Shown here piece after piece: positions 1-64,000 of a DNA stretch of 64,000 nucleotides (within the stretch, counting starts at the first letter, position 1; each line of letters opens with the position of its first letter). The translations under genes were made by a program, and so were the position numbers. The notes beneath the pieces are model-generated. The model was not told the DNA's origin and ran no database searches. It was given only the letters and a program-made list of their open reading frames with translations. Source of the DNA: Lachnospiraceae bacterium AC2029 (GTDB taxonomy: Bacteria; Bacillota; Clostridia; Lachnospirales; Lachnospiraceae). The stretch lies in assembly GCA_000703065.1 (NCBI GenBank), contig JNLK01000001.1, positions 992,001 to 1,056,000 on the forward strand, given 5' to 3'.

Positions 1-3000
1 TCGGTAAGCTGTATGCCGCCGAAGCGAAGCGTTGCCATTTCATAATCTCTCTGATTCACAACTGCTTCCGCCTCGATCAATCTGTCCATGGCGTTTTTGC
101 GTTCTTTGCTGCCGTCTCTTTCGGAAACTTCTTTCTCTTCGCTTCCCGCCTCACCGGCTTCGGCTTCAGACGTCAGATCGATTTCTTCCCCGAAGGAGAT
201 CTCCGAGAATTTCAGCGTTCCCTTCTGTTCCTGAAGTCCGGGATGCTCAGCCTCATACTCGATACGCTCATCGTAGTTTGCATCATGGGAATCACGGCTG
301 TCGGATATGTAATCCTCCCATGCTTCCTCTCCTTCTTCTCCGGAGAAGTAGTAATTCTCATGCTCTCCGTTCTCGAACATGTCAACGAAAAGTTCCGGAA
401 CATCAATATGGAAGGAGGTACGTGAGGAGGGACTCATGATGGCAAATGCCTGTCCGCGCTTCGCATTCAGGATGTCCTCCTGCTCCTGCTCATTGATTCC
501 TCCGGCCTTCTCATACAGACGGCAGAGATCATCCATATCATTCGGTGCAAGACCGAATACAAAGCTGTACTGGCACGCATTGATGATCGCCGTGGATTTC
601 CGCGCGATCTCCTCACTGCCCACGAAGTCCTTGATATTCTGGGTGATAACGATCTGCATACCATTATACTTACGGATACGCTTTGCCAGCTGGAACATGA
701 AGTCCAGTGCAACCGGGAACTTGGTATCGATGAATACATGCGCCTCATCGATAACTACAACAACCTTTCGGTTCAGGTTATATTTCAGGTTATAATCACG
801 GTTCTTGATGATCTCATTATCCACATACTTCAGAACCAGAAGCATCTGCGCATTCGCTATGGTCGAGTTCCGGTTGGCCAGAAGGGACTGGAAATTGAAT
901 ACGGAGAAGTTCTCATCCGTTGTGATGGTGGAAGGGCCGTTCCAGATGTTCGCATTTCGTCCGCCGGTGGAGAACTTGGAAATATAATTCACCAGAGAAC
1001 GGAGCAGCTGACGCAGATAGTCGTTGTTCGTTCTCTCGAACTCTGCCAGGACTACGTCATATAGGTCATCAAAGATCGGATAATCCTCGGCATGCAGTCT
1101 GGAGAGATCTGTCTCAGCCGTGATACCGAAGTTCAGATACACACGTTCTACCAGTGAGTTCAGGTACTCGAGAGCGTCCCTGTCGATATCCGGAAGGATC
1201 TGACGGAAGAACTCCTCCAGGAACTGCAGGTGTGTGGCAAAGCTTCCCGCAGGTCCGCCGGTTTCTCCTGCCTCGTCATCGTCCAGTGCGGTGATGATGT
1301 GGAAGGGATTCAGACGTCCGTAGGTCGCATTTCCTACATTGATGATCTTACCGTGCAGGTTATGTGCCAGCTCCGAATACTCGTTCTCCGGGTCCAGGAT
1401 AAAGATTTTGGAATCCTCGGAAGCCAGATTCAGAAGCAGGGACTTGGTGGTATAGGATTTACCGGAACCGGATTTTCCTACGATAACCATGTTGGAGTTG
1501 ACACGCTCGGAATCTCTGCGGAAGAAATTGATAAATACCGGTACTCCGTCAGAGGAGCCCAGCTTCACGCCGCCTTCATCCGAAACATGCGCAAAGATCC
1601 ACGGGTACATTCCCGCGATCGTATTTGTAGGAATACCTCTGGCTTCCTTCAGCATCGGGTCATACGGAGATACCTGGGATCCGATAAAGCTCTGAATCTG
1701 CAGAAAGTCCATGCCGTTCAGCTTCATGCCCGCCTCGGCCCAGGTGTGGCGGAGCGTCTTCTTCAGGTCCGGCACCATGGGCATCAGAGTCTTGAACCCG
1801 TCATTCAACATCGGATCTTCTTTCGTGGCCATCGCATCATATGCCGTGACGTAGATATTCACGGACATCAGCGCCTCATTTTCCTGCTGCAGCGTAACCA
1901 GAAGGGAAGACAGGGTCTCGATATGCTCCTGCAGCTCCAGTCTTCTGGAGTCCACACCTGTGGCATTATAGCGTGCACGCAGTTCTGCCAGAGAACGATC
2001 AATAGCCCGGATGGACTTGGCGCGATCCATGGGCGTGGTCTTGACTATGACCTTACTTCCCGGGAAGGACATCACACCTGCCAACCAGGCATCTCCGACA
2101 GTAGACGGATAACTGATCACCCGCAGATTATGGGTGATCATTTTATTCACTTCTATCCGGCGGGAGGTGATCCTCAGCATTTCCGGCATTGCCCAGTCAA
2201 CCCAATGCTCCTGTGGGATCTCATCGATCTGTCTCTCGTCGAAATCAAGGGTGTTGGAGTACTTCAGGAAAATGGCGAGCCCCCGGTCATCCAGTCTCCG
2301 TACCTCCAGTTCGCCCTGAGCCAGGGAATTGATTGCCTGGTTCATCATCGAATTCAGCTTTCTTCTGTCCCTGTCGAAAAGGACCAGATAGTAGAAGGAC
2401 TCCACAACCATGTTGTCCGTACAGAGATCATCGATCTCGCTGATCCGGGCAAATTCTATCTCGGTCCTGGCCTTCAGCTCATCCTCCGTGAGAAGTCCGC
2501 TCTCATAGGATTTCTTCAGGCTGTCCAGCTTACCGTACTCCATCTCCAGATACCGGTCATACATGATCGGCCGCTGCAGCTTGACGATATTGGCTCCGTA
2601 CTCACCGCTGAGCGAACGGAGGATTTTCCCCAAACACTGCTCTATGGAATTGTCACGCCGGATCTTGGAGAAGAACCGGAATTCCACGGGATCGATCTCG
2701 ATAACCGCGCCGAAATACTGTCCCGCATATTCGATGAACTTATCCTTGATCCCCGTGAAGGGCATAAGGTTGCTGATATCATCATAGTCCGATGTGTTAT
2801 CCTTATTCTGCGCCTTTTTCTTTTTCTTTTGAGCGGTTCGCTCGGCTCTGGCAAGCCAGACGGCATTCTTTTCCTCTTCGGTAGCCGTCTTGCTCTTCAG
2901 GATCCTCTTCTCTTCCTTCAGGATCTCCTTCAGATTCTTCTCTTCTTCCTGTTTCTGCTCCTCCGATACTTCTTCCTTATCCTCCTCATAGAAGGCATCC

Positions 3001-3278
3001 ACCGCCTCCTGCCGGTCTCCGGACAGTCGGGCCAGCGCCTTGTCATCATAGACGCGGGCGTATTTTCTCGGATATGCCTGATACCGGAGCATATACCAGA
3101 AGAAAATGTAGATCGGATTGTCATTCACCCGCACCAGCGTCATCCCGAAAATGCCAGCCACAACCAGTGCGATGATCCATCGATATGGCAGCGATGATAC
3201 CGCACAGAGTGCAGCGATCCCAAGGCCTACCAGTGAGACGATAACATCTGACAGGGTAACCCCTCGGAACAACTCCAT
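1..3278 (-). CDS. VirB4-type type IV secretion ATPase with PrgI-like N-terminus (3' end cut by window)
   Basis: This is the energising ATPase of a type IV secretion system, acting at the inner face of the membrane. The frame is open for 1092 codons from ATG 3278 and runs off the left edge without a stop. Residues 1-80 contain two predicted membrane segments followed by a YxxYPRKY-like stretch, resembling PrgI-family proteins that are usually a separate gene. A charged coiled-coil linker (about 85-165) follows, then the ATPase. Walker A GKSGSGKS lies at residues 601-608 and Walker B VVVVIDEAH ends in D844-E845. It is the last visible gene of the operon that starts at 11546, 57 bases behind the TrbL-like gene. 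The family assignment is firm; the PrgI assignment rests on topology and motif resemblance. Downstream components such as a cell-wall hydrolase or relaxase could lie outside the window. Confidence 0.88.
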   Translation of the reverse strand, partial: MELFRGVTLSDVIVSLVGLGIAALCAVSSLPYRWIIALVVAGIFGMTLVRVNDNPIYIFFWYMLRYQAYPRKYARVYDDKALARLSGDRQEAVDAFYEEDKEEVSEEQKQEEEKNLKEILKEEKRILKSKTATEEEKNAVWLARAERTAQKKKKKAQNKDNTSDYDDISNLMPFTGIKDKFIEYAGQYFGAVIEIDPVEFRFFSKIRRDNSIEQCLGKILRSLSGEYGANIVKLQRPIMYDRYLEMEYGKLDSLKKSYESGLLTEDELKARTEIEFARISEIDDLCTDNMVVESFYYLVLFDRDRRKLNSMMNQAINSLAQGELEVRRLDDRGLAIFLKYSNTLDFDERQIDEIPQEHWVDWAMPEMLRITSRRIEVNKMITHNLRVISYPSTVGDAWLAGVMSFPGSKVIVKTTPMDRAKSIRAIDRSLAELRARYNATGVDSRRLELQEHIETLSSLLVTLQQENEALMSVNIYVTAYDAMATKEDPMLNDGFKTLMPMVPDLKKTLRHTWAEAGMKLNGMDFLQIQSFIGSQVSPYDPMLKEARGIPTNTIAGMYPWIFAHVSDEGGVKLGSSDGVPVFINFFRRDSERVNSNMVIVGKSGSGKSYTTKSLLLNLASEDSKIFILDPENEYSELAHNLHGKIINVGNATYGRLNPFHIITALDDDEAGETGGPAGSFATHLQFLEEFFRQILPDIDRDALEYLNSLVERVYLNFGITAETDLSRLHAEDYPIFDDLYDVVLAEFERTNNDYLRQLLRSLVNYISKFSTGGRNANIWNGPSTITTDENFSVFNFQSLLANRNSTIANAQMLLVLKYVDNEIIKNRDYNLKYNLNRKVVVVIDEAHVFIDTKFPVALDFMFQLAKRIRKYNGMQIVITQNIKDFVGSEEIARKSTAIINACQYSFVFGLAPNDMDDLCRLYEKAGGINEQEQEDILNAKRGQAFAIMSPSSRTSFHIDVPELFVDMFENGEHENYYFSGEEGEEAWEDYISDSRDSHDANYDERIEYEAEHPGLQEQKGTLKFSEISFGEEIDLTSEAEAGEAGSEEKEVSERDGSKERKNAMDRLIEAEAVVNQRDYEMATLRFGGIQLT

Positions 3279-3335
3279 TTTAACTTTTGTTTTACCGGGT
3301 ATCAGTCGCATGTGTTTCTCTGCCCCTTGTTTTTA

Positions 3336-5483
3336 TTACCTGTTATCACCATCGCCATCTCCGTCGTTGTCAACGTTAAGCTGGGCGCCCCGGCCCTCTC
3401 TGCGCGGAAGGTTCGGATCGGCACCCTGTCCGGCACCCGCTCCGGCTCCCTGTCCGCCCTCGCGCTGTTCAGCCAGACGTCTCCGGAGATTTGTAGGCAG
3501 TTCTCTTGCCTTCTCAGCAGCCTCTCTCTTACGATCCAGATCATCCTGCTTCATGTCAACATCGGCAAGTTTTCTTGCCTTGTTGAGTGACAGACCGTCC
3601 TTCTCCATATGATTGTAGGTCGCCTTCATATGATTCAGCTCGTTCTTCTTCAATGCCGAGCCGTCACGATGTGTATGATTCTTGTCCGCGTAATCGATAT
3701 CCGCCTTGAGGGAGTTCATATCTCTCTGACGGCCGCGCTCTCTTGTATGCTGTACGTGTGCAGGGTCCTTGGACTTGTCGTGCTCCTTAACGATACCGAC
3801 AGCTTCTGCCGCACCACGAATGGCGCGTCCCACCGAAGCAAGGCCGGTGGCTTCCGCAGCCTTTCCTGCCCACTTGCCTGCCATGTTCTTTGCCGCACCG
3901 CCGACAGCACCGGCAACCGCGCCACCCACAGCGCTTCCGCTCACGGAATTCAGTGCACGTCCGACAGCACTGCCCTGAACCTCATTTCTTACATCACCGG
4001 CCAGGATCGCCTGATAGCCCGCCTGATCAGCGAGAATACCGGTAAAGATACTGTTTACCTTATTCACTGCGGTGATTCCGCCATAGGTGATGACAGCCTT
4101 GATGATACACTCCAGGATCTTGCTGGAGGAGATGGACAGGCTCGATCCCCACACGATAGGAAGGAACATAAGGAACAGACGCATGGAAAGCACCATTCCC
4201 ACTACACCCAGCAGCTGAACGATAAAGGCTGTCGTCCACTGCTTGAACTTTCCTCCGTCATCCAGCGGCATGGCGGAAATTACCAGCGGCGATGCGATGT
4301 AAAGCGCCAGCAGGTTGAACAGACGTACGGCACAGGTCACGATAATGACCAGCATTTCCATCAGTATGGCGATGGAGATCACATATACCAGAATATAGTT
4401 CATATATGCGGGACTGGGATTGAATGCCGCCTTCACGTCATCCCACTTATAGATACTCTTCTCTCCGTAATAGAACGGCTGTCTGACACTGTCAAAGAAA
4501 TCCGGTTTGTAATTATATGCGGAGTTTCTTGCCGCAGCCTGATCTCCGACGGTCCCCATGGTACCGATCAGGAAGATGATACGATCCATCGGAACAACCT
4601 CCGTGTCCTTGGTTTCCATATCGACCTTCCGCTCGTATGACTTCAGAACCATCATCGTCGGATTCGCCCGCAGGATGTCCATGGCGTTCAGAAGCGCATT
4701 TGTAAGACCATCGTCATAAGCGTCCAGCATGGCTTCTTCCCTATAGTCATAAGCCGCCGCCAGTTCTTCCATGACGCTTTGCCAGGTAGGTACGACCTCT
4801 TTCTTATCGTTGTATGAGACGTAATGGAAGTTGAAGACTCCCTTCTCCGCCAGGAACTGCAGATCTCCCCGAATGTCATTGTAACAGGCGTTCAGGTTGT
4901 ACCGCGATCGCCAGGACGGATTCAGGGAATAGTTTCCTATGGTATTTATGACTCGCCCCATGGCTGCATACATCTCATCCGTAAAGACGATCTTGTTATC
5001 ATCCGCAACAACGTTGTTATTGGTGATGGCCTCACTGACAGACCTGGTCAGAACGTTCGTCACAGACAGTGCCACGATCATGATCGCATTCATTCCTACG
5101 ATCAGAAGGATACTCTTCAGAAGATTTCCGATGATACCGCCAAGAGTCACTCCCTGCTGCTTGTCCCGAAGATCTCCGATCTTCCGGACGACGGCTATGA
5201 TCGCAAAGGCAAAAGCAAACATGATACCGATTATGGCTATCCCGGTATAGATCCCACGTATCGCACCATGATTAAAGAACACATCGATCAGGGTCGTATC
5301 CTCGGTATTGTAAGTCACAGTCCTTTCGCCGGTGAAGACCATCATGGAATCCTCCACCAGCTTCAGAATTCTGAGAATTACCGTCTCAATGAGGTATAAC
5401 AACCTGTAGACCAGGTTCTCGAGCAGGGATTGAAACCAGTCTTTAATTTTATCGATCGCATCGTTGAAAACGTTGTAGAACAT
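3336..5483 (-). CDS. TrbL/VirB6-like polytopic type IV secretion channel protein
   Basis: Predicted inner-membrane channel component of the secretion system, 715 residues. The N-terminus has an amphipathic start and hydrophobic segments near residues 30, 85-110 and 125-150. A long soluble loop (about 165-365) follows, then a second cluster of four or more membrane segments (about 365-490). After these comes a Gly/Ala-rich stretch and a highly charged cytoplasmic tail that ends in a Gly-Ala repeat and an acidic DGDGDGD run. This layout is typical of TrbL/VirB6 proteins, which are poorly conserved in sequence, so the call rests on topology and on the position between VirD4/VirB4 genes. GAGGATT precedes ATG 5483. 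The tail repeats are probably unstructured. No catalytic motif is visible. Confidence 0.72.
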   Translation of the reverse strand: MFYNVFNDAIDKIKDWFQSLLENLVYRLLYLIETVILRILKLVEDSMMVFTGERTVTYNTEDTTLIDVFFNHGAIRGIYTGIAIIGIMFAFAFAIIAVVRKIGDLRDKQQGVTLGGIIGNLLKSILLIVGMNAIMIVALSVTNVLTRSVSEAITNNNVVADDNKIVFTDEMYAAMGRVINTIGNYSLNPSWRSRYNLNACYNDIRGDLQFLAEKGVFNFHYVSYNDKKEVVPTWQSVMEELAAAYDYREEAMLDAYDDGLTNALLNAMDILRANPTMMVLKSYERKVDMETKDTEVVPMDRIIFLIGTMGTVGDQAAARNSAYNYKPDFFDSVRQPFYYGEKSIYKWDDVKAAFNPSPAYMNYILVYVISIAILMEMLVIIVTCAVRLFNLLALYIASPLVISAMPLDDGGKFKQWTTAFIVQLLGVVGMVLSMRLFLMFLPIVWGSSLSISSSKILECIIKAVITYGGITAVNKVNSIFTGILADQAGYQAILAGDVRNEVQGSAVGRALNSVSGSAVGGAVAGAVGGAAKNMAGKWAGKAAEATGLASVGRAIRGAAEAVGIVKEHDKSKDPAHVQHTRERGRQRDMNSLKADIDYADKNHTHRDGSALKKNELNHMKATYNHMEKDGLSLNKARKLADVDMKQDDLDRKREAAEKARELPTNLRRRLAEQREGGQGAGAGAGQGADPNLPRREGRGAQLNVDNDGDGDGDNR

Positions 5484-5547
5484 TCATCAATCCTCATCAG
5501 ACAGTTGCATGGTTACACGGTTTCCGGATAACTTCCGGAGCCCTCAT

Positions 5548-6531
5548 CTATCGTACGCGAAGTTTCTTTCTTGTAACGATAAGAGCGATCGCAATTCCCT
5601 GGATCAGAAGAATGACCGCAAGGATAAAAAGAACCGCATTGAAATTCAGATACAGCAGGATCCGAAAATCCTTCTCAATGGTATTCCCGGCGATATCGGT
5701 GACCACCACATGATAGTCTCCCGTCTCGGATACCTTATATTCCTCATCCATACCCACGACCTCATCCTCAAAAACGATTGAGATCCGGTCGCCCTCCTTC
5801 ATCCCGGCGATGGTAACCGGGCCGCGGGCTTCATCATTGTCATCCAGCCCGATGAACAGGATGTCCGGCGGAGTATGATCGACCTCCAGCTCCAGCTTAT
5901 ATTCAGCGCCGGTGGCCGCGCATACATAATTGATCACATAGTTGCCTTCCTGCATCATGTCCACGGTTCCGGCGCCATGTGCCACGGGCGTACCGTCAAC
6001 GGTCACACTCTTTACCGTAAATCCTGTAGGAAGCACGTATCGTGTCAGCTTACCGGTTATATCGTTTACGATCCGGAAGGTAAGAAGCTGTGTCTCCGTG
6101 CTGTTCGTCCAGGTCACCACCACATAGGTTCCTTCTTCGGTGATCTCGGACGGTATCTCCTCCATGGGTTCGCCGTCCTTATAAACCGCCAGATTACACT
6201 CTCCGTCCTTCGAAAGGACCACACCTTCGGTTACTACCATTCCGTCTGCAACACTGCAGAGGATCCTGGCCTTCCCGGCCTTATAAATAAATCTGCGGGA
6301 GAAGCTGTTAAATGAAACCCCGTCTCCGATACGGACCTCCTCCGACGAGGACGTCTCGCTCTGTACGGGATCTCCCGTATAAATATCCAGTGGTCCGGTG
6401 TAGTCGATATACTGCAGATCCGAATCTGAAGAAACCTCCTCGGTATCGTCTTCAGGATCAGCGAAGACGGTCATACCGGGAAGCAATGCTCCACACATGA
6501 TAAATATAAATGTGATAACGAGTTTCTTCAT
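5548..6531 (-). CDS. secreted, C-terminally membrane-anchored Ig-like protein of the secretion operon
   Basis: An unrecognised 327-residue surface protein. It has a signal peptide ending near VFADPE, an acidic Ser/Asp/Glu-rich stretch, and beta-rich Ig-like modules, the last with the DxxGNT pattern of bacterial Ig-like domains (about residues 215-295). A final hydrophobic helix is followed by RKKLRVR, so it should be tail-anchored facing the outside. The upstream in-frame TTG at 6537 is less likely than ATG 6531, which has AGGAG at good spacing. A 16-base tandem duplication of the ribosome-binding-site region (6530-6561) overlaps the VirD4 stop codon. Its place between the VirD4 and TrbL-like genes implies an accessory role in the envelope part of the machine; this is inference. 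Confidence 0.7.
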   Translation of the reverse strand: MKKLVITFIFIMCGALLPGMTVFADPEDDTEEVSSDSDLQYIDYTGPLDIYTGDPVQSETSSSEEVRIGDGVSFNSFSRRFIYKAGKARILCSVADGMVVTEGVVLSKDGECNLAVYKDGEPMEEIPSEITEEGTYVVVTWTNSTETQLLTFRIVNDITGKLTRYVLPTGFTVKSVTVDGTPVAHGAGTVDMMQEGNYVINYVCAATGAEYKLELEVDHTPPDILFIGLDDNDEARGPVTIAGMKEGDRISIVFEDEVVGMDEEYKVSETGDYHVVVTDIAGNTIEKDFRILLYLNFNAVLFILAVILLIQGIAIALIVTRKKLRVR

Positions 6532-6559
6532 TCTCAACTCCTGTTATTCTCGACTCCTG

Positions 6560-8578
6560 TTATGCAGATTCGTCCTCGTCCGACTGGAGTTCGCCGAGAA
6601 CGGTCTCGTTCCGGACATCCAGATCATAGAACACCTCATCCGCCTTGAACATATGACTCCTCAGTTCATCCAGATCCATGCGCCCCATCTGATAGTAAGG
6701 GCACTGATAGCTGGGAGTATACTTCGTCCGAAGCGGGAAGTTACCGAAGGTAACGATGATCGCGTTTCCGGTGCTTTCCTTGTTGTTCAGCATCTGCAGC
6801 TCGGACGGATAGATCAGCGGTCTTACCTGGCTCTGGGTGGAGAGGTTCAGATCGCCGGCTCTCGCACCGATCGCAGAGGATGTGGATGTGGTCTGTACCG
6901 TCATATTTCCGCAGAGCTTGGAGAACTCTTCACAGGTTCCGATATCATTGGAACCGATGAACATCTTCATACCGCAGTTGGACTTGACGATGTCCGCAAC
7001 CTTCTCTCCGTATACGTTGTTCAGCTGAGAGTAGGACTGTACCACCATGTTGAACCAGATCTTTCTGGAACGACCTACGGTGATCATCTTGTCGAACTTT
7101 TCGATCCTCGGCATATTACCGAACTCATCGAGAATGAAATATACATTTCTCGGGAGGGATAGATCCTCTCTTGCGGAAGCAACCTTGATCAGCGCCTTGT
7201 ACATACAGAGTACGAATACGGCCGCCAGTCCGTGACGGGTATCCTTCTCGTCCGGAATCTTCATAAACAGCGCCGTAGGCTGATCCGCGAATTTCTCCGC
7301 CTGTACGTCGGTGGCGGAGGTAAGTCCGCAGAGTCCACGGTCGTTGAACATATTCAGTTTGTCAAAGGTAATGGACATGTAGGAGGAAAGCGTGGTGTCC
7401 GCAGCCGACATAACCTGACGTGACAGGGTATAGGCCTGGGACAGCTTGCTGCGTCCGTTGAAGTAGTTCTTCAGAGCTGCAAACTCATCCTCCGAATTGG
7501 TCAGGGCCTTGTTGATATTGAAGAAATTGAACTTCTCCTTCGTCATGCCCAGACGCTCGTCCTCGGAATCCTCCAGCATGGCAAGTGCCGTAGCCATGAT
7601 GATGGAACGTGCGCCCTTCTCCCATACGGGATCCTTATCATTTTCGATGGGACAGATAACGGAGATCAGATCGTTCAGATCTTCATACATCTCGTCATAG
7701 AACTTCTGCCGGGTAACAGCCACATCATCCTTGCAGTGGTCGAGATCGGAATAGGCCTGTCCTCGCCATTCCACCCAGTACTCGCCTTCTTCGGCTTCCC
7801 CGTCCATCCGTTTCAGATCCTTATAATCGCTCATCCGGTCCTTATGGAGCTTGATCTCCTTTCCGGCCTGAACATACTCCTGATACAGATCCCAGATCCC
7901 CTCCAGCGGATTCCACCTGGAAGAGGTGTAGGTGTCACGCAGATCCAGAAGCAGCACCTTGTAGCCCCGGGACTGCAGATACTTAGAGTGCAGGTCGAAA
8001 AGCTCACCCTTCGGGTCCGTCATGATCATGGAACTTCCTGCAGAGGTTGCTGCCAGAAGCTGGATCATGGGGTTGATGAAGGTGGTGGTCTTACCGGAAC
8101 CGGTAGCACCGATGACCAGCGAATGGGCGCCTGCCAGGAAATTCACCTGCAGGTGATTCTTTTTATCCAAAACCGCACGTACCGGAATCCCGTCCTGCTT
8201 TACATTTGCCAGATCCTCATAGACGTGCTCCGGGAAATACTTATCTCTTTCCTTCTCCGTCAGGAACCGGCTGTTCTCAAGAGAGCCCTTGACCACATCG
8301 ACCTTACCCTTCCGTCCCAGGAGCTTTCCCGCCTTCTCGAAGATATAAAAGTCCAGATTGTTTCCGGTCAGGATCCAGATGATCATCATCACCAAAGACC
8401 CAAGGAGTCCGAACAGCCATGTCTTCAGTTCAAAAACGATTCCGAAACTGATCTCCCATTCCTGATCATTCAGTGTGGCAGGAAGCATGATCGCGATCAC
8501 ACGGATCACAACTCCTGAGATCAGGGTGACCAGAACGAAGAGTGCGATATGTAAGATAAGTTTCTTTTTTTTATCCAT
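6560..8578 (-). CDS. VirD4/TraG-type coupling ATPase of the type IV secretion system
   Basis: Coupling protein that selects substrates and feeds them to the secretion channel, 672 residues. Two N-terminal membrane segments (about 8-33 and 52-71) are followed by the motor domain, with Walker A GATGSGKT at 157-164 and Walker B FILDEFGN near 480-486. The TraG/VirD4 motif around GRSRKIWFNMVVQS follows. The C-terminus is acidic. ATG 8578 has GGAGGAGG upstream. The gene ends within the ribosome-binding-site duplication of the next gene, so the two are probably translationally coupled. In conjugation this protein receives a relaxase, but no relaxase gene is present here. That leaves the large proteins at 14672-23276 as candidate substrates (inference). 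Confidence 0.92.
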   Translation of the reverse strand: MDKKKKLILHIALFVLVTLISGVVIRVIAIMLPATLNDQEWEISFGIVFELKTWLFGLLGSLVMMIIWILTGNNLDFYIFEKAGKLLGRKGKVDVVKGSLENSRFLTEKERDKYFPEHVYEDLANVKQDGIPVRAVLDKKNHLQVNFLAGAHSLVIGATGSGKTTTFINPMIQLLAATSAGSSMIMTDPKGELFDLHSKYLQSRGYKVLLLDLRDTYTSSRWNPLEGIWDLYQEYVQAGKEIKLHKDRMSDYKDLKRMDGEAEEGEYWVEWRGQAYSDLDHCKDDVAVTRQKFYDEMYEDLNDLISVICPIENDKDPVWEKGARSIIMATALAMLEDSEDERLGMTKEKFNFFNINKALTNSEDEFAALKNYFNGRSKLSQAYTLSRQVMSAADTTLSSYMSITFDKLNMFNDRGLCGLTSATDVQAEKFADQPTALFMKIPDEKDTRHGLAAVFVLCMYKALIKVASAREDLSLPRNVYFILDEFGNMPRIEKFDKMITVGRSRKIWFNMVVQSYSQLNNVYGEKVADIVKSNCGMKMFIGSNDIGTCEEFSKLCGNMTVQTTSTSSAIGARAGDLNLSTQSQVRPLIYPSELQMLNNKESTGNAIIVTFGNFPLRTKYTPSYQCPYYQMGRMDLDELRSHMFKADEVFYDLDVRNETVLGELQSDEDESA

Positions 8579-8616
8579 CCGGTATCTCCTCCTCCGTCAC
8601 GGGAGTCCGTTCCCGC

Positions 8617-10950
8617 TTAATATTCGGGAGTTACGATTTCAATGTTATACGGATCCGCATAGTCTGCGGTTCCGTTCTTATGGTTCAACGTGGAGGTCGG
8701 TTCAACCACCAGTGTTCCCATATTCTTTTCAACATAGGTGTTATATCTTGCTGCGATAATGATTCCTTTAATCCCGACATTGGTATTGGCGCTCTTGGGC
8801 GGGATCGGTTCCAGTCCCTGCATGGAATCCTTCGTGATATTTGCCTTGTAGTAGAAAACGGTGTTTTTATCACGGTTATAGCCGGCGAAGATCACACCGT
8901 CCTTCCGGTTTTCAATCTTACTTCCCACCGTTACTCTCGTGTAGGATGTGGCAAATGTTCCATAGTTGATCAGAGTCGATCCGTCCTTCAGATCCAGCGC
9001 AGGTACAGCACCGTTGGACTGATAGGTGTCCTTGGACGTCAGCGCCACAAGCTTCCCGCCGGGCATGATTATGAGATCAGCGGCCCGTCCGGTCTTCTCT
9101 CCCTTACAGCACTCGATGGTGGCTTCCTTCGTTACGCCGAAGGGGGAAATGCACCCACCGTCCTTCACTATGATAGTGCCTCCTTTGTTGATGATCTTTC
9201 CGTCATTGATGAAGTTTCCTTCGATGGAAAGAATGCCGCCCTCTTCGATCACGATGGAGGAGGACTCCGGAAGCACAACTCCTTCGGAGAGCGCTTCATT
9301 CCCGTCCACATCCAGGTATTTTGCTTCACTGAGGACCAGGATCTCGCCATTTTTGATGGTAGTGACTCCTCCCTCGCCGGTTTCTTCATTTCCGCCTTCG
9401 CCTCTTATGGAAGCAAATACGTGCGGGGTACCCACATACCAGGTGAAGACCATATTCAGGGTGGGGTCAGCAAACTGATTGAACATCTCCTTGCCGCAGC
9501 GATACAGCGTATTTCCCTTCTTAGTCTTCTGAGTCGAGAAGTACCAGGCATCGATTCCGAAAAGATAACCGTTCTTAACGGCAAGATACTGGGAGATGAC
9601 AGTCGGAGAGGTTTCATACTCTCCCAGGAGACCGCCCTTTATTTTTTGAGTGATACTCAGCTCGTTAGCTGTCTCTCCTATGATCCATTTGTCGGTATCT
9701 TCCTCCGCCCCGTAGGGATAGAGGTGGAAGCATGAGATATTGTTACCGTTGGCCCGCTCCAGATGCATACTTGTTCTCTCGTAGCTTTCAATATCATCAG
9801 TATCATCCATAGACGTTAAGTCGATAAATCTCGACTTCACCATCTGCTGGGACTGATCCGTCAGCATGATTCCGCCCACATGGTCCTGATCAAGATCATA
9901 CTCATCCTCGTAATAATGATCAGCCTGGTTAAACCCTATGAAAAGATTCGAATTCCCGTTCAGGTCCTTTCCGATGCTGTTATAAAACATATCAGCGGTA
10001 TTATTCCTGGCCGAAGCAGGCATCAGAGCCGTCTGAACCTGAATGTCTCTGACGTATGTCAGCTCGTCACCACCAAACATGAAGCCATTCTTTCTCGTGG
10101 AGATGGCACGCATCCAGAGAACCCCTTTGGGCGCCCCGGGCGTAAAGAAGTTGTCCTGATCCCAGACATCCGAGCTATACGAAGTCCCTTCCGAATCCAG
10201 TTTCGGATAGAACGTGCTTTCCGACATACTGTCCGTGATCTTCATCCCCGAAACAGAACTCCATGTAGACTGATTCAATGCAGTCTTGAAGGCCTTTATC
10301 TTCTCCTCGTCTCCTCCTTCAAGCTCAGCCGTCCTGCTCCCAAGCATCGCTCTGTATGGAGATCTGTAAAGGTGCTCCGTATCATCATAGAGAGAGATAA
10401 ATCCCTTCGGTTTCATATCCGCATCATGATACACCAGCATGGATGCTCTGTAGTTCATGTTGTCAAATTGAATCGCGTAGGGATTTCCCGTAGTTTCGTA
10501 GCTTTCCTTCAGTTCCTTCAGGAATGTATCACGATAATTCTGCGGCGTCACCTTATCCCACTCCCAGAATACGATCCGCCCGTACTCATCATTCAGGAGC
10601 TGTGCTGTGACATCCTTTTCGTCCGATGGAGTCTTTGCCTCAGTGGTCCCGGTACTGCTCTCCGTACCGGAGCCTGACCCCGTGTTACCCGTAACCCCGT
10701 TCTCCGAGCTCCCGGTACCGTTCGCAGCTCCCGATCCGTCCGCAACACCTGCGGCTCCCGCATTTCCGGATCCGGCTGCGGAACCCGGGGTCCCGGCATC
10801 ATCTGACTTTCCCGTCTCATCCGTGGTCGGATCCGCATAGATCGTTGGTGCATCCAGGATCTGGATGGTGCAGAACAGCATCAGGGCCACCAGCAGCATC
10901 GCCAGGAAGGGATGTTTTTTATGGAATTGTACTCCGTTCGTCTTCTTCAA
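8617..10950 (-). CDS. large secreted beta-rich protein of the secretion operon, TTG start
   Basis: An unrecognised 777-residue exported protein. The start is a TTG at 10950 with an excellent AAAGGAGG five bases upstream; the first in-frame ATG lies inside the hydrophobic core of the signal peptide, so TTG is preferred. A signal peptide (about 1-40) is followed by a low-complexity Gly/Ser/Thr/Ala linker (about 45-110) and a large mixed region rich in Asp and aromatic residues. The C-terminal third repeats short strands of the form GGxLxIxGNxINxG, suggesting a beta-helix. No cell-wall sorting signal is seen. Second in the operon, between the pilin-like and VirD4 genes, it may be an extracellular adhesin or tip component of the apparatus; this is inference from position. 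Confidence 0.68.
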   Translation of the reverse strand: MKKTNGVQFHKKHPFLAMLLVALMLFCTIQILDAPTIYADPTTDETGKSDDAGTPGSAAGSGNAGAAGVADGSGAANGTGSSENGVTGNTGSGSGTESSTGTTEAKTPSDEKDVTAQLLNDEYGRIVFWEWDKVTPQNYRDTFLKELKESYETTGNPYAIQFDNMNYRASMLVYHDADMKPKGFISLYDDTEHLYRSPYRAMLGSRTAELEGGDEEKIKAFKTALNQSTWSSVSGMKITDSMSESTFYPKLDSEGTSYSSDVWDQDNFFTPGAPKGVLWMRAISTRKNGFMFGGDELTYVRDIQVQTALMPASARNNTADMFYNSIGKDLNGNSNLFIGFNQADHYYEDEYDLDQDHVGGIMLTDQSQQMVKSRFIDLTSMDDTDDIESYERTSMHLERANGNNISCFHLYPYGAEEDTDKWIIGETANELSITQKIKGGLLGEYETSPTVISQYLAVKNGYLFGIDAWYFSTQKTKKGNTLYRCGKEMFNQFADPTLNMVFTWYVGTPHVFASIRGEGGNEETGEGGVTTIKNGEILVLSEAKYLDVDGNEALSEGVVLPESSSIVIEEGGILSIEGNFINDGKIINKGGTIIVKDGGCISPFGVTKEATIECCKGEKTGRAADLIIMPGGKLVALTSKDTYQSNGAVPALDLKDGSTLINYGTFATSYTRVTVGSKIENRKDGVIFAGYNRDKNTVFYYKANITKDSMQGLEPIPPKSANTNVGIKGIIIAARYNTYVEKNMGTLVVEPTSTLNHKNGTADYADPYNIEIVTPEY

Positions 10951-11105
10951 GGCGACCTCCTTTCCCCTGAATCCGGGATAAAACGGTCCAAAATATAGTT
11001 TCCTTTAAGTATGACAAGTGGGAATACAGCTTCCAAGCCATATTCCCCTCTGTCATTTCACTCACTACCGCACTCTGTCGGTATCGTTTATTAAGCCCCT
11101 GTAAC

Positions 11106-11546
11106 TCACGGCTTTAATACTGTCGTTGCTGTTGTATTGCCAACCATCCAGTTTGTAAGCGGCTTGATGGAAAGCTTCAGGATAACTACCAGAACGAAGA
11201 TCAGAAGGTATCCGATGATCGCTGTCTTCAGAGACTGCTTACGCTTCTCTCTCTCCTGCGGCTCCTCAGCGGTTGCATACTTAACACCGAGAACGATACA
11301 GAACAGAACACCACCTGCACCAACCAGGAGAAGCAGCGGGTTAACAAGACGGTTGATCAGGGCGAGTACCGGATGTACGGCATCATCAATACCAGTTCCG
11401 ATATCTACCTCAGCGGCCATAGCCACCTCATTTACCGATAACGTTACGATGAAGGCAAGGAATGCAACTGCCATAACCTTGAATACCATCACCATTCTCT
11501 TGTTCTGCGAAATAGTCTTTAACGTAGCTGTTAATTTCTCTGACAT
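11106..11546 (-). CDS. VirB2/TrbC-like pilin subunit candidate
   Basis: A 146-residue protein beginning at ATG 11546 behind AAGGAGG. It has a cleavable signal peptide ending near EVAMAAE, then two hydrophobic helices (about 60-85 and 110-130) separated by a short charged loop with EEPQEREKRK. A signal peptide plus two helices around a basic loop is the layout of VirB2/TrbC-family pilins and of the Maff2-like small proteins of Firmicute conjugation loci. It is the first gene behind the boxed promoter at 11611-11644, so it should be the most strongly transcribed. An upstream in-frame extension to 11645 would start inside that promoter and is rejected. Confidence 0.75.
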   Translation of the reverse strand: MSEKLTATLKTISQNKRMVMVFKVMAVAFLAFIVTLSVNEVAMAAEVDIGTGIDDAVHPVLALINRLVNPLLLLVGAGGVLFCIVLGVKYATAEEPQEREKRKQSLKTAIIGYLLIFVLVVILKLSIKPLTNWMVGNTTATTVLKP

Positions 11547-11610
11547 AATGTCTTCCTCCTTATTTGAGTGTTTTTCGGGTTTGTCTCCCTTTTTTTGTTT
11601 CGCTGAGCTG

Positions 11611-11644
11611 ATTATAGCATATAGGTGATAACAAAAGCGCAACA
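11611..11644 (-). promoter_or_regulatory. promoter of the secretion operon with 18-base regulatory box
   Basis: On the minus strand the box TGTTGCGCTTTTGTTATC (11627-11644) is followed after exactly 10 bases by TATAAT (11611-11616), 65 bases before the pilin ATG. The box occupies the -35 region, where no good consensus hexamer exists, and contains TGTT twice at 11-base spacing. The identical box with identical spacing precedes the operon starting at 23276. Confidence 0.78.
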
Positions 11645-11668
11645 CGAAAAATACTTTTTGAATTTTTT

Positions 11669-12919
11669 TTATTTTTCTTTTGAAGCCCCTGTATTTTCAG
11701 GGATCCGGATCGTTGCGACCGTCCCCTGTTCGGACTTCACGATGGACAGTTTACCGTCACAGAGCAGCCCGAGACGGGTCCGTACATTCTCCGTTCCCAC
11801 GCTTTTATAGGATTTCTGCGTAGGAAGCCTCGTCACCTTCCCGTGGCCGTCATCCGAAACCGAGACTTCAATATATCCGCTGCGCCTTACGGTGCTGATC
11901 CGGATCCTGTCTCCTTCTTCGCTCATCCCGATACCGTACTGGATCGCATTTTCCACCAGCGGCTGAAGCGTAAGCGGAGGAAGCATGAAATCCGTCACCT
12001 CAAAGCTTCTCTCCACCTCAAAATGTCTGGAGGGAAGGATATTGGCCAGGTCGATGTACATCTCCACATGCTCCAGTTCCTCGGAAAAGGGGATCATGCT
12101 TTCACCCGTCAGCGCCTGGAACTTCCTCCGTAGATACCCGGAAAAGTTAATGATCGCCGGTTTAACGGCTTCCATATCCTCATCGCATAGTAACGAGATC
12201 TGCTGAAGAGAATTATAAATGAAATGCGGATGGATCTGTTCCATCAGAAGAGATACCCTCTTCTCGGACAGCTCCGCCTTGCTTCTCAGGATCTCCCTTT
12301 CCGTGTCCAGCTGATAACAGAAGAAAACGATCAGCATCTGCATAATGATACCGAACCCCAGAACACGAACCTCCGAATTCACCATTCCCACAAAGGTCGC
12401 AACAATGGGGAAAAGGATTCCCAGCAGGAAGCCCACACTGGCCCGAATGCTCTTTGAAGAGATCAGGAGCATGATCATTACCACAATATACTGTGCCAGG
12501 AAAGCAACGTCCATCAGGAATGCACTTCCGTCGAACACCGCAAAGGAACTGACCAGGATGGCCATCAGGAACTGGATCGTCGCCCAGAACTTATTATCCC
12601 ATTCTTCGCCTTCCTCTCTCTCGGTCTCCATAAAATACAGACTGAAGAGCGGTGCCGCAAGGGAGTATAACATCCATGAGTAGATAGCGTAAACGCTGCC
12701 GTCCGCCCCACTCGTATTCAGTTCCGCCATTCGGAACATAAGCCCGCCGACGGTAACACAGACAGCCACCAAAAACCAGCCCATCCGGATACGGTTGCTC
12801 TGTATCTGAAATGACACGATCAAAACGATCACCGCCAATGCGATCGCTACCAGCGTCAAAGTCACGCAGACATGATATACTTCTCTGTTTTGCGATAGAA
12901 CTTCGGTACTACCTTCCAT
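11669..12919 (-). CDS. LytS-type membrane sensor histidine kinase
   Basis: A sensor kinase of 416 residues. About six or seven membrane segments fill residues 18-205, followed by a short coiled coil and the His_kinase signature QIHPHFIYNSLQQI with phospho-acceptor H232. The GHKL ATPase domain has its N-box in QPLVENAIQYG and a glycine box in SDDGHG. It is the third gene of an operon read RR, membrane protein, kinase, and should phosphorylate the response regulator at 13733-14533. The membrane part resembles the 7TM receptors of NatK/LytS-type kinases and gives no clue to the ligand. The stop codon lies only 25 bases from the secretion-operon promoter box, tying the kinase physically to that locus. 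Confidence 0.88.
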   Translation of the reverse strand: MEGSTEVLSQNREVYHVCVTLTLVAIALAVIVLIVSFQIQSNRIRMGWFLVAVCVTVGGLMFRMAELNTSGADGSVYAIYSWMLYSLAAPLFSLYFMETEREEGEEWDNKFWATIQFLMAILVSSFAVFDGSAFLMDVAFLAQYIVVMIMLLISSKSIRASVGFLLGILFPIVATFVGMVNSEVRVLGFGIIMQMLIVFFCYQLDTEREILRSKAELSEKRVSLLMEQIHPHFIYNSLQQISLLCDEDMEAVKPAIINFSGYLRRKFQALTGESMIPFSEELEHVEMYIDLANILPSRHFEVERSFEVTDFMLPPLTLQPLVENAIQYGIGMSEEGDRIRISTVRRSGYIEVSVSDDGHGKVTRLPTQKSYKSVGTENVRTRLGLLCDGKLSIVKSEQGTVATIRIPENTGASKEK

Positions 12920-12939
12920 GATCCCCGCCCTCTCCCGGA

Positions 12940-13641
12940 TCAGACCGCATTATTATATCTGTACATATAATACCTGTAGCAGAAGCGCTGAAGCTGGAGT
13001 ACCAGTGGAATACACATTCCGGCATAGGCCACTGTAAGTCCGACGGAAAGCCCGCGGATCACTGTCCTATACTCCACATCCATATAGAGGATGAATACCG
13101 CAAGGAGCAGTTCCGCCAGCATCAGCAGAAAGCATGCCGGAATCCACAGTCTTCGTGCCAGGCGGGCATTCTTCACGCTACCCTTATCCTTCCCGTCCGG
13201 TTCCGGATACAGCCGTATCATCCCCGTCAGCATAAAGCTGACCGCCAGCAGCAGGAAGAACATCGGGATCAGCCCCGTGATCAGAAGTCCGATGGTCGTA
13301 TAGGAACTGAGCTTCGTAACGGAAAGCATCCACTCCAGGACCCGCATGACCGTTGACATCAGCATATAGCAGAGGAACATGGTGTTGGATACGTCCAGCC
13401 AGACATCCAGATCCGACAGCCGGTACACACAGATAAAGCATGCAAGTGCCATCAGGTATTCCATCAGCTGACAGGCCATGACAAAGCCCTCGGAAGCCTG
13501 AAAAAGCGACACATGCACAAGCCCCGCCCTGGGTTCTACCGTAAGCGCGGCAGAACCGACTCTGAGCGTCATGACACACAGCAGCGCCGGTACGAAGTAC
13601 GCAAGTGCACGTATGGATTTATAATCAAAACTCTCTTTCAT
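12940..13641 (-). CDS. polytopic membrane protein of the two-component operon
   Basis: An unrecognised integral membrane protein of about 233 residues with some seven hydrophobic segments and a basic, Tyr-rich C-terminus. ATG 13641 with GGAG nine bases upstream is preferred over ATG 13656, which has only a weak site. It lies between the response regulator and kinase genes, 20 bases from the kinase. Its topology resembles the sensor half of the neighbouring kinase, so it may be a co-receptor or signal-modulating partner (inference). No catalytic motif is visible. Confidence 0.7.
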   Translation of the reverse strand: MKESFDYKSIRALAYFVPALLCVMTLRVGSAALTVEPRAGLVHVSLFQASEGFVMACQLMEYLMALACFICVYRLSDLDVWLDVSNTMFLCYMLMSTVMRVLEWMLSVTKLSSYTTIGLLITGLIPMFFLLLAVSFMLTGMIRLYPEPDGKDKGSVKNARLARRLWIPACFLLMLAELLLAVFILYMDVEYRTVIRGLSVGLTVAYAGMCIPLVLQLQRFCYRYYMYRYNNAV

Positions 13642-13732
13642 GATCACTGTCTCCATGATCGTGTCTCTTCATGGCTGCAGTCTTCATGGCCGCAGTCTTC
13701 ACCGCCGCTTCCCGACGAACCGATAGCTTCGG

Positions 13733-14533
13733 TCAGTGTCCGGGCTTCATGATCAGCTCTCCCAGCGTCATCTCCGCCCAGGAGTACTGGATCATATATT
13801 CTCCCATGAAGGAATTGACCGCCACACTGTCTCCCTTCAGATAATCCATGTAGTCACAGTCCAGGCGGGAACAGTCCACACCATAGGCGTTCCAGCCTTT
13901 CAGCAGCACATCCCCCGCTCCGGCCTTTGCCAGATCATCCCGGAGGCTGGACAGAAATACACGAAGCTGCTTCTTGGTTCCGGAATCCTCATCCCGATCC
14001 TCGAAGAGAAGTCCGCAGAGCTCGCCCACGGAGCACATGGCCCCTCTCCGGTCGACAAGAGCCGCAAGGAGCTCCTTGCTCTTACTTCTCTTGAACCTTA
14101 CCGGCGTTCCCGTTCTGTCGAACACCTCAAAATTCCCGAAACACTGGATCCTGAGGACCCCATGGCTCTCACGTTCCACGGGAGTCCGGAGATTTTCAAT
14201 CTCCCGCACCAGATCCTCCTTACGGAAGGGCTTCAGTATGAAACCGCTGGCATGAAGCTGAAAGGACTGATAAGCGAAACGCTCATGACCCGTCACGAAA
14301 ATGATGTTCGTTTTCGGGGACACCTTCTTGATCTCCATGGAAAGCTCAAGCCCCGACATTCCCGGCATTTCGATATCCAGCCAGGCCACATCCGGATGAT
14401 GCTCTTCCGCATACTCCAGCGCCTCATGAACATCCGAAAACGGGGAATGATCCCCCTTCGGATCGATCTCCCCCATCAGCTTCGCAATCTCTTCTGCGGT
14501 TTTCTTCTGGTCGTCTACAGATATAGTGATCAT
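13733..14533 (-). CDS. response regulator with SARP-like DNA-binding output domain
   Basis: Transcriptional response regulator of 266 residues. The receiver domain (1-118) has acidic residues D7/D8, phospho-acceptor D53 in WLDIEMPGMSG, T81 and K101. The output part (about 127-250) begins with LRIQCFGNFEVF and a Lys/Arg-rich KRSKSKELL helix, as in the winged helix of SARP/AfsR-type activators, followed by what looks like a shortened BTAD region. SARP proteins bind direct repeats spaced 11 bases apart just upstream of -10 elements; that arrangement is seen at 11627-11644 and 23330-23347. It is the first gene of the kinase operon and the best candidate to control the secretion and large-protein operons. 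Target assignment is inference. Confidence 0.85.
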   Translation of the reverse strand: MITISVDDQKKTAEEIAKLMGEIDPKGDHSPFSDVHEALEYAEEHHPDVAWLDIEMPGMSGLELSMEIKKVSPKTNIIFVTGHERFAYQSFQLHASGFILKPFRKEDLVREIENLRTPVERESHGVLRIQCFGNFEVFDRTGTPVRFKRSKSKELLAALVDRRGAMCSVGELCGLLFEDRDEDSGTKKQLRVFLSSLRDDLAKAGAGDVLLKGWNAYGVDCSRLDCDYMDYLKGDSVAVNSFMGEYMIQYSWAEMTLGELIMKPGH

Positions 14534-14578
14534 CTTTATCTCCTAAATAAGGCGAATACAGTAGACATAAGACAGTTT

Positions 14579-14607
14579 AGTATACCATATCTTGTAGAAA
14601 TAATCTA
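14579..14607 (-). promoter_or_regulatory. promoter of the two-component operon
   Basis: On the minus strand TATACT (14579-14584) lies 17 bases from a weak TAGATT (14602-14607), upstream of the response-regulator ATG at 14533, which has AGGAG. It does not carry the 18-base box of the two operons around it. Confidence 0.55.
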
Positions 14608-14621
14608 TCTTTTTTATAATA

Positions 14622-14646
14622 AAGGCGACCGAATTTCGGTCGCCTT
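14622..14646 (-). terminator. hairpin terminator behind the large-protein operon
   Basis: A near-perfect inverted repeat AAGGCGACCGA/TCGGTCGCCTT is followed on the minus strand by TATTATAAAAAAG. It sits 26 bases past the stop at 14672 and separates the large-protein operon from the two-component operon. Confidence 0.7.
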
Positions 14647-14671
14647 CCTACAATCTGCCACTTTGCCGGAT

Positions 14672-17600
14672 CTACAGATTTAATTTGTTTACCCGCTTTG
14701 ACTTATGCTCCTCACCGGCCGGGACATCCTTGGATCTCGGCCCCGTTATCTCCGGCTTTTTGAAAGCATCCGCTTTATCCATAGCCTTCACCTTTTCCGT
14801 TACAGGTCTCGACTCAAATCTTACCAGTTCAATGGAGAGCTCCATATCCCGTACGGTAGGAGGCGTCTTTCCCGGAACACCGACGATCTTCTCGATAAAG
14901 AGTTCCGGCGAATAATTGATATATCCGTTTCCTCTGATATAATCACGCAGTCTTCCGCGGATCTCACGCTCCTTACCCGGATCACTCAGCGTCTTGCCCA
15001 CAGCGCTTTCCCCGAGATATTTCTCATCCAGTGCATTCAGCGCAATGTTCTTTGCGTCCCGAAGATTCCCGGCGCGTTTATTATACAGATTCTCCGCACG
15101 TCTGTACTGATTCACGATACTCTTCTCATTCTGGTACTTCCGATACGCAGCCTTGTCCCTGTCGAACTTATTCTTCTGCTCCGGATCCTTCGGAGCCTTC
15201 CCGGAGGTATAGATCGCCGTCTCCTGTTCGATGGCAACCTCCATTTTCAGCTTCGGATCCATTTCCTCAACCTTAACTCCCAGGCTCTTCGCCTGCTCAC
15301 CGATGGCCGTCTGATGCTTTGCCAGAAGCTTTGCCTCATAGAATTCCACCTGTCTCTCCATGGCTTCAACGATGTTCGGCGCATTCCTCAGTATCTCGGA
15401 ATTCATCTTCTTTTCAGCATCACCCTTCATCTTCTTCACGGTGGCCGTATAGTTCTTCCGTGACATCTTGGTTCTGTCGATCTGTTCCACATCCATTACG
15501 AGCGATTCGGTCACTACCTTTGTAGCACCTGCATAAGCGTCGGAGGGTTTCATGATCCGGAGGATCTCCTTATCATACGCATCCTTCAAAGCCTTCGATT
15601 CTCTCTGATCCCGCGTCAGAATCGCATTCCTCTTCGTTGTATACTCTGCGTTATCCTTCAGATCCTCACGCATCCGTGCACCGTTCTCGCCCAGATACGT
15701 TTTCATCAGAAGCTCCACATAGTTGCGTTCCTTCGTCCGTATTCCCCATTCATCCGGAGCGGCCTTCAGGCCCTCCTTTGCCATACGATCAGCTGCCGCA
15801 GCATTAGCAGCCTCGATCTTCTGATTCTTCAGGTGCTTCAGCATCTCCGGTTTAAGTCCCGAATTCAGCGCCAGATCCATAAGCTCACGGTCACGGTCCA
15901 GCATTCCCCACATACGGTGGCCCATCTCGGCACTGTAAAGCCGCAGATCCGAAGACTCCCTGCCATGTCCGATAGATGTCATATTCTTAATTCCCTCTGC
16001 GATCAGCTTCGCCAGCGGCTTTTTATCTCCTCTGTGGTATGCCTTCAAAGCCCTGTTCGCAATATCTCTGGCTTTGACGATGCCCGGCGTTACCTCTTCC
16101 ACGGAAACCGCCTTTCTCTTTGATCCGTCCGGTTCCTTTGCCGGCACACCCGCTGCCGCCCGAAGGATATCCATCCTGCGGTATGCATGTGCTTCTTCTC
16201 TGGTAAACCGCTTTGCAGGATCATCCCTGCGGGATTCCGTATCGCAGTCCATGGTGGTGGATGCCGCAGCCGCAAGTGCCACGAAATCCTTATTTGATAT
16301 CATATCCGTTTTCTTTCCGGAACCGATGGCCTTCGGTCTCCGGGAGATCGGCTTGATGTTATCAAGTGCCTTAACATCGGAGAACTCCTTCAGGGAAAGC
16401 CGTTCCATTCCGAAAAGGTCTTCGAGCCTGTCGAGTCCCTTTCGGGCTCCCTTCGGAATGTAGATCCGGTCTTTGAAGCTGGCCTTCTGATTCTCAGCCG
16501 CATCTGCGGCATTACTGACCAGTACATCCTGAAACTCATTATAATCCGCCTTCCAGTCTTCATTTGCCTGAAGAATGCCTGCCGTCTTACTCTTCGGTCT
16601 CAGACTCATCTGCATTTCGGAAAGATTCTCAAATACATCCAGGACCGTTCTGATCCTCGCCTGCTCGACATCCTTATTCCCCGGATCATTTTTCCGTCTG
16701 GGATCCTTTTCCATTTCCTTCTGCTTGCTGGAAAGATATGTCTTTGCAGCATTTCTCGCCCTGTCAATGGCATTTACCATCTTCCGCGCATCCTCCTCCG
16801 TAAAAGGATGATTCGGATCCGCTGCAGCCGCCTTTTCAGACGTCCGCTGAATGATGTCCATCTGCCCTAAGAGAAGCTTATACTCAGGAGTTGCACCCCA
16901 GAGATACCAGTGCTTATTCGCATTCAGATTCGTCGCCAGGCGGTCTGCAGTCTCCTTGATCCCCGAGAATTTATATTTACTCTTCAGCTGTCTGTAAAGC
17001 TCCTTCTCCTTGATCTCCAGATTCTGCCTCAGGGCATCCATCCGCTTTTCAGGATTCTTTACCAGGGTTCGCTCGAACTCTGCAGAATGATCCTTTCCTC
17101 CGATATCGAAGTCATCCTTACTCCTGCGTTCCGCCTTCGGCCGGGTATCATCCACCATCTTCTCCGGCTGCTCACTGCCCTTTTCTCCTTCTTTCTTCGG
17201 CGGCTCTCCTACGCTTTGTTCCGGACCCTTCTTCTCTCCGGACGTCTCTGCCCCACCGGGCTTTCCCTGCTCCTTTTCCGATTCCGATTTCGGTCCGGGA
17301 TCCGGATTCGGCCTGGGATTCGGATTCGGCCCGGGATTCGGATTGAGGTTCGGATCCGGTGCCGGATTCGGGATCTGATTGGGATTCCGGTTCTGGAAAT
17401 CCGGCCGCACCCTTTGCTGCTCAAACTCAAGCAGCCTCTGATGCATGGCAGGCTCTGCCAGCGCCGGGTCTGTCTTGCCCGGCTTGATATGGTAGAGATC
17501 ACGGTCTGCATCGACCAGCTTCTGCTCTGCCTGTGCATCTCTGTTGTCAGCCATGGTCTTCAGATATTCCGCATCCAGCTGCTTCGGGAGATAGACTCTC

Positions 17601-19339
17601 TCCATGTACTGAACCCCGGCGGAACCGTACCGGTTTACACCCGCGGGCGCAAAAACGTTCATCTCGTCATCTGCCGGACGCATGACACGTACGCCCATCC
17701 GGTTCAACGGATGGTCTCCCACATCTCCTCCCATGGCACGCATGGATTCCGGCTGCTGTGTTACGGAGCCGTCCGGATTCATATATACATACTCACTGGG
17801 AACCCCGTGGATCGTCTTGTGATCATTTGCCAGTTTGATATCGGAAAGCCAGCTGATCTCCACGGAGTGCGGTCTGTCCCTGAAAAAGGAATTTGTGACC
17901 AGATCCTCCAGGCTGATGTCATGAGACTCATCCGGATTTCCCGTTTTATTGTTCATTTCCAGGGAATCCTTATATCTTACGATATCCCCGTTAATACCGG
18001 TGATCGTGATATAATGTCCCGGCATAAAAAAGCTGACCGGAGAACGATCCTCCCTGATCGCATGAAGGATCTGCTTCTTCAGAAGCTGCACCGTATTCTT
18101 CACATACTGATCCGAGGAGTAGCCGTCCCGTTCATTCGCTACGGTAAAGGGCTGGATCTCCAGGGAACGCATCATGGAATTCGGAGCATACTTCAGGACG
18201 GAGTCCGCATTTTCCACAATACTCTTGTAGTCATCCGTTCCATAGTTGTAATCCACATCTCCGTCCCTCAGAACCACCTCGTTCTGCGGGATGTTCGGAC
18301 GATAGAAACGGATATCCTCCTGCGTGATATCGCCCATTCCACGGCTCTTTGCCATGAGTGCACCTGCACAGGACCAGCAGCCGCAGCCGCTGCTCTGATG
18401 TGCGGTCTGATGGATATCCAGCTCAGCCGCATCATCCCGGTCCACCAGAAGATTCGGACGTGTACCTATCTCCTGTCTCGCATCCATCTGCTGCCGTGCA
18501 TTATCCTGGATCTCCTGGACCTTCACAGCGGTCTCCCTGTGCTTCTGAAGCATAAAGCGGTCACGATAAGTCAGCTTCTCCTCAGGATTCTGCTTGTTAT
18601 TGTCCTCCTGAAGATACTGATCGATCGCATTGATATCTCCTGTATGCTTGATCCTGAGATCGATGTTCGAATCGACGGACGGATACTCATACATACGCGG
18701 GTTCGTCTGAACAGCCTGCTGATATTCATTCCTGATCTGTTCCGGAGTGCTGTTGATATACATCTGCAGCGCCATATCCTCCGTGATATTCGGATCGGTG
18801 GTAAACATTCTGGCATATTCATAGAAGCCCGGCCATTTCTGCGGGGCATTTGCATTCGCATACTGACCCGTCCGGATCTCCGCATCCGACTTGAAGGTTG
18901 CCGCCGGCAGCGTAAGGCCGTCATCCGCACGGAAATGCTTCACGATCTCCTTATCGTGATTCAGGATCCTCTCCGCCTCCCGGAAGGGGCTTGCTTCCTT
19001 CCCGTTCTGCAGCTTCTGCGACGGAAAGAGACTCTGCTTCATGGCCGTAAAGGACTGCGAAACATAATCATAGTATCCCTTGAGTTCCTCCACGTCCTGA
19101 CCGCTCAGGATCTTAAACGCACCCTTTTTGTTCTTTGAATACAGCGTATTCACACGGTTCTGAAGGATCGAAACGACCTCCATCGTGCTTTCCGCCTGAT
19201 CAAGAATATCCTTTTCCTTCTTAGCAGCATCTCCCTGCAGATTCGCACTTCTGTTACGTCTTTTCTGAATATACGCCGATATCTGTGCTGTCTGCTTTTG
19301 CAGTTTTGTAAGCGTATCAAGTGCTTTATAACTATTCAT
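14672..19339 (-). CDS. giant cytosolic protein with papain-like Cys-His-Asp region; candidate secretion substrate
   Basis: A 1555-residue protein of unknown function without signal peptide or membrane segments. The start is ATG 19339 behind GGGAGG; the in-frame TTG at 19381 lacks a site. Residues 1-310 are helical. A cysteine-rich segment follows with C319, C321-W322 and C324, then GHYITITG with H442 and RYKD with D458. The Cys-Trp, His, Asp order and spacing match papain-fold proteases, including Trp after the cysteine. A proline/asparagine-rich linker (about 646-686) separates this from some 850 residues of charged, mostly helical sequence. The C-terminus is basic (HKSKRVNKLNL). It is the last gene of a three-gene operon sharing its promoter box with the secretion operon. 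Role as an effector is inference; the protease call is moderate. Confidence 0.72.
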   Translation of the reverse strand: MNSYKALDTLTKLQKQTAQISAYIQKRRNRSANLQGDAAKKEKDILDQAESTMEVVSILQNRVNTLYSKNKKGAFKILSGQDVEELKGYYDYVSQSFTAMKQSLFPSQKLQNGKEASPFREAERILNHDKEIVKHFRADDGLTLPAATFKSDAEIRTGQYANANAPQKWPGFYEYARMFTTDPNITEDMALQMYINSTPEQIRNEYQQAVQTNPRMYEYPSVDSNIDLRIKHTGDINAIDQYLQEDNNKQNPEEKLTYRDRFMLQKHRETAVKVQEIQDNARQQMDARQEIGTRPNLLVDRDDAAELDIHQTAHQSSGCGCWSCAGALMAKSRGMGDITQEDIRFYRPNIPQNEVVLRDGDVDYNYGTDDYKSIVENADSVLKYAPNSMMRSLEIQPFTVANERDGYSSDQYVKNTVQLLKKQILHAIREDRSPVSFFMPGHYITITGINGDIVRYKDSLEMNNKTGNPDESHDISLEDLVTNSFFRDRPHSVEISWLSDIKLANDHKTIHGVPSEYVYMNPDGSVTQQPESMRAMGGDVGDHPLNRMGVRVMRPADDEMNVFAPAGVNRYGSAGVQYMERVYLPKQLDAEYLKTMADNRDAQAEQKLVDADRDLYHIKPGKTDPALAEPAMHQRLLEFEQQRVRPDFQNRNPNQIPNPAPDPNLNPNPGPNPNPRPNPDPGPKSESEKEQGKPGGAETSGEKKGPEQSVGEPPKKEGEKGSEQPEKMVDDTRPKAERRSKDDFDIGGKDHSAEFERTLVKNPEKRMDALRQNLEIKEKELYRQLKSKYKFSGIKETADRLATNLNANKHWYLWGATPEYKLLLGQMDIIQRTSEKAAAADPNHPFTEEDARKMVNAIDRARNAAKTYLSSKQKEMEKDPRRKNDPGNKDVEQARIRTVLDVFENLSEMQMSLRPKSKTAGILQANEDWKADYNEFQDVLVSNAADAAENQKASFKDRIYIPKGARKGLDRLEDLFGMERLSLKEFSDVKALDNIKPISRRPKAIGSGKKTDMISNKDFVALAAAASTTMDCDTESRRDDPAKRFTREEAHAYRRMDILRAAAGVPAKEPDGSKRKAVSVEEVTPGIVKARDIANRALKAYHRGDKKPLAKLIAEGIKNMTSIGHGRESSDLRLYSAEMGHRMWGMLDRDRELMDLALNSGLKPEMLKHLKNQKIEAANAAAADRMAKEGLKAAPDEWGIRTKERNYVELLMKTYLGENGARMREDLKDNAEYTTKRNAILTRDQRESKALKDAYDKEILRIMKPSDAYAGATKVVTESLVMDVEQIDRTKMSRKNYTATVKKMKGDAEKKMNSEILRNAPNIVEAMERQVEFYEAKLLAKHQTAIGEQAKSLGVKVEEMDPKLKMEVAIEQETAIYTSGKAPKDPEQKNKFDRDKAAYRKYQNEKSIVNQYRRAENLYNKRAGNLRDAKNIALNALDEKYLGESAVGKTLSDPGKEREIRGRLRDYIRGNGYINYSPELFIEKIVGVPGKTPPTVRDMELSIELVRFESRPVTEKVKAMDKADAFKKPEITGPRSKDVPAGEEHKSKRVNKLNL

Positions 19340-19381
19340 CCTTTGTTCCTCCCTGACGGTTCTGTCTTCGATTGGAAACAA

Positions 19382-21577
19382 TTACTTCGGCTTCTTTGCG
19401 GCCGTCGCCACCTTCTTGGAATCTGTCTCTTTACTCTTCACGGCTTCTTCGGCCTTCTTTTTCATTTCAGCCAGATACTTTTTCCTCGTGATCCCGTAAC
19501 GCCTGCTTAAATGATTGATACCGACATTCTGGATATCCAGATGCTTCGGCGTATTGATATTATGCTCGACACCTCTGGCGATATTAATGTCCCGTAACAT
19601 GCCTCTTAACCGCACATCCGAGCCCACATCCGTCTCGGAATCTCTGTGAATGAGACTCATGGCATCCAGACAGCTGTTGAAACGGTCCATGTCATTCTGA
19701 ACCCTTTCACTGGCATCCACACCTCCGAATACCTTCATCCTGCCTTTTCCGCGCATATATTTCACTGCGGCATTCTCAATCTCTATATTTGCCTGTATAT
19801 AGTCCTTGTCTTTTGCTTTCTTCGGATCCAGCCTGTACGCCCGGTTCACCGCGTTTACAAATGCCTGGTAATCCGGCGTCACAGCCCTGGGGAATTCCTC
19901 CACGGTCATGTCGATGGATTTCTTCAGCATGCCCATATGGATCTTATAATTTTCTCTGTTGGCAGCAGGGATCCCATACAACTTCCGCTCCTGTTCAACC
20001 GCAAACTCCACTGACTTGGCCGGATCCATCAGCGCCGTCTCCAGGTCCTCCTTGTCCATGGCCCAGATACACAGTGTATCCTTGATCTTATCTGCCATCT
20101 TGTGGATCTTATCCACATTGAAGGATTCCTTGCTGTTCTGTACCACATTTGCAGCCAGAACCCTTGCCAGGCTGTCCTGCATCTTCTCCACGGGTTCATC
20201 TATGACAAAATATCCCGTATGAAGAATACGATAGGATTCAAAGGATTTTGGTAGTTCCTTCTTCACTCTGGGAAGAGTCGCCTTCACCGCCCGGATCTTC
20301 TCCTTCAGGGCTCTTTGTTCCTCCTGACGCTTCACATCCTCTTCGGCGCTTTCCCGAAGCGCATCCATAAGCACCAGCCTGTCTGATTCCGTCTTCGCTG
20401 TGGAATCCTCCGGCAGCTTAATTTCCGGCATGGCAGCCTTCCTCGCGGCAGATCCGTCAAGGACGCTCTCCAATACCTCCTGATTCCTCTCCAGTGCCTG
20501 CTTCTTCGCCTTCCGGAGCTGCTCCTTCGCCTTCTTCTCTTCCAGTTTCTTAAGTGCTTCCGCCTTCTTCTTCATTTCCGCGGCAAGCTTTTCCGCGTCC
20601 TGTATCTTTCTTCTTTCGAGCGCCGCCTCATTTTTCTTCTTCTTCTCGGCAAAATCAACCTGCTTTTTTATCTCGGCCTGTCTCTTCCTGAGTTCCTGCT
20701 TCTCGAGGGCGTCAAGGGAATCCTCAACCTGCCGGACCTCCTCATCACTGACCGTGTGATCTGCGATCTCCGGATCTGCTTCCTTCATCCTCCCCGCCGT
20801 AGCGGATCTTTGTCCCATGGTCATATACTCGATGAAGTGATCCTTCGTTATTTTGCCCTGTGCCTTCTGATTTACCTTCTCATCAGCAGGCCTTGCCGGC
20901 TGTTCCCGGAAGATCACATCCTCCACCTTGCCGGCCTCTGCTGTTTTATTGTCATCGACGCCGTACCGGGCGCCGCGCCGCATCAGGAGCGCAGCAGCTT
21001 CATTGATGGTCTTTCCTCCGAGACCTTCCAGAGCATATCTTCTTCGTACGGCCTTTTCGGAGTCAATAATAACGGTTTTCCCATCCTCCACATCCGCAGG
21101 GAATGAATATGCCTTCTTGATCGTATCATAAAGCCCGGAAAATGCGGTCTTCAGCTTTGCAGCTCCACCGATGCCGTTCCTCCACATGCAGTCGATGATC
21201 GTATTGACCACCTTCAGTTCCTTACAGGCCTTCTTCATGCCTTCCGGATCCGTATAGTCAACCTCCGGCAGTCTGTAGTTCTTCAGGGTATTCATGGCCT
21301 CCGCATAATCCTGGGCAGGCAGTATGGATTGTTTTGCTGCCGTCGGATTTGTACCGGAATTAATAGATTTCTGAAATGCATTCAGTTCCCTATTCGGATT
21401 CTCGCATATTTTCAGTATTTCATCCAGTTTAAACCCGCGGGAGCCGGCCAGCCAGATCATAAAATCCCCTTCGCCGGTAGGATCCAGTCCCTTCCGTAGG
21501 AACTCCGAATCCGTATTCTCGAAGATCTTCCGCCCCATGGAATCCAGCTGTTCATTTGTAAAACTAAAGTTCGGCAT
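19382..21577 (-). CDS. large coiled-coil cytosolic protein; candidate secretion substrate
   Basis: A 731-residue protein that I do not recognise. There is no signal peptide or membrane segment. Residues 270-400 form a long Glu/Lys/Ala coiled coil with many KKK and EEK runs. The rest is charged and mostly helical. The last 30 residues are strongly basic (repeated KKK, ending KKPK). AAAGGGGG precedes ATG 21577, and the gene lies 22 bases behind its upstream neighbour. Its stop codon is 42 bases before the preferred start of the next gene. It shares operon, size class and basic tail with its neighbours, which suggests functional equivalence rather than sequence homology. No enzymatic motif is visible. 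Confidence 0.72.
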   Translation of the reverse strand: MPNFSFTNEQLDSMGRKIFENTDSEFLRKGLDPTGEGDFMIWLAGSRGFKLDEILKICENPNRELNAFQKSINSGTNPTAAKQSILPAQDYAEAMNTLKNYRLPEVDYTDPEGMKKACKELKVVNTIIDCMWRNGIGGAAKLKTAFSGLYDTIKKAYSFPADVEDGKTVIIDSEKAVRRRYALEGLGGKTINEAAALLMRRGARYGVDDNKTAEAGKVEDVIFREQPARPADEKVNQKAQGKITKDHFIEYMTMGQRSATAGRMKEADPEIADHTVSDEEVRQVEDSLDALEKQELRKRQAEIKKQVDFAEKKKKNEAALERRKIQDAEKLAAEMKKKAEALKKLEEKKAKEQLRKAKKQALERNQEVLESVLDGSAARKAAMPEIKLPEDSTAKTESDRLVLMDALRESAEEDVKRQEEQRALKEKIRAVKATLPRVKKELPKSFESYRILHTGYFVIDEPVEKMQDSLARVLAANVVQNSKESFNVDKIHKMADKIKDTLCIWAMDKEDLETALMDPAKSVEFAVEQERKLYGIPAANRENYKIHMGMLKKSIDMTVEEFPRAVTPDYQAFVNAVNRAYRLDPKKAKDKDYIQANIEIENAAVKYMRGKGRMKVFGGVDASERVQNDMDRFNSCLDAMSLIHRDSETDVGSDVRLRGMLRDINIARGVEHNINTPKHLDIQNVGINHLSRRYGITRKKYLAEMKKKAEEAVKSKETDSKKVATAAKKPK

Positions 21578-21599
21578 CTGCCATACCCCCTTTTACGGT

Positions 21600-23276
21600 T
21601 CATTTCTTCTTAGCTTTTGTCAGTTCCTTTATCGTCTTTTTTACGTTCTTCGCTGTTTTTACCCGTTCTGCATAGATCCTCTTTGCGACGCCGCGTTCAA
21701 AGTCACATGCCAGGAACCTGCATACGTTCTCTCTGACCTTCTCTCCTTTTATCATCGGATCCACGATCTTTCGGAACGTCTTACTCTCGGCAAGTTCCTC
21801 CGACATAGTCTCAAACGTCCCCTGATTGATATGGTTTTTGATCTCATCAAAATAAAACCTCGGTTCTCCTTCTTTCCTGCGCATATCATCGGAGATCAGC
21901 TGATGTATTACCAACGCGGCCAGTCGCTCCCGGATCAGCGGAAGCCGGTCTTTTTCGACATTTTCCTGATCATCCAGCTGTCCCAGCAGATCCTGAAGCT
22001 TCTCAACCGCCCAGACCGAGGTATTGGACGTGAGGTCTCCCTTTCCTTCCACGAGAGCCTTCTTACGCTGCTCCAGCTCCACCGGCGTCAGTTCCTTATC
22101 CGCACGCATGCCCCGCTTCGCAGCCATTTGTTCCATCCGCTGCAGCTTGGCCAGAGCCCCCTTATGCAGTCTCACCTCATCACTCTCAACAAGGACCGTG
22201 TCATCATCCTTCGGCAGCTGCCGATAGACGTACCACCGTTCCATCTTCCTTCGGAGCTCATTGTTCTTCTGAAGGACAGAATCCCTTTCCATCTGCCTTT
22301 CAATGGGAGAATACATCATAAGGGATTTCTCATACATCATCATGACCGTGGTATAGTCCTTCGCCCCCGAATCCATATCCATGGCCTGCTTCATCTTCTC
22401 CTCGCCAAAATCCCGGATCTTCTTCAGAAGCGCCTTCTCACGCTCCACCAGTTCGGGAGTAAACCCATTTCCCTTCTCAAAGCTGCTCTCTCCCAGTATA
22501 TACTTTGTCTGCAATTCCCTGGTGATCTTCTTCAGATCATCAACCTCGGCCATCACATCCGTGAAGAACCGGCGGTCCTCATCCCTGATCTCGTCACCCT
22601 CCGGGGAAATGAAATGATCCCTGACATATGCACCGGTGATCGTCTCCACCATCTCGTAACCGTTCTGGCGCTTCAGGAACTTACGGAACTGCTCTTCATT
22701 CTGATCGAAGTCATCTCCAAGCTTCAGGCTGTAAAAAGCAAAGGTCCGGGACATCATCCGTTCGTACTCCGCCCGGAAGTCCTCCTCCTCTCTTTCCAGC
22801 CGGTTCGGGTCTTCCTTCGCCATCTTCTGCAGTTCCTCATCCTTCAGGATGTCATCCACATCCTCCCTCTTGGTGAAACGGAAAATGTCCTCGGCAAAGA
22901 TCGCATCCGCCACGGAATTGAAGAGATCATCAAATGCCGCTGTCTTCTTCTCCTCCCGCTTCAGATATTCGGACTTCATGCGGAGATTCTCATTTACCGC
23001 TCCGACCATCATGACAAGCCCGATGAGCTTGTTGATGGCACGCCGCTCCTCTTCGGTCCTGGCCTTCTGCATCGACACCTGTATCTCTTTCTTTGCCGAC
23101 TCCATCATGCCGATCTGCCGGCTGACCCAGGCCATCTCCTTCTTCGCCCGCTCCGCAGCTTCGTCTTCGGAATGCTCCGCTTCGTACTTAAGCTTTCCCA
23201 GCCGGTCCTGCAGCTGATAGATGGTTCCATCTATGGATTCCAGTATTTTTTTTGCATCTGCTCTTCTACTTCCCAT
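21600..23276 (-). CDS. coiled-coil cytosolic protein; candidate secretion substrate
   Basis: A 558-residue unrecognised protein, first gene of the operon. ATG 23276 has GGAGGG six bases upstream; the in-frame TTG at 23282 would overlap that site. Almost the whole sequence is charged and helical, with coiled-coil character at residues 15-110 and 270-380. It has no export signal. The C-terminus is lysine-rich (TIKELTKAKKK). The promoter carries the same 18-base box as the type IV secretion operon. Homology to the two following proteins is not obvious by eye, although all three share low complexity in charge pattern. Function is unknown; delivery by the secretion system is inference. Confidence 0.72.
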   Translation of the reverse strand: MGSRRADAKKILESIDGTIYQLQDRLGKLKYEAEHSEDEAAERAKKEMAWVSRQIGMMESAKKEIQVSMQKARTEEERRAINKLIGLVMMVGAVNENLRMKSEYLKREEKKTAAFDDLFNSVADAIFAEDIFRFTKREDVDDILKDEELQKMAKEDPNRLEREEEDFRAEYERMMSRTFAFYSLKLGDDFDQNEEQFRKFLKRQNGYEMVETITGAYVRDHFISPEGDEIRDEDRRFFTDVMAEVDDLKKITRELQTKYILGESSFEKGNGFTPELVEREKALLKKIRDFGEEKMKQAMDMDSGAKDYTTVMMMYEKSLMMYSPIERQMERDSVLQKNNELRRKMERWYVYRQLPKDDDTVLVESDEVRLHKGALAKLQRMEQMAAKRGMRADKELTPVELEQRKKALVEGKGDLTSNTSVWAVEKLQDLLGQLDDQENVEKDRLPLIRERLAALVIHQLISDDMRRKEGEPRFYFDEIKNHINQGTFETMSEELAESKTFRKIVDPMIKGEKVRENVCRFLACDFERGVAKRIYAERVKTAKNVKKTIKELTKAKKK

Positions 23277-23313
23277 TATCAACCCTCCAAACCCAGGTTA
23301 ACATGCTAAGTTG

Positions 23314-23347
23314 ATTGTATCATCTTTCAGATAACAAAAGCGCAACA
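23314..23347 (-). promoter_or_regulatory. promoter of the large-protein operon with the same 18-base box
   Basis: On the minus strand TGTTGCGCTTTTGTTATC (23330-23347) is followed after exactly 10 bases by TACAAT (23314-23319), 38 bases before ATG 23276. All 18 bases of the box match the secretion-operon promoter, whereas the flanks differ. This argues for a bound regulator rather than a recent duplication. Confidence 0.78.
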
Positions 23348-23366
23348 AAATAAGATCAGGTCACGC

Positions 23367-23405
23367 AAAAAAAAGAAACGGCAGGGAGGAGGCCACTGCC
23401 GTTTC
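23367..23405 (-). terminator. rho-independent terminator of the beta-helix lipoprotein gene
   Basis: On the minus strand GAAACGGCAG pairs with CTGCCGTTTC around an 11-base loop and is followed by eight T residues. It lies 76 bases behind the stop at 23481 and just upstream of the boxed promoter. Confidence 0.88.
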
Positions 23406-23480
23406 AGGGGGGGTTATAGAGAGATAAAAATGCTGAAGTCTTATAATAATCGAGTGGAGATCCTATGGTGCAGGCTCATG

Positions 23481-24746
23481 TCAGTGACCGAAGCCTCCGC
23501 CGGGATTGCCGCCGCGGCCGCCACCGCCGCCGCCCATCATGCTGCTCGTGATGGTGTTGGTCTCGGTTCCGTTCTCAATGATGGTACCTCCGTTTACGGT
23601 CGCCTGCCCGTCAAAATCAAATGTGAACTGTCCGGTGATGTCAACCGTCCCGCCGTTCATGGTGATATTCCCGTTGGAATCCACCCCGTCCGTGTCGCCT
23701 GCGCCCATCACGATCTTCGTGGTTCCGCCGTTGAATTCCACCTCCGGTGTCACGTTATCCGATTTCTTCGCTGCATTGATCCCGTCATCAGACGCTTCGA
23801 TGTAGATGTTACCGTCATTGATCCGGATCGTCGTGGACTCGATACCCTCGCCTGCGATGACGTTAAAGTTTCCGCCGTCGATGGTCACCTCCACCGTTGC
23901 ATGGATCCCGTCATCGGAGGCATTGATACTGATATTTCCGCCACGGATGTAGATCGTTCCCTTTGAATTATCATCGTCGTCCTCTGCATGGAGTCCGTCC
24001 ACACAGGAACTGATATTGATCGTTCCGTCCGCCACGGAGATCGAATCCTTCGCCTCAAACGCACTGTGAGAGCATTCAATATTATAGGTTCCGCCGGTCA
24101 CCTTCAGATCGTTCTTGCAGCTGACCGCATTATCACTTGAACTGATATTCAGCGTTCCCACGCCGTTCAGAGTAATGTCATCCTTTGCGAAAATGACTGC
24201 GTCCGTGTTCGTATCGCCGTCCGCCTCAAAGGTTCCGGTCACGGAGAGGGAATTCTCCGAATCCGTGGTTGTAATGAATACCTTATCCGCGTTCTTCACA
24301 TAGATACAGGGTCTGGTTTCATTTGTTATGCTGACGCCGTCCAGAACAAGCTGTACCTTATCCTCATCCTGCACGTCCACGGAGATCGTTACATTTGACG
24401 CATTTCCGGAGATCACATAGGTACCGGCCTTCGTGATGCTGATGTCCTGCCCGTCACTGACCGTGATCTTCTCCGCATCCGAGGTATCCGCAGTCTGTGC
24501 CAGATCCCGCTCCGTGAAGAGGTCATCTGCACCGGTCGAAGCAGTCGAAGCTTCTGCTCCTTCCGCCTCTGTCGCCTGACCGCTTTCGACCGTGGTTTCT
24601 TCCGAAGCGTCCGTCTTCCCGGCTTCGGTCGTCACGGCAGTCCCGGAGGATGCTCCTGTTGTTCCTTCTTTTTCTGCCGATCCGCAGGCAACCAGTGTTC
24701 CTGCCAGAACGAATGCTACGATGATAGATGTAAATTTCTTATGCAT
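23481..24746 (-). CDS. Cthe_2159-type beta-helix carbohydrate-binding lipoprotein
   Basis: A 421-residue exported lipoprotein. The signal sequence ends in the lipobox LVAC (Cys near residue 21), followed by a Thr/Glu/Ala/Ser-rich spacer. From about residue 95 the sequence is a regular series of short strands with motifs such as NGVGTLNISSS, GGTYNI and ADGTINIS, typical of the Cthe_2159 family (DUF4353), a calcium-stabilised right-handed beta-helix that binds cellulose-like and acidic polysaccharides. The C-terminus is a Gly-rich tail ending GGGFGH. ATG 24746 has GGAGGGG upstream. It is monocistronic with its own terminator. The C-terminal part of the phosphodiesterase at 31983 belongs to the same family by eye. 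Confidence 0.82.
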   Translation of the reverse strand: MHKKFTSIIVAFVLAGTLVACGSAEKEGTTGASSGTAVTTEAGKTDASEETTVESGQATEAEGAEASTASTGADDLFTERDLAQTADTSDAEKITVSDGQDISITKAGTYVISGNASNVTISVDVQDEDKVQLVLDGVSITNETRPCIYVKNADKVFITTTDSENSLSVTGTFEADGDTNTDAVIFAKDDITLNGVGTLNISSSDNAVSCKNDLKVTGGTYNIECSHSAFEAKDSISVADGTINISSCVDGLHAEDDDDNSKGTIYIRGGNISINASDDGIHATVEVTIDGGNFNVIAGEGIESTTIRINDGNIYIEASDDGINAAKKSDNVTPEVEFNGGTTKIVMGAGDTDGVDSNGNITMNGGTVDITGQFTFDFDGQATVNGGTIIENGTETNTITSSMMGGGGGGRGGNPGGGFGH

Positions 24747-24920
24747 ATGCAGCCCCTCCTTCCTTTGGTTTCCCTGTTGCTTTGTATGTATGCACTATAC
24801 AGAGTCAACCTTAAACCAAACTGAAGAATTAACTGTTTTTTTTGAGCAGCCATGTCTCGGGCTGTGCATGGCTCATTCGACAATCGAGTAGGAGGGGGTG
24901 ATTAACCCCCGTCCTCTCAC

Positions 24921-24952
24921 ACCACCGTGCGTACCGTTCGGTACACGGCGGT
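24921..24952 (-). ncRNA. group II intron domain V
   Basis: On the minus strand ACCGCCGTGTACC, a four-base AACG loop region and GTACGCACGGTGGT form the catalytic domain V hairpin with its internal bulge. Domain VI (about 24885-24915) follows, with a GGGGG/CCCCC stem and a candidate branch-point A. These elements place the ribozyme core just 3' of the maturase gene, as expected. Confidence 0.78.
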
Positions 24953-24953
24953 T

Positions 24954-26351
24954 TCAATAGTTGACGTGCACAGACTGGTACGCAAGGGCTAAATCATAGA
25001 AGCCTGCGCGTATCAGTCTTTCTTTTGACAGTGCTCTTTTCACCGTTGTCGTATTGACCGTTCTCCAGTAGCCTTTCCGGCTATTCGCCGCCATGCGCGC
25101 AAAGTATTCCGGTATTCCAAGACTGATGAGATGCCGTTTCTTTGTCTTTGGCAGTTTCCACTGCTTCCAGATACACATGCGGATTCGTCGGTACAGCCAT
25201 CCATTGAGATCATCGATCGGGGTTTTCATGCTCGCGATCCCATAGTAGTTCATCCACCCTCTGACATAGACCCTGATCTTTTCCATACTCGGTCTGATGC
25301 TCTGACATCTCCTACGGGAAGAGTATTCACGCAGATGGTCTTTGAACTTCTTCATCGACTTTGGATGAACGCGGACGTAGACCCCTCTGCCATTCCTTCC
25401 CAATGCAAAGCCGAGATACTTAAAATTTCGGATCGCAAACACGCTGACTACACGACTTTTCTCTTGGTTCACTTTTAGTTTCAGCGTCCCTTCGAGATAT
25501 TTCGTACTCGTCTCCAGCAGTCTCTTAGCGGCTCGTTCACTCTTTGCCAGCAAGACGATGTCGTCCGCATAGCGAATACATGGAACTCCCCGTTTCAGAT
25601 ACTCCTGATCGAACTCGTTGAGGTAGACGTTTGCCAGCAACGGGGAGAGATTTCCTCCCTGTGGTGAACCTTCCTCAGTCTCGATGACCACTCCGTTTTC
25701 CATGACCCCGCTTCTGAGGTACCGCTTCACCATCTGTATGACCCTCTCATCCTTGATTTCCTTCCGAAGAAGGTTCACAAGGATTGTGTGGTTCAGGGTG
25801 TCGAAGTATTTCGAGAGATCAAGACTTACCGCATGGGTATAGCCCTGTTCCGCATACTCCTTCACCTTCAGAATGGCTTCTTTGGCACTCCGTCCTGGTC
25901 GGTAGCCGTAGCTTCCGTCCGAAAACAGTGGCTCAAAGATCGGTATCATCTGTTGTGCCATGGCCTGTTGAATGGTACGGTCTATGACGGTGGGTATGCC
26001 AAGCTTACGTACTCCGCCGTCCGGCTTTGGGATCTCCACTCGCTTGACCGGTTTCGGTGTGTATTTTCCACGCCTGATCCTATCTGTTAGCTCATGGTTG
26101 TGTTCCTTCAGCCACTGAAGCGTCTCGTCTATGGTCATCCCGTCGACTCCCGGCGCTCCTTTGTTTGCCTTCACTCTCTTGAAAGCTCTGTTGAGGTTGT
26201 CCTTTTCCAGTATCTTCTCCAAGAGATCCGGCTGTGCACTGTCCCTTTCCTTCCATATCCGGTTGAATGAGCGATGCGCTCTCACATACCCTTTGTGTTC
26301 CGCACTATCTCTTTGTGAGCAGCCTTCATTACTGATGTTTTCTGCATCCAT
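24954..26351 (-). CDS. ltrA: group II intron reverse transcriptase/maturase
   Basis: Intron-encoded protein of 465 residues that reverse transcribes the intron and helps it splice. Reverse transcriptase blocks are all present: VDGM, the basic KPVKRVEIPKPDGG block, YGYRPGRSA, SLDLSKYFD, EGSPQGGNLSPLLAN and the catalytic YADD. The X (maturase) domain follows with RGWMNYYGI. No HNH endonuclease domain is seen at the C-terminus, consistent with introns that target single-stranded or hairpin DNA. The start is ATG 26351, nine bases behind AGGAGG; an upstream in-frame start at 26408 lacks a site. The gene is uninterrupted and probably functional. Confidence 0.93.
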   Translation of the reverse strand: MDAENISNEGCSQRDSAEHKGYVRAHRSFNRIWKERDSAQPDLLEKILEKDNLNRAFKRVKANKGAPGVDGMTIDETLQWLKEHNHELTDRIRRGKYTPKPVKRVEIPKPDGGVRKLGIPTVIDRTIQQAMAQQMIPIFEPLFSDGSYGYRPGRSAKEAILKVKEYAEQGYTHAVSLDLSKYFDTLNHTILVNLLRKEIKDERVIQMVKRYLRSGVMENGVVIETEEGSPQGGNLSPLLANVYLNEFDQEYLKRGVPCIRYADDIVLLAKSERAAKRLLETSTKYLEGTLKLKVNQEKSRVVSVFAIRNFKYLGFALGRNGRGVYVRVHPKSMKKFKDHLREYSSRRRCQSIRPSMEKIRVYVRGWMNYYGIASMKTPIDDLNGWLYRRIRMCIWKQWKLPKTKKRHLISLGIPEYFARMAANSRKGYWRTVNTTTVKRALSKERLIRAGFYDLALAYQSVHVNY

Positions 26352-26791
26352 GTGCGCATTCCTCCTTTCTCGGTCGTATTTAGGACTCCTACTGATTCGG
26401 CCCTTCACCTCTCGGCTACTATGGCCTCTGCTGACTTCTGCGCGCTCAGCATCACCTCTTGATGATGGTTACTCTTTTCAGAGCGTCCCGCGCAGATCTC
26501 CCCGGGTACCACACGTTTCTTTCCCTCCATCCACCTGCCACATTTATCCCACATGATTCCGTGTAGCTATTGGGCTTCGACTTGTGTTGCAGTCTTACCC
26601 TCATGCGTGACCTTATATGTGGTTTCTGTTCGTCAGGCCAGAGGTTTGCCCGTGGTTAGTCTGTTCCCACATCCGGCTTCCTTCAGATTCCACCTCGCGA
26701 TGGACACCCTTGCCTTCGGCTATATCCTTCCCACTACCGGGCGGATTCGGGACTTTCACCCGTTAGAAACGTGCGCCGCCAGGCGCACAAC

Positions 26792-26826
26792 AAAAATGTA
26801 CCGCCGAAGCAGTCTCCGGCGGTACA
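26792..26826 (-). terminator. hisS terminator, used as intron target
   Basis: On the minus strand TGTACCGCCG pairs with CGGCGGTACA and is followed by TTTTTGTT, at which point the intron begins (26788). It lies 48 bases behind the hisS stop codon. Confidence 0.88.
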
Positions 26827-26873
26827 TAAGCTCCTTTGGGCCGAAACCCTCAGGATGACACGATATAATTTTA

Positions 26874-28172
26874 TTATTCCACGTCGCGGTCTGCGAAGAA
26901 TTCCTTCATCTCGGTGTATCCCTCCGCAGCCAGCTGGTCCTTCTGGAACTTCTTGTTCTTCTTCATCATGACCACATTGATCTCCGCACCCTCGCTCCGG
27001 AGTGTCTTTGCCTTTGCAAGTATGGCAGCCAGTTTCTCGCGGGGCATCCCCTTTTCGATCAGGAACGCGGTCTTTCCCGCAGTTCCCGGAACCTTGAAAT
27101 CCCGCTCCAGAAGCAGCATGACGATCCGCTCAAAACCAATGGAGAAGCCACAGGCCGGAGTGGACTGTCCGGTGAAACGGCCGATCATCTCATCATACCG
27201 TCCGCCGCCGCCCACGGAGCCGCCATATTCATCCATGGAGATCTCAAAGATAGGGCCTGTGTAGTAGGACATACCCCGAACCAGTGTAGGATCGAAGGCA
27301 ACCTTAAAGTCCGCTTCCTTCGCTCCCTCCACGCTGTCCATAATGGTACAGAGATCTTCGGTGATCCCTGCCGGCAGCACATCTCCCAGCATTTCCTGCA
27401 GAAGCTTCAGGCCTGCCGTATCTCCGGTCACCTTCCGGAAGAGTTCCAGATACTTATCCACAGTTGTTTCTTCATAGCCGTCAGCGATCAGTTCCTCGCG
27501 TACACCCTCCAGGCCGATCTTGTCCATCTTGTCCAGAGTAATGAAGATGCCGTCATAATCCACGCCCTCCGGCTGCTCCTCGCTCTCCGGACGCTTCGGA
27601 GCGGTAAAGCCCGCATAGTCCACCATGGCACGAAGGATCCTCCGGTCATTGATCCGGATGGTGAACTTCTCAAAATCCAGCTTGCCCAACAGCGTCGTGG
27701 TGGCCAGGATCAGTTCGATCTCGGCGAGGATCGTGGGCTCTCCCAGAATATCGATATCACACTGCATGAACTGGCGGTAGCGTCCGCGCTGCGGACGGTC
27801 GGCACGCCATACATTTCCCATCTGAAGCGCCTTGAAGGGGCTGGGAAGATCGTTTGCATTATTGGAATAGTAACGACAGAGAGGTACGGTCAGGTCATAC
27901 CGGAGGCCTCCGTCCACCAGGTCCGCCTCACTCTGCGCCTCTTCCAGTTTCAGCTTCTCGCCTCGTTTCAGGATCTTGAAGATCAGCTTCTCATTTTCTC
28001 CGCCCTGCTTGGAGGACAGATTCTCTATATGCTCCACACAGGGAGTCTCCATGGATGTAAATCCGAACTTTCTGTAGGTCTCCTTGATCAGACCGATCGC
28101 ATAGTCCCGGATCTCCATCTCACGGGGGAGGATATCCTTCATACCGGTTACCGGTTTCTTCTTCATCGCCAT
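26874..28172 (-). CDS. hisS: histidyl-tRNA synthetase
   Basis: Class II aminoacyl-tRNA synthetase that charges tRNA-His, 432 residues, the usual length. The N-terminus has the GMKDILP motif. Class II motif 2 appears in the CRYYSNNANDLPSPFKALQMGNVWR region, the histidine A motif in GLRYDLTVPL and near VRGMSYYTGPIFE, and motif 3 near GFSIGFERI. The C-terminal anticodon-binding domain is present. ATG 28172 with AAAGGTGATG upstream is preferred over an upstream in-frame extension, which would begin in the previous terminator. It is transcribed alone, with terminators on both sides. I see no T-box leader: the upstream gap is too short and lacks the conserved T-box sequence. Confidence 0.96.
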   Translation of the reverse strand: MAMKKKPVTGMKDILPREMEIRDYAIGLIKETYRKFGFTSMETPCVEHIENLSSKQGGENEKLIFKILKRGEKLKLEEAQSEADLVDGGLRYDLTVPLCRYYSNNANDLPSPFKALQMGNVWRADRPQRGRYRQFMQCDIDILGEPTILAEIELILATTTLLGKLDFEKFTIRINDRRILRAMVDYAGFTAPKRPESEEQPEGVDYDGIFITLDKMDKIGLEGVREELIADGYEETTVDKYLELFRKVTGDTAGLKLLQEMLGDVLPAGITEDLCTIMDSVEGAKEADFKVAFDPTLVRGMSYYTGPIFEISMDEYGGSVGGGGRYDEMIGRFTGQSTPACGFSIGFERIVMLLLERDFKVPGTAGKTAFLIEKGMPREKLAAILAKAKTLRSEGAEINVVMMKKNKKFQKDQLAAEGYTEMKEFFADRDVE

Positions 28173-28231
28173 AATTACATCACCTTTCGTGTCATTTACG
28201 TAAAATCTGCGTTCTACTATACCACCAATCC

Positions 28232-28270
28232 AAAGAAAAAGGAAGACCTCCGCAGATCGCAGAGGCCTTC
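28232..28270 (-). terminator. terminator behind the EPKK-repeat protein gene
   Basis: On the minus strand GAAGGCCTCTGCG pairs with the CGGAGGTCTTC arm and is followed by CTTTTTCTTT. It separates the gene at 28325 from hisS; a TATAGT hexamer immediately downstream (near 28217) could serve hisS. Confidence 0.82.
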
Positions 28271-28324
28271 TCACTGTATCTTTTCTTAATTTGGTTCCGA
28301 AACGCCGTAGACGTTCCGAGGGGG

Positions 28325-29587
28325 TTACGCCCGACGTACATCCTCAACGAGGACTTCCTTTCTTCCTCCGTTTCCTTCGGAAGCTTCGCGGCTTTCGGCA
28401 GCCTCCATAACCTTATCCAGGAAATCCAGGAATCGGTCGATATTTCCGGCCTCCATTCCCTGCAGGGATTCCTTCAGCTGCTCGTATACCGGCTTATCTG
28501 CGGTGAAGCCCTTCTCCTTGATGTAACCACGTGCCAGAGAAAGCATGCCCTTCTCCTTGATCTTGTGGATGCCAACCAGATAAATGAACTGATCCACAAC
28601 CTCCTGGTTGTCCTCGAAGAAACGAGCCAGGGAGTCGATCTCACCGGTCAGGATCACTACATAATCATTTACATCCTCTGCAGAATTCTTGATTACTTCT
28701 ACCAGCTTCTCCGGCTGAACCAGTCCTGCATTTTCGATGATCAGACATCCGCCCTTCAGGCCTGCCAGCTTCTCAAGACCGATCTTGTTCAGCTGCTTCG
28801 CTCTGATCTTCGCGATCTTATCGGACTTGACGAGTTCCATCGAATAGAAGCTTCTCGCGAAATCCTCGCCGACTCTTACGGTACCGAATCCGTTCTTACC
28901 AAGGATCACGATATTCTTCGACATCTCGGGGTGACGAAGGATGGAATTAACCGAAAGGATCACATCGTCCGAAGTGGACGCTATCTTACTATACTTCTTG
29001 AGGTATGTGGCTCTGGAAGGAAGAGCGCCCAACGGCACTTCCTCACCTGTGACCGGATCGGTCACACGACGGACACCCATACCTGCCTGTGCTTCCATCT
29101 CACGGCGAGCCTGTCTCTGCTCCGCCCTCTTTTCTTCTGCTTCACGCTTAGCCGCACGCTCTGCACGACGCTTTGCCTCTGCAGCATATGCCTCCTGCTC
29201 CTTCCGCTCGGATTCACGAACGTAAGCAGCCATATCTTCCTCAGCGGACTTCTTCGGTTCTTCCTTCTTCGGCTCCTGTTTCTTCGGCTCCGCCTTCTTC
29301 GGCTCCGCCTTCTTCGGCTCTGCCTTCTTCGGTTCTTCCTTCTTCGGCTCCGCTTTCTTCGGCTCGGGCTTCGGTTCCTGCTTCTTCGGTTCCTGCTTCT
29401 TCGGTTCCTGCTTCTTCGGTTCTTCCTTCTTCGGTTCCTGCTTCTTCGGTTCAGGTGCCGGTTCTGCCTTCTTCGTTTCCTGTTTCGGTGCCGGCGTCGG
29501 CTCCGGTGTTACAGGCTCCTCGGTTTTATGGAACATTTTAGAGAGCAATTTCTTAATTGCCTGATACGCGGTGCTGAATGGTTTCAT
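28325..29587 (-). CDS. EPKK-repeat protein with degenerate AAA (CbxX/SpoVK-like) domain
   Basis: A 420-residue protein. After a basic N-terminus, residues about 30-115 are a run of some 14 EPKKx pentapeptides, followed by an Arg/Glu/Ala helix (about 115-175). The C-terminal part (about 200-400) has the strand-helix order of CbxX/CfxQ AAA ATPases, including DYVVILTGEIDSLARFFEDN. The P-loop position, however, reads GKNGFGTVRVG, so the Walker Lys-Thr is lost and ATP hydrolysis is doubtful. ATG 29587 follows GGAGGGGG; the in-frame TTG at 29593 is less likely. No signal peptide. The repeat region may be an extended linker binding an acidic partner. Its partner and function are unknown; the AAA relation is moderately sure. 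Confidence 0.62.
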   Translation of the reverse strand: MKPFSTAYQAIKKLLSKMFHKTEEPVTPEPTPAPKQETKKAEPAPEPKKQEPKKEEPKKQEPKKQEPKKQEPKPEPKKAEPKKEEPKKAEPKKAEPKKAEPKKQEPKKEEPKKSAEEDMAAYVRESERKEQEAYAAEAKRRAERAAKREAEEKRAEQRQARREMEAQAGMGVRRVTDPVTGEEVPLGALPSRATYLKKYSKIASTSDDVILSVNSILRHPEMSKNIVILGKNGFGTVRVGEDFARSFYSMELVKSDKIAKIRAKQLNKIGLEKLAGLKGGCLIIENAGLVQPEKLVEVIKNSAEDVNDYVVILTGEIDSLARFFEDNQEVVDQFIYLVGIHKIKEKGMLSLARGYIKEKGFTADKPVYEQLKESLQGMEAGNIDRFLDFLDKVMEAAESREASEGNGGRKEVLVEDVRRA

Positions 29588-29622
29588 ACGCAACCCCCTC
29601 CAAAAATCAATAGTTTAAAACC

Positions 29623-29628
29623 ATTATA
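29623..29628 (-). promoter_or_regulatory. -10 element of the EPKK-repeat gene
   Basis: TATAAT preceded by TTG lies 36 bases before ATG 29587. No convincing -35 hexamer is found in the A/T-rich sequence upstream. The 316-base gap 29588-29903 holds this promoter and the opposite one at 29799, and nothing else that I recognise. Confidence 0.5.
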
Positions 29629-29798
29629 CAACATTTTATTAGATGTTTCGACTAAAAATTTTAATAAAATGTAATTTTTTTTGGCATTATCTACATGTTG
29701 GGGTTTCCGCTTCATGAAAACACCATATCCGCGATTTATGTCACCCAAACAGTCCTTCAGAGAACACAAAAAGCAGCAAAATCATGACATCCCGTGTA

Positions 29799-29827
29799 TT
29801 GAAGACAACCGATGATGGTGGTATACT
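29799..29827 (+). promoter_or_regulatory. promoter of the LacI-sensor diguanylate cyclase gene
   Basis: TTGAAG (29799-29804), a 17-base spacer and TATACT (29822-29827) form a good sigma-A promoter 77 bases before ATG 29904. Confidence 0.68.
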
Positions 29828-29903
29828 TAGGACATAGTCTGTTCGCAGTATCAGAACGGATATAGGGGTTCACATTTCAGGTTAGATTTACACAGGTTAC
29901 AGT

Positions 29904-31859
29904 ATGGTAAACGGGAAGAAGTTAATCGCATTATGTACATCAAGAGTATTTGATCCGCAGGTCCACGGGTATATCAAGGCCCTTACGGAGACGCTGCGGG
30001 CGGATAACTGCGCCCTGATGATCTTTACGATAAATACCGATATCTACTGGGTAGAAGACCTGGATCCTGCAGAGACCCATGTTTACGAGCTGATGCCCTA
30101 CCGGGAGCTGGACTGTATCATCATTATGGATGAGAAGATCAAGAGCCGGAAGGTATCCGAGCGGATCATTTCCCGTGCAAAGCAGGAAAATGTTCCCGTC
30201 GTGGTCGTAGACGGCAGATATGAAGGAACCATTCACGTGAATTTCGATTACGAAGCGGGCTTTGAAGCCATCACCCGGCATGTGATCGAGCACCATCACG
30301 TCAGACGACCTCATATGATGGCCGGTCTTCCAAACAATCCCTTCTCCGACCGGAGAATCGACATTTTCAAAAAGGTTATAAAGGAAAATGGGATCGAATT
30401 CAACGATTCCATGCTTTCCTACGGTGATTTCTGGGCCGACCCGGCCCGTATCGCCATGCGGGAGATCCTGAAGCGGGACGAGCTTCCGGACGCCATCATC
30501 TGCGCCAATGACATTATGGCCATCACGGTAACCGACGAACTTCGGGAAGCAGGGGTCAAAGTCCCGGATCAGGTGATCGTATCGGGCTTCGACGGATACG
30601 ATGAGATCTACTTTGCAGACCCCATCATTTCCACCTGCAGCTGCGACACGGAGCTTCTTGCGGAAGCAACCGGTCAGATCGCACTGAAGCTCGCCCAGGG
30701 GCAGCCGGCCTCCGATGCTTATATAGAACCGGAGCTGCAGGTAAACGCATCCTGCGGATGTCCGCCCCACAGCCGCAGTGTCCGACATTTACGGGAAAGC
30801 TTTAATAACAACAATTTCTACCGTCATCAGGACGATACGCGGATCCTGAACGATATCACTTCCAATATGGAGTGCTGCACGGATGTCTGGTCCATGGCTT
30901 CCGCCATCCATGATCATAAGACCAAGAAGCACCTTCTTGTTGTGGACCGAAATATCTTCAACATGGAAGAGAATTACTTCATGGCTGACAGTTCCGCCTC
31001 TAAGGTACCGGATTACCACATGATCTACGATGCGGACTATGCGGAGGAACACAGATTTGACCGGATCCCCCTGGACCCGGATCTCTTCAATGATCCCACC
31101 GTGAACACGGAGACCAACGTTCTGTCCGGAAATTTCCGGAACCGGATCATCGAGCTGCTGAACATCGACTATCCTCTGGTGTTCAACTCCGTGAACTATA
31201 TGAACCGTCCCTACGGTTTTGTATGCGCCTACTATGAGGATTTCGTCATCACGGACTATGCACGGACCACCATCGTGACCAACGCTCTCGGCATGGGTGT
31301 GGGAGGCTTCGTCAATCTGCAGTATCAGAGATACCTTCTGCAGAAAATGGATGACATGTACAAGCATGATGCACTGACCGGTCTATACAACCGTCTCGGT
31401 TTCCAGAAGGTCTATGCGGAAAGGATTCAGAAGGACGATTATCAGGGGATCTCCATCACGATCATCATGTCCGACCTGGACGGCCTGAAGTATATCAATG
31501 ACAACTTCGGTCACGCTGACGGGGATCACTCCATTGCAGCCGTGGCAGAAGCTCTGAAACGTGCCGTTCCGGAAAATGCGCTCTCCGCCCGTTTCGGCGG
31601 GGACGAGCTCTTCTCGGTCATCTTCGGTGAATGTGATCCGGATTCCATCATCCGAAAGATCGACGAGTATCTGGAGCGTTATAACGCAGAGCAGAAGCTG
31701 CCCTACACGGTTACCACCAGCTGCGGCTTCAATACCACGACCCTCACTCCTGAGGTCAACATTCTGAAGATGCTGAAGCTGGCCGACGAACGGATGTACA
31801 TAGTGAAGCGTGCCAAGAGAGATATATGGCATGGTTACGGCCCCGGCAAAACGCAATGA
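29904..31859 (+). CDS. diguanylate cyclase with LacI-type ligand-binding sensor
   Basis: Makes cyclic-di-GMP in response to a small ligand. Residues 1-290 match the periplasmic-binding-like domain of LacI/GalR repressors (AIICANDIMAI, VSGFDGY), but the DNA-binding helix-turn-helix is absent and there is no signal peptide, so sensing is cytoplasmic. A middle region (about 300-460) may be a GAF-like fold. The GGDEF domain starts with DALTGLYNR near 492 and has RFGGDEL near 566, with the metal and nucleotide residues retained. The fourth position is E and the fifth L, which is usually tolerated. The gene is convergent with 31983, whose product has the same sensor on a phosphodiesterase. The ribosome binding site is weak. 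Confidence 0.85.
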   Translation: MVNGKKLIALCTSRVFDPQVHGYIKALTETLRADNCALMIFTINTDIYWVEDLDPAETHVYELMPYRELDCIIIMDEKIKSRKVSERIISRAKQENVPVVVVDGRYEGTIHVNFDYEAGFEAITRHVIEHHHVRRPHMMAGLPNNPFSDRRIDIFKKVIKENGIEFNDSMLSYGDFWADPARIAMREILKRDELPDAIICANDIMAITVTDELREAGVKVPDQVIVSGFDGYDEIYFADPIISTCSCDTELLAEATGQIALKLAQGQPASDAYIEPELQVNASCGCPPHSRSVRHLRESFNNNNFYRHQDDTRILNDITSNMECCTDVWSMASAIHDHKTKKHLLVVDRNIFNMEENYFMADSSASKVPDYHMIYDADYAEEHRFDRIPLDPDLFNDPTVNTETNVLSGNFRNRIIELLNIDYPLVFNSVNYMNRPYGFVCAYYEDFVITDYARTTIVTNALGMGVGGFVNLQYQRYLLQKMDDMYKHDALTGLYNRLGFQKVYAERIQKDDYQGISITIIMSDLDGLKYINDNFGHADGDHSIAAVAEALKRAVPENALSARFGGDELFSVIFGECDPDSIIRKIDEYLERYNAEQKLPYTVTTSCGFNTTTLTPEVNILKMLKLADERMYIVKRAKRDIWHGYGPGKTQ

Positions 31860-31930
31860 GGATCGTCTTTAAACCCGTAAGCATTAAAAGGAGCCAACCG
31901 TAACCGGCTTTATGACTCATTCAGATAACA

Positions 31931-31978
31931 GAAGGAACCCCGCCCGCAACCCTTATGGGTTGTGGGCGGGGTTCCTTC
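31931..31978. terminator. bidirectional terminator between convergent genes
   Basis: A 22-base inverted repeat with one G-T pair around the loop TTAT (GAAGGAACCCCGCCC in the left arm) lies between the converging stops at 31859 and 31983. Confidence 0.82.
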
Positions 31979-31982
31979 TCTG

Positions 31983-34900
31983 TCAGTCCATGTTGTATGA
32001 TTCTCCGTTGATGATAATTTTGGCCCGTCCGTAGTTGTCCCTGATCTTTTCGGCAGGCGCATTCGTAATCTTTCCGCTGTCCGAAGTAAGATCTATGGTC
32101 GCATCCACACTGCTGAATTCCAGCTCCGTATCCTCATTGAAGCCTCCGTAAACCATGGCCTGTCGCCCGATCCCTTTATAGTTGAATCCGGCAAAGCTCA
32201 TACGTAATCGTGTGGCACCTGACAGACTTCCGACCGCAGTCTGATAATCCGAACGGATATCAAACTGAAGTGCCAGATCATTCACCTCCACTTCCGCCAG
32301 GTCTCCGTCCACCGTTCCGATGGCTGCGATGGTCTTACCGCTTCCCACGCATCGGATCAGGGATCGCCAGATCCTCACACGGCTGCTGTTTTCCAGGTTT
32401 CCGATGTAGACTCCTTTATAGAAGTTATTCTCCATATAGAGATCACAGTCATGGAGTTCCAGGGGGTGGTCGCCCTTCAGGGAACCAATACCGACGCCCT
32501 CGTCACCGGAAAGCCGGAGCACATATTTTCCTTTACAGATATGAATATCTCCTCCCAGACCGGAACCGATGCCGATGATGGTCTGGCCCTTGGATTCGAT
32601 TTGAATCTCTCCGTCCTGATAAAAGTCCAGCACCCCGTGTTCCTTGTCAACAGAATTTCCGATGGCATAGCTGTCGGAGCCGGTCAGGAATATCTTCAGA
32701 TTCCCGTCCCCCTCAACGGTCAGCTTTGCCCCCTTCGGAACCTTGATCCCGCCGCCCTTCAGGTTGTTCTCTCCCTCGATCACCAGCGTCATCTTCGAAT
32801 CCTCCGCCATATGGATGCAGGGACGCTTCTTACGGTTGGAAAGGCACACATTTTCCAGAGTGACTCTTCCGTCATAGCCCTCCAGTACCTCGATATGGAT
32901 CTTCGTATCGGAATTCGGAGTTCCGGCGATGGTGATATCCCGGAAGGTTGCATCCTTTGCTCCGATCACGATGGTGGTCTTGTTCTCTTTGATCAGCTGA
33001 TTCAGGGATACACGACTGGTGGTTCCCGCAATATAGGTCAGATCACTGGTTCCGTCCTCCATCTCCTGATGGAACCTGCTGATCTCCATCCGGACATTGC
33101 TGTCCACGGCTTCCAGAAGCTCCTCTGACGGCCGTGCCACATAATACCCCTGTATCAGATCCGCACCCAGCCGGATGACCGTGCTCAGCTCTTCCACAGT
33201 CTCCACGCCCTCTGCCAGCGCCTTGATCCCGTTCGCATGGCAGAAATCGATGATCTCTCTTACAAAATGCTGTTTCTGGGCACTGTTCTGGATCTCGGAC
33301 ACCAGAGAACGGTCGATCTTTACGATATCCGGCATGTAGCGAAGCAGGTTGCTGACGTTGGAATATCCCGTGCCGTAATCATCAACGGCAAGACCGATCC
33401 CCAGCCTGCGATACTGTTGTTTTACGGATTCCAGTTCCTCATCCGAAAGCTCCGCCTGTTCCGTCAGCTCCACCACTGCGGTCCCGGTATTGGCGGAAAG
33501 CAGACTCTCAATCCTGGAATAGTCCTTATAGTCCAGTTTACAGCCCGGAATACTGTTGATGAAGACCTTTCGCTTCCCGAAAATGTCGCTTCGTTCGTCC
33601 ACGATCTTCAACACGTTGCAGAAGGTCGCCTTCTCCACATCCGAAAGCCGCCCAAGAAGATCCGCATAATGCAGGATACTGAGAGGCGGGATCTTCTTAT
33701 CCGTTGCCGAACGCATCAGAGCCTCGTAGGAGTAGATATGACCGTCCACTGCAGATACGATGGGCTGGAAATGATACATCAGAAGATTTTCATCCAGCAT
33801 CCGGCTGACTTCCTGCATTTCCTCACGTTCCAGCTTCGTCAGGCCGGCCAGCACACCCGTCAGCGGACCCATTTCCACGGATGCCGCTGAACGGACAGGA
33901 TACTTCACCGCACGTTCCTTCTCCACCTGCTGGATCACGCAGAAACGACGGAAGGACTCCAGGCCGCGCATTACCGAAGTAAGCCAAAGCCGGGTGACCT
34001 CCTCATATACGGCCACCTCCGGATCATAGCCCAAAATGGCATATCCGAAGGACCGTTCCTCGAAGAAGAGCGGCGTGATGATCACACCCTCCGGCCTGCC
34101 GTCCGGCTCCTGCGGGAACAGCTGCTCCGTATCGAACACGCGCTCCGTTCCCACGCGGCACCGGCTGGGATCCTCGGAATCATAGGAAAGCACATCCACC
34201 ATCCACGCGGGATATCCCTCCTTCAGGAAGGAATCCTTTACGATCTCCTCCGGATTCAGCCAGCAGACATCCAGGCAGATGTCCAGCCGCCTCACACCGC
34301 GAAGGTAGAAAATGGACTCATAGACCGTACGGAAAAACTCCTCCAGCGAAGTGGCACACAGGAGATCCTCCGCCAGGAAATTGTGCACGGATTCATACCC
34401 TTCTTCAGAATCGTCGGTCCTCCAGATTTCCCTGCGGGTGTTCTCACCCTCTTTCTTCGGGCAGCATCCGCAGCTTTCTCCCAGGAAAAGAATTCCTTCC
34501 GTATGAGGCTCGGGGATCTCCTTCCCCTCCATCACACACATCAGCGCTTCCACGGCAAAACCGCCGTAGTACTCTGCCGGAACATAGGTGGAGGTCAGCA
34601 CCTTCGGGCTGGTCTGTCCCTCCTCCGAGGTTCCATAGCCCGCCAGGGCTATATCCTCCGGCACCTTTACTCCGTGCTTCTCCAGCCCCTCCGCAAAGCC
34701 GATGGCCATACAGTCATTTGCGCAGATGATCGCCTCCGGCATATTCTCCGGATCACGAAGCATCACCTCGGCACAGTTTGTCCCGCTGGTATACCAGAAA
34801 TCACCGTAGTAGATCCTCTTCTGATCCACGGCAAGTCCATGAGCCTCCATGGCATCCTTATAAGCCATGAGCCTCCGTTTTGAATGCATATGGTTCTTAC

Positions 34901-35321
34901 GTCCCGTGAGATAAGCGATATCCTTCAGGCCGTGAACTTCGATCATGTGGGACACTTCCGCATACACCGCATCATACCCGTCCGTCCAAAAGCTGTAGAA
35001 ATACTCACTGTCGTTATCCACAACGATCACCGGGCCTTCAAACTCCTGGTTCAGGCGCTGCTCCAGCTTCTTCACCACCCCCGGCGTTTGGATCAGATCC
35101 GCAAAAAGAATGACCGCATCAAAATCCTCCAGGGGAATCAGATTGTAAATGTTGGACTCCCCCAGCTCACGCTCTTTGCTGTTCTGATATTTGATATACA
35201 TTGAAAATGCAGTCACGCTGTATCCGTACGAGAAAGCCTTCTTAAACAGGCCACGGATCACGTCCTGCTGATAGGGTTCATCCGCCTGTGCGATCAGCAC
35301 TGCGATCTTTTGTCCACCCAT
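31983..35321 (-). CDS. cyclic-di-GMP phosphodiesterase: LacI-type sensor, EAL, C-terminal beta-helix
   Basis: A 1112-residue cytosolic protein. Residues 1-290 are a LacI-type ligand-binding sensor without helix-turn-helix, ending in ESCGCCP like its convergent neighbour. A linker domain (about 300-480) leads to an EAL domain (about 500-745) that keeps the catalytic set: YEALMR, FINS, ELTEQ, VDDYGTGYS, VKIDR, AEGVET and QGYY. It should therefore hydrolyse cyclic-di-GMP. The last 350 residues are beta-helical and resemble the Cthe_2159-type lipoprotein at 23481: compare KKRPCIHMAEDSKMTLVIEG with TRPCIYVKNADKVFITTT. Such domains are otherwise extracellular. ATG 35321 has GGAGG upstream. No signal peptide is present. 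Confidence 0.85.
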   Translation of the reverse strand: MGGQKIAVLIAQADEPYQQDVIRGLFKKAFSYGYSVTAFSMYIKYQNSKERELGESNIYNLIPLEDFDAVILFADLIQTPGVVKKLEQRLNQEFEGPVIVVDNDSEYFYSFWTDGYDAVYAEVSHMIEVHGLKDIAYLTGRKNHMHSKRRLMAYKDAMEAHGLAVDQKRIYYGDFWYTSGTNCAEVMLRDPENMPEAIICANDCMAIGFAEGLEKHGVKVPEDIALAGYGTSEEGQTSPKVLTSTYVPAEYYGGFAVEALMCVMEGKEIPEPHTEGILFLGESCGCCPKKEGENTRREIWRTDDSEEGYESVHNFLAEDLLCATSLEEFFRTVYESIFYLRGVRRLDICLDVCWLNPEEIVKDSFLKEGYPAWMVDVLSYDSEDPSRCRVGTERVFDTEQLFPQEPDGRPEGVIITPLFFEERSFGYAILGYDPEVAVYEEVTRLWLTSVMRGLESFRRFCVIQQVEKERAVKYPVRSAASVEMGPLTGVLAGLTKLEREEMQEVSRMLDENLLMYHFQPIVSAVDGHIYSYEALMRSATDKKIPPLSILHYADLLGRLSDVEKATFCNVLKIVDERSDIFGKRKVFINSIPGCKLDYKDYSRIESLLSANTGTAVVELTEQAELSDEELESVKQQYRRLGIGLAVDDYGTGYSNVSNLLRYMPDIVKIDRSLVSEIQNSAQKQHFVREIIDFCHANGIKALAEGVETVEELSTVIRLGADLIQGYYVARPSEELLEAVDSNVRMEISRFHQEMEDGTSDLTYIAGTTSRVSLNQLIKENKTTIVIGAKDATFRDITIAGTPNSDTKIHIEVLEGYDGRVTLENVCLSNRKKRPCIHMAEDSKMTLVIEGENNLKGGGIKVPKGAKLTVEGDGNLKIFLTGSDSYAIGNSVDKEHGVLDFYQDGEIQIESKGQTIIGIGSGLGGDIHICKGKYVLRLSGDEGVGIGSLKGDHPLELHDCDLYMENNFYKGVYIGNLENSSRVRIWRSLIRCVGSGKTIAAIGTVDGDLAEVEVNDLALQFDIRSDYQTAVGSLSGATRLRMSFAGFNYKGIGRQAMVYGGFNEDTELEFSSVDATIDLTSDSGKITNAPAEKIRDNYGRAKIIINGESYNMD

Positions 35322-35357
35322 ATTGTTGTCCTCCGAGTGTCTCCAATCATACTCTCT

Positions 35358-37505
35358 CTATCTCGGACCGCCTGTCACTTCATACTTCTCCCAGGTCAGT
35401 CCCTTTCTTTTCGAATCTGCCTTTGTCTCTTCATAGGGCATCGGTTTTCCGAAATAATATCCCTGCGCCTTCTCGCACCCGATCTTCTTCAGGAACTCGT
35501 AATGCTCTTCAGTCTCCACGCCCTCGCATAACGGCAGAATCCCCATGCCCTTGGCGCCCTCCACGATATAATTCATCAGCATGGCCGTTTTCTGATATTT
35601 GTCATAGCTGCGAAGGAATATCATGTCCAGCTTCAACACATCGAACTCATACTCCACCAGATTATTCAGGGAGGAGAAGCCGCTGCCGAAATCATCCAGC
35701 CATACCTGATAGCCCAGTTCCCGCATTTTCCTGCACTCCGCCTTGATCAGCTCGGAATCGGAATTCAGTACGCTCTCCGTGATCTCCAGATCCATCATGC
35801 TCCGGGGCACGCCATACTTCGCCCGCGTCTCTTCCACGATGCCGAAAATGTCACAGAGCTCGAAATCCAGTCTGGAGAAATTGATAGAGGCGGGAACGAT
35901 CTGATCCCCTCTCTCGATCACGCGGAAATAATCCCTGCAGACCTGCTCCACCACGTAAATATCCACCTTGTGGATCAGATGGAAGGTTTCCAGCGTCTCG
36001 ATAAAGTCTGCAGGCGAAAGGATCCCGAATTTCGGATCCACCCAGCGTACCAGTGCTTCATAGCCGCAGATCTCACCGGTGGCAACCCGCACGACAGGCT
36101 GGTAGTAAACCTTGATGTACCCATTATCCAGAGCCTCATCCACATGGTCCACCACGTACTGCTGCTTTCTGAGCTGTTCCCGGAGAATATCATCGTAGAT
36201 GCAGTAATATACGTCATGCCGGCGTTTGATGCTGTTGCACGCCAGACGCGCGTGATCACAGGCAAGGCCGATCTCCGTCATACGGTCATCCAGATAGTAG
36301 ATCCCTGCCTTGATCCGGACACGTTTATTGGTCTCCTCGGACTGCAGGATCCTCTTATAGACCTGTTCCACCTTACTCAGGATCACTTGCTTCGCTCCTG
36401 AAACGCATACCAAAAAATGATCCTCGGAAAACCTCGCCGCGATCCCGTCCTGGAACTCCTCCCGAATGGTCTTTGCCAGATCACAGAGAAGCTCATCTCC
36501 CAAACGGAAGCCGTTTCTTTCATTGAACAGCTTGAAGTTCGGGATATCAAAATGAATGATGGAAATGTCCTCTCTCCTGCTCCGCGGTGAAGCCAGCTTC
36601 ATCTGCACGCTCTGGTAGAAGAAGGACATATTGAAGAGTCCCGTCAGAGGATCTGTCTCCTGATTCATGGACAGGATCTCCGCTTCCGCGAAGGAATTCC
36701 TGTTTCGGTTCAGGTACTCATTTTCATCCACATCCACGATGAAGACATAGAAATAACTCTTCCCCTTCCTGCCGTGGAGCAGGTGGCCGAAATCCTCGAT
36801 ATACCGGGTCTCGCCCTTCTTGGTAAGGATCCTGTAGCGTACATAGTCATGCCGTTTCTCACCGAACATGGTCTGGGCCTGGATCTCATTTTCTATCTTA
36901 TGCAGATCATCCGGATGCACCATGCCCCGGAAGGAATTCCCGGTGTACTCCCGGAATTCATCCAGCGTCTCGCAGCCATAGAGACGGATCACATTTTCCT
37001 CCGCGAAAAGTATCTTCTCATCGCCACCGCTCTCATAGATGAAGAAGCCTCCCGGAAGCCCGGTGGGAATGTGCCCTCTCGTGTAGCGCTTCAGGTACTT
37101 CTTCAGATATTCGTATCTCTGCTTCTTTTCTTCTTTTGCAAAATGTTCTTCTCTGGATTGCAGCGGATTGCCTTCATAGTTCAGCTTCTCATCGCCGAAC
37201 TGCTCGCTGGTCAGGTCAAAGACGGCGTCACCCACCACATTGTAGCAGTGATAGTTTCCGCCCGGACGGAGGATCCCGTAGACGTCACCTCCGAAGATAT
37301 CCTGCACAAGAAATGCCGTGATAGAGCACTGACCCAGTGTCATGTTCTCCGGACTCCATTCCTCGCGAAGACGCGGCGCGCAGGTATATTCGCACCATAC
37401 ATGCGTCAATGCATCATAAAGATCCTGCGGTGTCCTGATACCTGAATATTCTTCGGACATTGCCGGGACCTTTGCCTTCTGCCACCCATAGAAATTGTAA
37501 CCCAT
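35358..37505 (-). CDS. YunG-like, PAS, degenerate GGDEF and EAL fusion protein
   Basis: A 715-residue signalling protein. Residues 1-135 resemble YunG-family proteins, with GQCSITAFLVQDIFGG and NYHCYNVVGDAVFDLTSEQF; C60, H86 and D97 could form a catalytic triad. A PAS domain (about 155-265) follows. The GGDEF domain (about 275-430) has SEDHF in place of GGDEF and should be inactive. The EAL domain (about 445-700) keeps EALVRW, SINFS, LEITES, LDDFGSGFS, LKLD and CEGVET, so it is probably an active cyclic-di-GMP phosphodiesterase. AAGGAG precedes ATG 37505. It lies 36 bases upstream of the LacI-type phosphodiesterase gene on the same strand and may be co-transcribed with it. Confidence 0.82.
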   Translation of the reverse strand: MGYNFYGWQKAKVPAMSEEYSGIRTPQDLYDALTHVWCEYTCAPRLREEWSPENMTLGQCSITAFLVQDIFGGDVYGILRPGGNYHCYNVVGDAVFDLTSEQFGDEKLNYEGNPLQSREEHFAKEEKKQRYEYLKKYLKRYTRGHIPTGLPGGFFIYESGGDEKILFAEENVIRLYGCETLDEFREYTGNSFRGMVHPDDLHKIENEIQAQTMFGEKRHDYVRYRILTKKGETRYIEDFGHLLHGRKGKSYFYVFIVDVDENEYLNRNRNSFAEAEILSMNQETDPLTGLFNMSFFYQSVQMKLASPRSRREDISIIHFDIPNFKLFNERNGFRLGDELLCDLAKTIREEFQDGIAARFSEDHFLVCVSGAKQVILSKVEQVYKRILQSEETNKRVRIKAGIYYLDDRMTEIGLACDHARLACNSIKRRHDVYYCIYDDILREQLRKQQYVVDHVDEALDNGYIKVYYQPVVRVATGEICGYEALVRWVDPKFGILSPADFIETLETFHLIHKVDIYVVEQVCRDYFRVIERGDQIVPASINFSRLDFELCDIFGIVEETRAKYGVPRSMMDLEITESVLNSDSELIKAECRKMRELGYQVWLDDFGSGFSSLNNLVEYEFDVLKLDMIFLRSYDKYQKTAMLMNYIVEGAKGMGILPLCEGVETEEHYEFLKKIGCEKAQGYYFGKPMPYEETKADSKRKGLTWEKYEVTGGPR

Positions 37506-37535
37506 ACTACGCTCTCCTTACGCTCAAGAGAATAG

Positions 37536-37570
37536 AAAAACCCCAAATTACATTGTATCGTAATTCGGGG
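37536..37570 (-). terminator. terminator behind the YjdI-YjdJ fusion gene
   Basis: On the minus strand CCCCGAATTAC pairs with GTAATTTGGGG around an eight-base loop and runs into TTTTTCT. It ends the transcript from 38117 before the YunG-EAL gene. Confidence 0.85.
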
Positions 37571-37661
37571 TGAAAATCAATGATTGGGTCGTTTCTCTGC
37601 GGGTGCAGAACGGCGGCTTTATCCGCGTTTAAACCGTTTTTATTCTCATCTGCGGCAGCAC

Positions 37662-38117
37662 TTACGGAAACAGAAGGCCATGCGCAAAGGAACAGGTAGC
37701 CGTAAGCTTTATCCTGCTCTTCTCGGCGGCTTCGGCAACGCAGTATACCAGCCTTTTTCCGATGCTCTTTCCACCGTAGGCAGGATCCGTCTCCGTGTGA
37801 TAGATGCAGCGCCCTTCCTCTGTCTCGCTGTACTGGCACATGCCCACCAAACGGTCACCGTCATAGGCCGCGCTTCGGCATGCCTCCTCCTCGAACACCA
37901 CACGGATCCCGTGGTTGTAGGTGATCTTCAGTGCGCCGGTGGGACATTTCTGTATGGTCTGCCAGATGCGGGCATCCTCGTCCTTCGAGATGTCGATCCA
38001 GGGCTTCCTCGTAATATCAAAAACCTTCGGGCAGCCGGTCACACAACGTTTCGCGTGACGGCACACCTCCGAGTTCCAGAACACCGTGATATTCTCATTT
38101 GAATATAATCTGTGCAT
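37662..38117 (-). CDS. divergent 4Fe-4S mono-cluster domain fused to a GNAT-like YjdJ domain
   Basis: A 151-residue protein. The first half has the YjdI-type (Fer4_19) pattern: cysteines in EVCRHAKRCVTGCPKVF, then KPWI and KCPTGAL, which would bind one iron-sulfur cluster. The second half (about 80-150) matches the small YjdJ-type acetyltransferase-like domain with HTETDPAYGGKSIGKRLV. In Escherichia coli these are two adjacent genes, yjdI and yjdJ; here they are one. ATG 38117 is set by GAGGAGG six bases upstream, ruling out an in-frame start at 38150. It follows the GGDEF-EAL gene by 29 bases and is likely in the same transcript. Function is unknown. Confidence 0.82.
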   Translation of the reverse strand: MHRLYSNENITVFWNSEVCRHAKRCVTGCPKVFDITRKPWIDISKDEDARIWQTIQKCPTGALKITYNHGIRVVFEEEACRSAAYDGDRLVGMCQYSETEEGRCIYHTETDPAYGGKSIGKRLVYCVAEAAEKSRIKLTATCSFAHGLLFP

Positions 38118-38146
38118 GATAACCTCCTCAGGCAAAGTCGGTTCCG

Positions 38147-39826
38147 TCAATCGTAGTTTCCCAGATCCAGTTTCCGCTCAAAGTCCTCTGCAGGCAGCGG
38201 CCTGTCGAAATAGAAGCCCTGCGCGATATTGCAAAGATTGCTGCGGAGCATTTCCACCTGCTTCTTCGTCTCCACACCCTCGACCACGCACTCGATGCCA
38301 AGATCCTGGGCAAGGGATACAACATGCTTAAACATGACACTTGTGATACTGTCGGAGTGCTCCTCATCCACCGGCAGGAAGCACCTGTCGATCTTCAGAA
38401 CGTCCCAGGGGATCTCACGGATCAGGTTCAGCGAGGAATAGCCTATACCGAAATCATCCACCGCCATGCTGACCCCTTCCGCCTGAAGGTCATTGACCAC
38501 CTGCTTCAGATCACGGAAATGTACGTCGGTGGTGGTCTCGGTCAGTTCTATCTCGATCAGATTATGCGGAATCTCGTATCTGTCAATGATCTCCATGATA
38601 TGCTGCTGCAGATCCACATCCACCAGATGCTTTCTGGAAAGGTTTACGGATACACGGACCACATGCCGTCCTTCATCCCGTCTGCGCCGAATATCCCGGC
38701 ATACATGCTCCAACATGTAGAAATCCAGATCACAGATATCCATGTTCTGCTCCAGGATCGGTATAAACTCCAGTGGAGGGATCATCCGACCTTCATGGAA
38801 CCAACGGCACAGAGCCTCTGCGCCCACGATCTCGCAGGTCTCCACATTTACCTTCGGCTGATAGAACACCTTAAACTCTTCCGCAGTCAGCGCCATACGG
38901 AACTGACTCTGAACCCATTTCACACGCTCATTCATCGAAAGGAGCTTGTCATCATAGAAGACGATGGCACCTTCCTCGGAGCGCTTGGCAACTGCGGAAG
39001 CCACCATGGTCTTCTCCATGATATCCCCGCGATGACGGAACACAAAGCCCTCCGGGATCCGGAAGATTCCTGCCGAAGCAGAAACGATGATCTTCCTGTC
39101 TCCGCCGTCACTATAGAATATCGGCGTACCGCTCAGAACCTCCAGCAGCTCCTTCTCGGCTTGCGGCGGGAAGAGCCCCAGGAACTTGTCTCCGCCGAGA
39201 CGTCCTACAAATCCTTCCTCCCCTGCAATCTTCTTGATGGTCAGGTAGAAGTTCCTCATGACCATATTTCCGTTTTCCCGACCAACCTCCTGATTGACCA
39301 TGGAAAAATTATGCAGATCCAAATGCACTGCCAGCATATCCGGCAGACTGCGCGTTTCATTTTTCATTATGATATGCCGCGCAAATGCCCGGAAATTCGG
39401 ATAACCGTCGTCATCCGTAAAGACAAACTGTTCTACCGTACGCACCAGTCGAATCCGGCTGAGAAAGCTGAGGATCAGCCCCAGCAGAAGATCCAGCTCA
39501 TTCTTCTCCTGTTCAGTGAAGTCCGCTCTGTCCTCCGGTACATAAAGCAGTCCTTTGACCACAGCCTTTGTGGCGGTTTCGATCCGTATCTCCATCGCCA
39601 GCTTATCGGCACCGGGACGATCCACATCACAGAAGGTCTCGCCATCGCCCTTTCTCTCCCGGTCCACGTTGATATAGAATTCCGTAACTCCCTTTGTGAT
39701 CCCGTAATAATCGGAGATCTCATTCACCAACGCCACATACTCCTCCCGGTTAAAACCGCTCCGGTTATGAGTTTCCTTTACCATGCGCTGAAGAAATTCA
39801 TGAAATTTTGCATGATCATCGCCCAT
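38147..39826 (-). CDS. GGDEF-EAL cyclic-di-GMP phosphodiesterase
   Basis: A 559-residue cytosolic protein. Residues 1-135 are a helical/beta sensor region that may be GAF-like. The GGDEF-type domain (about 145-290) has LGGDKF, so synthase activity is doubtful, but GTP binding is possible. The EAL domain (about 305-550) retains AEALCRW, SVNLSR, IELTET, VDDFGIGYSS, LKIDR, VEGVET and QGFYF, the full catalytic set. The net effect should be breakdown of cyclic-di-GMP. ATG 39826 is preceded by GAGAGG; an upstream in-frame start at 39847 lacks a site. A possible -10 TATACT lies at 39950-39955. It is followed closely by the YjdI-YjdJ fusion gene. Confidence 0.86.
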   Translation of the reverse strand: MGDDHAKFHEFLQRMVKETHNRSGFNREEYVALVNEISDYYGITKGVTEFYINVDRERKGDGETFCDVDRPGADKLAMEIRIETATKAVVKGLLYVPEDRADFTEQEKNELDLLLGLILSFLSRIRLVRTVEQFVFTDDDGYPNFRAFARHIIMKNETRSLPDMLAVHLDLHNFSMVNQEVGRENGNMVMRNFYLTIKKIAGEEGFVGRLGGDKFLGLFPPQAEKELLEVLSGTPIFYSDGGDRKIIVSASAGIFRIPEGFVFRHRGDIMEKTMVASAVAKRSEEGAIVFYDDKLLSMNERVKWVQSQFRMALTAEEFKVFYQPKVNVETCEIVGAEALCRWFHEGRMIPPLEFIPILEQNMDICDLDFYMLEHVCRDIRRRRDEGRHVVRVSVNLSRKHLVDVDLQQHIMEIIDRYEIPHNLIEIELTETTTDVHFRDLKQVVNDLQAEGVSMAVDDFGIGYSSLNLIREIPWDVLKIDRCFLPVDEEHSDSITSVMFKHVVSLAQDLGIECVVEGVETKKQVEMLRSNLCNIAQGFYFDRPLPAEDFERKLDLGNYD

Positions 39827-40103
39827 AGTATACCTCTCACAAATCAACTTAATCTTATGATGTCAGGACAACGGTCCCCCTCCGCTGATGATCCGAAGCA
39901 TGCCTGCGTGCCGCCCGGATCAACTGATCCTGTCACCATACTTATTCATAGTATACCATATTGCGCGCGGAAAACCTACCTCAAGATGGTGATACTATGC
40001 ACAGGTTTTTATCAGTACAGGTTCCGAAACGCCATCTGACGTTTCGAGAACCTTTCACACTCACAAACACCGAAGGGGTTTGTGTCCGGCCGAAGATCTG
40101 CTG

Positions 40104-41546
40104 TCAATCCAGACGGAAGAAACAAAAATCCTCAACCTTGTAGAAATCATAAATGTGGTCTCCGCTCACCATCCGGTTTCCGGGGCCGATCACGATCCCG
40201 TCATATCCGGAAGGAACGAATACATAGAACGCTTCCTCTACCGACACATGCCCGTCCTTTGTGAGTTTCTCTACTGTAGTCCAGAAATAGCCATCCGTCT
40301 CCTTACCGTCGATCCTGAACCTGATCCTGTAAAATGAGGCTCCTGTGGTATCGGTCATGCGCACAAAGGTATCATCCAGAAGATCGACATCGTAGTAGTC
40401 ATTCACCTCCCAGATATAATCATAGCCATAGGTTTCAAAAACTTCATCATCAAAATCGACCCGATACTTCAGAACCTTCTTCTCGTATCCGGTCAGATCG
40501 ATTCCGTTCTGCCTGCCGAACTCTATCGTATCCTGCCCCACTTTTTCCTTGGAATACTCCGTAAATGTGACCTTTGCATTGGCATATTGAACAGGAGTCT
40601 GCGACGTACAGGTTCTGAAGCTGTACTCCACATTCAGCATGCAGCTGCAATCCATCTGATACTTTTCAAAATCCGGTGTTCCGTCTGCGACCGTGGTCTG
40701 CTCTGTTGTTCCGTCCTCGGTGTCCCTCTCGGTCGTATCCGTCCGGTTTTCCGTCTGCTGCTCGGTAGCCTCCGTCTTCCACTCGGTATCCTTTGACTGT
40801 TGCTCCGTTCTCCCCGTTACGGTTCCGGATTCGGTCGTTATCTGCGAGGATTCCGTGCTTTTCTCCTTCCGGTCCCGAAGGAAGCCCGGCCACAGAAACA
40901 GCATCATCAGAACCAACGCGGCAATAAGGGCTGTCACGCCGGAAATGATCCCGATGATCATTGCTTTATTTGACTTCTCCGGAGGCGGTACCACCGGTTC
41001 TGTGGAGGGCTTTATGTACGCAGAATCCTGTCCATAGTCGCCCGGTGTCGTTCCGGGTTTCCACCGGGACTGTCCCTGCTGTGCCTGTCCGTACCGAGGG
41101 AGCGACTGTCCGTTCGGACGGTTCGCATTTCCCTGCGGAGCATACTGTCCCTGCAGCGCCTGGCCGTACGCAGGCTGACCCTGAGGCGTCTGCTGAACAT
41201 ACTGCGGCTGACCGCCTGCCGGACCCTGTGCTCCATACGGGTTATGCGGCGCCTGGCCCTGTGGCTGGCCCGGCATACCCTGCTGCCCGTACTGCCCATG
41301 CGGCTGGCCCGGCATACCCTGGGGCCCGAACTGTCCCTGCGGCTGGCCCGACATGCCCTGGGCGTTATATGCTCCGCCCGGCTGTCCGAACGTCGGAACC
41401 TGAGTTCCGTATTGTCCCTGCGGCTGGCCCGGTGCTCCCTGCTGCCCGTACTGCATCATACCGATAGGCGGCATCGATGCTCCGCAGGCGGGACACTGTG
41501 ACGCCCCGTCCGCAACCCATTTCCCGCAGTTATTACATACTTTCAT
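40104..41546 (-). CDS. zinc-ribbon membrane protein with Gly/Gln/Pro repeats
   Basis: A 480-residue protein. It begins with a zinc ribbon (C4, C7, C18, C21). Residues 30-175 are imperfect repeats of about 12 residues built on GQPQGQYGxQG. One membrane helix (about 198-220) leads to a Ser/Thr/Glu-rich spacer and a folded extracellular domain of about 190 residues that I do not recognise. The orientation would put the ribbon and repeats in the cytoplasm. AAGGAGGAG precedes ATG 41546. It seems to be transcribed alone. Similar layouts occur in Firmicute envelope-stress proteins, but no function can be assigned. Confidence 0.75.
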   Translation of the reverse strand: MKVCNNCGKWVADGASQCPACGASMPPIGMMQYGQQGAPGQPQGQYGTQVPTFGQPGGAYNAQGMSGQPQGQFGPQGMPGQPHGQYGQQGMPGQPQGQAPHNPYGAQGPAGGQPQYVQQTPQGQPAYGQALQGQYAPQGNANRPNGQSLPRYGQAQQGQSRWKPGTTPGDYGQDSAYIKPSTEPVVPPPEKSNKAMIIGIISGVTALIAALVLMMLFLWPGFLRDRKEKSTESSQITTESGTVTGRTEQQSKDTEWKTEATEQQTENRTDTTERDTEDGTTEQTTVADGTPDFEKYQMDCSCMLNVEYSFRTCTSQTPVQYANAKVTFTEYSKEKVGQDTIEFGRQNGIDLTGYEKKVLKYRVDFDDEVFETYGYDYIWEVNDYYDVDLLDDTFVRMTDTTGASFYRIRFRIDGKETDGYFWTTVEKLTKDGHVSVEEAFYVFVPSGYDGIVIGPGNRMVSGDHIYDFYKVEDFCFFRLD

Positions 41547-41610
41547 TCTTCTCCTCCTTCGGTCGGATCGATTTCATGTATCGCACCTGACGACAACTCC
41601 TTATCCTTGT

Positions 41611-42302
41611 ATTGTACCATGTCTTTGCTTCGCAAAGCCATGCATCTGCTTCACAGATGTACGCTGCTCACTTTGCTCGCATCCTGTATCCCTCGCTTTG
41701 CTCGGGACCAGGGGGCCCCTCCCTCTCTTCGTTCGGGCTATCCCCTGGCTATTGTACCATGTCTTTGCTTTGCAAAGCCATGCATCTGCTTCGCAGATGT
41801 ACGCTGCTCACTTTGCTCGCATCCTGTATCCCTCGCTTTGCTCGGGACCAGGGGGCCCCTCCCTCTCTTCGTTCGGGCTATCCCCTGGCTATTGTACCAT
41901 GTCTTTGCTTTGCAAAGCCATGCATCTGCTTCGCAGATGTACGCTGCTCGCTTTGCTCGCATCCTGTATCCCTTCGGGACCAGGGGGCCCCTCCCTCTCT
42001 TCGTTCGGGCAATCCCCTGGCTATTGTACCATGCTTTTGCTTCGCAAAATCATGCATCTGCTTCGCAGATGTACGCTGCTCGCTTTGTTCGCATCGTGTA
42101 TCCCTCGCTTTGCTCGGGACCAGGGGGCCCCTCCCTCTCTTCGTTCGGGCAATCCCCTGGCTATTGTACCATGCTTTTGCTTCGCAAAATCATGCATCTG
42201 CTTCGCAGATGTACGCTGCTCGCTTTGTTCGCATCGTGTATCCCTCGCTTTGCTCGGGACCAGGGGGCCCCTCCCTCTCTTCGTTCGGGCAATCCCCTGG
42301 CT
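41611..42302. repeat. tandem array of five hairpin-rich repeats of about 140 bases
   Basis: Units begin at 41611, 41751, 41891, 42023 and 42163. Four are 140 bases, and the third is 132 because an internal CTCGCTTT segment is missing. Each unit contains several short dyads such as CTTTGCTTCGCAAAG, ATCTGCTTCGCAGAT and CTCGCTTTGCTCGGG, plus CAGGGGGCCCCT. All three plus-strand frames are open across the array, but this is a by-product of the unit length and not coding. Single diverged copies lie at 59662-59771 and, inverted, at 60672-60790. Confidence 0.9.
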
Positions 42303-42362
42303 ATTATAACAAATTATGTTCCGGAATGTAGTAAAATTTGAGATTTTCTCCGTGCAATCCGG

Positions 42363-42391
42363 TTGCTAACCCATTTCAAAAAAGCTATAAT
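42363..42391 (+). promoter_or_regulatory. promoter of the MBL-GAF-GGDEF gene
   Basis: TTGCTA (42363-42368), a 17-base spacer and TATAAT (42386-42391) lie 49 bases before ATG 42441, just past the repeat array. Confidence 0.75.
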
Positions 42392-42440
42392 GATATGGTG
42401 AATTCTTTCATGGATTCACAGGGGGGAAAGGAGAAGACAC

Positions 42441-44264
42441 ATGCTTAGATTTCTGGGGAGAGGCTCAGCCTTCGCCGACGAACAGAACGCAGCCTGTTTC
42501 GTGGACGAAGACCGACTGGTTTTGATCGACTGCGGCATGTCCGCATTTCATTTACTGCGTCACAAGGGTCCGGACGGAATCGCTGCGTGCTGCAGACGAA
42601 AAGGGTTGCCGGCCGGTACGGACTCATTTTCCGACAGCACTTCCACGCCGGAATCTCACATTCATGAGCTCTACGTTCTGGTCACCCACACGCACGGGGA
42701 TCACGTAGGCGGAATTCCCATGCTGATCCATTATGCATATTATATCTGGAAGCTGCCCGTAACGATCGTTGCGCCCTCCGAAGAGGTCCGGCAGGATCTG
42801 GAATTCCTTTTTGACCGTCTGGAAGGCTGCAGCCGAAAGACCTACACGCTGACGACGGTGGACACTGTCCCCTATTGGTCCCTTCAGGCCATCCTGACCA
42901 GTCATGCCCCCGAGCTGGAGGGCCGCTGCTTCGGCTTCCGCCTGATGATCGACGGACGTTCCGTGATCTACACCGGAGATACAAGCACACTTGCGCCCTT
43001 CCTTCCGTATCTGGATGAGGTCCCGGATTCGCAGTTATACACTGAGGCCTCAACGAAGAAGCAGCCGGTGCATCTCTACGTGGACGATATGATCAGCGAG
43101 ACCACCGACCGGATTCGGCAGGGCGCGGAGGTCTTCGTAATGCATTTGGATGATGAACAGAGCATGCGGGAACGGATCGAAGGAACCGCGATCCGGCTTG
43201 CCCCGTTATATAATGAACCACAGGGTCCACAGGGAACAGAGGAGGATACACAGATGTCACAGGAACACGAAAACATGCTGAAGGATATTTTCGCGGTCTC
43301 GGAGCAGCTCTATGCGGAAATGAAGGGATCATCGGAGAACTATCACTCCAAGATGATCGAGCACCTTACCACCATGGGCAAGGTACTTTCTGATGCTGAC
43401 CGCGCAAGCTTCTGGAAATGGGACAAGGCAAACCACACCTTGTGGACGCTGGCTGCAACAGGAACGGACCGCATCACCATTCCGGACAATACAGGTCTCG
43501 TAGGAAAGTCACTGGCCGAGGGCCGGGTGATCGTCACCAACGATCCGTACAACGACCCTAACTTCAACTCCGAGGTGGACAAGAAGACCGGATACGTAAC
43601 AAAATCCATTCTGGTCATGCCCGTTTCCAACATCAAGGGCGAGTACATCGGCGCCTACCAGGTTATCAACAAGCTGGGAGGCGATGGAAAGTTTGATGAA
43701 GTGGAAGACTGCCGCAAGCTGTCTCTTGCCGCCATTATCTGCGGACTGGCTCTGGAATCGGATGTCTTCCTGGAAGAATCCTACACCGATAAACTGACGG
43801 GGCTGAAGAACCGTATGGGCTTCTTCAGTGATTTCAACCGCACCTACTTTAAGATCATCAAGAATCCGGACATCAGCCTTTCACTCTTCATCAGTGATAT
43901 CGACAAATTCAAGTCCGTAAACGACACCTACGGACACAATGCCGGTGACGAGGTTCTGAAGCATGTAGCCAAGATCATGTCCGACAACTGCCGGGAGTGC
44001 GACGGAATCTACCGCTGGGGCGGTGAGGAATTCATCATGATCATGACGGATGCAAACATGGAGAAATGTGCCGCCAAGGCCGAGGAACTCCGCAAGCTGA
44101 TCGAGGAATCCTCCTGCGAAGCCGAAGGACATGTCATCCGCCACACCATGAGCTTCGGTGTAACCGAGTTCAACCCCGCGAAAACCATTGAAGAGAACAT
44201 CAGCGTGGCCGATGCCAAGCTCTACCTTGCGAAGGAAGGCGGCCGCAACCAGGTTGTGATCTAA
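42441..44264 (+). CDS. metallo-beta-lactamase-fold, GAF and GGDEF fusion protein
   Basis: A 607-residue protein. Residues 1-250 are a metallo-beta-lactamase-fold hydrolase with the metal motif H83-T-H85-G-D87-H88, further ligands in LTSHAPE and YTGDTS, and C-terminal MHLDDE. A GAF domain (about 290-430) and a GGDEF domain with DKLTGLKNR and RWGGEEF follow; the latter should be an active diguanylate cyclase. AAAGGAG precedes ATG 42441. At residue 272 an in-frame ATG (43254) sits eight bases behind AGGAGG, between the hydrolase and GAF parts, so a shorter GAF-GGDEF product may also be made. The hydrolase substrate is unknown. Confidence 0.87.
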   Translation: MLRFLGRGSAFADEQNAACFVDEDRLVLIDCGMSAFHLLRHKGPDGIAACCRRKGLPAGTDSFSDSTSTPESHIHELYVLVTHTHGDHVGGIPMLIHYAYYIWKLPVTIVAPSEEVRQDLEFLFDRLEGCSRKTYTLTTVDTVPYWSLQAILTSHAPELEGRCFGFRLMIDGRSVIYTGDTSTLAPFLPYLDEVPDSQLYTEASTKKQPVHLYVDDMISETTDRIRQGAEVFVMHLDDEQSMRERIEGTAIRLAPLYNEPQGPQGTEEDTQMSQEHENMLKDIFAVSEQLYAEMKGSSENYHSKMIEHLTTMGKVLSDADRASFWKWDKANHTLWTLAATGTDRITIPDNTGLVGKSLAEGRVIVTNDPYNDPNFNSEVDKKTGYVTKSILVMPVSNIKGEYIGAYQVINKLGGDGKFDEVEDCRKLSLAAIICGLALESDVFLEESYTDKLTGLKNRMGFFSDFNRTYFKIIKNPDISLSLFISDIDKFKSVNDTYGHNAGDEVLKHVAKIMSDNCRECDGIYRWGGEEFIMIMTDANMEKCAAKAEELRKLIEESSCEAEGHVIRHTMSFGVTEFNPAKTIEENISVADAKLYLAKEGGRNQVVI

Positions 44265-44270
44265 AACATA

Positions 44271-44574
44271 TCAGCTCGGTAAAGCACCATAAGGTACTAT
44301 ACCGAGCTGATTGCGTCTATGGTCTATGGGTTTGGTGCAATATAGGGACGGTTCTGGTTTGATCAGAACCGTCCCTATATTGCACCTGTCCCCGTCAATT
44401 CGGGGACGGTTCTGCATGCCCGATTCGCTCTGCGAATCGAGCGTCTGCACAAACGCCTTGGCGTTTGTGCTATAAGCATATCAGCTCGGTAATGCACCGT
44501 AAGGTGCTATACCGAGCTGATTGCGTCTATGGTCCACGAGGTAGGTTGTCCCCGTATTGACGGAACCGACCTTA
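44271..44574. repeat. palindromic intergenic repeats
   Basis: The gap behind the MBL-GAF-GGDEF gene is filled with dyads. A 40-base hairpin built on CAGCTCGGTA/TACCGAGCTG occurs at 44271-44310 and again at 44481-44520 with a few changes. Between them a perfect 22-base inverted repeat (44334-44386, arms GGTGCAATATAGGGACGG and onward) is followed by CTGTCCCCGTCAATTCGGGG and an AAACGCC/GGCGTTT hairpin. The GGGACGGTTCTGGTTTGATC core recurs at 61495. One hairpin may serve as terminator for 44264. Confidence 0.82.
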
Positions 44575-46353
44575 TCACTTTAACTTCGTCACTTCATAAA
44601 CCATGATCCCGTTACTCTTTCCCTTCAACGGGATCTGACCGATCTCATTCACTTCGATCCGGTCTTTCAGTCGTTCATACAGCGCATCGCTGATCAGCAC
44701 CTGCCCCTTCTTGGCATTTGCCTCCAAACGTGCCGCGGTATTGACCGTATCTCCGATGGCCGTATAATCCATACGGAATTCACATCCGACATTTCCTACG
44801 ACCGCGGGTCCGCAGTTAACGCCGACGCCGAAGCCTACGCTCCGTCCGTGCTTCTCCAACAGAACCTTTTCCAGCTCTTCTCCGCCCTTCACGATGTCCA
44901 TGGCAGCACACACCGCCTTGTACTCGTAATCCGGCAGATCGAAGGGCGAGTTGAACACCGCCATCGTTGCATCTCCTACGAACTTATCCAGGGTTCCCAG
45001 ATTATCGAAGATACACTTCGTTGTAAGACTCAGGTACTCATTCAGGATCTCCACTACCTCTTCCGGCTGCAATGCCTCCGACATGGTGGTAAATCCGCGT
45101 ATGTCCACGAAGAGGACCGCCACATCCCTGTTCTCGCCGCCCAGCTTGATGGAGAAATCACCCTTCCTGGAGATCTCCTCCACGATCTGGGGAGCCACGT
45201 ATTTTCGGAAGGCTCCCAGAACCTTCTGCTTTTTTGCCCTTTCCACAATGTAGTGGATCACAATGGCATACACGAAGGAAATCGTCAGGATCAGCGGCAG
45301 ATAAATGATGCTGAAGGTTGTTCCGTTATTGTTCAGAGTCACACAGATGAACACCTCCGCACCGGCCGCCGCCAGAAGCAGGATCAGTGAGATCCACAGC
45401 TTCAGCTTCCGGAACGCCAGATGCAGCAGCATGGCGATCACGGAAATGATCAATGCAAAGAGCACCGGGTTGCCGTTGATGGCGAACCGTTCCTCCATGT
45501 AGGACTGGAACACATTTGCATGGACCTCCACTCCGTACATCTGCCGGCTTCCGCCGTTAGGCACCTTGAAATTATCCTGCATGCCCTGGAAATAGGCACC
45601 CACGAAGACGATACTGTCTTTAAATGCGCGGGTATCGATCTTTCCATCCAGCACATCCGCCATGGAAACATACTCATAGTCCCCCGGCTTACCGGAATAG
45701 TTGATAATGGAACGTCCCGTCTTGTCCGTCGGGATCTCACTTGGCGTGATCCCCTTGATCCGGCAGTACTCTTCATACATGACCTTCGAAAATGTCTCTC
45801 TGGTCTCTCCGTTCACCTGCTCCGTGGGAACCACACGTCTTACGATCCCGTCCGAATCCTGCGCCACATTACTGTAGCCCACCCTTGCAACCTCCAGGAG
45901 TTCCTCAAATGGTTCCTGGACATGGTCAACGGTGGTGACCAGAACGCCGTTTTCATTTTCTTCCAGGCGCTGATTGTAGATCAGCTGGTCAACAATGACG
46001 ACGTTTCCGCTCTCGCGAACCGCATCCACCAGTGCCTGATCACCTTCATCCACATTTCCCAGAAAGAAAACATCGAGGCCGATGATCGCAGGCCTGGTCG
46101 AAGCATCCTCATTCAGCTTTGCAAGCAGCTCCGCATATCTGGAACGGGACCAGGTCTGGATCTGACCATATTCTTTTAGTGTTGCCTCATCGATACCGAT
46201 GATCTTAATTCTGCTGTCGATACCTCTCGGTATCTGATATACCTTGTCTCTGGCCATGTAATCCAGCTGGGACAGGGCATTTGTCGCCGTCAGAAGGAAG
46301 CAGATCACTCCGACGATGATGGTTTCTATGATGATAAGAAGCCCCTTCTTCAT
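44575..46353 (-). CDS. CHASE2-domain class III adenylate cyclase
   Basis: Membrane enzyme that makes cAMP in response to an extracellular signal, 592 residues. An N-terminal membrane helix precedes an extracellular CHASE2 domain (about 25-290, with IDEATLKEYG and a FVGAYFQGMQD end). Three membrane segments follow (about 295-370), then a short linker and the cyclase domain. The metal-binding aspartates lie in FVDIRGFT and FVGDATMAVF. Lysine in LDKFVGD and aspartate in TAIGDTVNTAARLE are adenine-selecting positions, so ATP rather than GTP is the likely substrate. GGGGGAG precedes ATG 46353. It is the last gene of the FecR-giant protein-cyclase operon, 18 bases behind the giant gene. Confidence 0.92.
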   Translation of the reverse strand: MKKGLLIIIETIIVGVICFLLTATNALSQLDYMARDKVYQIPRGIDSRIKIIGIDEATLKEYGQIQTWSRSRYAELLAKLNEDASTRPAIIGLDVFFLGNVDEGDQALVDAVRESGNVVIVDQLIYNQRLEENENGVLVTTVDHVQEPFEELLEVARVGYSNVAQDSDGIVRRVVPTEQVNGETRETFSKVMYEEYCRIKGITPSEIPTDKTGRSIINYSGKPGDYEYVSMADVLDGKIDTRAFKDSIVFVGAYFQGMQDNFKVPNGGSRQMYGVEVHANVFQSYMEERFAINGNPVLFALIISVIAMLLHLAFRKLKLWISLILLLAAAGAEVFICVTLNNNGTTFSIIYLPLILTISFVYAIVIHYIVERAKKQKVLGAFRKYVAPQIVEEISRKGDFSIKLGGENRDVAVLFVDIRGFTTMSEALQPEEVVEILNEYLSLTTKCIFDNLGTLDKFVGDATMAVFNSPFDLPDYEYKAVCAAMDIVKGGEELEKVLLEKHGRSVGFGVGVNCGPAVVGNVGCEFRMDYTAIGDTVNTAARLEANAKKGQVLISDALYERLKDRIEVNEIGQIPLKGKSNGIMVYEVTKLK

Positions 46354-46371
46354 CTTGTCTTACTCCCCCTG

Positions 46372-49300
46372 TTACTTGGACTGATTAAATGTATAGTTCT
46401 TGGATACTCTTACATAGAACTTCCGGTTACCGGTATAGGTCATACCATCCGAAGAGTCTGTAGTCCATTTTCCTGCTGCCATGGTGTACTGCTTTCCGGT
46501 CTTCAGCGGAAGCGGAGTTCCTGCCGGAACCACGCCTTCCCTGATCCATGCTGCCGCGATAGTCACGCCGAGTTCGAACATATTTCCTGCAAGATCCTTT
46601 GCGATGATCTTAAAGGTCACCGTATCATTCATCGGATCCAGAACAACCTCTGCCGTATGGTTCACCACATTTACCGGCTTTCCGTTAACGGTTACGGATG
46701 CAAGATTATCATCGGAAATGGTAAACTTCACACGATCCGCATAGCTGAGACCGTTGGTATTGATCGGATTTCCGTCCTGATCCACCAGACTGCCGGCCTC
46801 CGGCGTAAGCTTATCGATCTTGATCTCGGCTGCCAGCTGAACCGTATCCGTCAGGGCACCGTCCGACTTTCTCTGCAGATAATAAACCCTCATTCCCTCC
46901 GTGTACGGGATCCGTGTTGTATACTCCCCGTCCTTGGATGCGGAGATCAGGTATCCATCCGGAGCATCCAGCCATACATCACTGGTGTAATATCCGTTCT
47001 CACCCTCTTCACCTTCGGGCTCACAATCCTCACCCGGCTTGGAAAGATAGCTGATCCGGAATGCCTTCTCTGCCGATGCCGACAGATAAGTATCTGTCTC
47101 CAGAACGGTTGCACGAACCACATAGGATCCGGCTGCCATGGGCTTTGTTCCGGAATATGCAGCACCTTCTTTATTCTCCTTAAACTCATAAATGATGGCA
47201 CCGTACGAATTCGAACTTGCCGAAGGCGCATAGTTGGTACCTGCAAAAATCTCACCGATGCTGACGGTTACTGTTGCTGCCTTCTTCGAGATCCGGAAGG
47301 ACCCATAGCAAACTACCGGTTTAAATTTAGCCGTTTCCGGTATGGACGCGCAGATGTCATACTCGCCCGCCGCCGTCGGCACGGTTGCCGTATAGGCAGA
47401 ATCTGTCTTCTTCTTGTAGGTAAATGCTGCAGTTCCGTTCGAAGTAGTTGTTACCTTCGGAGCGAGCTTTCCGCCAACCTCAATATCTGCAACGCTAACC
47501 GATGCCGTTGCCGTCTTCCTGATGATCTTGAAGGACCCATAGCAAACTACCGGTTTAAATTTTGCCGTTTCCGGTATGGACGCGCAAATGTCATACTCGC
47601 CCGCCGCCGTCGGCACGGTTGCCGTATAGGCAGAATCTGTCTTCTTCTTGTAGGTAAATGTTGCAGTTCCGTTCGAAGTAGTTGTTACCTTCGGAGCGAG
47701 CTTTCCGTCGACCTCAATATCTACAACGCTAACCGATGCCGTTGCCGTCTTCCTGACGATCTTGAAGGATCCGTAGCAGACTACCGGTTCAAAGTTCGCT
47801 GTTTCCGGTATGGACGCGCAGATATCATACTCGCCCGCCGCCGTCGGCACGGTTGCCGTATAGGTGGAGTCTGTCTTCTTCTTGTAGGTAAATGTTGCAG
47901 TTCCGTCCGAAGTCGTTGTTACCTTCGGAGCGAGCTTTCCGTCGACCTCAATATCCGCAACGGTAACCGATGCCGTTGCGAGAGTCTTGGTGATGCGGAA
48001 GGTCTTTTCGATCTCATCTGCTCTGAAATGAGTTGTCTCAGCGGTAACCACCTTAATGTTATAGGTTCCCACATCCGTCGGTACCACATTCTTATACTGA
48101 GAGTCCGCTTCATCGGAACGCTTATACAGGTAAGTCACTCCACCATCGGAATTTGTGGTGAATTCCGGCTTGATCGCCTTGCCGAATTCAACATTTTCCA
48201 CCTCAAGACTCATATCCGGCCATGCCTTTACGATCTTGAAGGTTGCTTCCAGCACATTCCCATAAAAGGTATCCGTTTCCGGAATGGTAACCCGTACCGA
48301 ATACTCGCCAACCTCAGTAGGTTTCGTCTCGTCCGAATACGATCCAACCGGATCTGATTTTTTCTTGTACTCGTATTTAGCTCTCTTCAGACCATCTGAC
48401 TTGGAGTGAACATTTACATCAAGGGCTTCACCATACTCCACATCCGAAGCGTCAATATCAGGATAATCTGTCTTCTTCAGAATTACGAAGGATTCCGTAG
48501 TGGAAGCCGCCTCGTACGTAGCCGTCATGGGGACGGATACACGAAGCACATATTCACCAAGTTCATTTGGCTGATCCGGCTGATATGCCGTGTCCGGATC
48601 CCCGTACTTCTTATACGCGTATTCCGGCTTACCGTTCGAATCCGTATCCACGTTTACGTACAGCTTCTGATCCAGTTCGATGTCTCCGCCTATCGTAATT
48701 TCCAGTTTCGGGATCTTTCGAGTGATCTTGAAGGATCCTGTACAGCTTGTAGCTTCAAAGGTTTCTGTTTCGGCGATGGTTGCCAGGATGTCATACTCTC
48801 CCGCTGCTGTCGGCACCTCAGCGTCCCATGCATCCTCGCCCTCTGAGGAAAGCTTGTACTTGTAGCTCGGCGTTCCGTTAGAATCCGTCGTTACGCTGGG
48901 CTTCAGTTCTCCGCCCACCTTAATATCCGCTACCGTTACGGTCGCATAGGTTGCCGTCTTCTTCGTGATCTTGAAGGAGCCCGTGCAGCTTGTTGCCTCA
49001 AAGGTTTCTGTCTCAGGGATAGTAGCCAGGATGTCATACTCACCCGCTGCTGTCGGCACCTCAGCGTCCCATGCATCCTCGCCCTCTGAGGAAAGCTTGT
49101 ACTTGTAGCTCGGCGTTCCGTTAGAATCCGTCGTTACGCTGGGCTTCAGTTCTCCGCCCACCTTAATATCCGCTACCGTTACACTTGCAGATGCCGGCGT
49201 CTTCTTCGTGATCTTGAAGGAGCCCGTGCAGCTTGTAGCTTCAAAGGTTTCTGTTTCGGCGATGGTTGCCAGGATGTCATACTCTCCCGCTGCTGTCGGT

Positions 49301-52300
49301 ACCTCAGCGTCCCATGCATCCTCGCCCTCTGAGGAAAGCTTATACTTGTAGCTCGGAGTTCCGTTAGAATCCGTCGTTACGCTGGGCTTCAGTTCTCCGC
49401 CCACCTTAATATCCGCTACAGTGACGGTCGCGTAGGTTGCCGTCTTCTTCGTGATCTTGAAGGATCCCGTGCAGCTTGTAGCTTCAAAGGTTTCTGTCTC
49501 AGGGATAGTAACCAGAATGTCATACTCACCGGCTGCTGTCGGCACCTCAGCGTCCCATGCATCCTCGCCCTCTGAGGAAAGCTTGTACTTGTAGCTCGGC
49601 GTTCCGTTAGAATCCGTCGTTACGCTGGGCTTCAGTTCTCCGCCCACCTTGATATCCGCTACCGTTACACTTGCAGATGCCGGCGTCTTCTTCGTGATCT
49701 TGAAGGAGCCCGTGCAGCTTGTAGCTTCAAAGGTTTCTGTTTCGGCGATGGTTGCCAGGATGTCATACTCTCCCGCTGCTGTCGGCACCTCAGCGTCCCA
49801 TGCATCCTCGCCCTCTGAGGAAAGCTTGTACTTGTAGCTCGGGGTTCCGTTAGAATCCGTCGTTACGCTGGGCTTCAGTTCTCCGCCCACCTTAATATCC
49901 GCTACCGTTACGGTCGCATAGGTTGCCGTCTTCTTCGTGATCTTGAAGGAGCCCGTGCAGCTTGTTGCTTCGAAGGTTTCTGTCTCAGGGATAGTAGCCA
50001 GGATGTCATACTCACCCGCTGCTGTCGGAACCTCAGCGTCCCATGCATCCTCGCCCTCTGAGGAAAGCTTGTACTTGTAGCTCGGAGTTCCGTTAGAATC
50101 CGTCGTTACGCTGGGCTTCAGTTCTCCGCCCACCTTAATATCTGCTACCGTTACGGTCGCATAGGTTGCCGTCTTCTTCGTGATCTTGAAGGATCCCATG
50201 CAACTTGTTGCCTCAAAGGTTTCTGTCTCAGGGATAGTAGCCAGGATGTCATACTCACCCGCTGCTGTCGGCACCTCAGCGTCCCATGCATCCTCGCCCT
50301 CTGAGGAAAGCTTATACTTGTAGCTCGGAGTTCCGTTAGAATCCGTCGTTACGCTGGGCTTCAGTTCTCCGCCCACCTTAATATCCGCTACCGTTACACT
50401 TGCAGATGCCGGCGTCTTCTTCGTGATCTTGAAGGAGCCCGTGCAGCTTGTAGCTTCAAAGGTTTCAGTTTCGGCGATGGTTGCCAGGATGTCATACTCT
50501 CCCGCTGCTGTCGGAACCTCAGCGTCCCATGCATCCTCGCCCTCTGAGGAAAGCTTGTACTTGTAGCTCGGCGTTCCGTTAGAATCCGTCGTTACGCTGG
50601 GCTTAAGTTCTCCGCCCACCTTAATATCCGCTACCGTTACGGTCGCATAGGTTGCCGTCTTCTTCGTGATCTTGAAGGATCCCGTGCAGCTTGTTGCCTC
50701 AAAGGTTTCTGTCTCAGGGATAGTAACCAGAATGTCATACTCACCCGCTGCTGTCGGCACCTCAGCGTCCCATGCATCCTCGCCCTCTGAGGAAAGCTTA
50801 TACTTGTAGCTCGGAGTTCCGTTAGAATCCGTCGTTACGCTGGGCTTCAGTTCTCCGCCCACCTTGATATCCGCTACCGTTACGGTCGCATAGGTTGCCT
50901 TCTTCTTTACGATCGAGAAGGAGCCTGTGCAGCTGATGGATTCAAACTGCTCCGTCTCCCCAATGGTTGCACGAATATCATACTCGCCCGCTTCCGTCGG
51001 TACGGTAGCAGAGTAAACGGAAGCCGTCTTCTTCTTGTAGGTATAGCTCGGCGTTCCGTTGGAATCCGTCGATACAACCGGATTAAGCTTTCCACCCACT
51101 TCAATGTCAGCTACCGTCACGGTTGCGTAGGTTGCCTTCTTCTTCACGATCGCGAAGGTACCTGTGCAGCTTGTAGCCTCATACATCTCCGACTCGGCGA
51201 TTGTAACCAGAATGTCATACTGTCCGGCTGCTGTCGGGGGATTACCATCCCATGCTGTCTCATCTTCCGATGAAAGCTTATACTTGTAGCTCGGCGTTCC
51301 GTTGGAATCCGTCGATACAACCGGATTGATCGTTCCGTCCACCTCAATATCAGCTACCGTTACGCTTGCAGATGTTGGAACCTTCTTTGTGATCTTAAAG
51401 CTGCCGTAGCATACGGTCTCTTCATATGTAGCCGTTTCGGAAATAGTTGCACAGATATCATACTCACCTGCTGCCGTCGGTACGGTTCTAGAGTAAGTCG
51501 TATCCGTCTTCTTCTTGTAGGTATAGCTCGGGGTCCCGTTGGAATCCGTCGTCACAGAAGGATCCGGGTTTTCACCCACCTTAATGTCTGCTACCGTCAC
51601 AATGGCAGAGGCAGGAACCTTCTTCGTGATCTTGAAGCTGCCGTAGCAAACGATCTCTTCATATGTAGCCGTTTCGGAAATGGTCGCGCAGATATCATAC
51701 TCACCGGCTGCTGTCGGCACCTCAGCGTCCCATGCATCCTCGCCCTCTGAGGAAAGCTTATACTTGTAGCTCGGAGTTCCGTTAGAATCCGTCGTTACGC
51801 TGGGCTTCAGTTCTCCGCCCACCTTAATATCCGCTACCGTTACACTTGCAGATGCCGGAACCTTCTTCGTGATCTTGAAGGAGCCCGTGCAGCTTGCAGC
51901 TTCAAAGGTTTCTGTTTCGGCGATGGTTGCCAAGATGTCATACTCTCCCGCTGCTGTCGGAACCTCAGCGTCCCATGCATCCTCGCCCTCTGAGGAAAGC
52001 TTATACTTGTAGCTCGGAGTTCCGTTAGAATCCGTCGTTACGCTGGGCTTCAGTTCTCCGCCCACCTTAATATCCGCTACCGTTACACTTGCAGATGCCG
52101 GAACCTTCTTCGTGATCTTGAAGGATCCCGTGCAGCTTGTTGCCTCAAAGGTTTCTGTCTCAGGGATAGTAGCCAGGATGTCATACTCACCGGCTGCTGT
52201 CGGCACCTCAGCGTCCCATGCATCCTCGCCCTCTGAGGAAAGCTTATACTTGTAGCTCGGAGTTCCGTTAGAATCCGTCGTTACGCTGGGCTTCAGTTCT

Positions 52301-55300
52301 CCGCCCACCTTAATATCCGCTACCGTTACGGTCGCATAGGTTGCCGTCTTCTTCGTGATCTTGAAGGATCCGGTGCAGGTGATGGACTCATACTGAGCTG
52401 TTTCGGCAACTGTTGCAAAAATATCATATTCGCCCGCCGCCGTCGGCACCTCAGCAGTCCATGCAGACTCGTCCTCCGAGGAAAGCTTGTACTTATAAGT
52501 CGGAGTTCCGTTGGAATCCGTCGTCACACTGGGCTTCAGTTCTCCGCCCACTTCGATATCCGCTACCGTTACGGTTGCGGATACCGGTGTCTTCTTCATG
52601 ATCTTGAAGTTGCCGTAGCAGATGATCTCTTCATAAGACGCCGTTGCCGGGATCGTGGCACGAATGTCATACTCTCCCGCTGCAGTAGGTTCCGTACCCG
52701 TATACGCGCTTTCGTCCTCACTGGTCAGCTTATATGCAAATTCCGCATCGTCCTTACCGGTGGACTCTGTCTCAACTACCGGTTTTATGGTTCCGTCCAC
52801 GTAAATATCAGCAACGGTAACCGTAGCCTCAACCACCGTCTTCTTGGTGATCTTGAAGGATCCTTCGCATTCAATCGCAAAATACTTTGCAGTCTCGGGA
52901 ATCAATGCGCGGACATTATACTCGCCCACCGCGGTCGGAACCGTTCCCGAATACTTTGACTCATCGTCACTGACCAGTTTATACAGGAATTCCGCGTCGG
53001 CCTTACCGTTGGATTCCGTCTCGATCACCGGACTGATCGTTCCGCCGTATTCCACATTCTGAACGGTTACCCTTGCAGTCACCGTCTTCTTGGTGATACT
53101 GAAGCTTCCCGTACAGCTGATGGAATAATAGTTATCCGTCTCCTTCAGGGTCGCACGGATATCGTAATCTCCGATCTCCGTCGGTTCCGTACCCGAATAG
53201 GAATCCTCACCCTGGCTCTGCAGCTTGTATTCGAAGATCGGATCGTCCTTTCCGTCCGAGTCACTTGTGATCACCGGAGTGATGGTTCCGCCCCATTCAA
53301 TATTCTCCACAGTCACGGTCGCGGAAACCGGTGTCTTCTTCGAGATTGTAAATGTGCTGTTGCATACGATCTTATTATAGGTGTTCGTTTCCGGAACAGT
53401 GGCACGTACCATATAAGTACCTGCTGCTGTGGGAGGATCCCCGTCGTAGTTCATATCCGGATCCGATTCCAGCTTGTATTCAAAGGTAGTATGAGCCTTA
53501 CCATCGGAGGTGGTAGTCACTATCGGAGTGATGATATCACCGACCTCGCAGTCAGCCACGGTAACCGTAGCCTCTACCGTCTTCTTCGAAATGGTAAATT
53601 CATCCTCAGCAGAAATCTCTTCAAAGGTTTCCGACTCCAGAACTGTCAGACGAACCTTGTATGTTCCTGCCGTTGACGGAGGAGTTTCGTCGTAGAGCGC
53701 ATCATCGGCATCCGCTTCCTTATACTCAAGAACCTTCTGCCCGTTGGAATCCGTATCAACCTCGGGAGCCACCTCGTCACCAACCTCAATATCATCCATG
53801 GTTACGACCGCCTTCGTCGGGGTCCTCTTCACGATACTGAAGGATGCGGTAACGACTATCTTTTCGTAGGTTGCCGTTGCCGGAACCGTTGCACGAACGA
53901 TGTATTTTCCGGCCGCTGTCGGCGGTGTACCGTTATACTGATCATCGTCCTCCAATGCACCCTTGTAGTCAAAGGTTGCATATTCCCTGCCGTCTGATGC
54001 TGTGACCAGCGTCGGCTCATAGTCCTCACCGACCTTGACCTCCCCGATCGAGACTGATGCTGTGGTATCCTTGATCATCTTGATCTCAAATGTATTCTCC
54101 ACAGACCTTGCCTGATATTCCTCCGTCTCGACCACAGACACACGCACGGTGTACTTGCCGGGCATGGAAGGCTTAGTCTCGGAATAACTGCCGTCCTCCT
54201 CACTGGTCAGCTTATACTCAACCTTTGCCGTGGCATCAGAACCGTTGGTAACCACCGGTGCATATTCCTCGCCATATACGGTGTTCGGCACGGTAACAGA
54301 CAGGGCCGGTGTCTTCTTCAGGATTTCGAATCCCTCATAGATCTCGATCTCGTTATAGGTATCTGAGGGCGGAATGTATGCTCTGATCTCATAATATCCC
54401 ACTTCTGTGGGAACCTCATCCGTATAATAGTCATGGATCCCGTCGTTATAGGTGTATTCCACCTGATCCTTCGCATCATGATCCGTGGTCAGCACGGGCT
54501 TAAGTTCTTCACCCACCTCAATATCCTCTACGGACAGTGTGGCCTCTGCGTCCTGCCGGAGATCCTGATACGAAATCGTGATCTGGGTTGTATTTCCCGC
54601 CTTATCCTTTGCTATCAGCTCATCGGTCTGCTTTATGTTCTTATCTGCATCTATGTACTTCGTAACACCATAGCCCGGTGATACAAGAACCTGATCTCCG
54701 TTGATACTGAAGTCGGTAAGCAGCCCCTCCGGGTCCGTAACCTGGATCCTCATGGTCTTGAAGTTCAGATCATCCCCGTCATTTAATTCGACAGGATCTC
54801 CACCTGCACGGGAAAGCCAGGCCACAATGACCGGAGCCTGCTTGTCGATCAGGATCGGTTCCACTGCGACCGAATCCGTCAGACGTCCGGTATCAGAATC
54901 CTTCAGCCAGATCTCCGTGATCGAAGGATCATAATCCAGTGTAGCCGTGTAGGTTCCTCCCAGTTCTGTGGAGATCAGATATCCGTCTGCAGGACGAAGA
55001 ACCACGTCGCTGGTATAGTATCCGTTATCTCCCTCTGTTCCATCGATCGTATACGGATCGTCCGGAGTATCCAGGAAGGCATACTGCAACGTGACACTGA
55101 GATTTGCAGTCATGTCGTACTCATTTGTCACTTCAATGGCAAATGTCTCGTCAGCAAATCCGGACAGCGCCAGCGTCACATCGTATTCCGTTCCGTTACT
55201 CTCCGAGGCGGTCACAAGTACGCCGTCCACCTTCACGGATTTGATATTGATCGCATCCTTCAGCGTGACAACTGCCGAATTAGCCTTATAAATGTTTGAA

Positions 55301-56751
55301 GCATTCAGATCCAGCTCCTCATCGTCCTGATCCCGGACAGAAGAGATCTCCGGTGCGTGAGCATTGATATAGAAAAAGGAGGTATAGGCATCCTTCAGCT
55401 CCGTGACCGCACCGTCACTCTTCCGGCGATAGTATGCCTTCAGACCCTCATAGAGGCCGTCCTCTTCAATAACGTAAGTCTCCGCAAATGCGGCTTCCTC
55501 GTCAAAGTCCGGTCGGATCTCATATCCATCCGGTGCGGTAAAGGTCACCGGTCCGGTATACACATCGTGACCGCTGTACTGCTCTGCCGCCTTGGTTCCT
55601 GAGATCTCACACATCGCAGGAGTTTCATCCAGATACACGATCTCATAACCGCAGCTGTATTCCGCATCTCCAAAGGTTTCCGTTTCGGGAACCAAATAAA
55701 TGACGCAGTACTCACCAACCTCCGTCGGCGCAGTTGTACCGATCAGGATCAGGCTGTCCGGATCCTCCGGATTCACCTGATAGTAGGTGGCCGACAGGGT
55801 TCCGTCGGAGGTACATTCAATATAGTCCTCATCCAACGCATCGTAGGGAACACCATACAGAATGGTCGTGGGGAAGTGGTCATAGAACTCAGGCTTCTGT
55901 TTTAACAGGGCAGATGCCTTTGCTCCGCTTACATCGCCCGAAACAAGGACCGGGCCTTTATCTCCCACGGTCATATAAAATCCGCCGCCGTCCATGGTGA
56001 TCAGCGTATCCGGCTCCGCATAAATATCTCCGATATTCTGGCTGTTATAACCCGAAATGGTGAGAGACGTTGTCACCCTGTAGGCTGCATTTTCCGTTCC
56101 GTTCTGCACATTCACCAGATAGTTGGCGTAGGGATTCTCATAGTCAATACTCATTTTTACCGTATCCGCAATGACAACTCCCGTGGACTCATTCGTAAAA
56201 GGTCCGTAGAGACTCGTGGAATCGAAGTTCGGCACGATAAAGGTTCCGTAATTATTGAAGATTCCTGAAGAATTTGAGATAAAGGAGCTGCACTCCACTG
56301 TTCCATAGTTATTCAGTGTTGCAGTCTCTTCGTCCCCAAGGGAAAGAGTGTTCAGCTTAAATGTACCGTTCACCGTAGTGGTACTGCCCAGCTCCGCACG
56401 GTCGACAGTCAGGGTCGCCCCGGAAGCGATAACGATCTCGGATTCCAAAGTGCATGTATTCAGGAACAGATCCGGGCAGGATACATTTCCGCTGATAGTC
56501 AGGGTAACGCCGGGATTGACGGTCACCATTGCCAGTTCGCTGAAGGTATGCAGTTCTCCGTCCGATGCTGTTACCTGCGTGGTTGCGTCTACCGTCATAT
56601 CCTCATCAACCTCGAAGATCAGCTCATCTGCCGCATCCGCCCTGGAGGGCCCGATATACAGTGTGCTGACTACCATGGCAGCTGCAAGAACCATAGCAGT
56701 GATCTTTCGCTTTGATATGTGATTTACAAGATTTCCGATTATTGATCTCAT
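46372..56751 (-). CDS. giant exported protein with about 31 Ig-like (MBG-type) repeats
   Basis: A 3459-residue secreted protein. A signal peptide ends near SRADA (residue 39). Residues 40-300 contain short beta strands like a beta-helix. Several Ig-like modules with DGYxIS and YYTSDVxL motifs follow. Residues about 735-3240 are some 31 repeats of 78-82 residues built on VTVADIxVGGxLKP, TDSNG, PTAAGEYDI and CxGSFKITKK. Further Ig-like modules and a C-terminal region with PLPLKTGKQYTMAAGKW close the protein; no LPxTG signal or final membrane anchor is seen. Many repeats hold one cysteine in SCTGSF. ATG 56751 has AAAGGAGG at 11-base spacing. It probably forms a long fibre at the cell surface; ligand unknown. 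Confidence 0.9.
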   Translation of the reverse strand: MRSIIGNLVNHISKRKITAMVLAAAMVVSTLYIGPSRADAADELIFEVDEDMTVDATTQVTASDGELHTFSELAMVTVNPGVTLTISGNVSCPDLFLNTCTLESEIVIASGATLTVDRAELGSTTTVNGTFKLNTLSLGDEETATLNNYGTVECSSFISNSSGIFNNYGTFIVPNFDSTSLYGPFTNESTGVVIADTVKMSIDYENPYANYLVNVQNGTENAAYRVTTSLTISGYNSQNIGDIYAEPDTLITMDGGGFYMTVGDKGPVLVSGDVSGAKASALLKQKPEFYDHFPTTILYGVPYDALDEDYIECTSDGTLSATYYQVNPEDPDSLILIGTTAPTEVGEYCVIYLVPETETFGDAEYSCGYEIVYLDETPAMCEISGTKAAEQYSGHDVYTGPVTFTAPDGYEIRPDFDEEAAFAETYVIEEDGLYEGLKAYYRRKSDGAVTELKDAYTSFFYINAHAPEISSVRDQDDEELDLNASNIYKANSAVVTLKDAINIKSVKVDGVLVTASESNGTEYDVTLALSGFADETFAIEVTNEYDMTANLSVTLQYAFLDTPDDPYTIDGTEGDNGYYTSDVVLRPADGYLISTELGGTYTATLDYDPSITEIWLKDSDTGRLTDSVAVEPILIDKQAPVIVAWLSRAGGDPVELNDGDDLNFKTMRIQVTDPEGLLTDFSINGDQVLVSPGYGVTKYIDADKNIKQTDELIAKDKAGNTTQITISYQDLRQDAEATLSVEDIEVGEELKPVLTTDHDAKDQVEYTYNDGIHDYYTDEVPTEVGYYEIRAYIPPSDTYNEIEIYEGFEILKKTPALSVTVPNTVYGEEYAPVVTNGSDATAKVEYKLTSEEDGSYSETKPSMPGKYTVRVSVVETEEYQARSVENTFEIKMIKDTTASVSIGEVKVGEDYEPTLVTASDGREYATFDYKGALEDDDQYNGTPPTAAGKYIVRATVPATATYEKIVVTASFSIVKRTPTKAVVTMDDIEVGDEVAPEVDTDSNGQKVLEYKEADADDALYDETPPSTAGTYKVRLTVLESETFEEISAEDEFTISKKTVEATVTVADCEVGDIITPIVTTTSDGKAHTTFEYKLESDPDMNYDGDPPTAAGTYMVRATVPETNTYNKIVCNSTFTISKKTPVSATVTVENIEWGGTITPVITSDSDGKDDPIFEYKLQSQGEDSYSGTEPTEIGDYDIRATLKETDNYYSISCTGSFSITKKTVTARVTVQNVEYGGTISPVIETESNGKADAEFLYKLVSDDESKYSGTVPTAVGEYNVRALIPETAKYFAIECEGSFKITKKTVVEATVTVADIYVDGTIKPVVETESTGKDDAEFAYKLTSEDESAYTGTEPTAAGEYDIRATIPATASYEEIICYGNFKIMKKTPVSATVTVADIEVGGELKPSVTTDSNGTPTYKYKLSSEDESAWTAEVPTAAGEYDIFATVAETAQYESITCTGSFKITKKTATYATVTVADIKVGGELKPSVTTDSNGTPSYKYKLSSEGEDAWDAEVPTAAGEYDILATIPETETFEATSCTGSFKITKKVPASASVTVADIKVGGELKPSVTTDSNGTPSYKYKLSSEGEDAWDAEVPTAAGEYDILATIAETETFEAASCTGSFKITKKVPASASVTVADIKVGGELKPSVTTDSNGTPSYKYKLSSEGEDAWDAEVPTAAGEYDICATISETATYEEIVCYGSFKITKKVPASAIVTVADIKVGENPDPSVTTDSNGTPSYTYKKKTDTTYSRTVPTAAGEYDICATISETATYEETVCYGSFKITKKVPTSASVTVADIEVDGTINPVVSTDSNGTPSYKYKLSSEDETAWDGNPPTAAGQYDILVTIAESEMYEATSCTGTFAIVKKKATYATVTVADIEVGGKLNPVVSTDSNGTPSYTYKKKTASVYSATVPTEAGEYDIRATIGETEQFESISCTGSFSIVKKKATYATVTVADIKVGGELKPSVTTDSNGTPSYKYKLSSEGEDAWDAEVPTAAGEYDILVTIPETETFEATSCTGSFKITKKTATYATVTVADIKVGGELKPSVTTDSNGTPSYKYKLSSEGEDAWDAEVPTAAGEYDILATIAETETFEATSCTGSFKITKKTPASASVTVADIKVGGELKPSVTTDSNGTPSYKYKLSSEGEDAWDAEVPTAAGEYDILATIPETETFEATSCMGSFKITKKTATYATVTVADIKVGGELKPSVTTDSNGTPSYKYKLSSEGEDAWDAEVPTAAGEYDILATIPETETFEATSCTGSFKITKKTATYATVTVADIKVGGELKPSVTTDSNGTPSYKYKLSSEGEDAWDAEVPTAAGEYDILATIAETETFEATSCTGSFKITKKTPASASVTVADIKVGGELKPSVTTDSNGTPSYKYKLSSEGEDAWDAEVPTAAGEYDILVTIPETETFEATSCTGSFKITKKTATYATVTVADIKVGGELKPSVTTDSNGTPSYKYKLSSEGEDAWDAEVPTAAGEYDILATIAETETFEATSCTGSFKITKKTPASASVTVADIKVGGELKPSVTTDSNGTPSYKYKLSSEGEDAWDAEVPTAAGEYDILATIPETETFEATSCTGSFKITKKTATYATVTVADIKVGGELKPSVTTDSNGTPSYKYKLSSEGEDAWDAEVPTAAGEYDILATIAETETFEATSCTGSFKITRKIPKLEITIGGDIELDQKLYVNVDTDSNGKPEYAYKKYGDPDTAYQPDQPNELGEYVLRVSVPMTATYEAASTTESFVILKKTDYPDIDASDVEYGEALDVNVHSKSDGLKRAKYEYKKKSDPVGSYSDETKPTEVGEYSVRVTIPETDTFYGNVLEATFKIVKAWPDMSLEVENVEFGKAIKPEFTTNSDGGVTYLYKRSDEADSQYKNVVPTDVGTYNIKVVTAETTHFRADEIEKTFRITKTLATASVTVADIEVDGKLAPKVTTTSDGTATFTYKKKTDSTYTATVPTAAGEYDICASIPETANFEPVVCYGSFKIVRKTATASVSVVDIEVDGKLAPKVTTTSNGTATFTYKKKTDSAYTATVPTAAGEYDICASIPETAKFKPVVCYGSFKIIRKTATASVSVADIEVGGKLAPKVTTTSNGTAAFTYKKKTDSAYTATVPTAAGEYDICASIPETAKFKPVVCYGSFRISKKAATVTVSIGEIFAGTNYAPSASSNSYGAIIYEFKENKEGAAYSGTKPMAAGSYVVRATVLETDTYLSASAEKAFRISYLSKPGEDCEPEGEEGENGYYTSDVWLDAPDGYLISASKDGEYTTRIPYTEGMRVYYLQRKSDGALTDTVQLAAEIKIDKLTPEAGSLVDQDGNPINTNGLSYADRVKFTISDDNLASVTVNGKPVNVVNHTAEVVLDPMNDTVTFKIIAKDLAGNMFELGVTIAAAWIREGVVPAGTPLPLKTGKQYTMAAGKWTTDSSDGMTYTGNRKFYVRVSKNYTFNQSK
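47040..54555 (-). repeat. coding repeat array, 243-base unit, inside the giant protein gene
   Basis: About 31 in-frame repeats of roughly 234-246 bases. Nine consecutive copies (about 48725-50900) and three more (about 51690-52370) are nearly identical at DNA level with an exact 243-base period. Neighbouring copies tend to alternate between two linker types (TATYAT and TPASAS) together with ATIPET/ATIAET, a sign of amplification in units of two. Older copies at both ends are diverged. Boundaries are approximate. Confidence 0.88.
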
Positions 56752-56767
56752 ATGCCATGGCCCTCCT

Positions 56768-57682
56768 TTACTTCCAATCTATCTCCAGATCCTTGTTTAC
56801 CGGCTCATCGAAATTGTAATTCCATTCGCCGGTTGCCTCAGGCTGCAGATCCGGTATCTTTACCTTTTCACCCTTCTTGACCGTCTGTCGTCCGAACTCG
56901 GCGCCCTGGTACATGAATACCACTTCGTAGGGTCCGTACAGCAGGTGATCCAGTTCTTCGGAGGTGATACTGATCTCCCGTCCCTCCTCGGCGATATCTG
57001 CCAGGAGCTGAAGTGCCTGCTCCGGAAGCTCGCCGTAGTCGATATCCGAAGGATCACCGACATAGTCCGTAACCTTCCCATCATAGTAGATGATGGTCTC
57101 CTTACCGCTTTCCACGATCACTTCCTCATCGGAATAGGTTCCGTCATCATATTTCAGTCGCGTGGTCACACGTCCGGAGAACACCGAGATCTTCGTATAC
57201 TTGACGCCGTCCTTCTCATAGACGGATACGTAGAAAATGGTTCCGAGAACGGACATGGTGGAGTTCGGTGTATTTACCTCGTAGGAGGAATCCACCGAAA
57301 GCTTATTCTGTATGTCATTTGTAATGCCACCCGAAATAAGCTCGATCTTCGTCTTACTTGCCGAGCTGCTTCCGGTTGCCACCAACACCAGTTCCGTATG
57401 ATCTTCAAGATAAATGTACTTGTCTTCGTCTGCTTTGATGGTAAACTTTCCCGTATCAAGCGCACATCGGTCTCCTGACTCCAGGACCATGTTCGTATAC
57501 GGCTCGATGGTTCCCGTTCCATCCCGGGTCACGGAAGCCTTTCCTTCCACCTCGAAAACCTTCAGCAGCCGGTAGGATTTCTCTCCTCCAAGCACGAAAA
57601 ACAGGACCAAACCCACGATGGCAAGGCCCACAACTACGCCAATGATGATGAATATCGGCTTTTTACTCTTTGATTCTTTCAT
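56768..57682 (-). CDS. FecR-domain membrane protein
   Basis: A 304-residue membrane protein with a short basic cytoplasmic start, one membrane helix (about 10-33), and an external FecR-type beta domain (about 40-190, with GxxxxTNMVLESGDRCALDTG and TPNSTMSVLGTIFYV, the typical FecR pattern). A linker and a C-terminal module follow, with YEVVFMYQGAEFGRQTVKKGE and KIPDLQPEATGEWNY, which resembles Listeria-Bacteroides repeat domains. AGGGGG precedes ATG 57682; the upstream in-frame start at 57751 lies inside the promoter. It is the first gene of an operon with the giant protein and a CHASE2 cyclase. FecR and CHASE2 cyclase genes are neighbours in other bacteria too. No partner sigma factor is present, so a role in envelope sensing or anchoring is inferred. 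Confidence 0.85.
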   Translation of the reverse strand: MKESKSKKPIFIIIGVVVGLAIVGLVLFFVLGGEKSYRLLKVFEVEGKASVTRDGTGTIEPYTNMVLESGDRCALDTGKFTIKADEDKYIYLEDHTELVLVATGSSSASKTKIELISGGITNDIQNKLSVDSSYEVNTPNSTMSVLGTIFYVSVYEKDGVKYTKISVFSGRVTTRLKYDDGTYSDEEVIVESGKETIIYYDGKVTDYVGDPSDIDYGELPEQALQLLADIAEEGREISITSEELDHLLYGPYEVVFMYQGAEFGRQTVKKGEKVKIPDLQPEATGEWNYNFDEPVNKDLEIDWK

Positions 57683-57722
57683 ATTTCCCCCTATGGTGCA
57701 TATAACACAATAGTAATTAATT

Positions 57723-57751
57723 ATTATATCATTCGCACCTGGGAAACACAA
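57723..57751 (-). promoter_or_regulatory. promoter of the FecR-giant protein-cyclase operon
   Basis: On the minus strand TTGTGT (57746-57751), a 17-base spacer and TATAAT (57723-57728) lie 40 bases before ATG 57682. Confidence 0.78.
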
Positions 57752-57814
57752 TTAAGCCAAAAATCCTTTCATGTACAAAAGTCCGCCGTTCGTGCCGTTT
57801 TTGATGTCCTCCGC

Positions 57815-57855
57815 GCCGGCCTCCCTATACCCGTCATGCCGGCCTCCCTGTACCC
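57815..57855. repeat. short direct repeat
   Basis: GCCGGCCTCCCTATACCC and GCCGGCCTCCCTGTACCC occur back to back 23 bases apart, in the otherwise featureless gap between the FecR operon promoter and the Mrr-like gene. Confidence 0.7.
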
Positions 57856-57922
57856 TTCTCGTCGACCCCCTCGCATCCTCCTTGTCGGTCTCCCGCAGGC
57901 ATTTCTCATCTCCCGGGGTATC

Positions 57923-58417
57923 TCATCGAAGCCCTTCGATCACTCTGACCTCATTTTCCTCCGCCAGGGCTTTTGCGTTCCGGGTCAGATAGGCGTTGGT
58001 CATCACAGCAGCCCGGTCCGCATCGTAATGTGCCCGTGCCGCAACCACCTCCTGCACTGCCGCATTTCCAACATTCTTCCCGTACTTCTTGCACTGGAAG
58101 ACCCAGCGTCTGCCTCTCCGGTCCGTGGCAATGATGTCCGCCCCGTAGTCCACGCTGGCCTGGGTCACTTCGATCTTCCGAAATCCCTTCTCCTTCAGAT
58201 AAGCGGCGCACCAGAGTTCGAACTCCCGACCTGTCATCCGGTCACTGATGCGCTTCCGATGAGGAAGGAGAAGCAGCGCAGACCCGGTAATGGCAACCCC
58301 CGCCAGGCAGAGCAGCTCCGCCCTCCGGTCCAGGCTGTAGGTTTCAAATATCCACAGAACTCCCAGCACCATGGCAATCACGATCAGTATTCTTGTGATA
58401 TAACCTGTTCCTCTCAT
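57923..58417 (-). CDS. membrane-anchored Mrr-like restriction endonuclease-fold protein
   Basis: A 164-residue protein. Two hydrophobic segments (about 6-25 and 33-52) are followed by an Mrr_cat-type nuclease fold (about 62-164): GREFELWCAAYLKEKGF, then the catalytic pattern YGADIIATDRRG and FQCKKYG, with Asp and the Gln-x-Lys pair present. Related membrane-anchored Mrr-like proteins occur as single genes in many Firmicutes, with no methyltransferase partner, as here. AAGGAG precedes ATG 58417; the in-frame start at 58423 overlaps that site. The target is unknown and could be foreign or modified DNA. Confidence 0.85.
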   Translation of the reverse strand: MRGTGYITRILIVIAMVLGVLWIFETYSLDRRAELLCLAGVAITGSALLLLPHRKRISDRMTGREFELWCAAYLKEKGFRKIEVTQASVDYGADIIATDRRGRRWVFQCKKYGKNVGNAAVQEVVAARAHYDADRAAVMTNAYLTRNAKALAEENEVRVIEGLR

Positions 58418-58899
58418 CCTCACTCCTTACTGAGCAGACGATCCTGCTCTATTAATCGTTCTTAGTCCCCCGGGTTCAGGATGACATAGGGAAGCGGCAG
58501 AAAGACACACTTTCCCCGTGTCCCCGTGTCATGCTCATCTATAGGGTATCATCTTACGCGGTAAAATTATGGGACACCACGCCAAGAGAGGCATGCAAAC
58601 GAGACCAGTGAGACAAAGCAAGCGAGGCAAAGACGGAGGAAAAATCAGGAGGCACAAAGCATCGGGGAAAGAAAACTCAGGAGGGAACAATGCCCTCGGA
58701 GAGGGAGATTTCAGGAGAGAACAAGCCGTTGGAGAGGGAGGATTTATCGTCTGCTCAATCGAACGTTGGCCGGCACGGTGCTTTGCTTGTGGCGCCGGCC
58801 GTCCAAATCGCACAATAAAAGGGCGAGGTCTGCGCCCCGCCCGGTGATATGTTCAGATATTCAGATGGAATCCTGTCGATCACTCCGACAGATTTCAGT
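58418..58899. other. gene-free purine-rich gap
   Basis: Apart from the terminator at 58815-58843 I find nothing here. The stretch 58590-58745 is unusually purine-rich on the plus strand (repeated GGAGG, GAGAG). Short open frames on both strands lack ribosome binding sites and protein-like composition. Confidence 0.55.
58815..58843 (-). terminator. terminator behind the CpsB-like gene
   Basis: On the minus strand GGGCGGGG pairs with CCTCGCCC around a six-base loop and is followed by TTTTATT, 57 bases behind the stop at 58900. Confidence 0.7.
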
Positions 58900-59646
58900 T
58901 CACTGTGAGCTCTTCTCAAGGATCAGCTGTCTTGTATTTTCCACCAGGATCTTCCTTGCATAGGTATCGCCGCACAGCTCTTCGATCGCCCTTGCACCTT
59001 CCCAGATATTCGGAGGGTAGAAATCCATCCGATGGGCATCCGTACCCACAAAGTCCACCAGTTTTTTGGCCAGAAGCTCATTTGCCAGCCGGCTGACCGT
59101 GGCGTTGGGCTCGTTAACGACACTGTAGGCCAGGATCTGGATCTTCGCGCCTTTGTCCTTCAGATCCCTCACATCGGAAGCATCCAGGAAGCCGTACCGC
59201 TCCACATGGGCGATAATGGGCGTATACCCCGCCTCCCTGATCTCGTCGATGCAGTACCTGGCCTCATCAAAACTGTAGGTCTCCTGATCGAATTCGATCA
59301 ACACATGGTTCGATCCTGCAAGGGTCGGATATCGTCCCGATTTCAGCCGGCGAACGCAGGTACCTACGGTTTCCGGTCCGCAAAGAACCTCGGATCCCGG
59401 ATACAAGAAGACCTTAAGCCCCTTTGCAGCGACCTCCTTCTGCAGAAGCCCGAAGCCGATCTGAACCTTCTCTGCATCTGTGTCAAATGCGGCGCTGTGG
59501 GGCGTCACCAGAATAGTGTTCACTCCCTGTGCAATGGCAGCCTCCACCTCCTCCAGTGCTTCCTCCATCGTCGCCGCCCCGCTGTCCACGCCGGGGACAA
59601 TATGCATACTGCTGTCAGCCAGCTGATTTCTCCATTCCTTTTCCAT
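58900..59646 (-). CDS. CpsB/YwqE-like PHP-family tyrosine phosphatase, one metal ligand changed
   Basis: A 248-residue PHP-fold protein like the CpsB/YwqE phosphatases that act on bacterial tyrosine kinases in capsule export. Metal-ligand motifs are recognisable in order: VTPHS, GSEV, LIEF, AHVERY and GTDAHR. The first motif, normally DxHxH, reads DSSMH, so the first histidine is Ser and one metal site may be altered. The rest of the first motif (IVPGVDSGA) is conserved. No kinase, capsule or polysaccharide genes are nearby, so it may have another substrate. AAGGAGG precedes ATG 59646. It ends just before its own terminator and seems to be monocistronic. Confidence 0.82.
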   Translation of the reverse strand: MEKEWRNQLADSSMHIVPGVDSGAATMEEALEEVEAAIAQGVNTILVTPHSAAFDTDAEKVQIGFGLLQKEVAAKGLKVFLYPGSEVLCGPETVGTCVRRLKSGRYPTLAGSNHVLIEFDQETYSFDEARYCIDEIREAGYTPIIAHVERYGFLDASDVRDLKDKGAKIQILAYSVVNEPNATVSRLANELLAKKLVDFVGTDAHRMDFYPPNIWEGARAIEELCGDTYARKILVENTRQLILEKSSQ

Positions 59647-59661
59647 GGAAGACCTCCTTCT

Positions 59662-59771
59662 GTACCATGCTTTTGCTACGCAAAATCATGCATCTGCTTC
59701 GCAGATGTACGCTGCCTCGCTTTGCTCGCATCCTGTATCCCTCTCTTCGTTCGGGCAATCCCCTGGCTATA
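59662..59771 (+). repeat. single diverged copy of the 140-base repeat
   Basis: GTACCATGCTTTTGC, ATGCATCTGCTTCGCAGATG, CTCGCTTTGCTCGCATCC and TTCGTTCGGGCAATCCCC match the array units, with the CTCGGGACCAGGGGGCCCC part missing. It lies between the CpsB-like and EFR1 genes. Confidence 0.85.
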
Positions 59772-59776
59772 TCGCC

Positions 59777-60517
59777 TCAACGGAACGCATCCGGATTGTT
59801 ATATCTTGCCCTGTCCTTCGTGCCCCGACCATACTCGATGGCCCGCGCCGGGCAGCGGTTGATGCAGGCCGTACATTTCGTGCAACGTTCCTTCGTCCAT
59901 ACCGGAAGCCCTTCCTGCATAACGATCACGTGATCCGGGCAATGCCGGGCACAGAGGCCGCAGCCGATACATTTCTCCGTAGCATAATACTTCTTCGTAC
60001 CCGCTGCCAGATGATACATGGGACGGGCGATCCGGGCCGGGAAGGCCAGCATGGGTTTCCGGATCCTGCGAAGACGGATCTCCGTCCGGACCTCCGCCAG
60101 CTTCTCCTGGCAGTCACGGAAGACCCTTCTCTGCTTCTCCTCTGTTCCGTTGTTATAGAACAGAAGGCAGTTGTCCGGCATGACGATGGGAAATACGCAG
60201 TGCAGCGTGATCCCGCGCTTCTTCAATTCTTTTCGCAGCAGACCGCCTGCAGCCCCGATGCTTCCGCCACAGGTGATGACCGAATAGACATAGCCTGCGC
60301 CTTCCAGCTCCAGGTGACGTACAAAATCAAGTACCACGTCATTTACGGTCCAGCAGTAGACCGGGAAAATGAAGCCCACCTTCTCGCCCTTGGCGACATT
60401 ATAGCAATACTCTCCCTTATCCCGGGCCTCTGCCATATTTACCAGGCGCTCACCCTTCGCCAGCATCTGCCTTGCTGTATAGAACGAATTTCCCGTTCCC
60501 GAAAAATAAAAAATCAT
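59777..60517 (-). CDS. EFR1-type flavodoxin/ferredoxin protein
   Basis: A 246-residue electron-transfer protein. The N-terminal flavodoxin-like domain has the FMN-loop motif FSGTGNSFYTAR at residues 5-16. The C-terminal part has two 4Fe-4S motifs, CIGCGLCARHCP and CTKCTACINRCP. This EFR1 layout is common in anaerobic Clostridia; redox partners are generally unknown. GAGG precedes ATG 60517. It is a single gene flanked by inverted copies of the intergenic repeat (59662-59771 and 60672-60790). Confidence 0.9.
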   Translation of the reverse strand: MIFYFSGTGNSFYTARQMLAKGERLVNMAEARDKGEYCYNVAKGEKVGFIFPVYCWTVNDVVLDFVRHLELEGAGYVYSVITCGGSIGAAGGLLRKELKKRGITLHCVFPIVMPDNCLLFYNNGTEEKQRRVFRDCQEKLAEVRTEIRLRRIRKPMLAFPARIARPMYHLAAGTKKYYATEKCIGCGLCARHCPDHVIVMQEGLPVWTKERCTKCTACINRCPARAIEYGRGTKDRARYNNPDAFR

Positions 60518-60671
60518 ACAAATTCCTCAACACTTCCAGATCATTCTGCCATAACGGCCACTATAGTCATTATCTTCTTTTTATCCACATCACGCAAGAA
60601 AAATGTGTCCGATCACGAAAATCCCTTCTCCCTCTTTGCTTTCTTTCATCCTACTGCCATGATATAATAAA

Positions 60672-60790
60672 CAGGGGACCGCTTGAACAAAGTGAGGGAG
60701 GGCCCCCTGGTCCCGAGCAAAGCGAGGGATACCGCTGCGAAGCAGCGACGCGAAGCAGCGTACATCTGTGAAACATGCCATGAACCATCA
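60672..60790 (-). repeat. inverted diverged copy of the 140-base repeat
   Basis: Read on the minus strand it gives CAGATGTACGCTGCTTCGC, TATCCCTCGCTTTGCTCGGG and ACCAGGGGGCCCTCCCTC, matching the array at 41611-42302. It ends just before the ribosome binding site of the VanX-type gene. Confidence 0.82.
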
Positions 60791-60803
60791 GGAGGATTGA
60801 TCT

Positions 60804-61454
60804 ATGACGAAGAACGAAAATGTGACGAAGAACCCCGGCGACTTTGTCCTGCTTTCGGACTATATTCCGGGGATCCTGCAGGATATCCGATATTTTTCCA
60901 CCTACAATTTTGTCGGCGACCGGATCAACGGGTACGAAGAACCCTGCGCCATCCTTACAAGAGAAGCGGCAACTGCTCTCCGGTCCGTCAGCAATGAAAT
61001 GAATGCCGCCGGCTACCGCCTGAAAATCTTTGACGCATACCGCCCGGTCTCAGCCGTAAAGCATTTCGAGTTATGGGGTATCGAGGATCTGGATCTTCGC
61101 ATGAAGCCATTCTTCTATCCCAACATGGCCAAGCAGGATCTGTTCATTCAGGGATATATTGCAGCCCGGTCCACCCACAGCCGTGGAAGCACCGTGGATC
61201 TGACCCTGCTGGACATGAAGACCGGAAAGGAAGTGGATATGGGAAGCCCCTTCGACTGGTTCGGTGAGGAATCCCATCCGGACTATCAGGGCGTAACCCC
61301 CGACCAGTACCGGTACCGCATGCTCCTTCAGAAGGCCATGGTACGAAACGGATTCCTTCCTCTGGATTGTGAATGGTGGCATTTCACCCTTGAGAACGAG
61401 CCCTACCCAGATACTTATTTCGATTTCCCGGTGGCAAGCCGTTCCCTGAAATAA
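60804..61454 (+). CDS. VanX-type D-Ala-D-Ala dipeptidase
   Basis: Zinc dipeptidase of 216 residues that cleaves D-Ala-D-Ala, in the cytoplasm as no signal peptide is seen. Family residues are all present: DAYRP (the substrate-binding Arg), STHSRGSTVDLTL (zinc His and Asp) and CEWWHF (catalytic Glu and zinc His). AGGAGG lies eight bases before ATG 60804. No vanH, vanA or regulator genes are nearby, so a role in wall-precursor or peptidoglycan recycling is more likely than glycopeptide resistance. The nearest upstream sequence is a copy of the dispersed repeat, so its promoter is unclear. Confidence 0.93.
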   Translation: MTKNENVTKNPGDFVLLSDYIPGILQDIRYFSTYNFVGDRINGYEEPCAILTREAATALRSVSNEMNAAGYRLKIFDAYRPVSAVKHFELWGIEDLDLRMKPFFYPNMAKQDLFIQGYIAARSTHSRGSTVDLTLLDMKTGKEVDMGSPFDWFGEESHPDYQGVTPDQYRYRMLLQKAMVRNGFLPLDCEWWHFTLENEPYPDTYFDFPVASRSLK

Positions 61455-61462
61455 CATAAAGA

Positions 61463-61588
61463 CGGTTCCGTCATGCCGGGGACAGGTGCAATACGGGGAC
61501 GGTTCTGGTTTGATCAGAACCGTCCCCGACTGATCACACCTGTCCCCGGCTGATCACACCTGTCCCCGAATTGACGGAACCGACCTGG
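61463..61588. repeat. nested palindromic intergenic repeat
   Basis: GGTTCCGTC and CCGGGGACAGGTG on the left are mirrored by CACCTGTCCCCG and GACGGAACC on the right. The GGGGACGGTTCTGGTTTGATC dyad lies between them, with a duplicated CTGATCACACCTGTCCCCG. The same core occurs at 44334-44410. Confidence 0.82.
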
Positions 61589-61618
61589 ATTGTGTCACAG
61601 GAAGCCAGGAATGTCATA

Positions 61619-61652
61619 CAGGAAGAAGCCGCCCGCGGGCGGCTTCTTCCTG
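61619..61652. terminator. perfect 34-base palindrome between convergent genes
   Basis: CAGGAAGAAGCCGCCCG is followed directly by its exact reverse complement. It lies between the converging genes ending at 61454 and 61767 and probably terminates both, although neither side has a good T-tract. Confidence 0.6.
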
Positions 61653-61766
61653 TATTAATGTGATCGGCTCAAAAGATCCGGGCAACTCACCTGAGCAGTC
61701 GCCTAAAACCTTAATTGCACGACATCATATAGTGTTCTTTCACATATAGCTCTCATATGGTTCCCA

Positions 61767-63062
61767 TCAGTCTCCTGCGATCAGCGCCCGAATATCCCGG
61801 CAAATGGCTTTCGCCGCTTCCGCCGACGACTGTTTGTTATAGAGGTACTCATCCGCGCCGGACTTGAAGGCATCCAGAACCGGTTCATTTTCCATGATGG
61901 GGATCATCTTGTGATACTCTTCCTGATGCTCCGTCATTTCCTGGGATGCCTTATACTCATTTGACTCCTTCAGCCCTTCTCCGGACAGTGCCTGGATCGC
62001 GGCATCGCTGACAGGTACTCCCTTCTCCGTTTTCTGAAGCACAGCCATTTCCGGATCGTTCACAAGATAATTCAGCAGCTTCGCCGCTTCCTCGGGATGA
62101 GGCGTATTGGCACTGATGGCCCACATGGTAGCCGGCTTGACATACCAGCCGGAATCCTTCGCGCCGGATACCTTCGGATAGGGTCCGCGGGACACATTCA
62201 CTCCCGTCTCCGCCATTCCGTCACAGTAGATCTTGGTATCACTGATCCAGCACATCACGCCCACGATCTCCCCCGCCGAATATTTTGACCGGTCGAAGCT
62301 GTCCACGGGACAGAGCACATGCGCATCGATCATCTTTTTGTAGTATTCCAGGATCTTCTGCATATCCGACTCATTTACATTCAGCGTCCCGTCCTCTTTG
62401 AAGAACTTGGAGTCGGTGGTCTGCTCATGCCAGGCGATCATCAGCAGGAACAGCTGTTTCTTCGAGATGCCCAGGGCATACTTGCCGTCGGCCTTCACCT
62501 TTCCGGCCAGCGTGAACAGGTCGTCCCAGGTCTCGGGGACCTTGCAGCCGTACTGATCCAGAAGGTCCTGATTGTAGTAAAATGTGTGCGTGTTCATGGC
62601 AATGGGAAGTGCGTTCAGCACTCCGTTTGATTCGCCGTAGCTGAGTTCTTCCTCCGTGTAATTGCTGAGGTCGATATAGTCCGACAGCTCCCGCAGATCA
62701 TAGAAGCCCTGACCGTCCGGCGAATACTCCTTCACCCACGCAAAATTAATCTGCATCACATCAGCCTCGGTATGGGACTCCATCCATACCTTGTTTCGCT
62801 TCTCATAACCGCTCCATACTCCGTAACGGTAATCGACCTTAATATCCGGATTCTTCTCCTGGAACAGATCCACACCCTCCATGGTATACTTGTGGCGTCC
62901 GTCATTTCCCCACCAGGACAGGGTGATCTCCGTTTCACGTTCCTTCGTCGTCAGCTGTTCGTCCATTTTCGCCCGACGGCTGAGCAGGAATATCACCACC
63001 ATGCTTGCCACGGTCAATCCGAGCGCCAGGAGGATCAGCAGCAGACTCTTTCCCTTAATCAT
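61767..63062 (-). CDS. extracellular solute-binding protein (ABC family 1) with N-terminal membrane anchor
   Basis: A 431-residue binding protein of the sugar ABC-transporter type, with ITLSWWGNDGRH, the ADVMQINFAW region, LNALPIAMNTHTFYYNQDLL and a C-terminal helix region typical of the family. The N-terminal hydrophobic helix (about 5-28) is followed by RRAK and has no lipobox cysteine, so the protein is probably anchored by an uncleaved helix. ATG 63062 overlaps the last codons of the upstream GGDEF gene by 8 bases and is preceded by AGGAGGG, which indicates translational coupling. No permease genes are in the window. A sensory role with the coupled cyclase is possible (inference). Confidence 0.86.
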   Translation of the reverse strand: MIKGKSLLLILLALGLTVASMVVIFLLSRRAKMDEQLTTKERETEITLSWWGNDGRHKYTMEGVDLFQEKNPDIKVDYRYGVWSGYEKRNKVWMESHTEADVMQINFAWVKEYSPDGQGFYDLRELSDYIDLSNYTEEELSYGESNGVLNALPIAMNTHTFYYNQDLLDQYGCKVPETWDDLFTLAGKVKADGKYALGISKKQLFLLMIAWHEQTTDSKFFKEDGTLNVNESDMQKILEYYKKMIDAHVLCPVDSFDRSKYSAGEIVGVMCWISDTKIYCDGMAETGVNVSRGPYPKVSGAKDSGWYVKPATMWAISANTPHPEEAAKLLNYLVNDPEMAVLQKTEKGVPVSDAAIQALSGEGLKESNEYKASQEMTEHQEEYHKMIPIMENEPVLDAFKSGADEYLYNKQSSAEAAKAICRDIRALIAGD

Positions 63063-64000
63063 GCGCGCCCTCCTTTCCGGTCTCTTCCTCGTAAATGGTG
63101 TACCGTGCCTTGCCTTCCCGCTTGGAGACATACAACGCGTAGTCCGCCTTCTTGTAGATCGTATCAAATTCCTCCGTCAGTTCCTCGGAAACCGACAGCT
63201 CCACCGGTGTGATATAGATACCGGCACTGACGGAAACCTCGCACTTCTCCCGCTCCTGTCTGAACTCTTTGTTGAAGGCTGTCATCAGCCGGTCGGTCCG
63301 TTCCCTGATGGTTCCCAGAACGATCTCTCTCGCACGTTCCGCGGCTTCGGTCCGGGCCGACTCCGAGGCGTTCTCAACCGAAACCGGACACTCGGAATAA
63401 AGCGCAAATTCATCACCGCCGATGCGGCCGATCAGCGTACCACTGTCATAGTTCTTCCGCAGGAACTCTGCCGCACGGATGATCACCTGATCTCCATGAG
63501 CATGTCCCAGCCGGTCGTTGACCAGCTTGAAATTATCCATATCCATGATCACAAATACGGACAGATCTGCCGATCCCTTCTCCTTCAGCCGGCTCTCCAC
63601 CTCCTCCTGGAATGCGGTCTTGTTCAGAACACCGGACAGGCGATCCATTTCCGCCTTCTCATGCAGGGAGGAAACCATGGTATCCACGGGACGGGACAGC
63701 TTCCGGATCAGAAGAACGCCTACCAGCACAAAGACCAGTGCCATGATAATGGAGATACGGAAGACAAACTGCCTGAGATCCGTATTCTCCCGCAGGATAC
63801 TCTCCAGAGGAACGGAGCAGACTACCTGCCAGCCGTTCTCGCACTCGTTACTGTTCAGGATATAATCCTCACTGACGAAGCTCCGGTCGACTCTCCGGCC
63901 TGCCGGATCACTATTCTTCTGAAGCCCGGACCGGATGTATTCAGGAAGCGTCTTGCCGATCTCATCCTCCTCGGAGGAATACAGAACCACATCCTCCTGA
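63055..64000 (-). CDS. membrane diguanylate cyclase (5' end cut by window)
   Basis: C-terminal 314 residues of a membrane GGDEF protein that continues past the right edge. The visible part begins with the end of a Cache-type extracellular sensor (LYSSEEDEIGKTL). One membrane helix follows (about 80-105 of the visible part), then a short HAMP-like linker and a GGDEF domain with DRLSGVLNK, DMDNFKLVND and RIGGDEFALY, which should be active. It overlaps the solute-binding protein gene by 8 bases. A GTG at 63990 is internal and not taken as start. Confidence 0.9.
   Translation of the reverse strand, partial: QEDVVLYSSEEDEIGKTLPEYIRSGLQKNSDPAGRRVDRSFVSEDYILNSNECENGWQVVCSVPLESILRENTDLRQFVFRISIIMALVFVLVGVLLIRKLSRPVDTMVSSLHEKAEMDRLSGVLNKTAFQEEVESRLKEKGSADLSVFVIMDMDNFKLVNDRLGHAHGDQVIIRAAEFLRKNYDSGTLIGRIGGDEFALYSECPVSVENASESARTEAAERAREIVLGTIRERTDRLMTAFNKEFRQEREKCEVSVSAGIYITPVELSVSEELTEEFDTIYKKADYALYVSKREGKARYTIYEEETGKEGAHD

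Follow-up and report, generated by a model that had tools for sequence, protein, structure and literature searches.

A chromosomal type IV secretion locus of Lachnospiraceae and its candidate protein cargo

Genes of the secretion locus

The window, i.e. the whole stretch of DNA analysed here, comprises 64,000 nt of Lachnospiraceae bacterium AC2029 (GCA_000703065.1, contig JNLK01000001.1, positions 992,001 to 1,056,000, forward strand). It displays a minus-strand type IV secretion system (T4SS) operon encoding a pilin, an exported 777-aa protein, VirD4, an Ig-repeat membrane protein, TrbL/VirB6 and VirB4, followed by the genes of a two-component system and by an operon for three candidate effectors.

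1–3311, minus strand: N-terminal part (1,103 of 1,536 aa) of the VirB4 ATPase, whose gene runs on left of the window (PF19044, 7.8e-16)
3336–5483, minus strand: TrbL/VirB6-like polytopic channel protein (NCBIfam NF045848, 126.6 bits, cut-off 90)
5548–6537, minus strand: exported tandem Ig-like protein, single-pass, with a C-terminal TM anchor (AlphaFold mean pLDDT 84.5)
6560–8578, minus strand: VirD4 coupling ATPase (PF02534, 3.5e-54; CD1115 family, 293 bits, cut-off 250)
8617–10950, minus strand: exported 777-aa protein, machine-associated surface component, signal peptide judged by eye
11106–11546, minus strand: T4SS pilin, likely ATG at 11546, listed ORF start at 11645 (PF18895, 1.6e-10)
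11627–11643, minus strand: promoter box GTTGCGCTTTTGTTATC for the T4SS operon, with a TATAAT 10 bp downstream of it
11669–12919, minus strand: sensor histidine kinase (PF06580, 1e-15)
12940–13656, minus strand: small polytopic membrane protein encoded between the kinase and the regulator; many T4SS loci have a relative of it
13733–14533, minus strand: response regulator with a receiver domain (PF00072, 1.9e-22) and a weak winged-helix match (PF00486, 0.006, below cut-off)
14672–19339, minus strand: candidate effector 1, ORF of 1,569 aa, about 1,555 aa if counted from its first ATG
19382–21577, minus strand: candidate effector 2, 731 aa, C-terminal module CT2 at residues 416–710, basic tail of +5
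21600–23276, minus strand: candidate effector 3, encoded by the gene that opens the effector operon, about 558 aa (listed ORF of 560 aa, reaching 23282), tail of +10
23330–23346, minus strand: promoter box GTTGCGCTTTTGTTATC for the effector operon, with a TACAAT 10 bp downstream of it

A preliminary description had placed VirB4, VirD4, TrbL-like and pilin-like genes together with two exported proteins in one operon, and the profile matches confirm this arrangement: VirB4, a VirB6 channel and a VirB2 pilin share the operon with a VirD4 coupling protein, the gene set by which members of the T4SS superfamily are recognised. The extent first given needs correction, as both VirB4 and the cluster reach past position 1; to the left lie SpoIIE/anti-sigma genes and a gene for a surface protein of 1,950 aa. 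A TraX-like gene was also observed downstream of the SpoIIE gene. VirB4 has a weakly PrgI/VirB3-like N terminus (PrgI, 0.037) and a very acidic C-terminal tail, and scores 543.6 bits against NCBIfam NF045975 (Mbov_0397 family), below the cut-off of 590. The pilin reaches 42.7 bits against the Mbov_0395 pilin family (cut-off 40), and the TrbL/VirB6-like protein matches PF19597 at 0.003, below cut-off. Neither the VirB1 hydrolase nor the VirB8 wall subunit, both part of the six-gene core of Gram-positive T4SSs, was found by Pfam among the cluster proteins or by NCBIfam among 10 proteins.

Both exported proteins recur at related loci. Relatives of the 777-aa protein adjoin VirD4 in other genomes, and the Ig-like protein is a conserved part of the machine, with 76 ORFs in the 80 loci fetched. 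Foldseek returned Ig tandems for the latter (best E 6e-7), yet with a TM-score below 0.3; the predicted Ig-like tandem gives no support to a VirB8 assignment, which was rejected. The two-component system was found between the operons as previously claimed, at 11669–14533, and relatives of its histidine kinase occur in many T4SS loci. The response regulator is a candidate reader of the promoter box, to which it would bind.

A promoter box shared by machine and large-protein genes

The 17-bp GTTGCGCTTTTGTTATC has exactly two copies in the window, one ahead of the pilin gene and one ahead of the 560-aa gene, so that the earlier claim of three large signal-less proteins under the same promoter box as the T4SS operon is borne out by an exact match. 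At 3 mismatches there are still 2 copies in the window versus 0.08 expected, although 2/100 shuffles also gave 2. With up to 2 mismatches, 9 sites were detected in the window's genome and 50 in three relatives, when compared to 1 for the reversed control; with up to 3 mismatches, the window's genome has 21 sites versus 5 for reversed-pattern controls. A -10-like TAnnnT, which is outside the search pattern, lies at one fixed offset in all 9 of the own sites with up to 2 mismatches and in 36/40 relative sites, whereas at 19 other offsets it is seen in 0–7 of these 40. Own sites with 3 mismatches number 12; this element is absent from 10 of them, which are probably chance matches.

Among the relative sites, 23 of 40 (out of the 50) lead into an ORF of at least 400 aa with no TM segment and a tail charge of at least +2, while 4/101 control ORFs, all taken from the window's genome, have these features (Fisher 5e-12). 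In one relative, G330, boxes directly precede genes for an effector-3-like protein, an effector-1-like protein and a 1,739-aa surface protein. The box is not confined to such genes: 3 of the 9 own boxes with up to 2 mismatches are not ahead of machine or large-protein genes, boxes also stand ahead of a VOC-like protein and of short genes, and neither a third kinase homologue (L255) nor a 2,181-aa protein has a box of its own. Candidate cargo genes with the same promoter are dispersed over the chromosome. Judged from its sites, the box would co-regulate the cargo with the machine, and the regulon that it defines is rich in large signal-less proteins, in agreement with the co-regulation first proposed from the window.

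Candidate effectors and their distribution

Most genes led by the box encode giant proteins that are membrane-less and end in a basic tail. The tails of 9 own candidates carry charges of +3 to +10, whereas 16 control proteins range from -6 to +5 (p 1.5e-4). The regulon proteins are modular: a papain/C39-like or a PI-kinase/FAM20C-like domain is combined with C-terminal modules that are exchangeable, and the same C39 domain is coupled to differing C-terminal modules. Candidate effector 1 comprises an N-terminal helical region, a papain/C39-like domain (about 320–548), a shared central module (811–945) and a basic tail of +4. Its C321 and H442 are invariant (4/4), with D or N at 458; there was no Pfam and no credible PDB sequence match for this domain, which we call papain/C39-like from its sequence motifs. 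In the kinase-like proteins the D-R-H-x-x-N and I-D-N-D columns are invariant in 6/6, PF00454 matches all six with E values of at most 0.1 and passes its cut-off in the first member, and the domain matches a FAM20C chain at 1.9e-5, a likeness to kinases solved from animals. Homologues of candidate effector 3 adjoin those of effector 1 in L107, L109 and G330. An ABC-3C defence function was rejected for the 560-aa protein, since its CTD11 match (PF20277, 9.6e-5) is below cut-off and no partner gene stands among the scanned neighbours.

The CT2 module ends 0–39 residues from the C terminus in 18 of 20 ORFs; in the other two the distance is 164 residues and, in an ORF truncated by the end of its stretch, 217. 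A second module, CTG, is likewise found near the C terminus, and, with the basic tails, CT2 and CTG resemble the shared C-terminal module or charged signal by which effector T4SSs are recognised. The two are not detectably related (hhalign probability 1%), which leaves one common signal domain rejected and a universal signal therefore not demonstrated. Pfam assigned no significant family to CT2 or CTG in those of their carrier proteins that were scanned; PHROGs gave no match for the three large proteins, and Pfam no known toxin domain in 30 large regulon or cluster proteins, most of which have no family at all.

The VirD4 machine is present in 19/397 genomes of the family, with VirD4 identities of 60–83% in the 18 other genomes (one a partial match), and the cluster is conserved with a recurring gene order in other genera. 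CT2 occurs in 8/397 genomes, all 8 within the 19 that carry the T4SS (hypergeometric 5e-12). The kinase type was found in 13 of these 19 versus 11/378 others (Fisher 7e-14), so 13 of its 24 match genomes have VirD4, while homologues of the C39-type effector 1 occur in 12/397 genomes, 9 with this VirD4 and 3 of the 378 without. The tests for CT2 and for the kinase treat genomes as independent, and the query profiles derive partly from positives (CT2 from G000 and G002; kinase from G000, G002 and G330); without these source genomes the counts are 6/6 for CT2 and 10/16, plus the same 11, for the kinase. The expectation that homologues of the large proteins always accompany secretion genes thus holds for CT2 (8/8) and fails for C39 (3/12 without VirD4) and the kinase type (11/24).

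Among the 12 VirD4-negative genomes, 7 were fetched and showed no VirD4 or VirB4 profile match near the C39 or kinase loci, meaning that the C39 and kinase domains either need no such machine or can be served by a different one. SpoIIE or anti-sigma genes lie nearby in 5/7, and only 5 of 17 C39- or kinase-like proteins there have a tail of at least +2. When another machine was looked for in such genomes, a 617-aa protein near the C39- or kinase-like proteins of G041 and G357 was noted, which may be akin to phage-tail-like injection loci but has no Pfam or PHROGs match.

VirD4 has 199 relatives in named genomes, of which the best 80 were fetched. Within these best 80 of 199, 18 titles name a ruminant gut site or a rumen co-assembly, 31 further titles have an isolate id of the RUG, Tb.RUG or RUI series, taken here to be rumen catalogues, and the other 31 have neither.

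Protein delivery weighed against other readings

A Pfam scan of 31 proteins from the cluster and its neighbourhood, including the extension to the left, returned no relaxase or integrase, as the preliminary description had noted for 23 kb. The same scan covered MOBT, MOBV and other relaxases. A profile of 16 PF03432-type sequences had no match among proteins encoded around T4SS loci, taken as two sets, of 472 and 917, that overlap. Genome-wide, a PF03432-type relaxase is absent from 4/8 and 9/25 T4SS genomes, some of them incomplete, and the closest one in the window's genome is more than 350 kb off. No direct repeats of at least 18 bp were found in the flanks compared at the own locus, and GC is even across the window. 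The marks of a conjugative element or ICE, namely an adjacent relaxase and, at the own locus, an integrase with att repeats, are not seen. A remnant of an ICE or plasmid is disfavoured by the relaxase, integrase, repeat and GC results, and carriage on a plasmid was rejected, the coupling-protein matches on plasmids, in 3,212 records, all being below 60% identity.

We conclude that the locus is very probably a chromosomal T4SS of monoderm gut bacteria that no longer transfers DNA and has turned into a dedicated protein translocator. The lack of a nearby PF03432-type relaxase, the gene set, the box with its regulon, the modular cargo and the link between CT2 and the machine argue for the protein-delivery role first suggested from the window; the C39 and kinase homologues in genomes without VirD4 argue against tying every large protein to it. 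VirD4 would take up large cytosolic proteins via C-terminal signals, a CT2 or CTG module followed by the basic tail, and VirB4 would drive them through the VirB6-like channel in the membrane. Contact with the target cell may be made by the pilin, the wall-side Ig-repeat protein and the giant surface proteins, and the two-component system may sense a signal and switch on machine and cargo together via the one promoter box, with cargo genes placed at many sites of the genome. We infer both the translocation of the large proteins and the signal role of tail and module.

The curated families nearest to the pilin, VirB6-like protein and VirB4 are those of the mycoplasma ICE core (Mbov_0395/0396/0397, MMCAP2_0565/0566), which, according to a review, lacks VirB1 and VirB8 homologues, neither of which was found at this locus either. 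A (formerly) conjugative element of that kind, with its relaxase unrecognised or lost and the large proteins as cargo or DNA-transfer helpers, would account for the TrbL and pilin scores above cut-off for models named after mycoplasma ICEs, the VirB4 score just below, the VirD4 match to the conjugal CD1115 model and the TraX-like gene; the mycoplasma ICEs do transfer DNA, and the genome-wide relaxase search covered the PF03432 kind only. We nevertheless regard it as very improbable, as no integrase or relaxase was found in the 31 own proteins and no PF03432-type relaxase at other T4SS loci, direct repeats of at least 18 bp are lacking, GC is even, the cargo genes are spread over the chromosome under the same promoter and the tight link between CT2 and the machine would be left unexplained. 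Unlike the mycoplasma elements, this locus is chromosomal and keeps a recurring gene order across genera; no integration module was found, and there are in addition giant surface proteins and a cargo regulon spread over the genome. Only slightly less remote is the idea that the large proteins stay in the cytosol, merely co-regulated with a T4SS that moves something else; boxes ahead of the VOC-like and short genes and the C39 and kinase homologues without the machine fit it, while the restriction of CT2 to T4SS genomes, the basic tails and the pairing of one C39 domain with differing C-terminal modules, which is substrate-like and not housekeeping-like, do not.

Protein delivery could also be directed at other bacteria. 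Gram-negative T4SSs deliver toxins between bacteria, as reviewed in the literature, and the gut carriers are surrounded by dense bacteria. A small co-directional ORF within 60 bp is present at only 3/27 large regulon genes, and therefore no regular immunity gene is seen; the kinase-like domain with its animal likeness and the Pfam search for toxin domains also speak against this reading, which we consider unlikely. Somewhat better placed, and still tentative, is a eukaryotic target: rumen Lachnospiraceae and relatives may inject tens of giant modular effectors into ciliate protozoa or anaerobic fungi, which would aid survival of grazing or life in or on these hosts, as a Gram-positive counterpart of Dot/Icm.

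In Bartonella VirB/D4 BID-domain Beps and Xanthomonas X-T4SS effectors, variable N-terminal activities are joined to a shared C-terminal module plus a charged tail and recruited by VirD4. The candidates described here likewise join variable N-terminal activities to a C-terminal module and a charged tail, unlike them in a monoderm host, with larger proteins and with CT2 and CTG modules that have no significant Pfam family. Legionella Dot/Icm serves many dispersed effectors, some with eukaryote-like domains, through one machine, and belongs to another T4SS class in a diderm envelope. Its effectors number over 300, in comparison with tens of candidates per genome at most here. The T4SS of Patescibacteria is monoderm, chromosomal and mostly relaxase-less, and its authors propose a non-conjugative role; the passages covered name no cargo, whereas this locus points to candidate cargo, a promoter and signal modules. 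According to a 2025 review (PMC12857230), the Streptococcus suis 89K T4SS is apparently the first Gram-positive effector translocator, with a subtilisin-like protease as the named substrate; 89K is reported to be an island whose T4SS also mediates its transfer, in contrast to this locus with no transfer genes found and many large signal-less candidate substrates.

A search of titles and opening lines of abstracts, with preprints and most subscription journals outside its scope, returned no published account of this T4SS. Whether there are dedicated effector translocators among Gram-positive T4SSs is, according to the same review (PMC12857230), a long-standing question. With a concrete machine, a promoter that lists the cargo and candidate signals at the C terminus, the locus opens this question to direct testing. 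Some of the gut bacteria that carry it are in culture, among them Pseudobutyrivibrio sp. YE44, Lachnospiraceae bacterium C6A11 and Eubacterium ruminantium FB3002, isolates that are not known to be pathogens. Should the target be eukaryotic, the system would offer a molecular handle on the dealings of rumen bacteria with protozoa.

Secretion operon and candidate cargo

The window covers positions 992,001-1,056,000 of a single chromosome of 3.86 Mb and holds the following features:

Left end of the window, minus strand: type IV secretion system (T4SS) operon encoding a pilin, an exported 777-aa protein, VirD4, an exported single-pass protein, a TrbL/VirB6-like protein and VirB4
24954-26704, minus strand: group II intron with reverse transcriptase/maturase, right of the effector operon
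46372-56751, minus strand: one ORF of 3,459 aa

The pilin and the VirB6-like protein score above the cut-off in NCBIfam families named after mycoplasma ICEs, VirB4 falls just under the cut-off of such a family, and VirD4 scores above that of the CD1115 family; neither VirB1 nor VirB8 was found in the cluster. VirB4 measures 1,536 aa in full and ends in a long acidic stretch. The single-pass exported protein, predicted to be a tandem of Ig-like domains, was recovered as 76 ORFs across 80 fetched loci. The cluster extends left of the window, where it encodes a 1,950-aa exported protein (PLAT, 1.4e-6; CBM56, 2.8e-5), a SpoIIE phosphatase, an anti-sigma-like kinase, a helical protein of 514 aa whose tail is basic, and small proteins.

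The large candidate cargo proteins are signal-less, modular and rich in charged residues, and their tails are basic, with charges of +3 to +10 in nine candidates of this genome versus -6 to +5 in 16 control proteins. Two further candidates outside this test, a 2,181-aa protein and a third kinase homologue, carry +5 and +8, respectively. The former (L028:1613-8158, minus strand) ends in the C-terminal module CTG; its neighbours are large signalling genes, and a promoter box is present on the other strand. Most of 30 large proteins scanned had no significant Pfam family. In the 1,569-aa protein and its relatives a C39/papain-like domain has invariant Cys and His (4/4), and its C-terminal partner part varies between genomes. 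The kinase-like domain has invariant DRHxxN and IDND motifs; all six members match PI3/PI4-kinase with an E of 0.1 or lower, and a FAM20C structure is matched at 1.9e-5. In 18 of 20 ORFs with module CT2, which the 731-aa protein carries, the module stops 0-39 residues before the C-terminus; in a wider set it occurs in 28 proteins, 14 of which have Y-G-x-x-R-A within the last 45 residues, and CTG in 11.

A promoter box shared by machine and candidate cargo

The preliminary description placed both operons under one promoter box, and indeed an identical 17-bp box stands at the start of both the pilin gene and the block of genes for the 560-, 731- and 1,569-aa proteins. At up to three mismatches the chromosome holds 21 sites versus five for the reversed pattern, and at up to two mismatches nine. 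Behind six of these nine lie the T4SS operon, the effector block, the gene for the 1,950-aa surface protein, a gene pair (687 and 952 aa) and two genes for kinase-like proteins (870 and 762 aa); the other three are followed by a VOC-like protein gene, by small genes or by no same-strand gene. The VOC-like gene (named by eye; L026:15141-15611, minus strand) immediately follows a good box and is an unexplained regulon member. A TAnnnT resembling a -10 is present at one offset in 9/9 sites with up to two mismatches but in just 2/12 with three, so that chance probably accounts for most of the latter; one three-mismatch box lies upstream of the gene for a 536-aa protein paralogous to the 731-aa one.

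Three relatives carry 24, 7 and 19 sites (up to two mismatches) versus 0, 1 and 0 for controls. Forty of the 50 were examined, the other 10 being mostly in loci already covered, and the -10 was found at the same offset in 36/40, compared with 0-7/40 at 19 other offsets. The first same-strand ORF has at least 400 aa and no transmembrane segment at 26/40 sites, and additionally a tail of +2 or more at 23/40, versus 4/101 in a rough control comprising all ORFs of at least 100 aa from other parts of the window's genome; one site (L321) has no same-strand ORF. One reading of the box is an 11-bp direct repeat (GTT...GTT) beside an extended -10. Such an arrangement would suit a SARP/OmpR-type activator, for which the window's response regulator is a candidate.

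Distribution of the machine and its candidate cargo

A VirD4 alignment search confirmed 199 relatives in named genomes. The best 80 of the 199 fall in Lachnospiraceae, Ruminococcus, Pseudobutyrivibrio, Oscillospiraceae and a few others, many with the order VirD4, Ig-repeat protein, TrbL, VirB4. As raw counts, 18 of these 80 are labelled in their titles as coming from a ruminant gut site or a rumen co-assembly, and a further 31 have identifiers of the RUG, Tb.RUG or RUI series, which denote rumen. In five genomes (G046, G361, G114, G161, G111; loci L089-L098) the T4SS has another architecture, comprising two TrbL-like genes, a shorter VirB4 of ~900 aa and two Ig-repeat-like proteins.

Among 397 family genomes, 19 have VirD4 at E 1e-120 or better. 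CT2, searched with a query including sequences of genomes G000 and G002 and locus L120, occurs in eight genomes, all within the 19 (hypergeometric 5e-12, genomes counted as independent); copies reach at least six per genome among the matches listed, spread over several contigs. The kinase type (query including G000, G002, G330 and L183) occurs in 24 genomes, 13 within the 19 (Fisher 7e-14, on the same counting), and the C39 type (query including G000, L109 and L120) in 12, nine within the 19. The preliminary description asked whether homologues of the large proteins always sit beside the machine: CT2 was found only in genomes that have it, whereas 11 kinase-type and three C39-type genomes lack a close VirD4 and speak against a strict association. 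Of the 11 kinase-only genomes, six show only remote VirD4 matches (25-30% identity) and five none at threshold. In the seven genomes examined of the 12 without a close VirD4, the C39 or kinase loci hold giant soluble proteins and gave no VirB4 or VirD4 hit, with SpoIIE or anti-sigma genes nearby in five of the seven; tails of the C39- or kinase-like proteins there range from -5 to +11. One such array (L350-L353, G180:C1:120001-200000) holds about a dozen giant soluble proteins, C39- and kinase-like ones included, beside SpoIIE and anti-sigma genes, with no close VirD4, and is possibly a sister system using another exporter. Near C39-like giants of two genomes lie 617-aa proteins (L359:11694-13547, L361:16107-17960) of equal size and identical first 25 residues; Pfam gave no match for either, nor PHROGs for the one scanned.

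A conjugative element would be an alternative. Leftward extension bore out the reported lack of relaxase and integrase genes, as Pfam scans of 31 proteins encoded in and around the cluster gave none, and the att repeats also raised were not seen, the T4SS flanks of the window's genome having no shared direct repeat of at least 18 bp. The chromosome does carry PF03432 relaxases, at 512, 621 and 2,274 kb, and the T4SS lies at 984-1,004 kb. Searched genome-wide, this one relaxase family is absent from 4/8 and, in a second set, 9/25 T4SS genomes, some assemblies being incomplete. A profile of 16 fetched relaxases matched none of 472 and 917 proteins around T4SS loci (overlapping sets, with some genomes in both), and relaxase and T4SS contigs differed in size in all eight genomes compared (of the 16 relaxase-bearing genomes in the second set; one relaxase contig each). 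GC is even within the window. As far as tested, the T4SS locus thus appears not to be a mobile element.

Proposed mechanism and target

A 2025 review treats dedicated effector translocation by Gram-positive T4SSs as a long-standing question, with S. suis 89K apparently the first such case (PMC12857230), and a non-conjugative role has been proposed for Patescibacteria T4SSs (PMC12102498). Since our literature search found no published account of this T4SS/cargo system, we rate it a new form of a known kind of machine. The two-component system would sense a cue, and its regulator would act at the box to activate the genes of both machine and cargo. Judging from position and charge, VirD4 may take up cargo through the C-terminal module and tail, VirB4 would power passage via the VirB6-like channel, and the pilin, Ig-repeat and giant surface proteins would be oriented to the target.

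A small co-directional ORF lies within 60 bp of only 3/27 large regulon genes, with no regular immunity-like neighbours, and the solved structures nearest the kinase-like domain are animal kinases; because of both we lean towards eukaryotic targets. Butyrivibrio, a relative, is reported as enriched among ciliate-associated bacteria (PMC6079354). On this evidence delivery is a putative function. Ciliates and fungi abound in the rumen, which would offer eukaryotic targets to such a system.

Follow-up and report, generated by a model that had tools for sequence, protein, structure and literature searches.

A candidate type IV secretion system for protein translocation and its modular candidate effectors on a Lachnospiraceae chromosome

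Genes for the ATPases VirB4 and VirD4, a TrbL-like protein and a pilin are found in the left part of the window (the whole 64,000-nucleotide stretch of DNA that was analysed), next to genes for three large cytosolic proteins. This combination raises the question of whether the locus serves conjugation or delivers proteins to other cells. Judged from sequences and structural models, it is probably a protein-translocating type IV secretion system (T4SS) with modular candidate effectors, which would have arisen from a conjugation machine and become a chromosomal resident without linked DNA-processing genes.

Organisation and conservation of the secretion locus

The sequence-only reading had placed the locus at window positions 1 to 23350. 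The content of this region was largely confirmed but not its extent, as in the extended sequence the locus covers ~36 kb, from -13196 to 23282, with its left end beyond window position 1. It lies at 0.979–1.015 Mb of the complete, single-contig genome and includes genes for VirB4, VirD4, a TrbL-like protein, a pilin, exported proteins, a two-component system and SpoIIE/RsbW/STAS-type regulators (Table 1). In the window, the machine genes are all on the minus strand and separated by short intergenic gaps. Family matches and topology bear out the earlier assignment of VirB4, VirD4, TrbL-like and pilin genes together with those for two exported proteins of no recognised family. The N-terminus of VirB4 is weakly PrgI/VirB3-like (PF12666, E 0.037, below cut-off), and orf343 (-8601..-7570) and orf329 are VirB8-like candidates by topology alone. 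No peptidoglycan hydrolase (VirB1-like) family was detected among the scanned locus proteins using only Pfam, which may miss one; PF07486 was matched by 6 of the 104 scanned flanking ORFs of related loci.

Table 1. Features of the secretion locus and of the adjoining large-protein genes, in window coordinates.
Feature	Position	Strand	Evidence or remarks
VirB4 ATPase, 1536 aa	3..3311 in the window, continuing leftwards to -1299	-	PF19044 TraG P-loop, E 7.8e-16, 58.2 bits (cut-off 25.8)
TrbL/VirB6-like membrane protein	3336..5483	-	NF045848, E 1.2e-36, 126.6 bits (cut-off 90); NF045889, E 3.4e-24, also over cut-off
orf329, membrane-anchored exported protein	5548..6537	-	Hydrophobic segments at residues 1 and 290; no family over cut-off
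VirD4 coupling protein	6560..8578	-	NF045973 'CD1115 family', E 3.7e-87, 293 bits (cut-off 250); PF02534, E 3.5e-54
orf777, exported protein	8617..10950	-	N-terminal hydrophobic segment; no family over cut-off
VirB2-like pilin	11106..11645	-	PF18895, E 1.6e-10, 41.4 bits (cut-off 26.6); NF045849
Histidine kinase	11669..12919	-	PF06580, E 1e-15
orf238, membrane protein between kinase and regulator	12940..13656	-	Five hydrophobic segments; no Pfam match
Response regulator	13733..14533	-	PF00072, E 1.9e-22
Hairpin followed by T-rich stretch	14613..14645	-	Inverted repeat seen in the sequence itself; absent from the list of the consensus scan
1569-aa candidate effector	14672..19381	-	Family in 28/61 genus genomes, 25 of those VirD4-positive
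C39/papain-like peptidase domain of the 1569-aa protein	17489..18733 (residues 217-631)	-	
Shared helical module of the 1569-aa protein	16610..16939 (residues 815-924)	-	Model of 16475-17059 all-helical, pLDDT 92.5
731-aa candidate effector	19382..21577	-	Diverged module at residues 540-633 (19679-19960)
560-aa conserved protein, basic C-terminus	21600..23282	-	28/61 genus genomes, 26 of those VirD4-positive

The hairpin and T-rich stretch between the 1569-aa gene and the response regulator gene form a probable terminator of the large-protein operon, and hence two transcripts are probably made. The kinase and regulator genes do lie between the large-protein genes and the remaining machine genes, as had been noted, but are read as belonging to the machine operon, given the gap of 23 nt between the kinase and pilin genes. 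A promoter box proposed to be common to both operons was not recovered: the regions upstream of the 560-aa gene and the response regulator gene share no 12-mer with up to one mismatch, and promoter-like sites are not enriched (12 versus a shuffle mean of 13.6).

Gene order was compared in the 80 best related contigs. The order virD4, orf329, trbL was seen in 68 of the 76 contigs having two further genes, with an orf329 homologue straight after virD4 in 73 of all 80. A homologue of orf777 or of the pilin gene immediately precedes virD4 in 63 of the 78 having a preceding gene, and virB4 is followed by a STAS gene in 46 of the 50 having a further gene. VirD4 proteins are 77–86% identical across the genus (91% and 74% for the split gene of genome G010). 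VirD4 identity tracks HisS identity (rho 0.49, p 0.03) in 19 of the 28 VirD4-positive genomes, the own genome, partial and unmatched cases and four genomes with a best HisS identity of 52–55% being omitted; these four would weaken the correlation.

Relaxases, integrases and relation to conjugation machines

Among the scanned proteins, which come from the locus and from some of its flanking DNA, Pfam detected no relaxase or integrase family, and thus the locus has, within this range, no linked relaxase of the kind that marks an integrative conjugative element (ICE). Three PF03432 relaxases are encoded elsewhere in the own genome, at 0.51, 0.62 and 2.27 Mb, the closest being ~357 kb from the locus. 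The previous statement that a relaxase, integrase, excisionase or transfer origin is not visible within 23 kb agrees, for the first two, with the proteins scanned. None of the 27 other VirD4-positive genomes of the genus has a PF03432 relaxase on the virD4 contig. In 104 flanking ORFs of related loci, out of 206 non-redundant ones of unknown function, no relaxase or integrase family had at least two matches, single matches being visible only within the 25 families shown.

Gram-positive conjugation machines with a CD1115-family VirD4, known from ICEs and plasmids of Bacillota, are alike in VirB4, VirD4, the TrbL/VirB6-like protein and the VirB2-like pilin. However, neither a relaxase nor an integrase was detected in linkage with the present locus, and VirD4 is less than 60% identical to every plasmid relative (no VirD4 reached at least 60% identity in 3212 plasmid records). 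Further differences are the STAS/RsbW/SpoIIE genes, the two-component system, the very large exported proteins and the linked large cytosolic proteins.

Membership of VirD4 in the conjugal CD1115 family is also what would be expected of a domesticated or helper conjugation machine that moves mobilizable elements in trans, with the large proteins accessory or unrelated. Such a machine could draw on the three relaxases elsewhere in the genome, and PF03432, the only model used for the genome-wide counts, matched in 29 of 61 genomes of the genus and in 19 of 33 from other lineages. In two of the latter, G266 and G261, a relaxase shares the VirD4 contig at a distance of ~45 and ~66 kb, respectively, if contig numbers follow accession order. 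However, five VirD4-positive genomes that are 97–100% complete (G061, G022, G070, G069 and G075) lack any PF03432 match, and the scanned flanking ORFs argue in the same direction. As a helper function also leaves the association with module proteins (see below) unexplained, this explanation is considered quite improbable.

In the review PMC12857230, the 89K T4SS of Streptococcus suis, for which SspA-1 secretion was reported, is the sole Gram-positive T4SS credited with effector export, apparently as the first example. That system belongs to a pathogenicity island and its substrate is a subtilisin-like protease, whereas here a resident locus is linked to a modular family of signal-less proteins. 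Among the titles and abstract openings listed by searches of open-access literature, none described the present system.

Large proteins and their shared module

The three large proteins of the window had been grouped together as giant signal-less proteins. All three are indeed devoid of a membrane-like segment, but they are not alike: the 560-aa family is represented by a single gene per genome and its homologues align over almost the full length, whereas the families of the 1569-aa and 731-aa proteins are variable and shuffled. Rather than cargo, the 560-aa protein resembles a partner, possibly a chaperone or adaptor.

A helical module of ~110 residues is common to the 1569-aa protein, orfA and, as the main or a diverged version, 120 catalogued ORFs. 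Where module proteins were scanned with Pfam, none of its models matched the module. The diverged module, present in the 731-aa protein, was linked to the main module by profile (probability 93.9, E 1.5e-7). Searches seeded with orfA and with the 1569-aa protein converged, as all 45 ORFs retrieved with orfA are within the 48 retrieved with the 1569-aa protein. The 120 ORFs remained from 148 after removal of redundancy and represent a catalogue rather than a census, the regions having been fetched for having matches.

The last 20 residues of 106 non-redundant module ORFs (120 reduced to 114 and then 106 by removal of C-terminally cut ORFs and of similar C-termini) have a mean charge of +3.2, as compared with -0.04 in 864 control ORFs and +0.67 in 216 charge-rich ORFs; the charge is +2 or more in 85 of the 106. 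A membrane-like segment is absent in 104 of the 106 module ORFs with a complete N-terminus, a set obtained from the 120 by removal of N-terminally cut ORFs and not identical to the preceding 106. The module ends at a median of 62% of protein length and is in the last quarter in 22 of 79 complete main-module proteins. The combination of a module and a basic tail is similar in plan to the BID effectors of the Bartonella VirB/VirD4 system. However, Bartonella is Gram-negative, the module studied here is mostly in the middle of the protein, and its role as a signal is proposed by analogy; no BID entry for it appeared in PDB sequence matches or among the structural matches listed.

The module is present in 27 of 28 VirD4-positive versus 5 of 33 VirD4-negative genomes of the genus (Fisher 4e-11), related genomes being non-independent samples in these counts. 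The association was also seen within two HisS strata comprising 42 of the 61 genomes (9/10 versus 2/9, and 10/10 versus 0/13). The machine of G007 is not accompanied by a module match. One of the five VirD4-negative genomes with the module has a VirB4 fragment; the others (G011, G017, G035 and G081), of which one is 97% complete, gave no VirB4 match at E 1e-30. The occurrence of large-protein homologues in genomes that lack the secretion genes had been named as evidence that would count against delivery. Instead, such homologues are nearly confined to machine owners, the 1569-aa or 560-aa family being found in 27 of 28 VirD4-positive and 3 of 33 VirD4-negative genomes of the genus. The main module is not a universal signal of the machine: in an order-wide sample its profile matched the own genome only (1/196), and all 14 other VirD4-positive genomes, which are of other genera, are without it. 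Three other lineages (L154, L169/L174 and L179) also have module proteins next to the machine.

Alternatively, the large proteins might never be exported and might serve the machine within the cytoplasm, as components or as regulators. Consistent with this, many machine owners have a 560-aa protein and an orfA with conservation along most of the sequence, and the module proteins combine a lack of membrane-like segments with a mostly non-C-terminal module. However, up to 12 module matches occur per genome, many of them off the virD4 contig, and the module families are strongly diverged, with shuffled domains, some of them enzymatic, and basic tails. An exclusively cytoplasmic role is thus rather improbable, although it could yet apply to the 560-aa protein and to orfA.

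Proposed mechanism, enzymatic domains and possible targets

In the preferred reading, that of a protein-translocating T4SS, VirB4 and VirD4 would power transport via a channel of the TrbL-like and other membrane proteins, as their families suggest, with the pilin and the very large exported proteins on the outside. The substrates would be the large cytosolic proteins. By analogy with BID and its basic tail in Bartonella, their module and terminal basic tail may be recognised by VirD4, for which the 560-aa protein might act as an adaptor. The remainder of a substrate would be variable. The two-component system and the SpoIIE/RsbW/STAS-type switch probably govern assembly or firing. The candidate reading of the locus as a chromosomal protein-delivery machine survived the refutation tests to the extent covered (a relaxase or integrase among the scanned neighbouring proteins, and homologue distribution). 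The module common to the large proteins, their basic C-termini and the enzymatic domains, which were not part of the sequence-only reading, add partial support to it.

Gram-positive gut bacteria may thus inject proteins into other cells. This question becomes directly testable with a conserved chromosomal candidate that is present in cultured strains and for which the genes can be named, a signal can be tested and potential cargo can be listed. The target would be another cell, and in the rumen a eukaryotic microbe might be somewhat likelier than a bacterium. A more far-reaching proposal is that rumen Lachnospiraceae run an effector-injecting T4SS whose plan resembles that of the Bartonella or Legionella systems. 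It would deliver a variable set of giant proteins (proteases, lipid- or protein-kinase-like enzymes and ADP-ribose hydrolases) bearing the new module and basic tail into rumen ciliates or fungi, with the machine relatives in Ruminococcus and Pseudobutyrivibrio using other cargo families, and would thus be a Gram-positive T4SS of commensals dedicated to effectors. This proposal is tentative and somewhat doubtful; if cargo does enter ciliates or fungi, it would be a new layer in rumen ecology.

Enzymatic domains were recognised in some module proteins by sequence or model, and their activities are predicted. The peptidase domain has a C39/papain-like fold, with the catalytic Cys and His in 48/48 and the oxyanion Gln in 46/48 sequences. 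It shares fold and catalytic residues with C39/papain-like cysteine peptidases but is located inside giant proteins and is not accompanied by an ABC transporter. The homologue P0021 has PF13529, and the 1569-aa protein itself showed no C39 match in Pfam. Two module proteins, both from other genomes and not from the window, have a PI3/4-kinase-like domain above the cut-off of 27.1 bits (31.6 and 28.8 bits); there were three such matches in all, two of which were traced to proteins. One module protein contains an ADP-ribosylglycohydrolase domain (E 4e-34). Most module proteins scanned (of the 120 ORFs, 40 pooled and 25 singly) are without a Pfam domain match.

Some Gram-negative T4SSs kill bacteria, and the structural matches of the peptidase domain include papain-like toxins with immunity partners (9l5u and 8ssk). 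Both observations would suit a delivery machine of the proposed kind whose proteins are antibacterial toxins directed against neighbouring bacteria. However, a general toxin–immunity pairing was not evident. By a crude count of 108 module genes with downstream room, 32 lack any same-strand ORF in the next 150 nt and for 22 the largest such ORF is small, and no small gene lies between the three large genes of the window. An antibacterial role is therefore regarded as unlikely, and the kinase-like domains appear closer to those of eukaryote-directed effectors.

Machine locus and its chromosomal setting

The genome carrying the locus consists of one contig of 3.86 Mb, of which bases 992001–1056000 form the window, and 40 kb of further sequence was added on the left. 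Every gene of the machine locus is on the minus strand. Read from right to left, the locus begins with genes for 560-aa, 731-aa and 1569-aa proteins (intergenic gaps of 22 and 0 nt). A hairpin with T-rich sequence separates the 1569-aa gene from those for a response regulator, a membrane protein and a histidine kinase, which are followed by genes for the pilin, exported Orf777, VirD4, Orf329, the TrbL-like protein and VirB4. Given VirB4, VirD4, a TrbL-like protein and a pilin, four features of type IV secretion systems (T4SS), the machine belongs to the T4SS superfamily. It is a candidate effector translocator. Partner-switch regulators are typically built from SpoIIE, RsbW-like and STAS proteins, and the set encoded at this locus may be tied to the machine.

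The scanned flanking proteins resemble those of an ordinary chromosome. On the left they include dnaX, TraX, a decarboxylase and products of ABC transporter genes, and on the right a group II intron maturase. In F plasmids, pilin is acetylated by TraX, and a link between the TraX at the left end of the locus and the machine pilin is possible. Among 104 scanned flanking ORFs of L105–L180 (regions of related genomes), up to seven have sigma-70-type domains and six are cell wall hydrolases (PF07486); these are perhaps a regulator and a VirB1 equivalent, respectively, of the machine in other lineages.

Features of the machine locus, its flanks and selected module proteins. Coordinates without an L-number refer to the window, negative values lying to its left; L-numbers are fetched loci.
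Feature	Coordinates	Strand	Remarks
Group II intron reverse transcriptase/maturase	24954–26408		PF00078, PF08388; close by, right of locus
STAS protein	-1605..-1306	minus	outside window, beyond VirB4
Exported protein, 1950 aa	-7549..-1697	minus	PLAT above cut-off, CBM_56 slightly under
Anchored protein, 343 aa	-8601..-7570	minus	outside window
orfB	-9356..-8619	minus	outside window
RsbW-like kinase	-9832..-9362	minus	outside window
orfA	-11390..-9846	minus	outside window
SpoIIE phosphatase	-13196..-11469	minus	outside window, left end of locus
TraX family protein	L001:5967–6725 (window -14033..-13275)		PF05857, E 3.6e-30; adjoins left locus end
Module protein	L259:5323–9315		two PI3/4-kinase-like domains
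Module protein	L241:2928–6923		two PI3/4-kinase-like domains
Module protein, 784 aa	L257:2842–5196 (genus genome G027)		ADP-ribosylglycohydrolase domain (ADP_ribosyl_GH, 4e-34)
Third module protein of own genome, 483 aa	L222:4599–6050 (G000, near 1.56 Mb)		unlinked, far from machine

Distribution and residence of the machine

VirD4 was found in 28 of the 61 genus genomes (E ≤1e-30) and, at E 1e-150, in 15 of 196 genomes and 9 of 97 genera of an order-wide sample, own genome included. From a scan of named genomes, the best 80 of 304 VirD4-encoding stretches were retained; gene order is largely common to these 80, and the titles of many name the rumen.

PF03432 relaxases of the own genome lie at 0.51, 0.62 and 2.27 Mb, the nearest ~357 kb from the locus. 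None was found on the virD4 contig, in many cases short, of the 27 other VirD4-positive genus genomes; PF03432 is present in 19 of 33 genomes of other loci. No relaxase or integrase family with at least two matches was seen in 104 of the 206 unknown flanking ORFs, with 25 of 98 families listed. VirD4 identity weakly tracks that of HisS (rho 0.49; 19 of 28 genomes), in a comparison omitting four genomes with HisS only 52–55% identical. In G008, G012, G023 and G074, the top HisS match is just 52–55% identical to that of the own genome, as if a second HisS lineage were present. Plasmid relatives of VirD4 are all below 60% identity (3212 records), the eight matches listed being 27–34% identical. 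Relaxase placement, the flanking-ORF scan, the VirD4/HisS trend and the low plasmid identity are read as long residence of the machine in the chromosome, with losses. The machine may also transfer between species.

Candidate cargo

The 1569-aa family (up to 10 matched places per genome, some inside one gene) and the 560-aa family each occur in 28 of the 61 genus genomes, and one or the other is present in 27/28 VirD4-positive versus 3/33 VirD4-negative genomes. A module of ~110 residues was reached from both orfA and 1569-aa seeds, all 45 ORFs of one search falling within the 48 of the other (a few entries are the same gene in two collections). The 731-aa protein has a diverged module, which profile comparison relates to this main module (probability 93.9). 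The main module is found in 32/61 genus genomes (27/28 VirD4-positive, 5/33 VirD4-negative) and, order-wide, in the own genome only (1/196). VirD4-negative, module-positive G030 holds a VirB4 fragment; in G011, G017, G035 and G081, of the same class, VirB4 was not detected at E 1e-30. At L154, L169/L174 and L179, where VirD4 is 65–73% identical, module proteins adjoin the machine.

The catalogue of fetched regions holds 120 distinct module ORFs of 284–2252 aa (91 main, 33 diverged, four both). A simple hydropathy test revealed no membrane-like segment in 104 of the 106 with a complete N-terminus. The mean charge of the last 20 residues is +3.2, compared with -0.04 in 864 other ORFs (p 3e-24) and +0.67 in 216 charge-rich ORFs. 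A peptidase domain is additionally present in 21/120; its model from the window protein (pLDDT 93.7) aligns with C39 peptidases and papain, and the catalytic residues are conserved. Profile work revealed that this domain and C-terminal parts are shuffled among proteins.

For the majority of the module proteins scanned, Pfam gave no match. In a joint scan of 40, three matched PI3_PI4_kinase and two Fam20C; in single scans, two exceeded the PI3_PI4_kinase cut-off. Both of the latter contain the domain twice, as well as an 'N.DR...N...IDND' stretch resembling the catalytic loops of such kinases.

Probable protein translocation and possible target cell

The best reading of the machine and its candidate cargo is probable protein translocation, as a resident conjugation-type machine is combined with a co-distributed modular family that has secretion-signal-like ends and effector-like domains. 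With kinase-like domains, ADP-ribose chemistry and life in the rumen, eukaryotic microbes are a plausible target; a crude test revealed no general pairing of module genes with small immunity-like partner genes. One study describes Butyrivibrio as enriched among ciliate-associated bacteria, but possibly as preferred prey (PMC6079354).

Large signal-less proteins without a module match adjoin the machine on Ruminococcus and Pseudobutyrivibrio contigs (for example L126, L137, L139, L141 and L143). In genome G033, a 2901-aa protein without a Pfam match (L038:5646–14351) adjoins large-protein genes.
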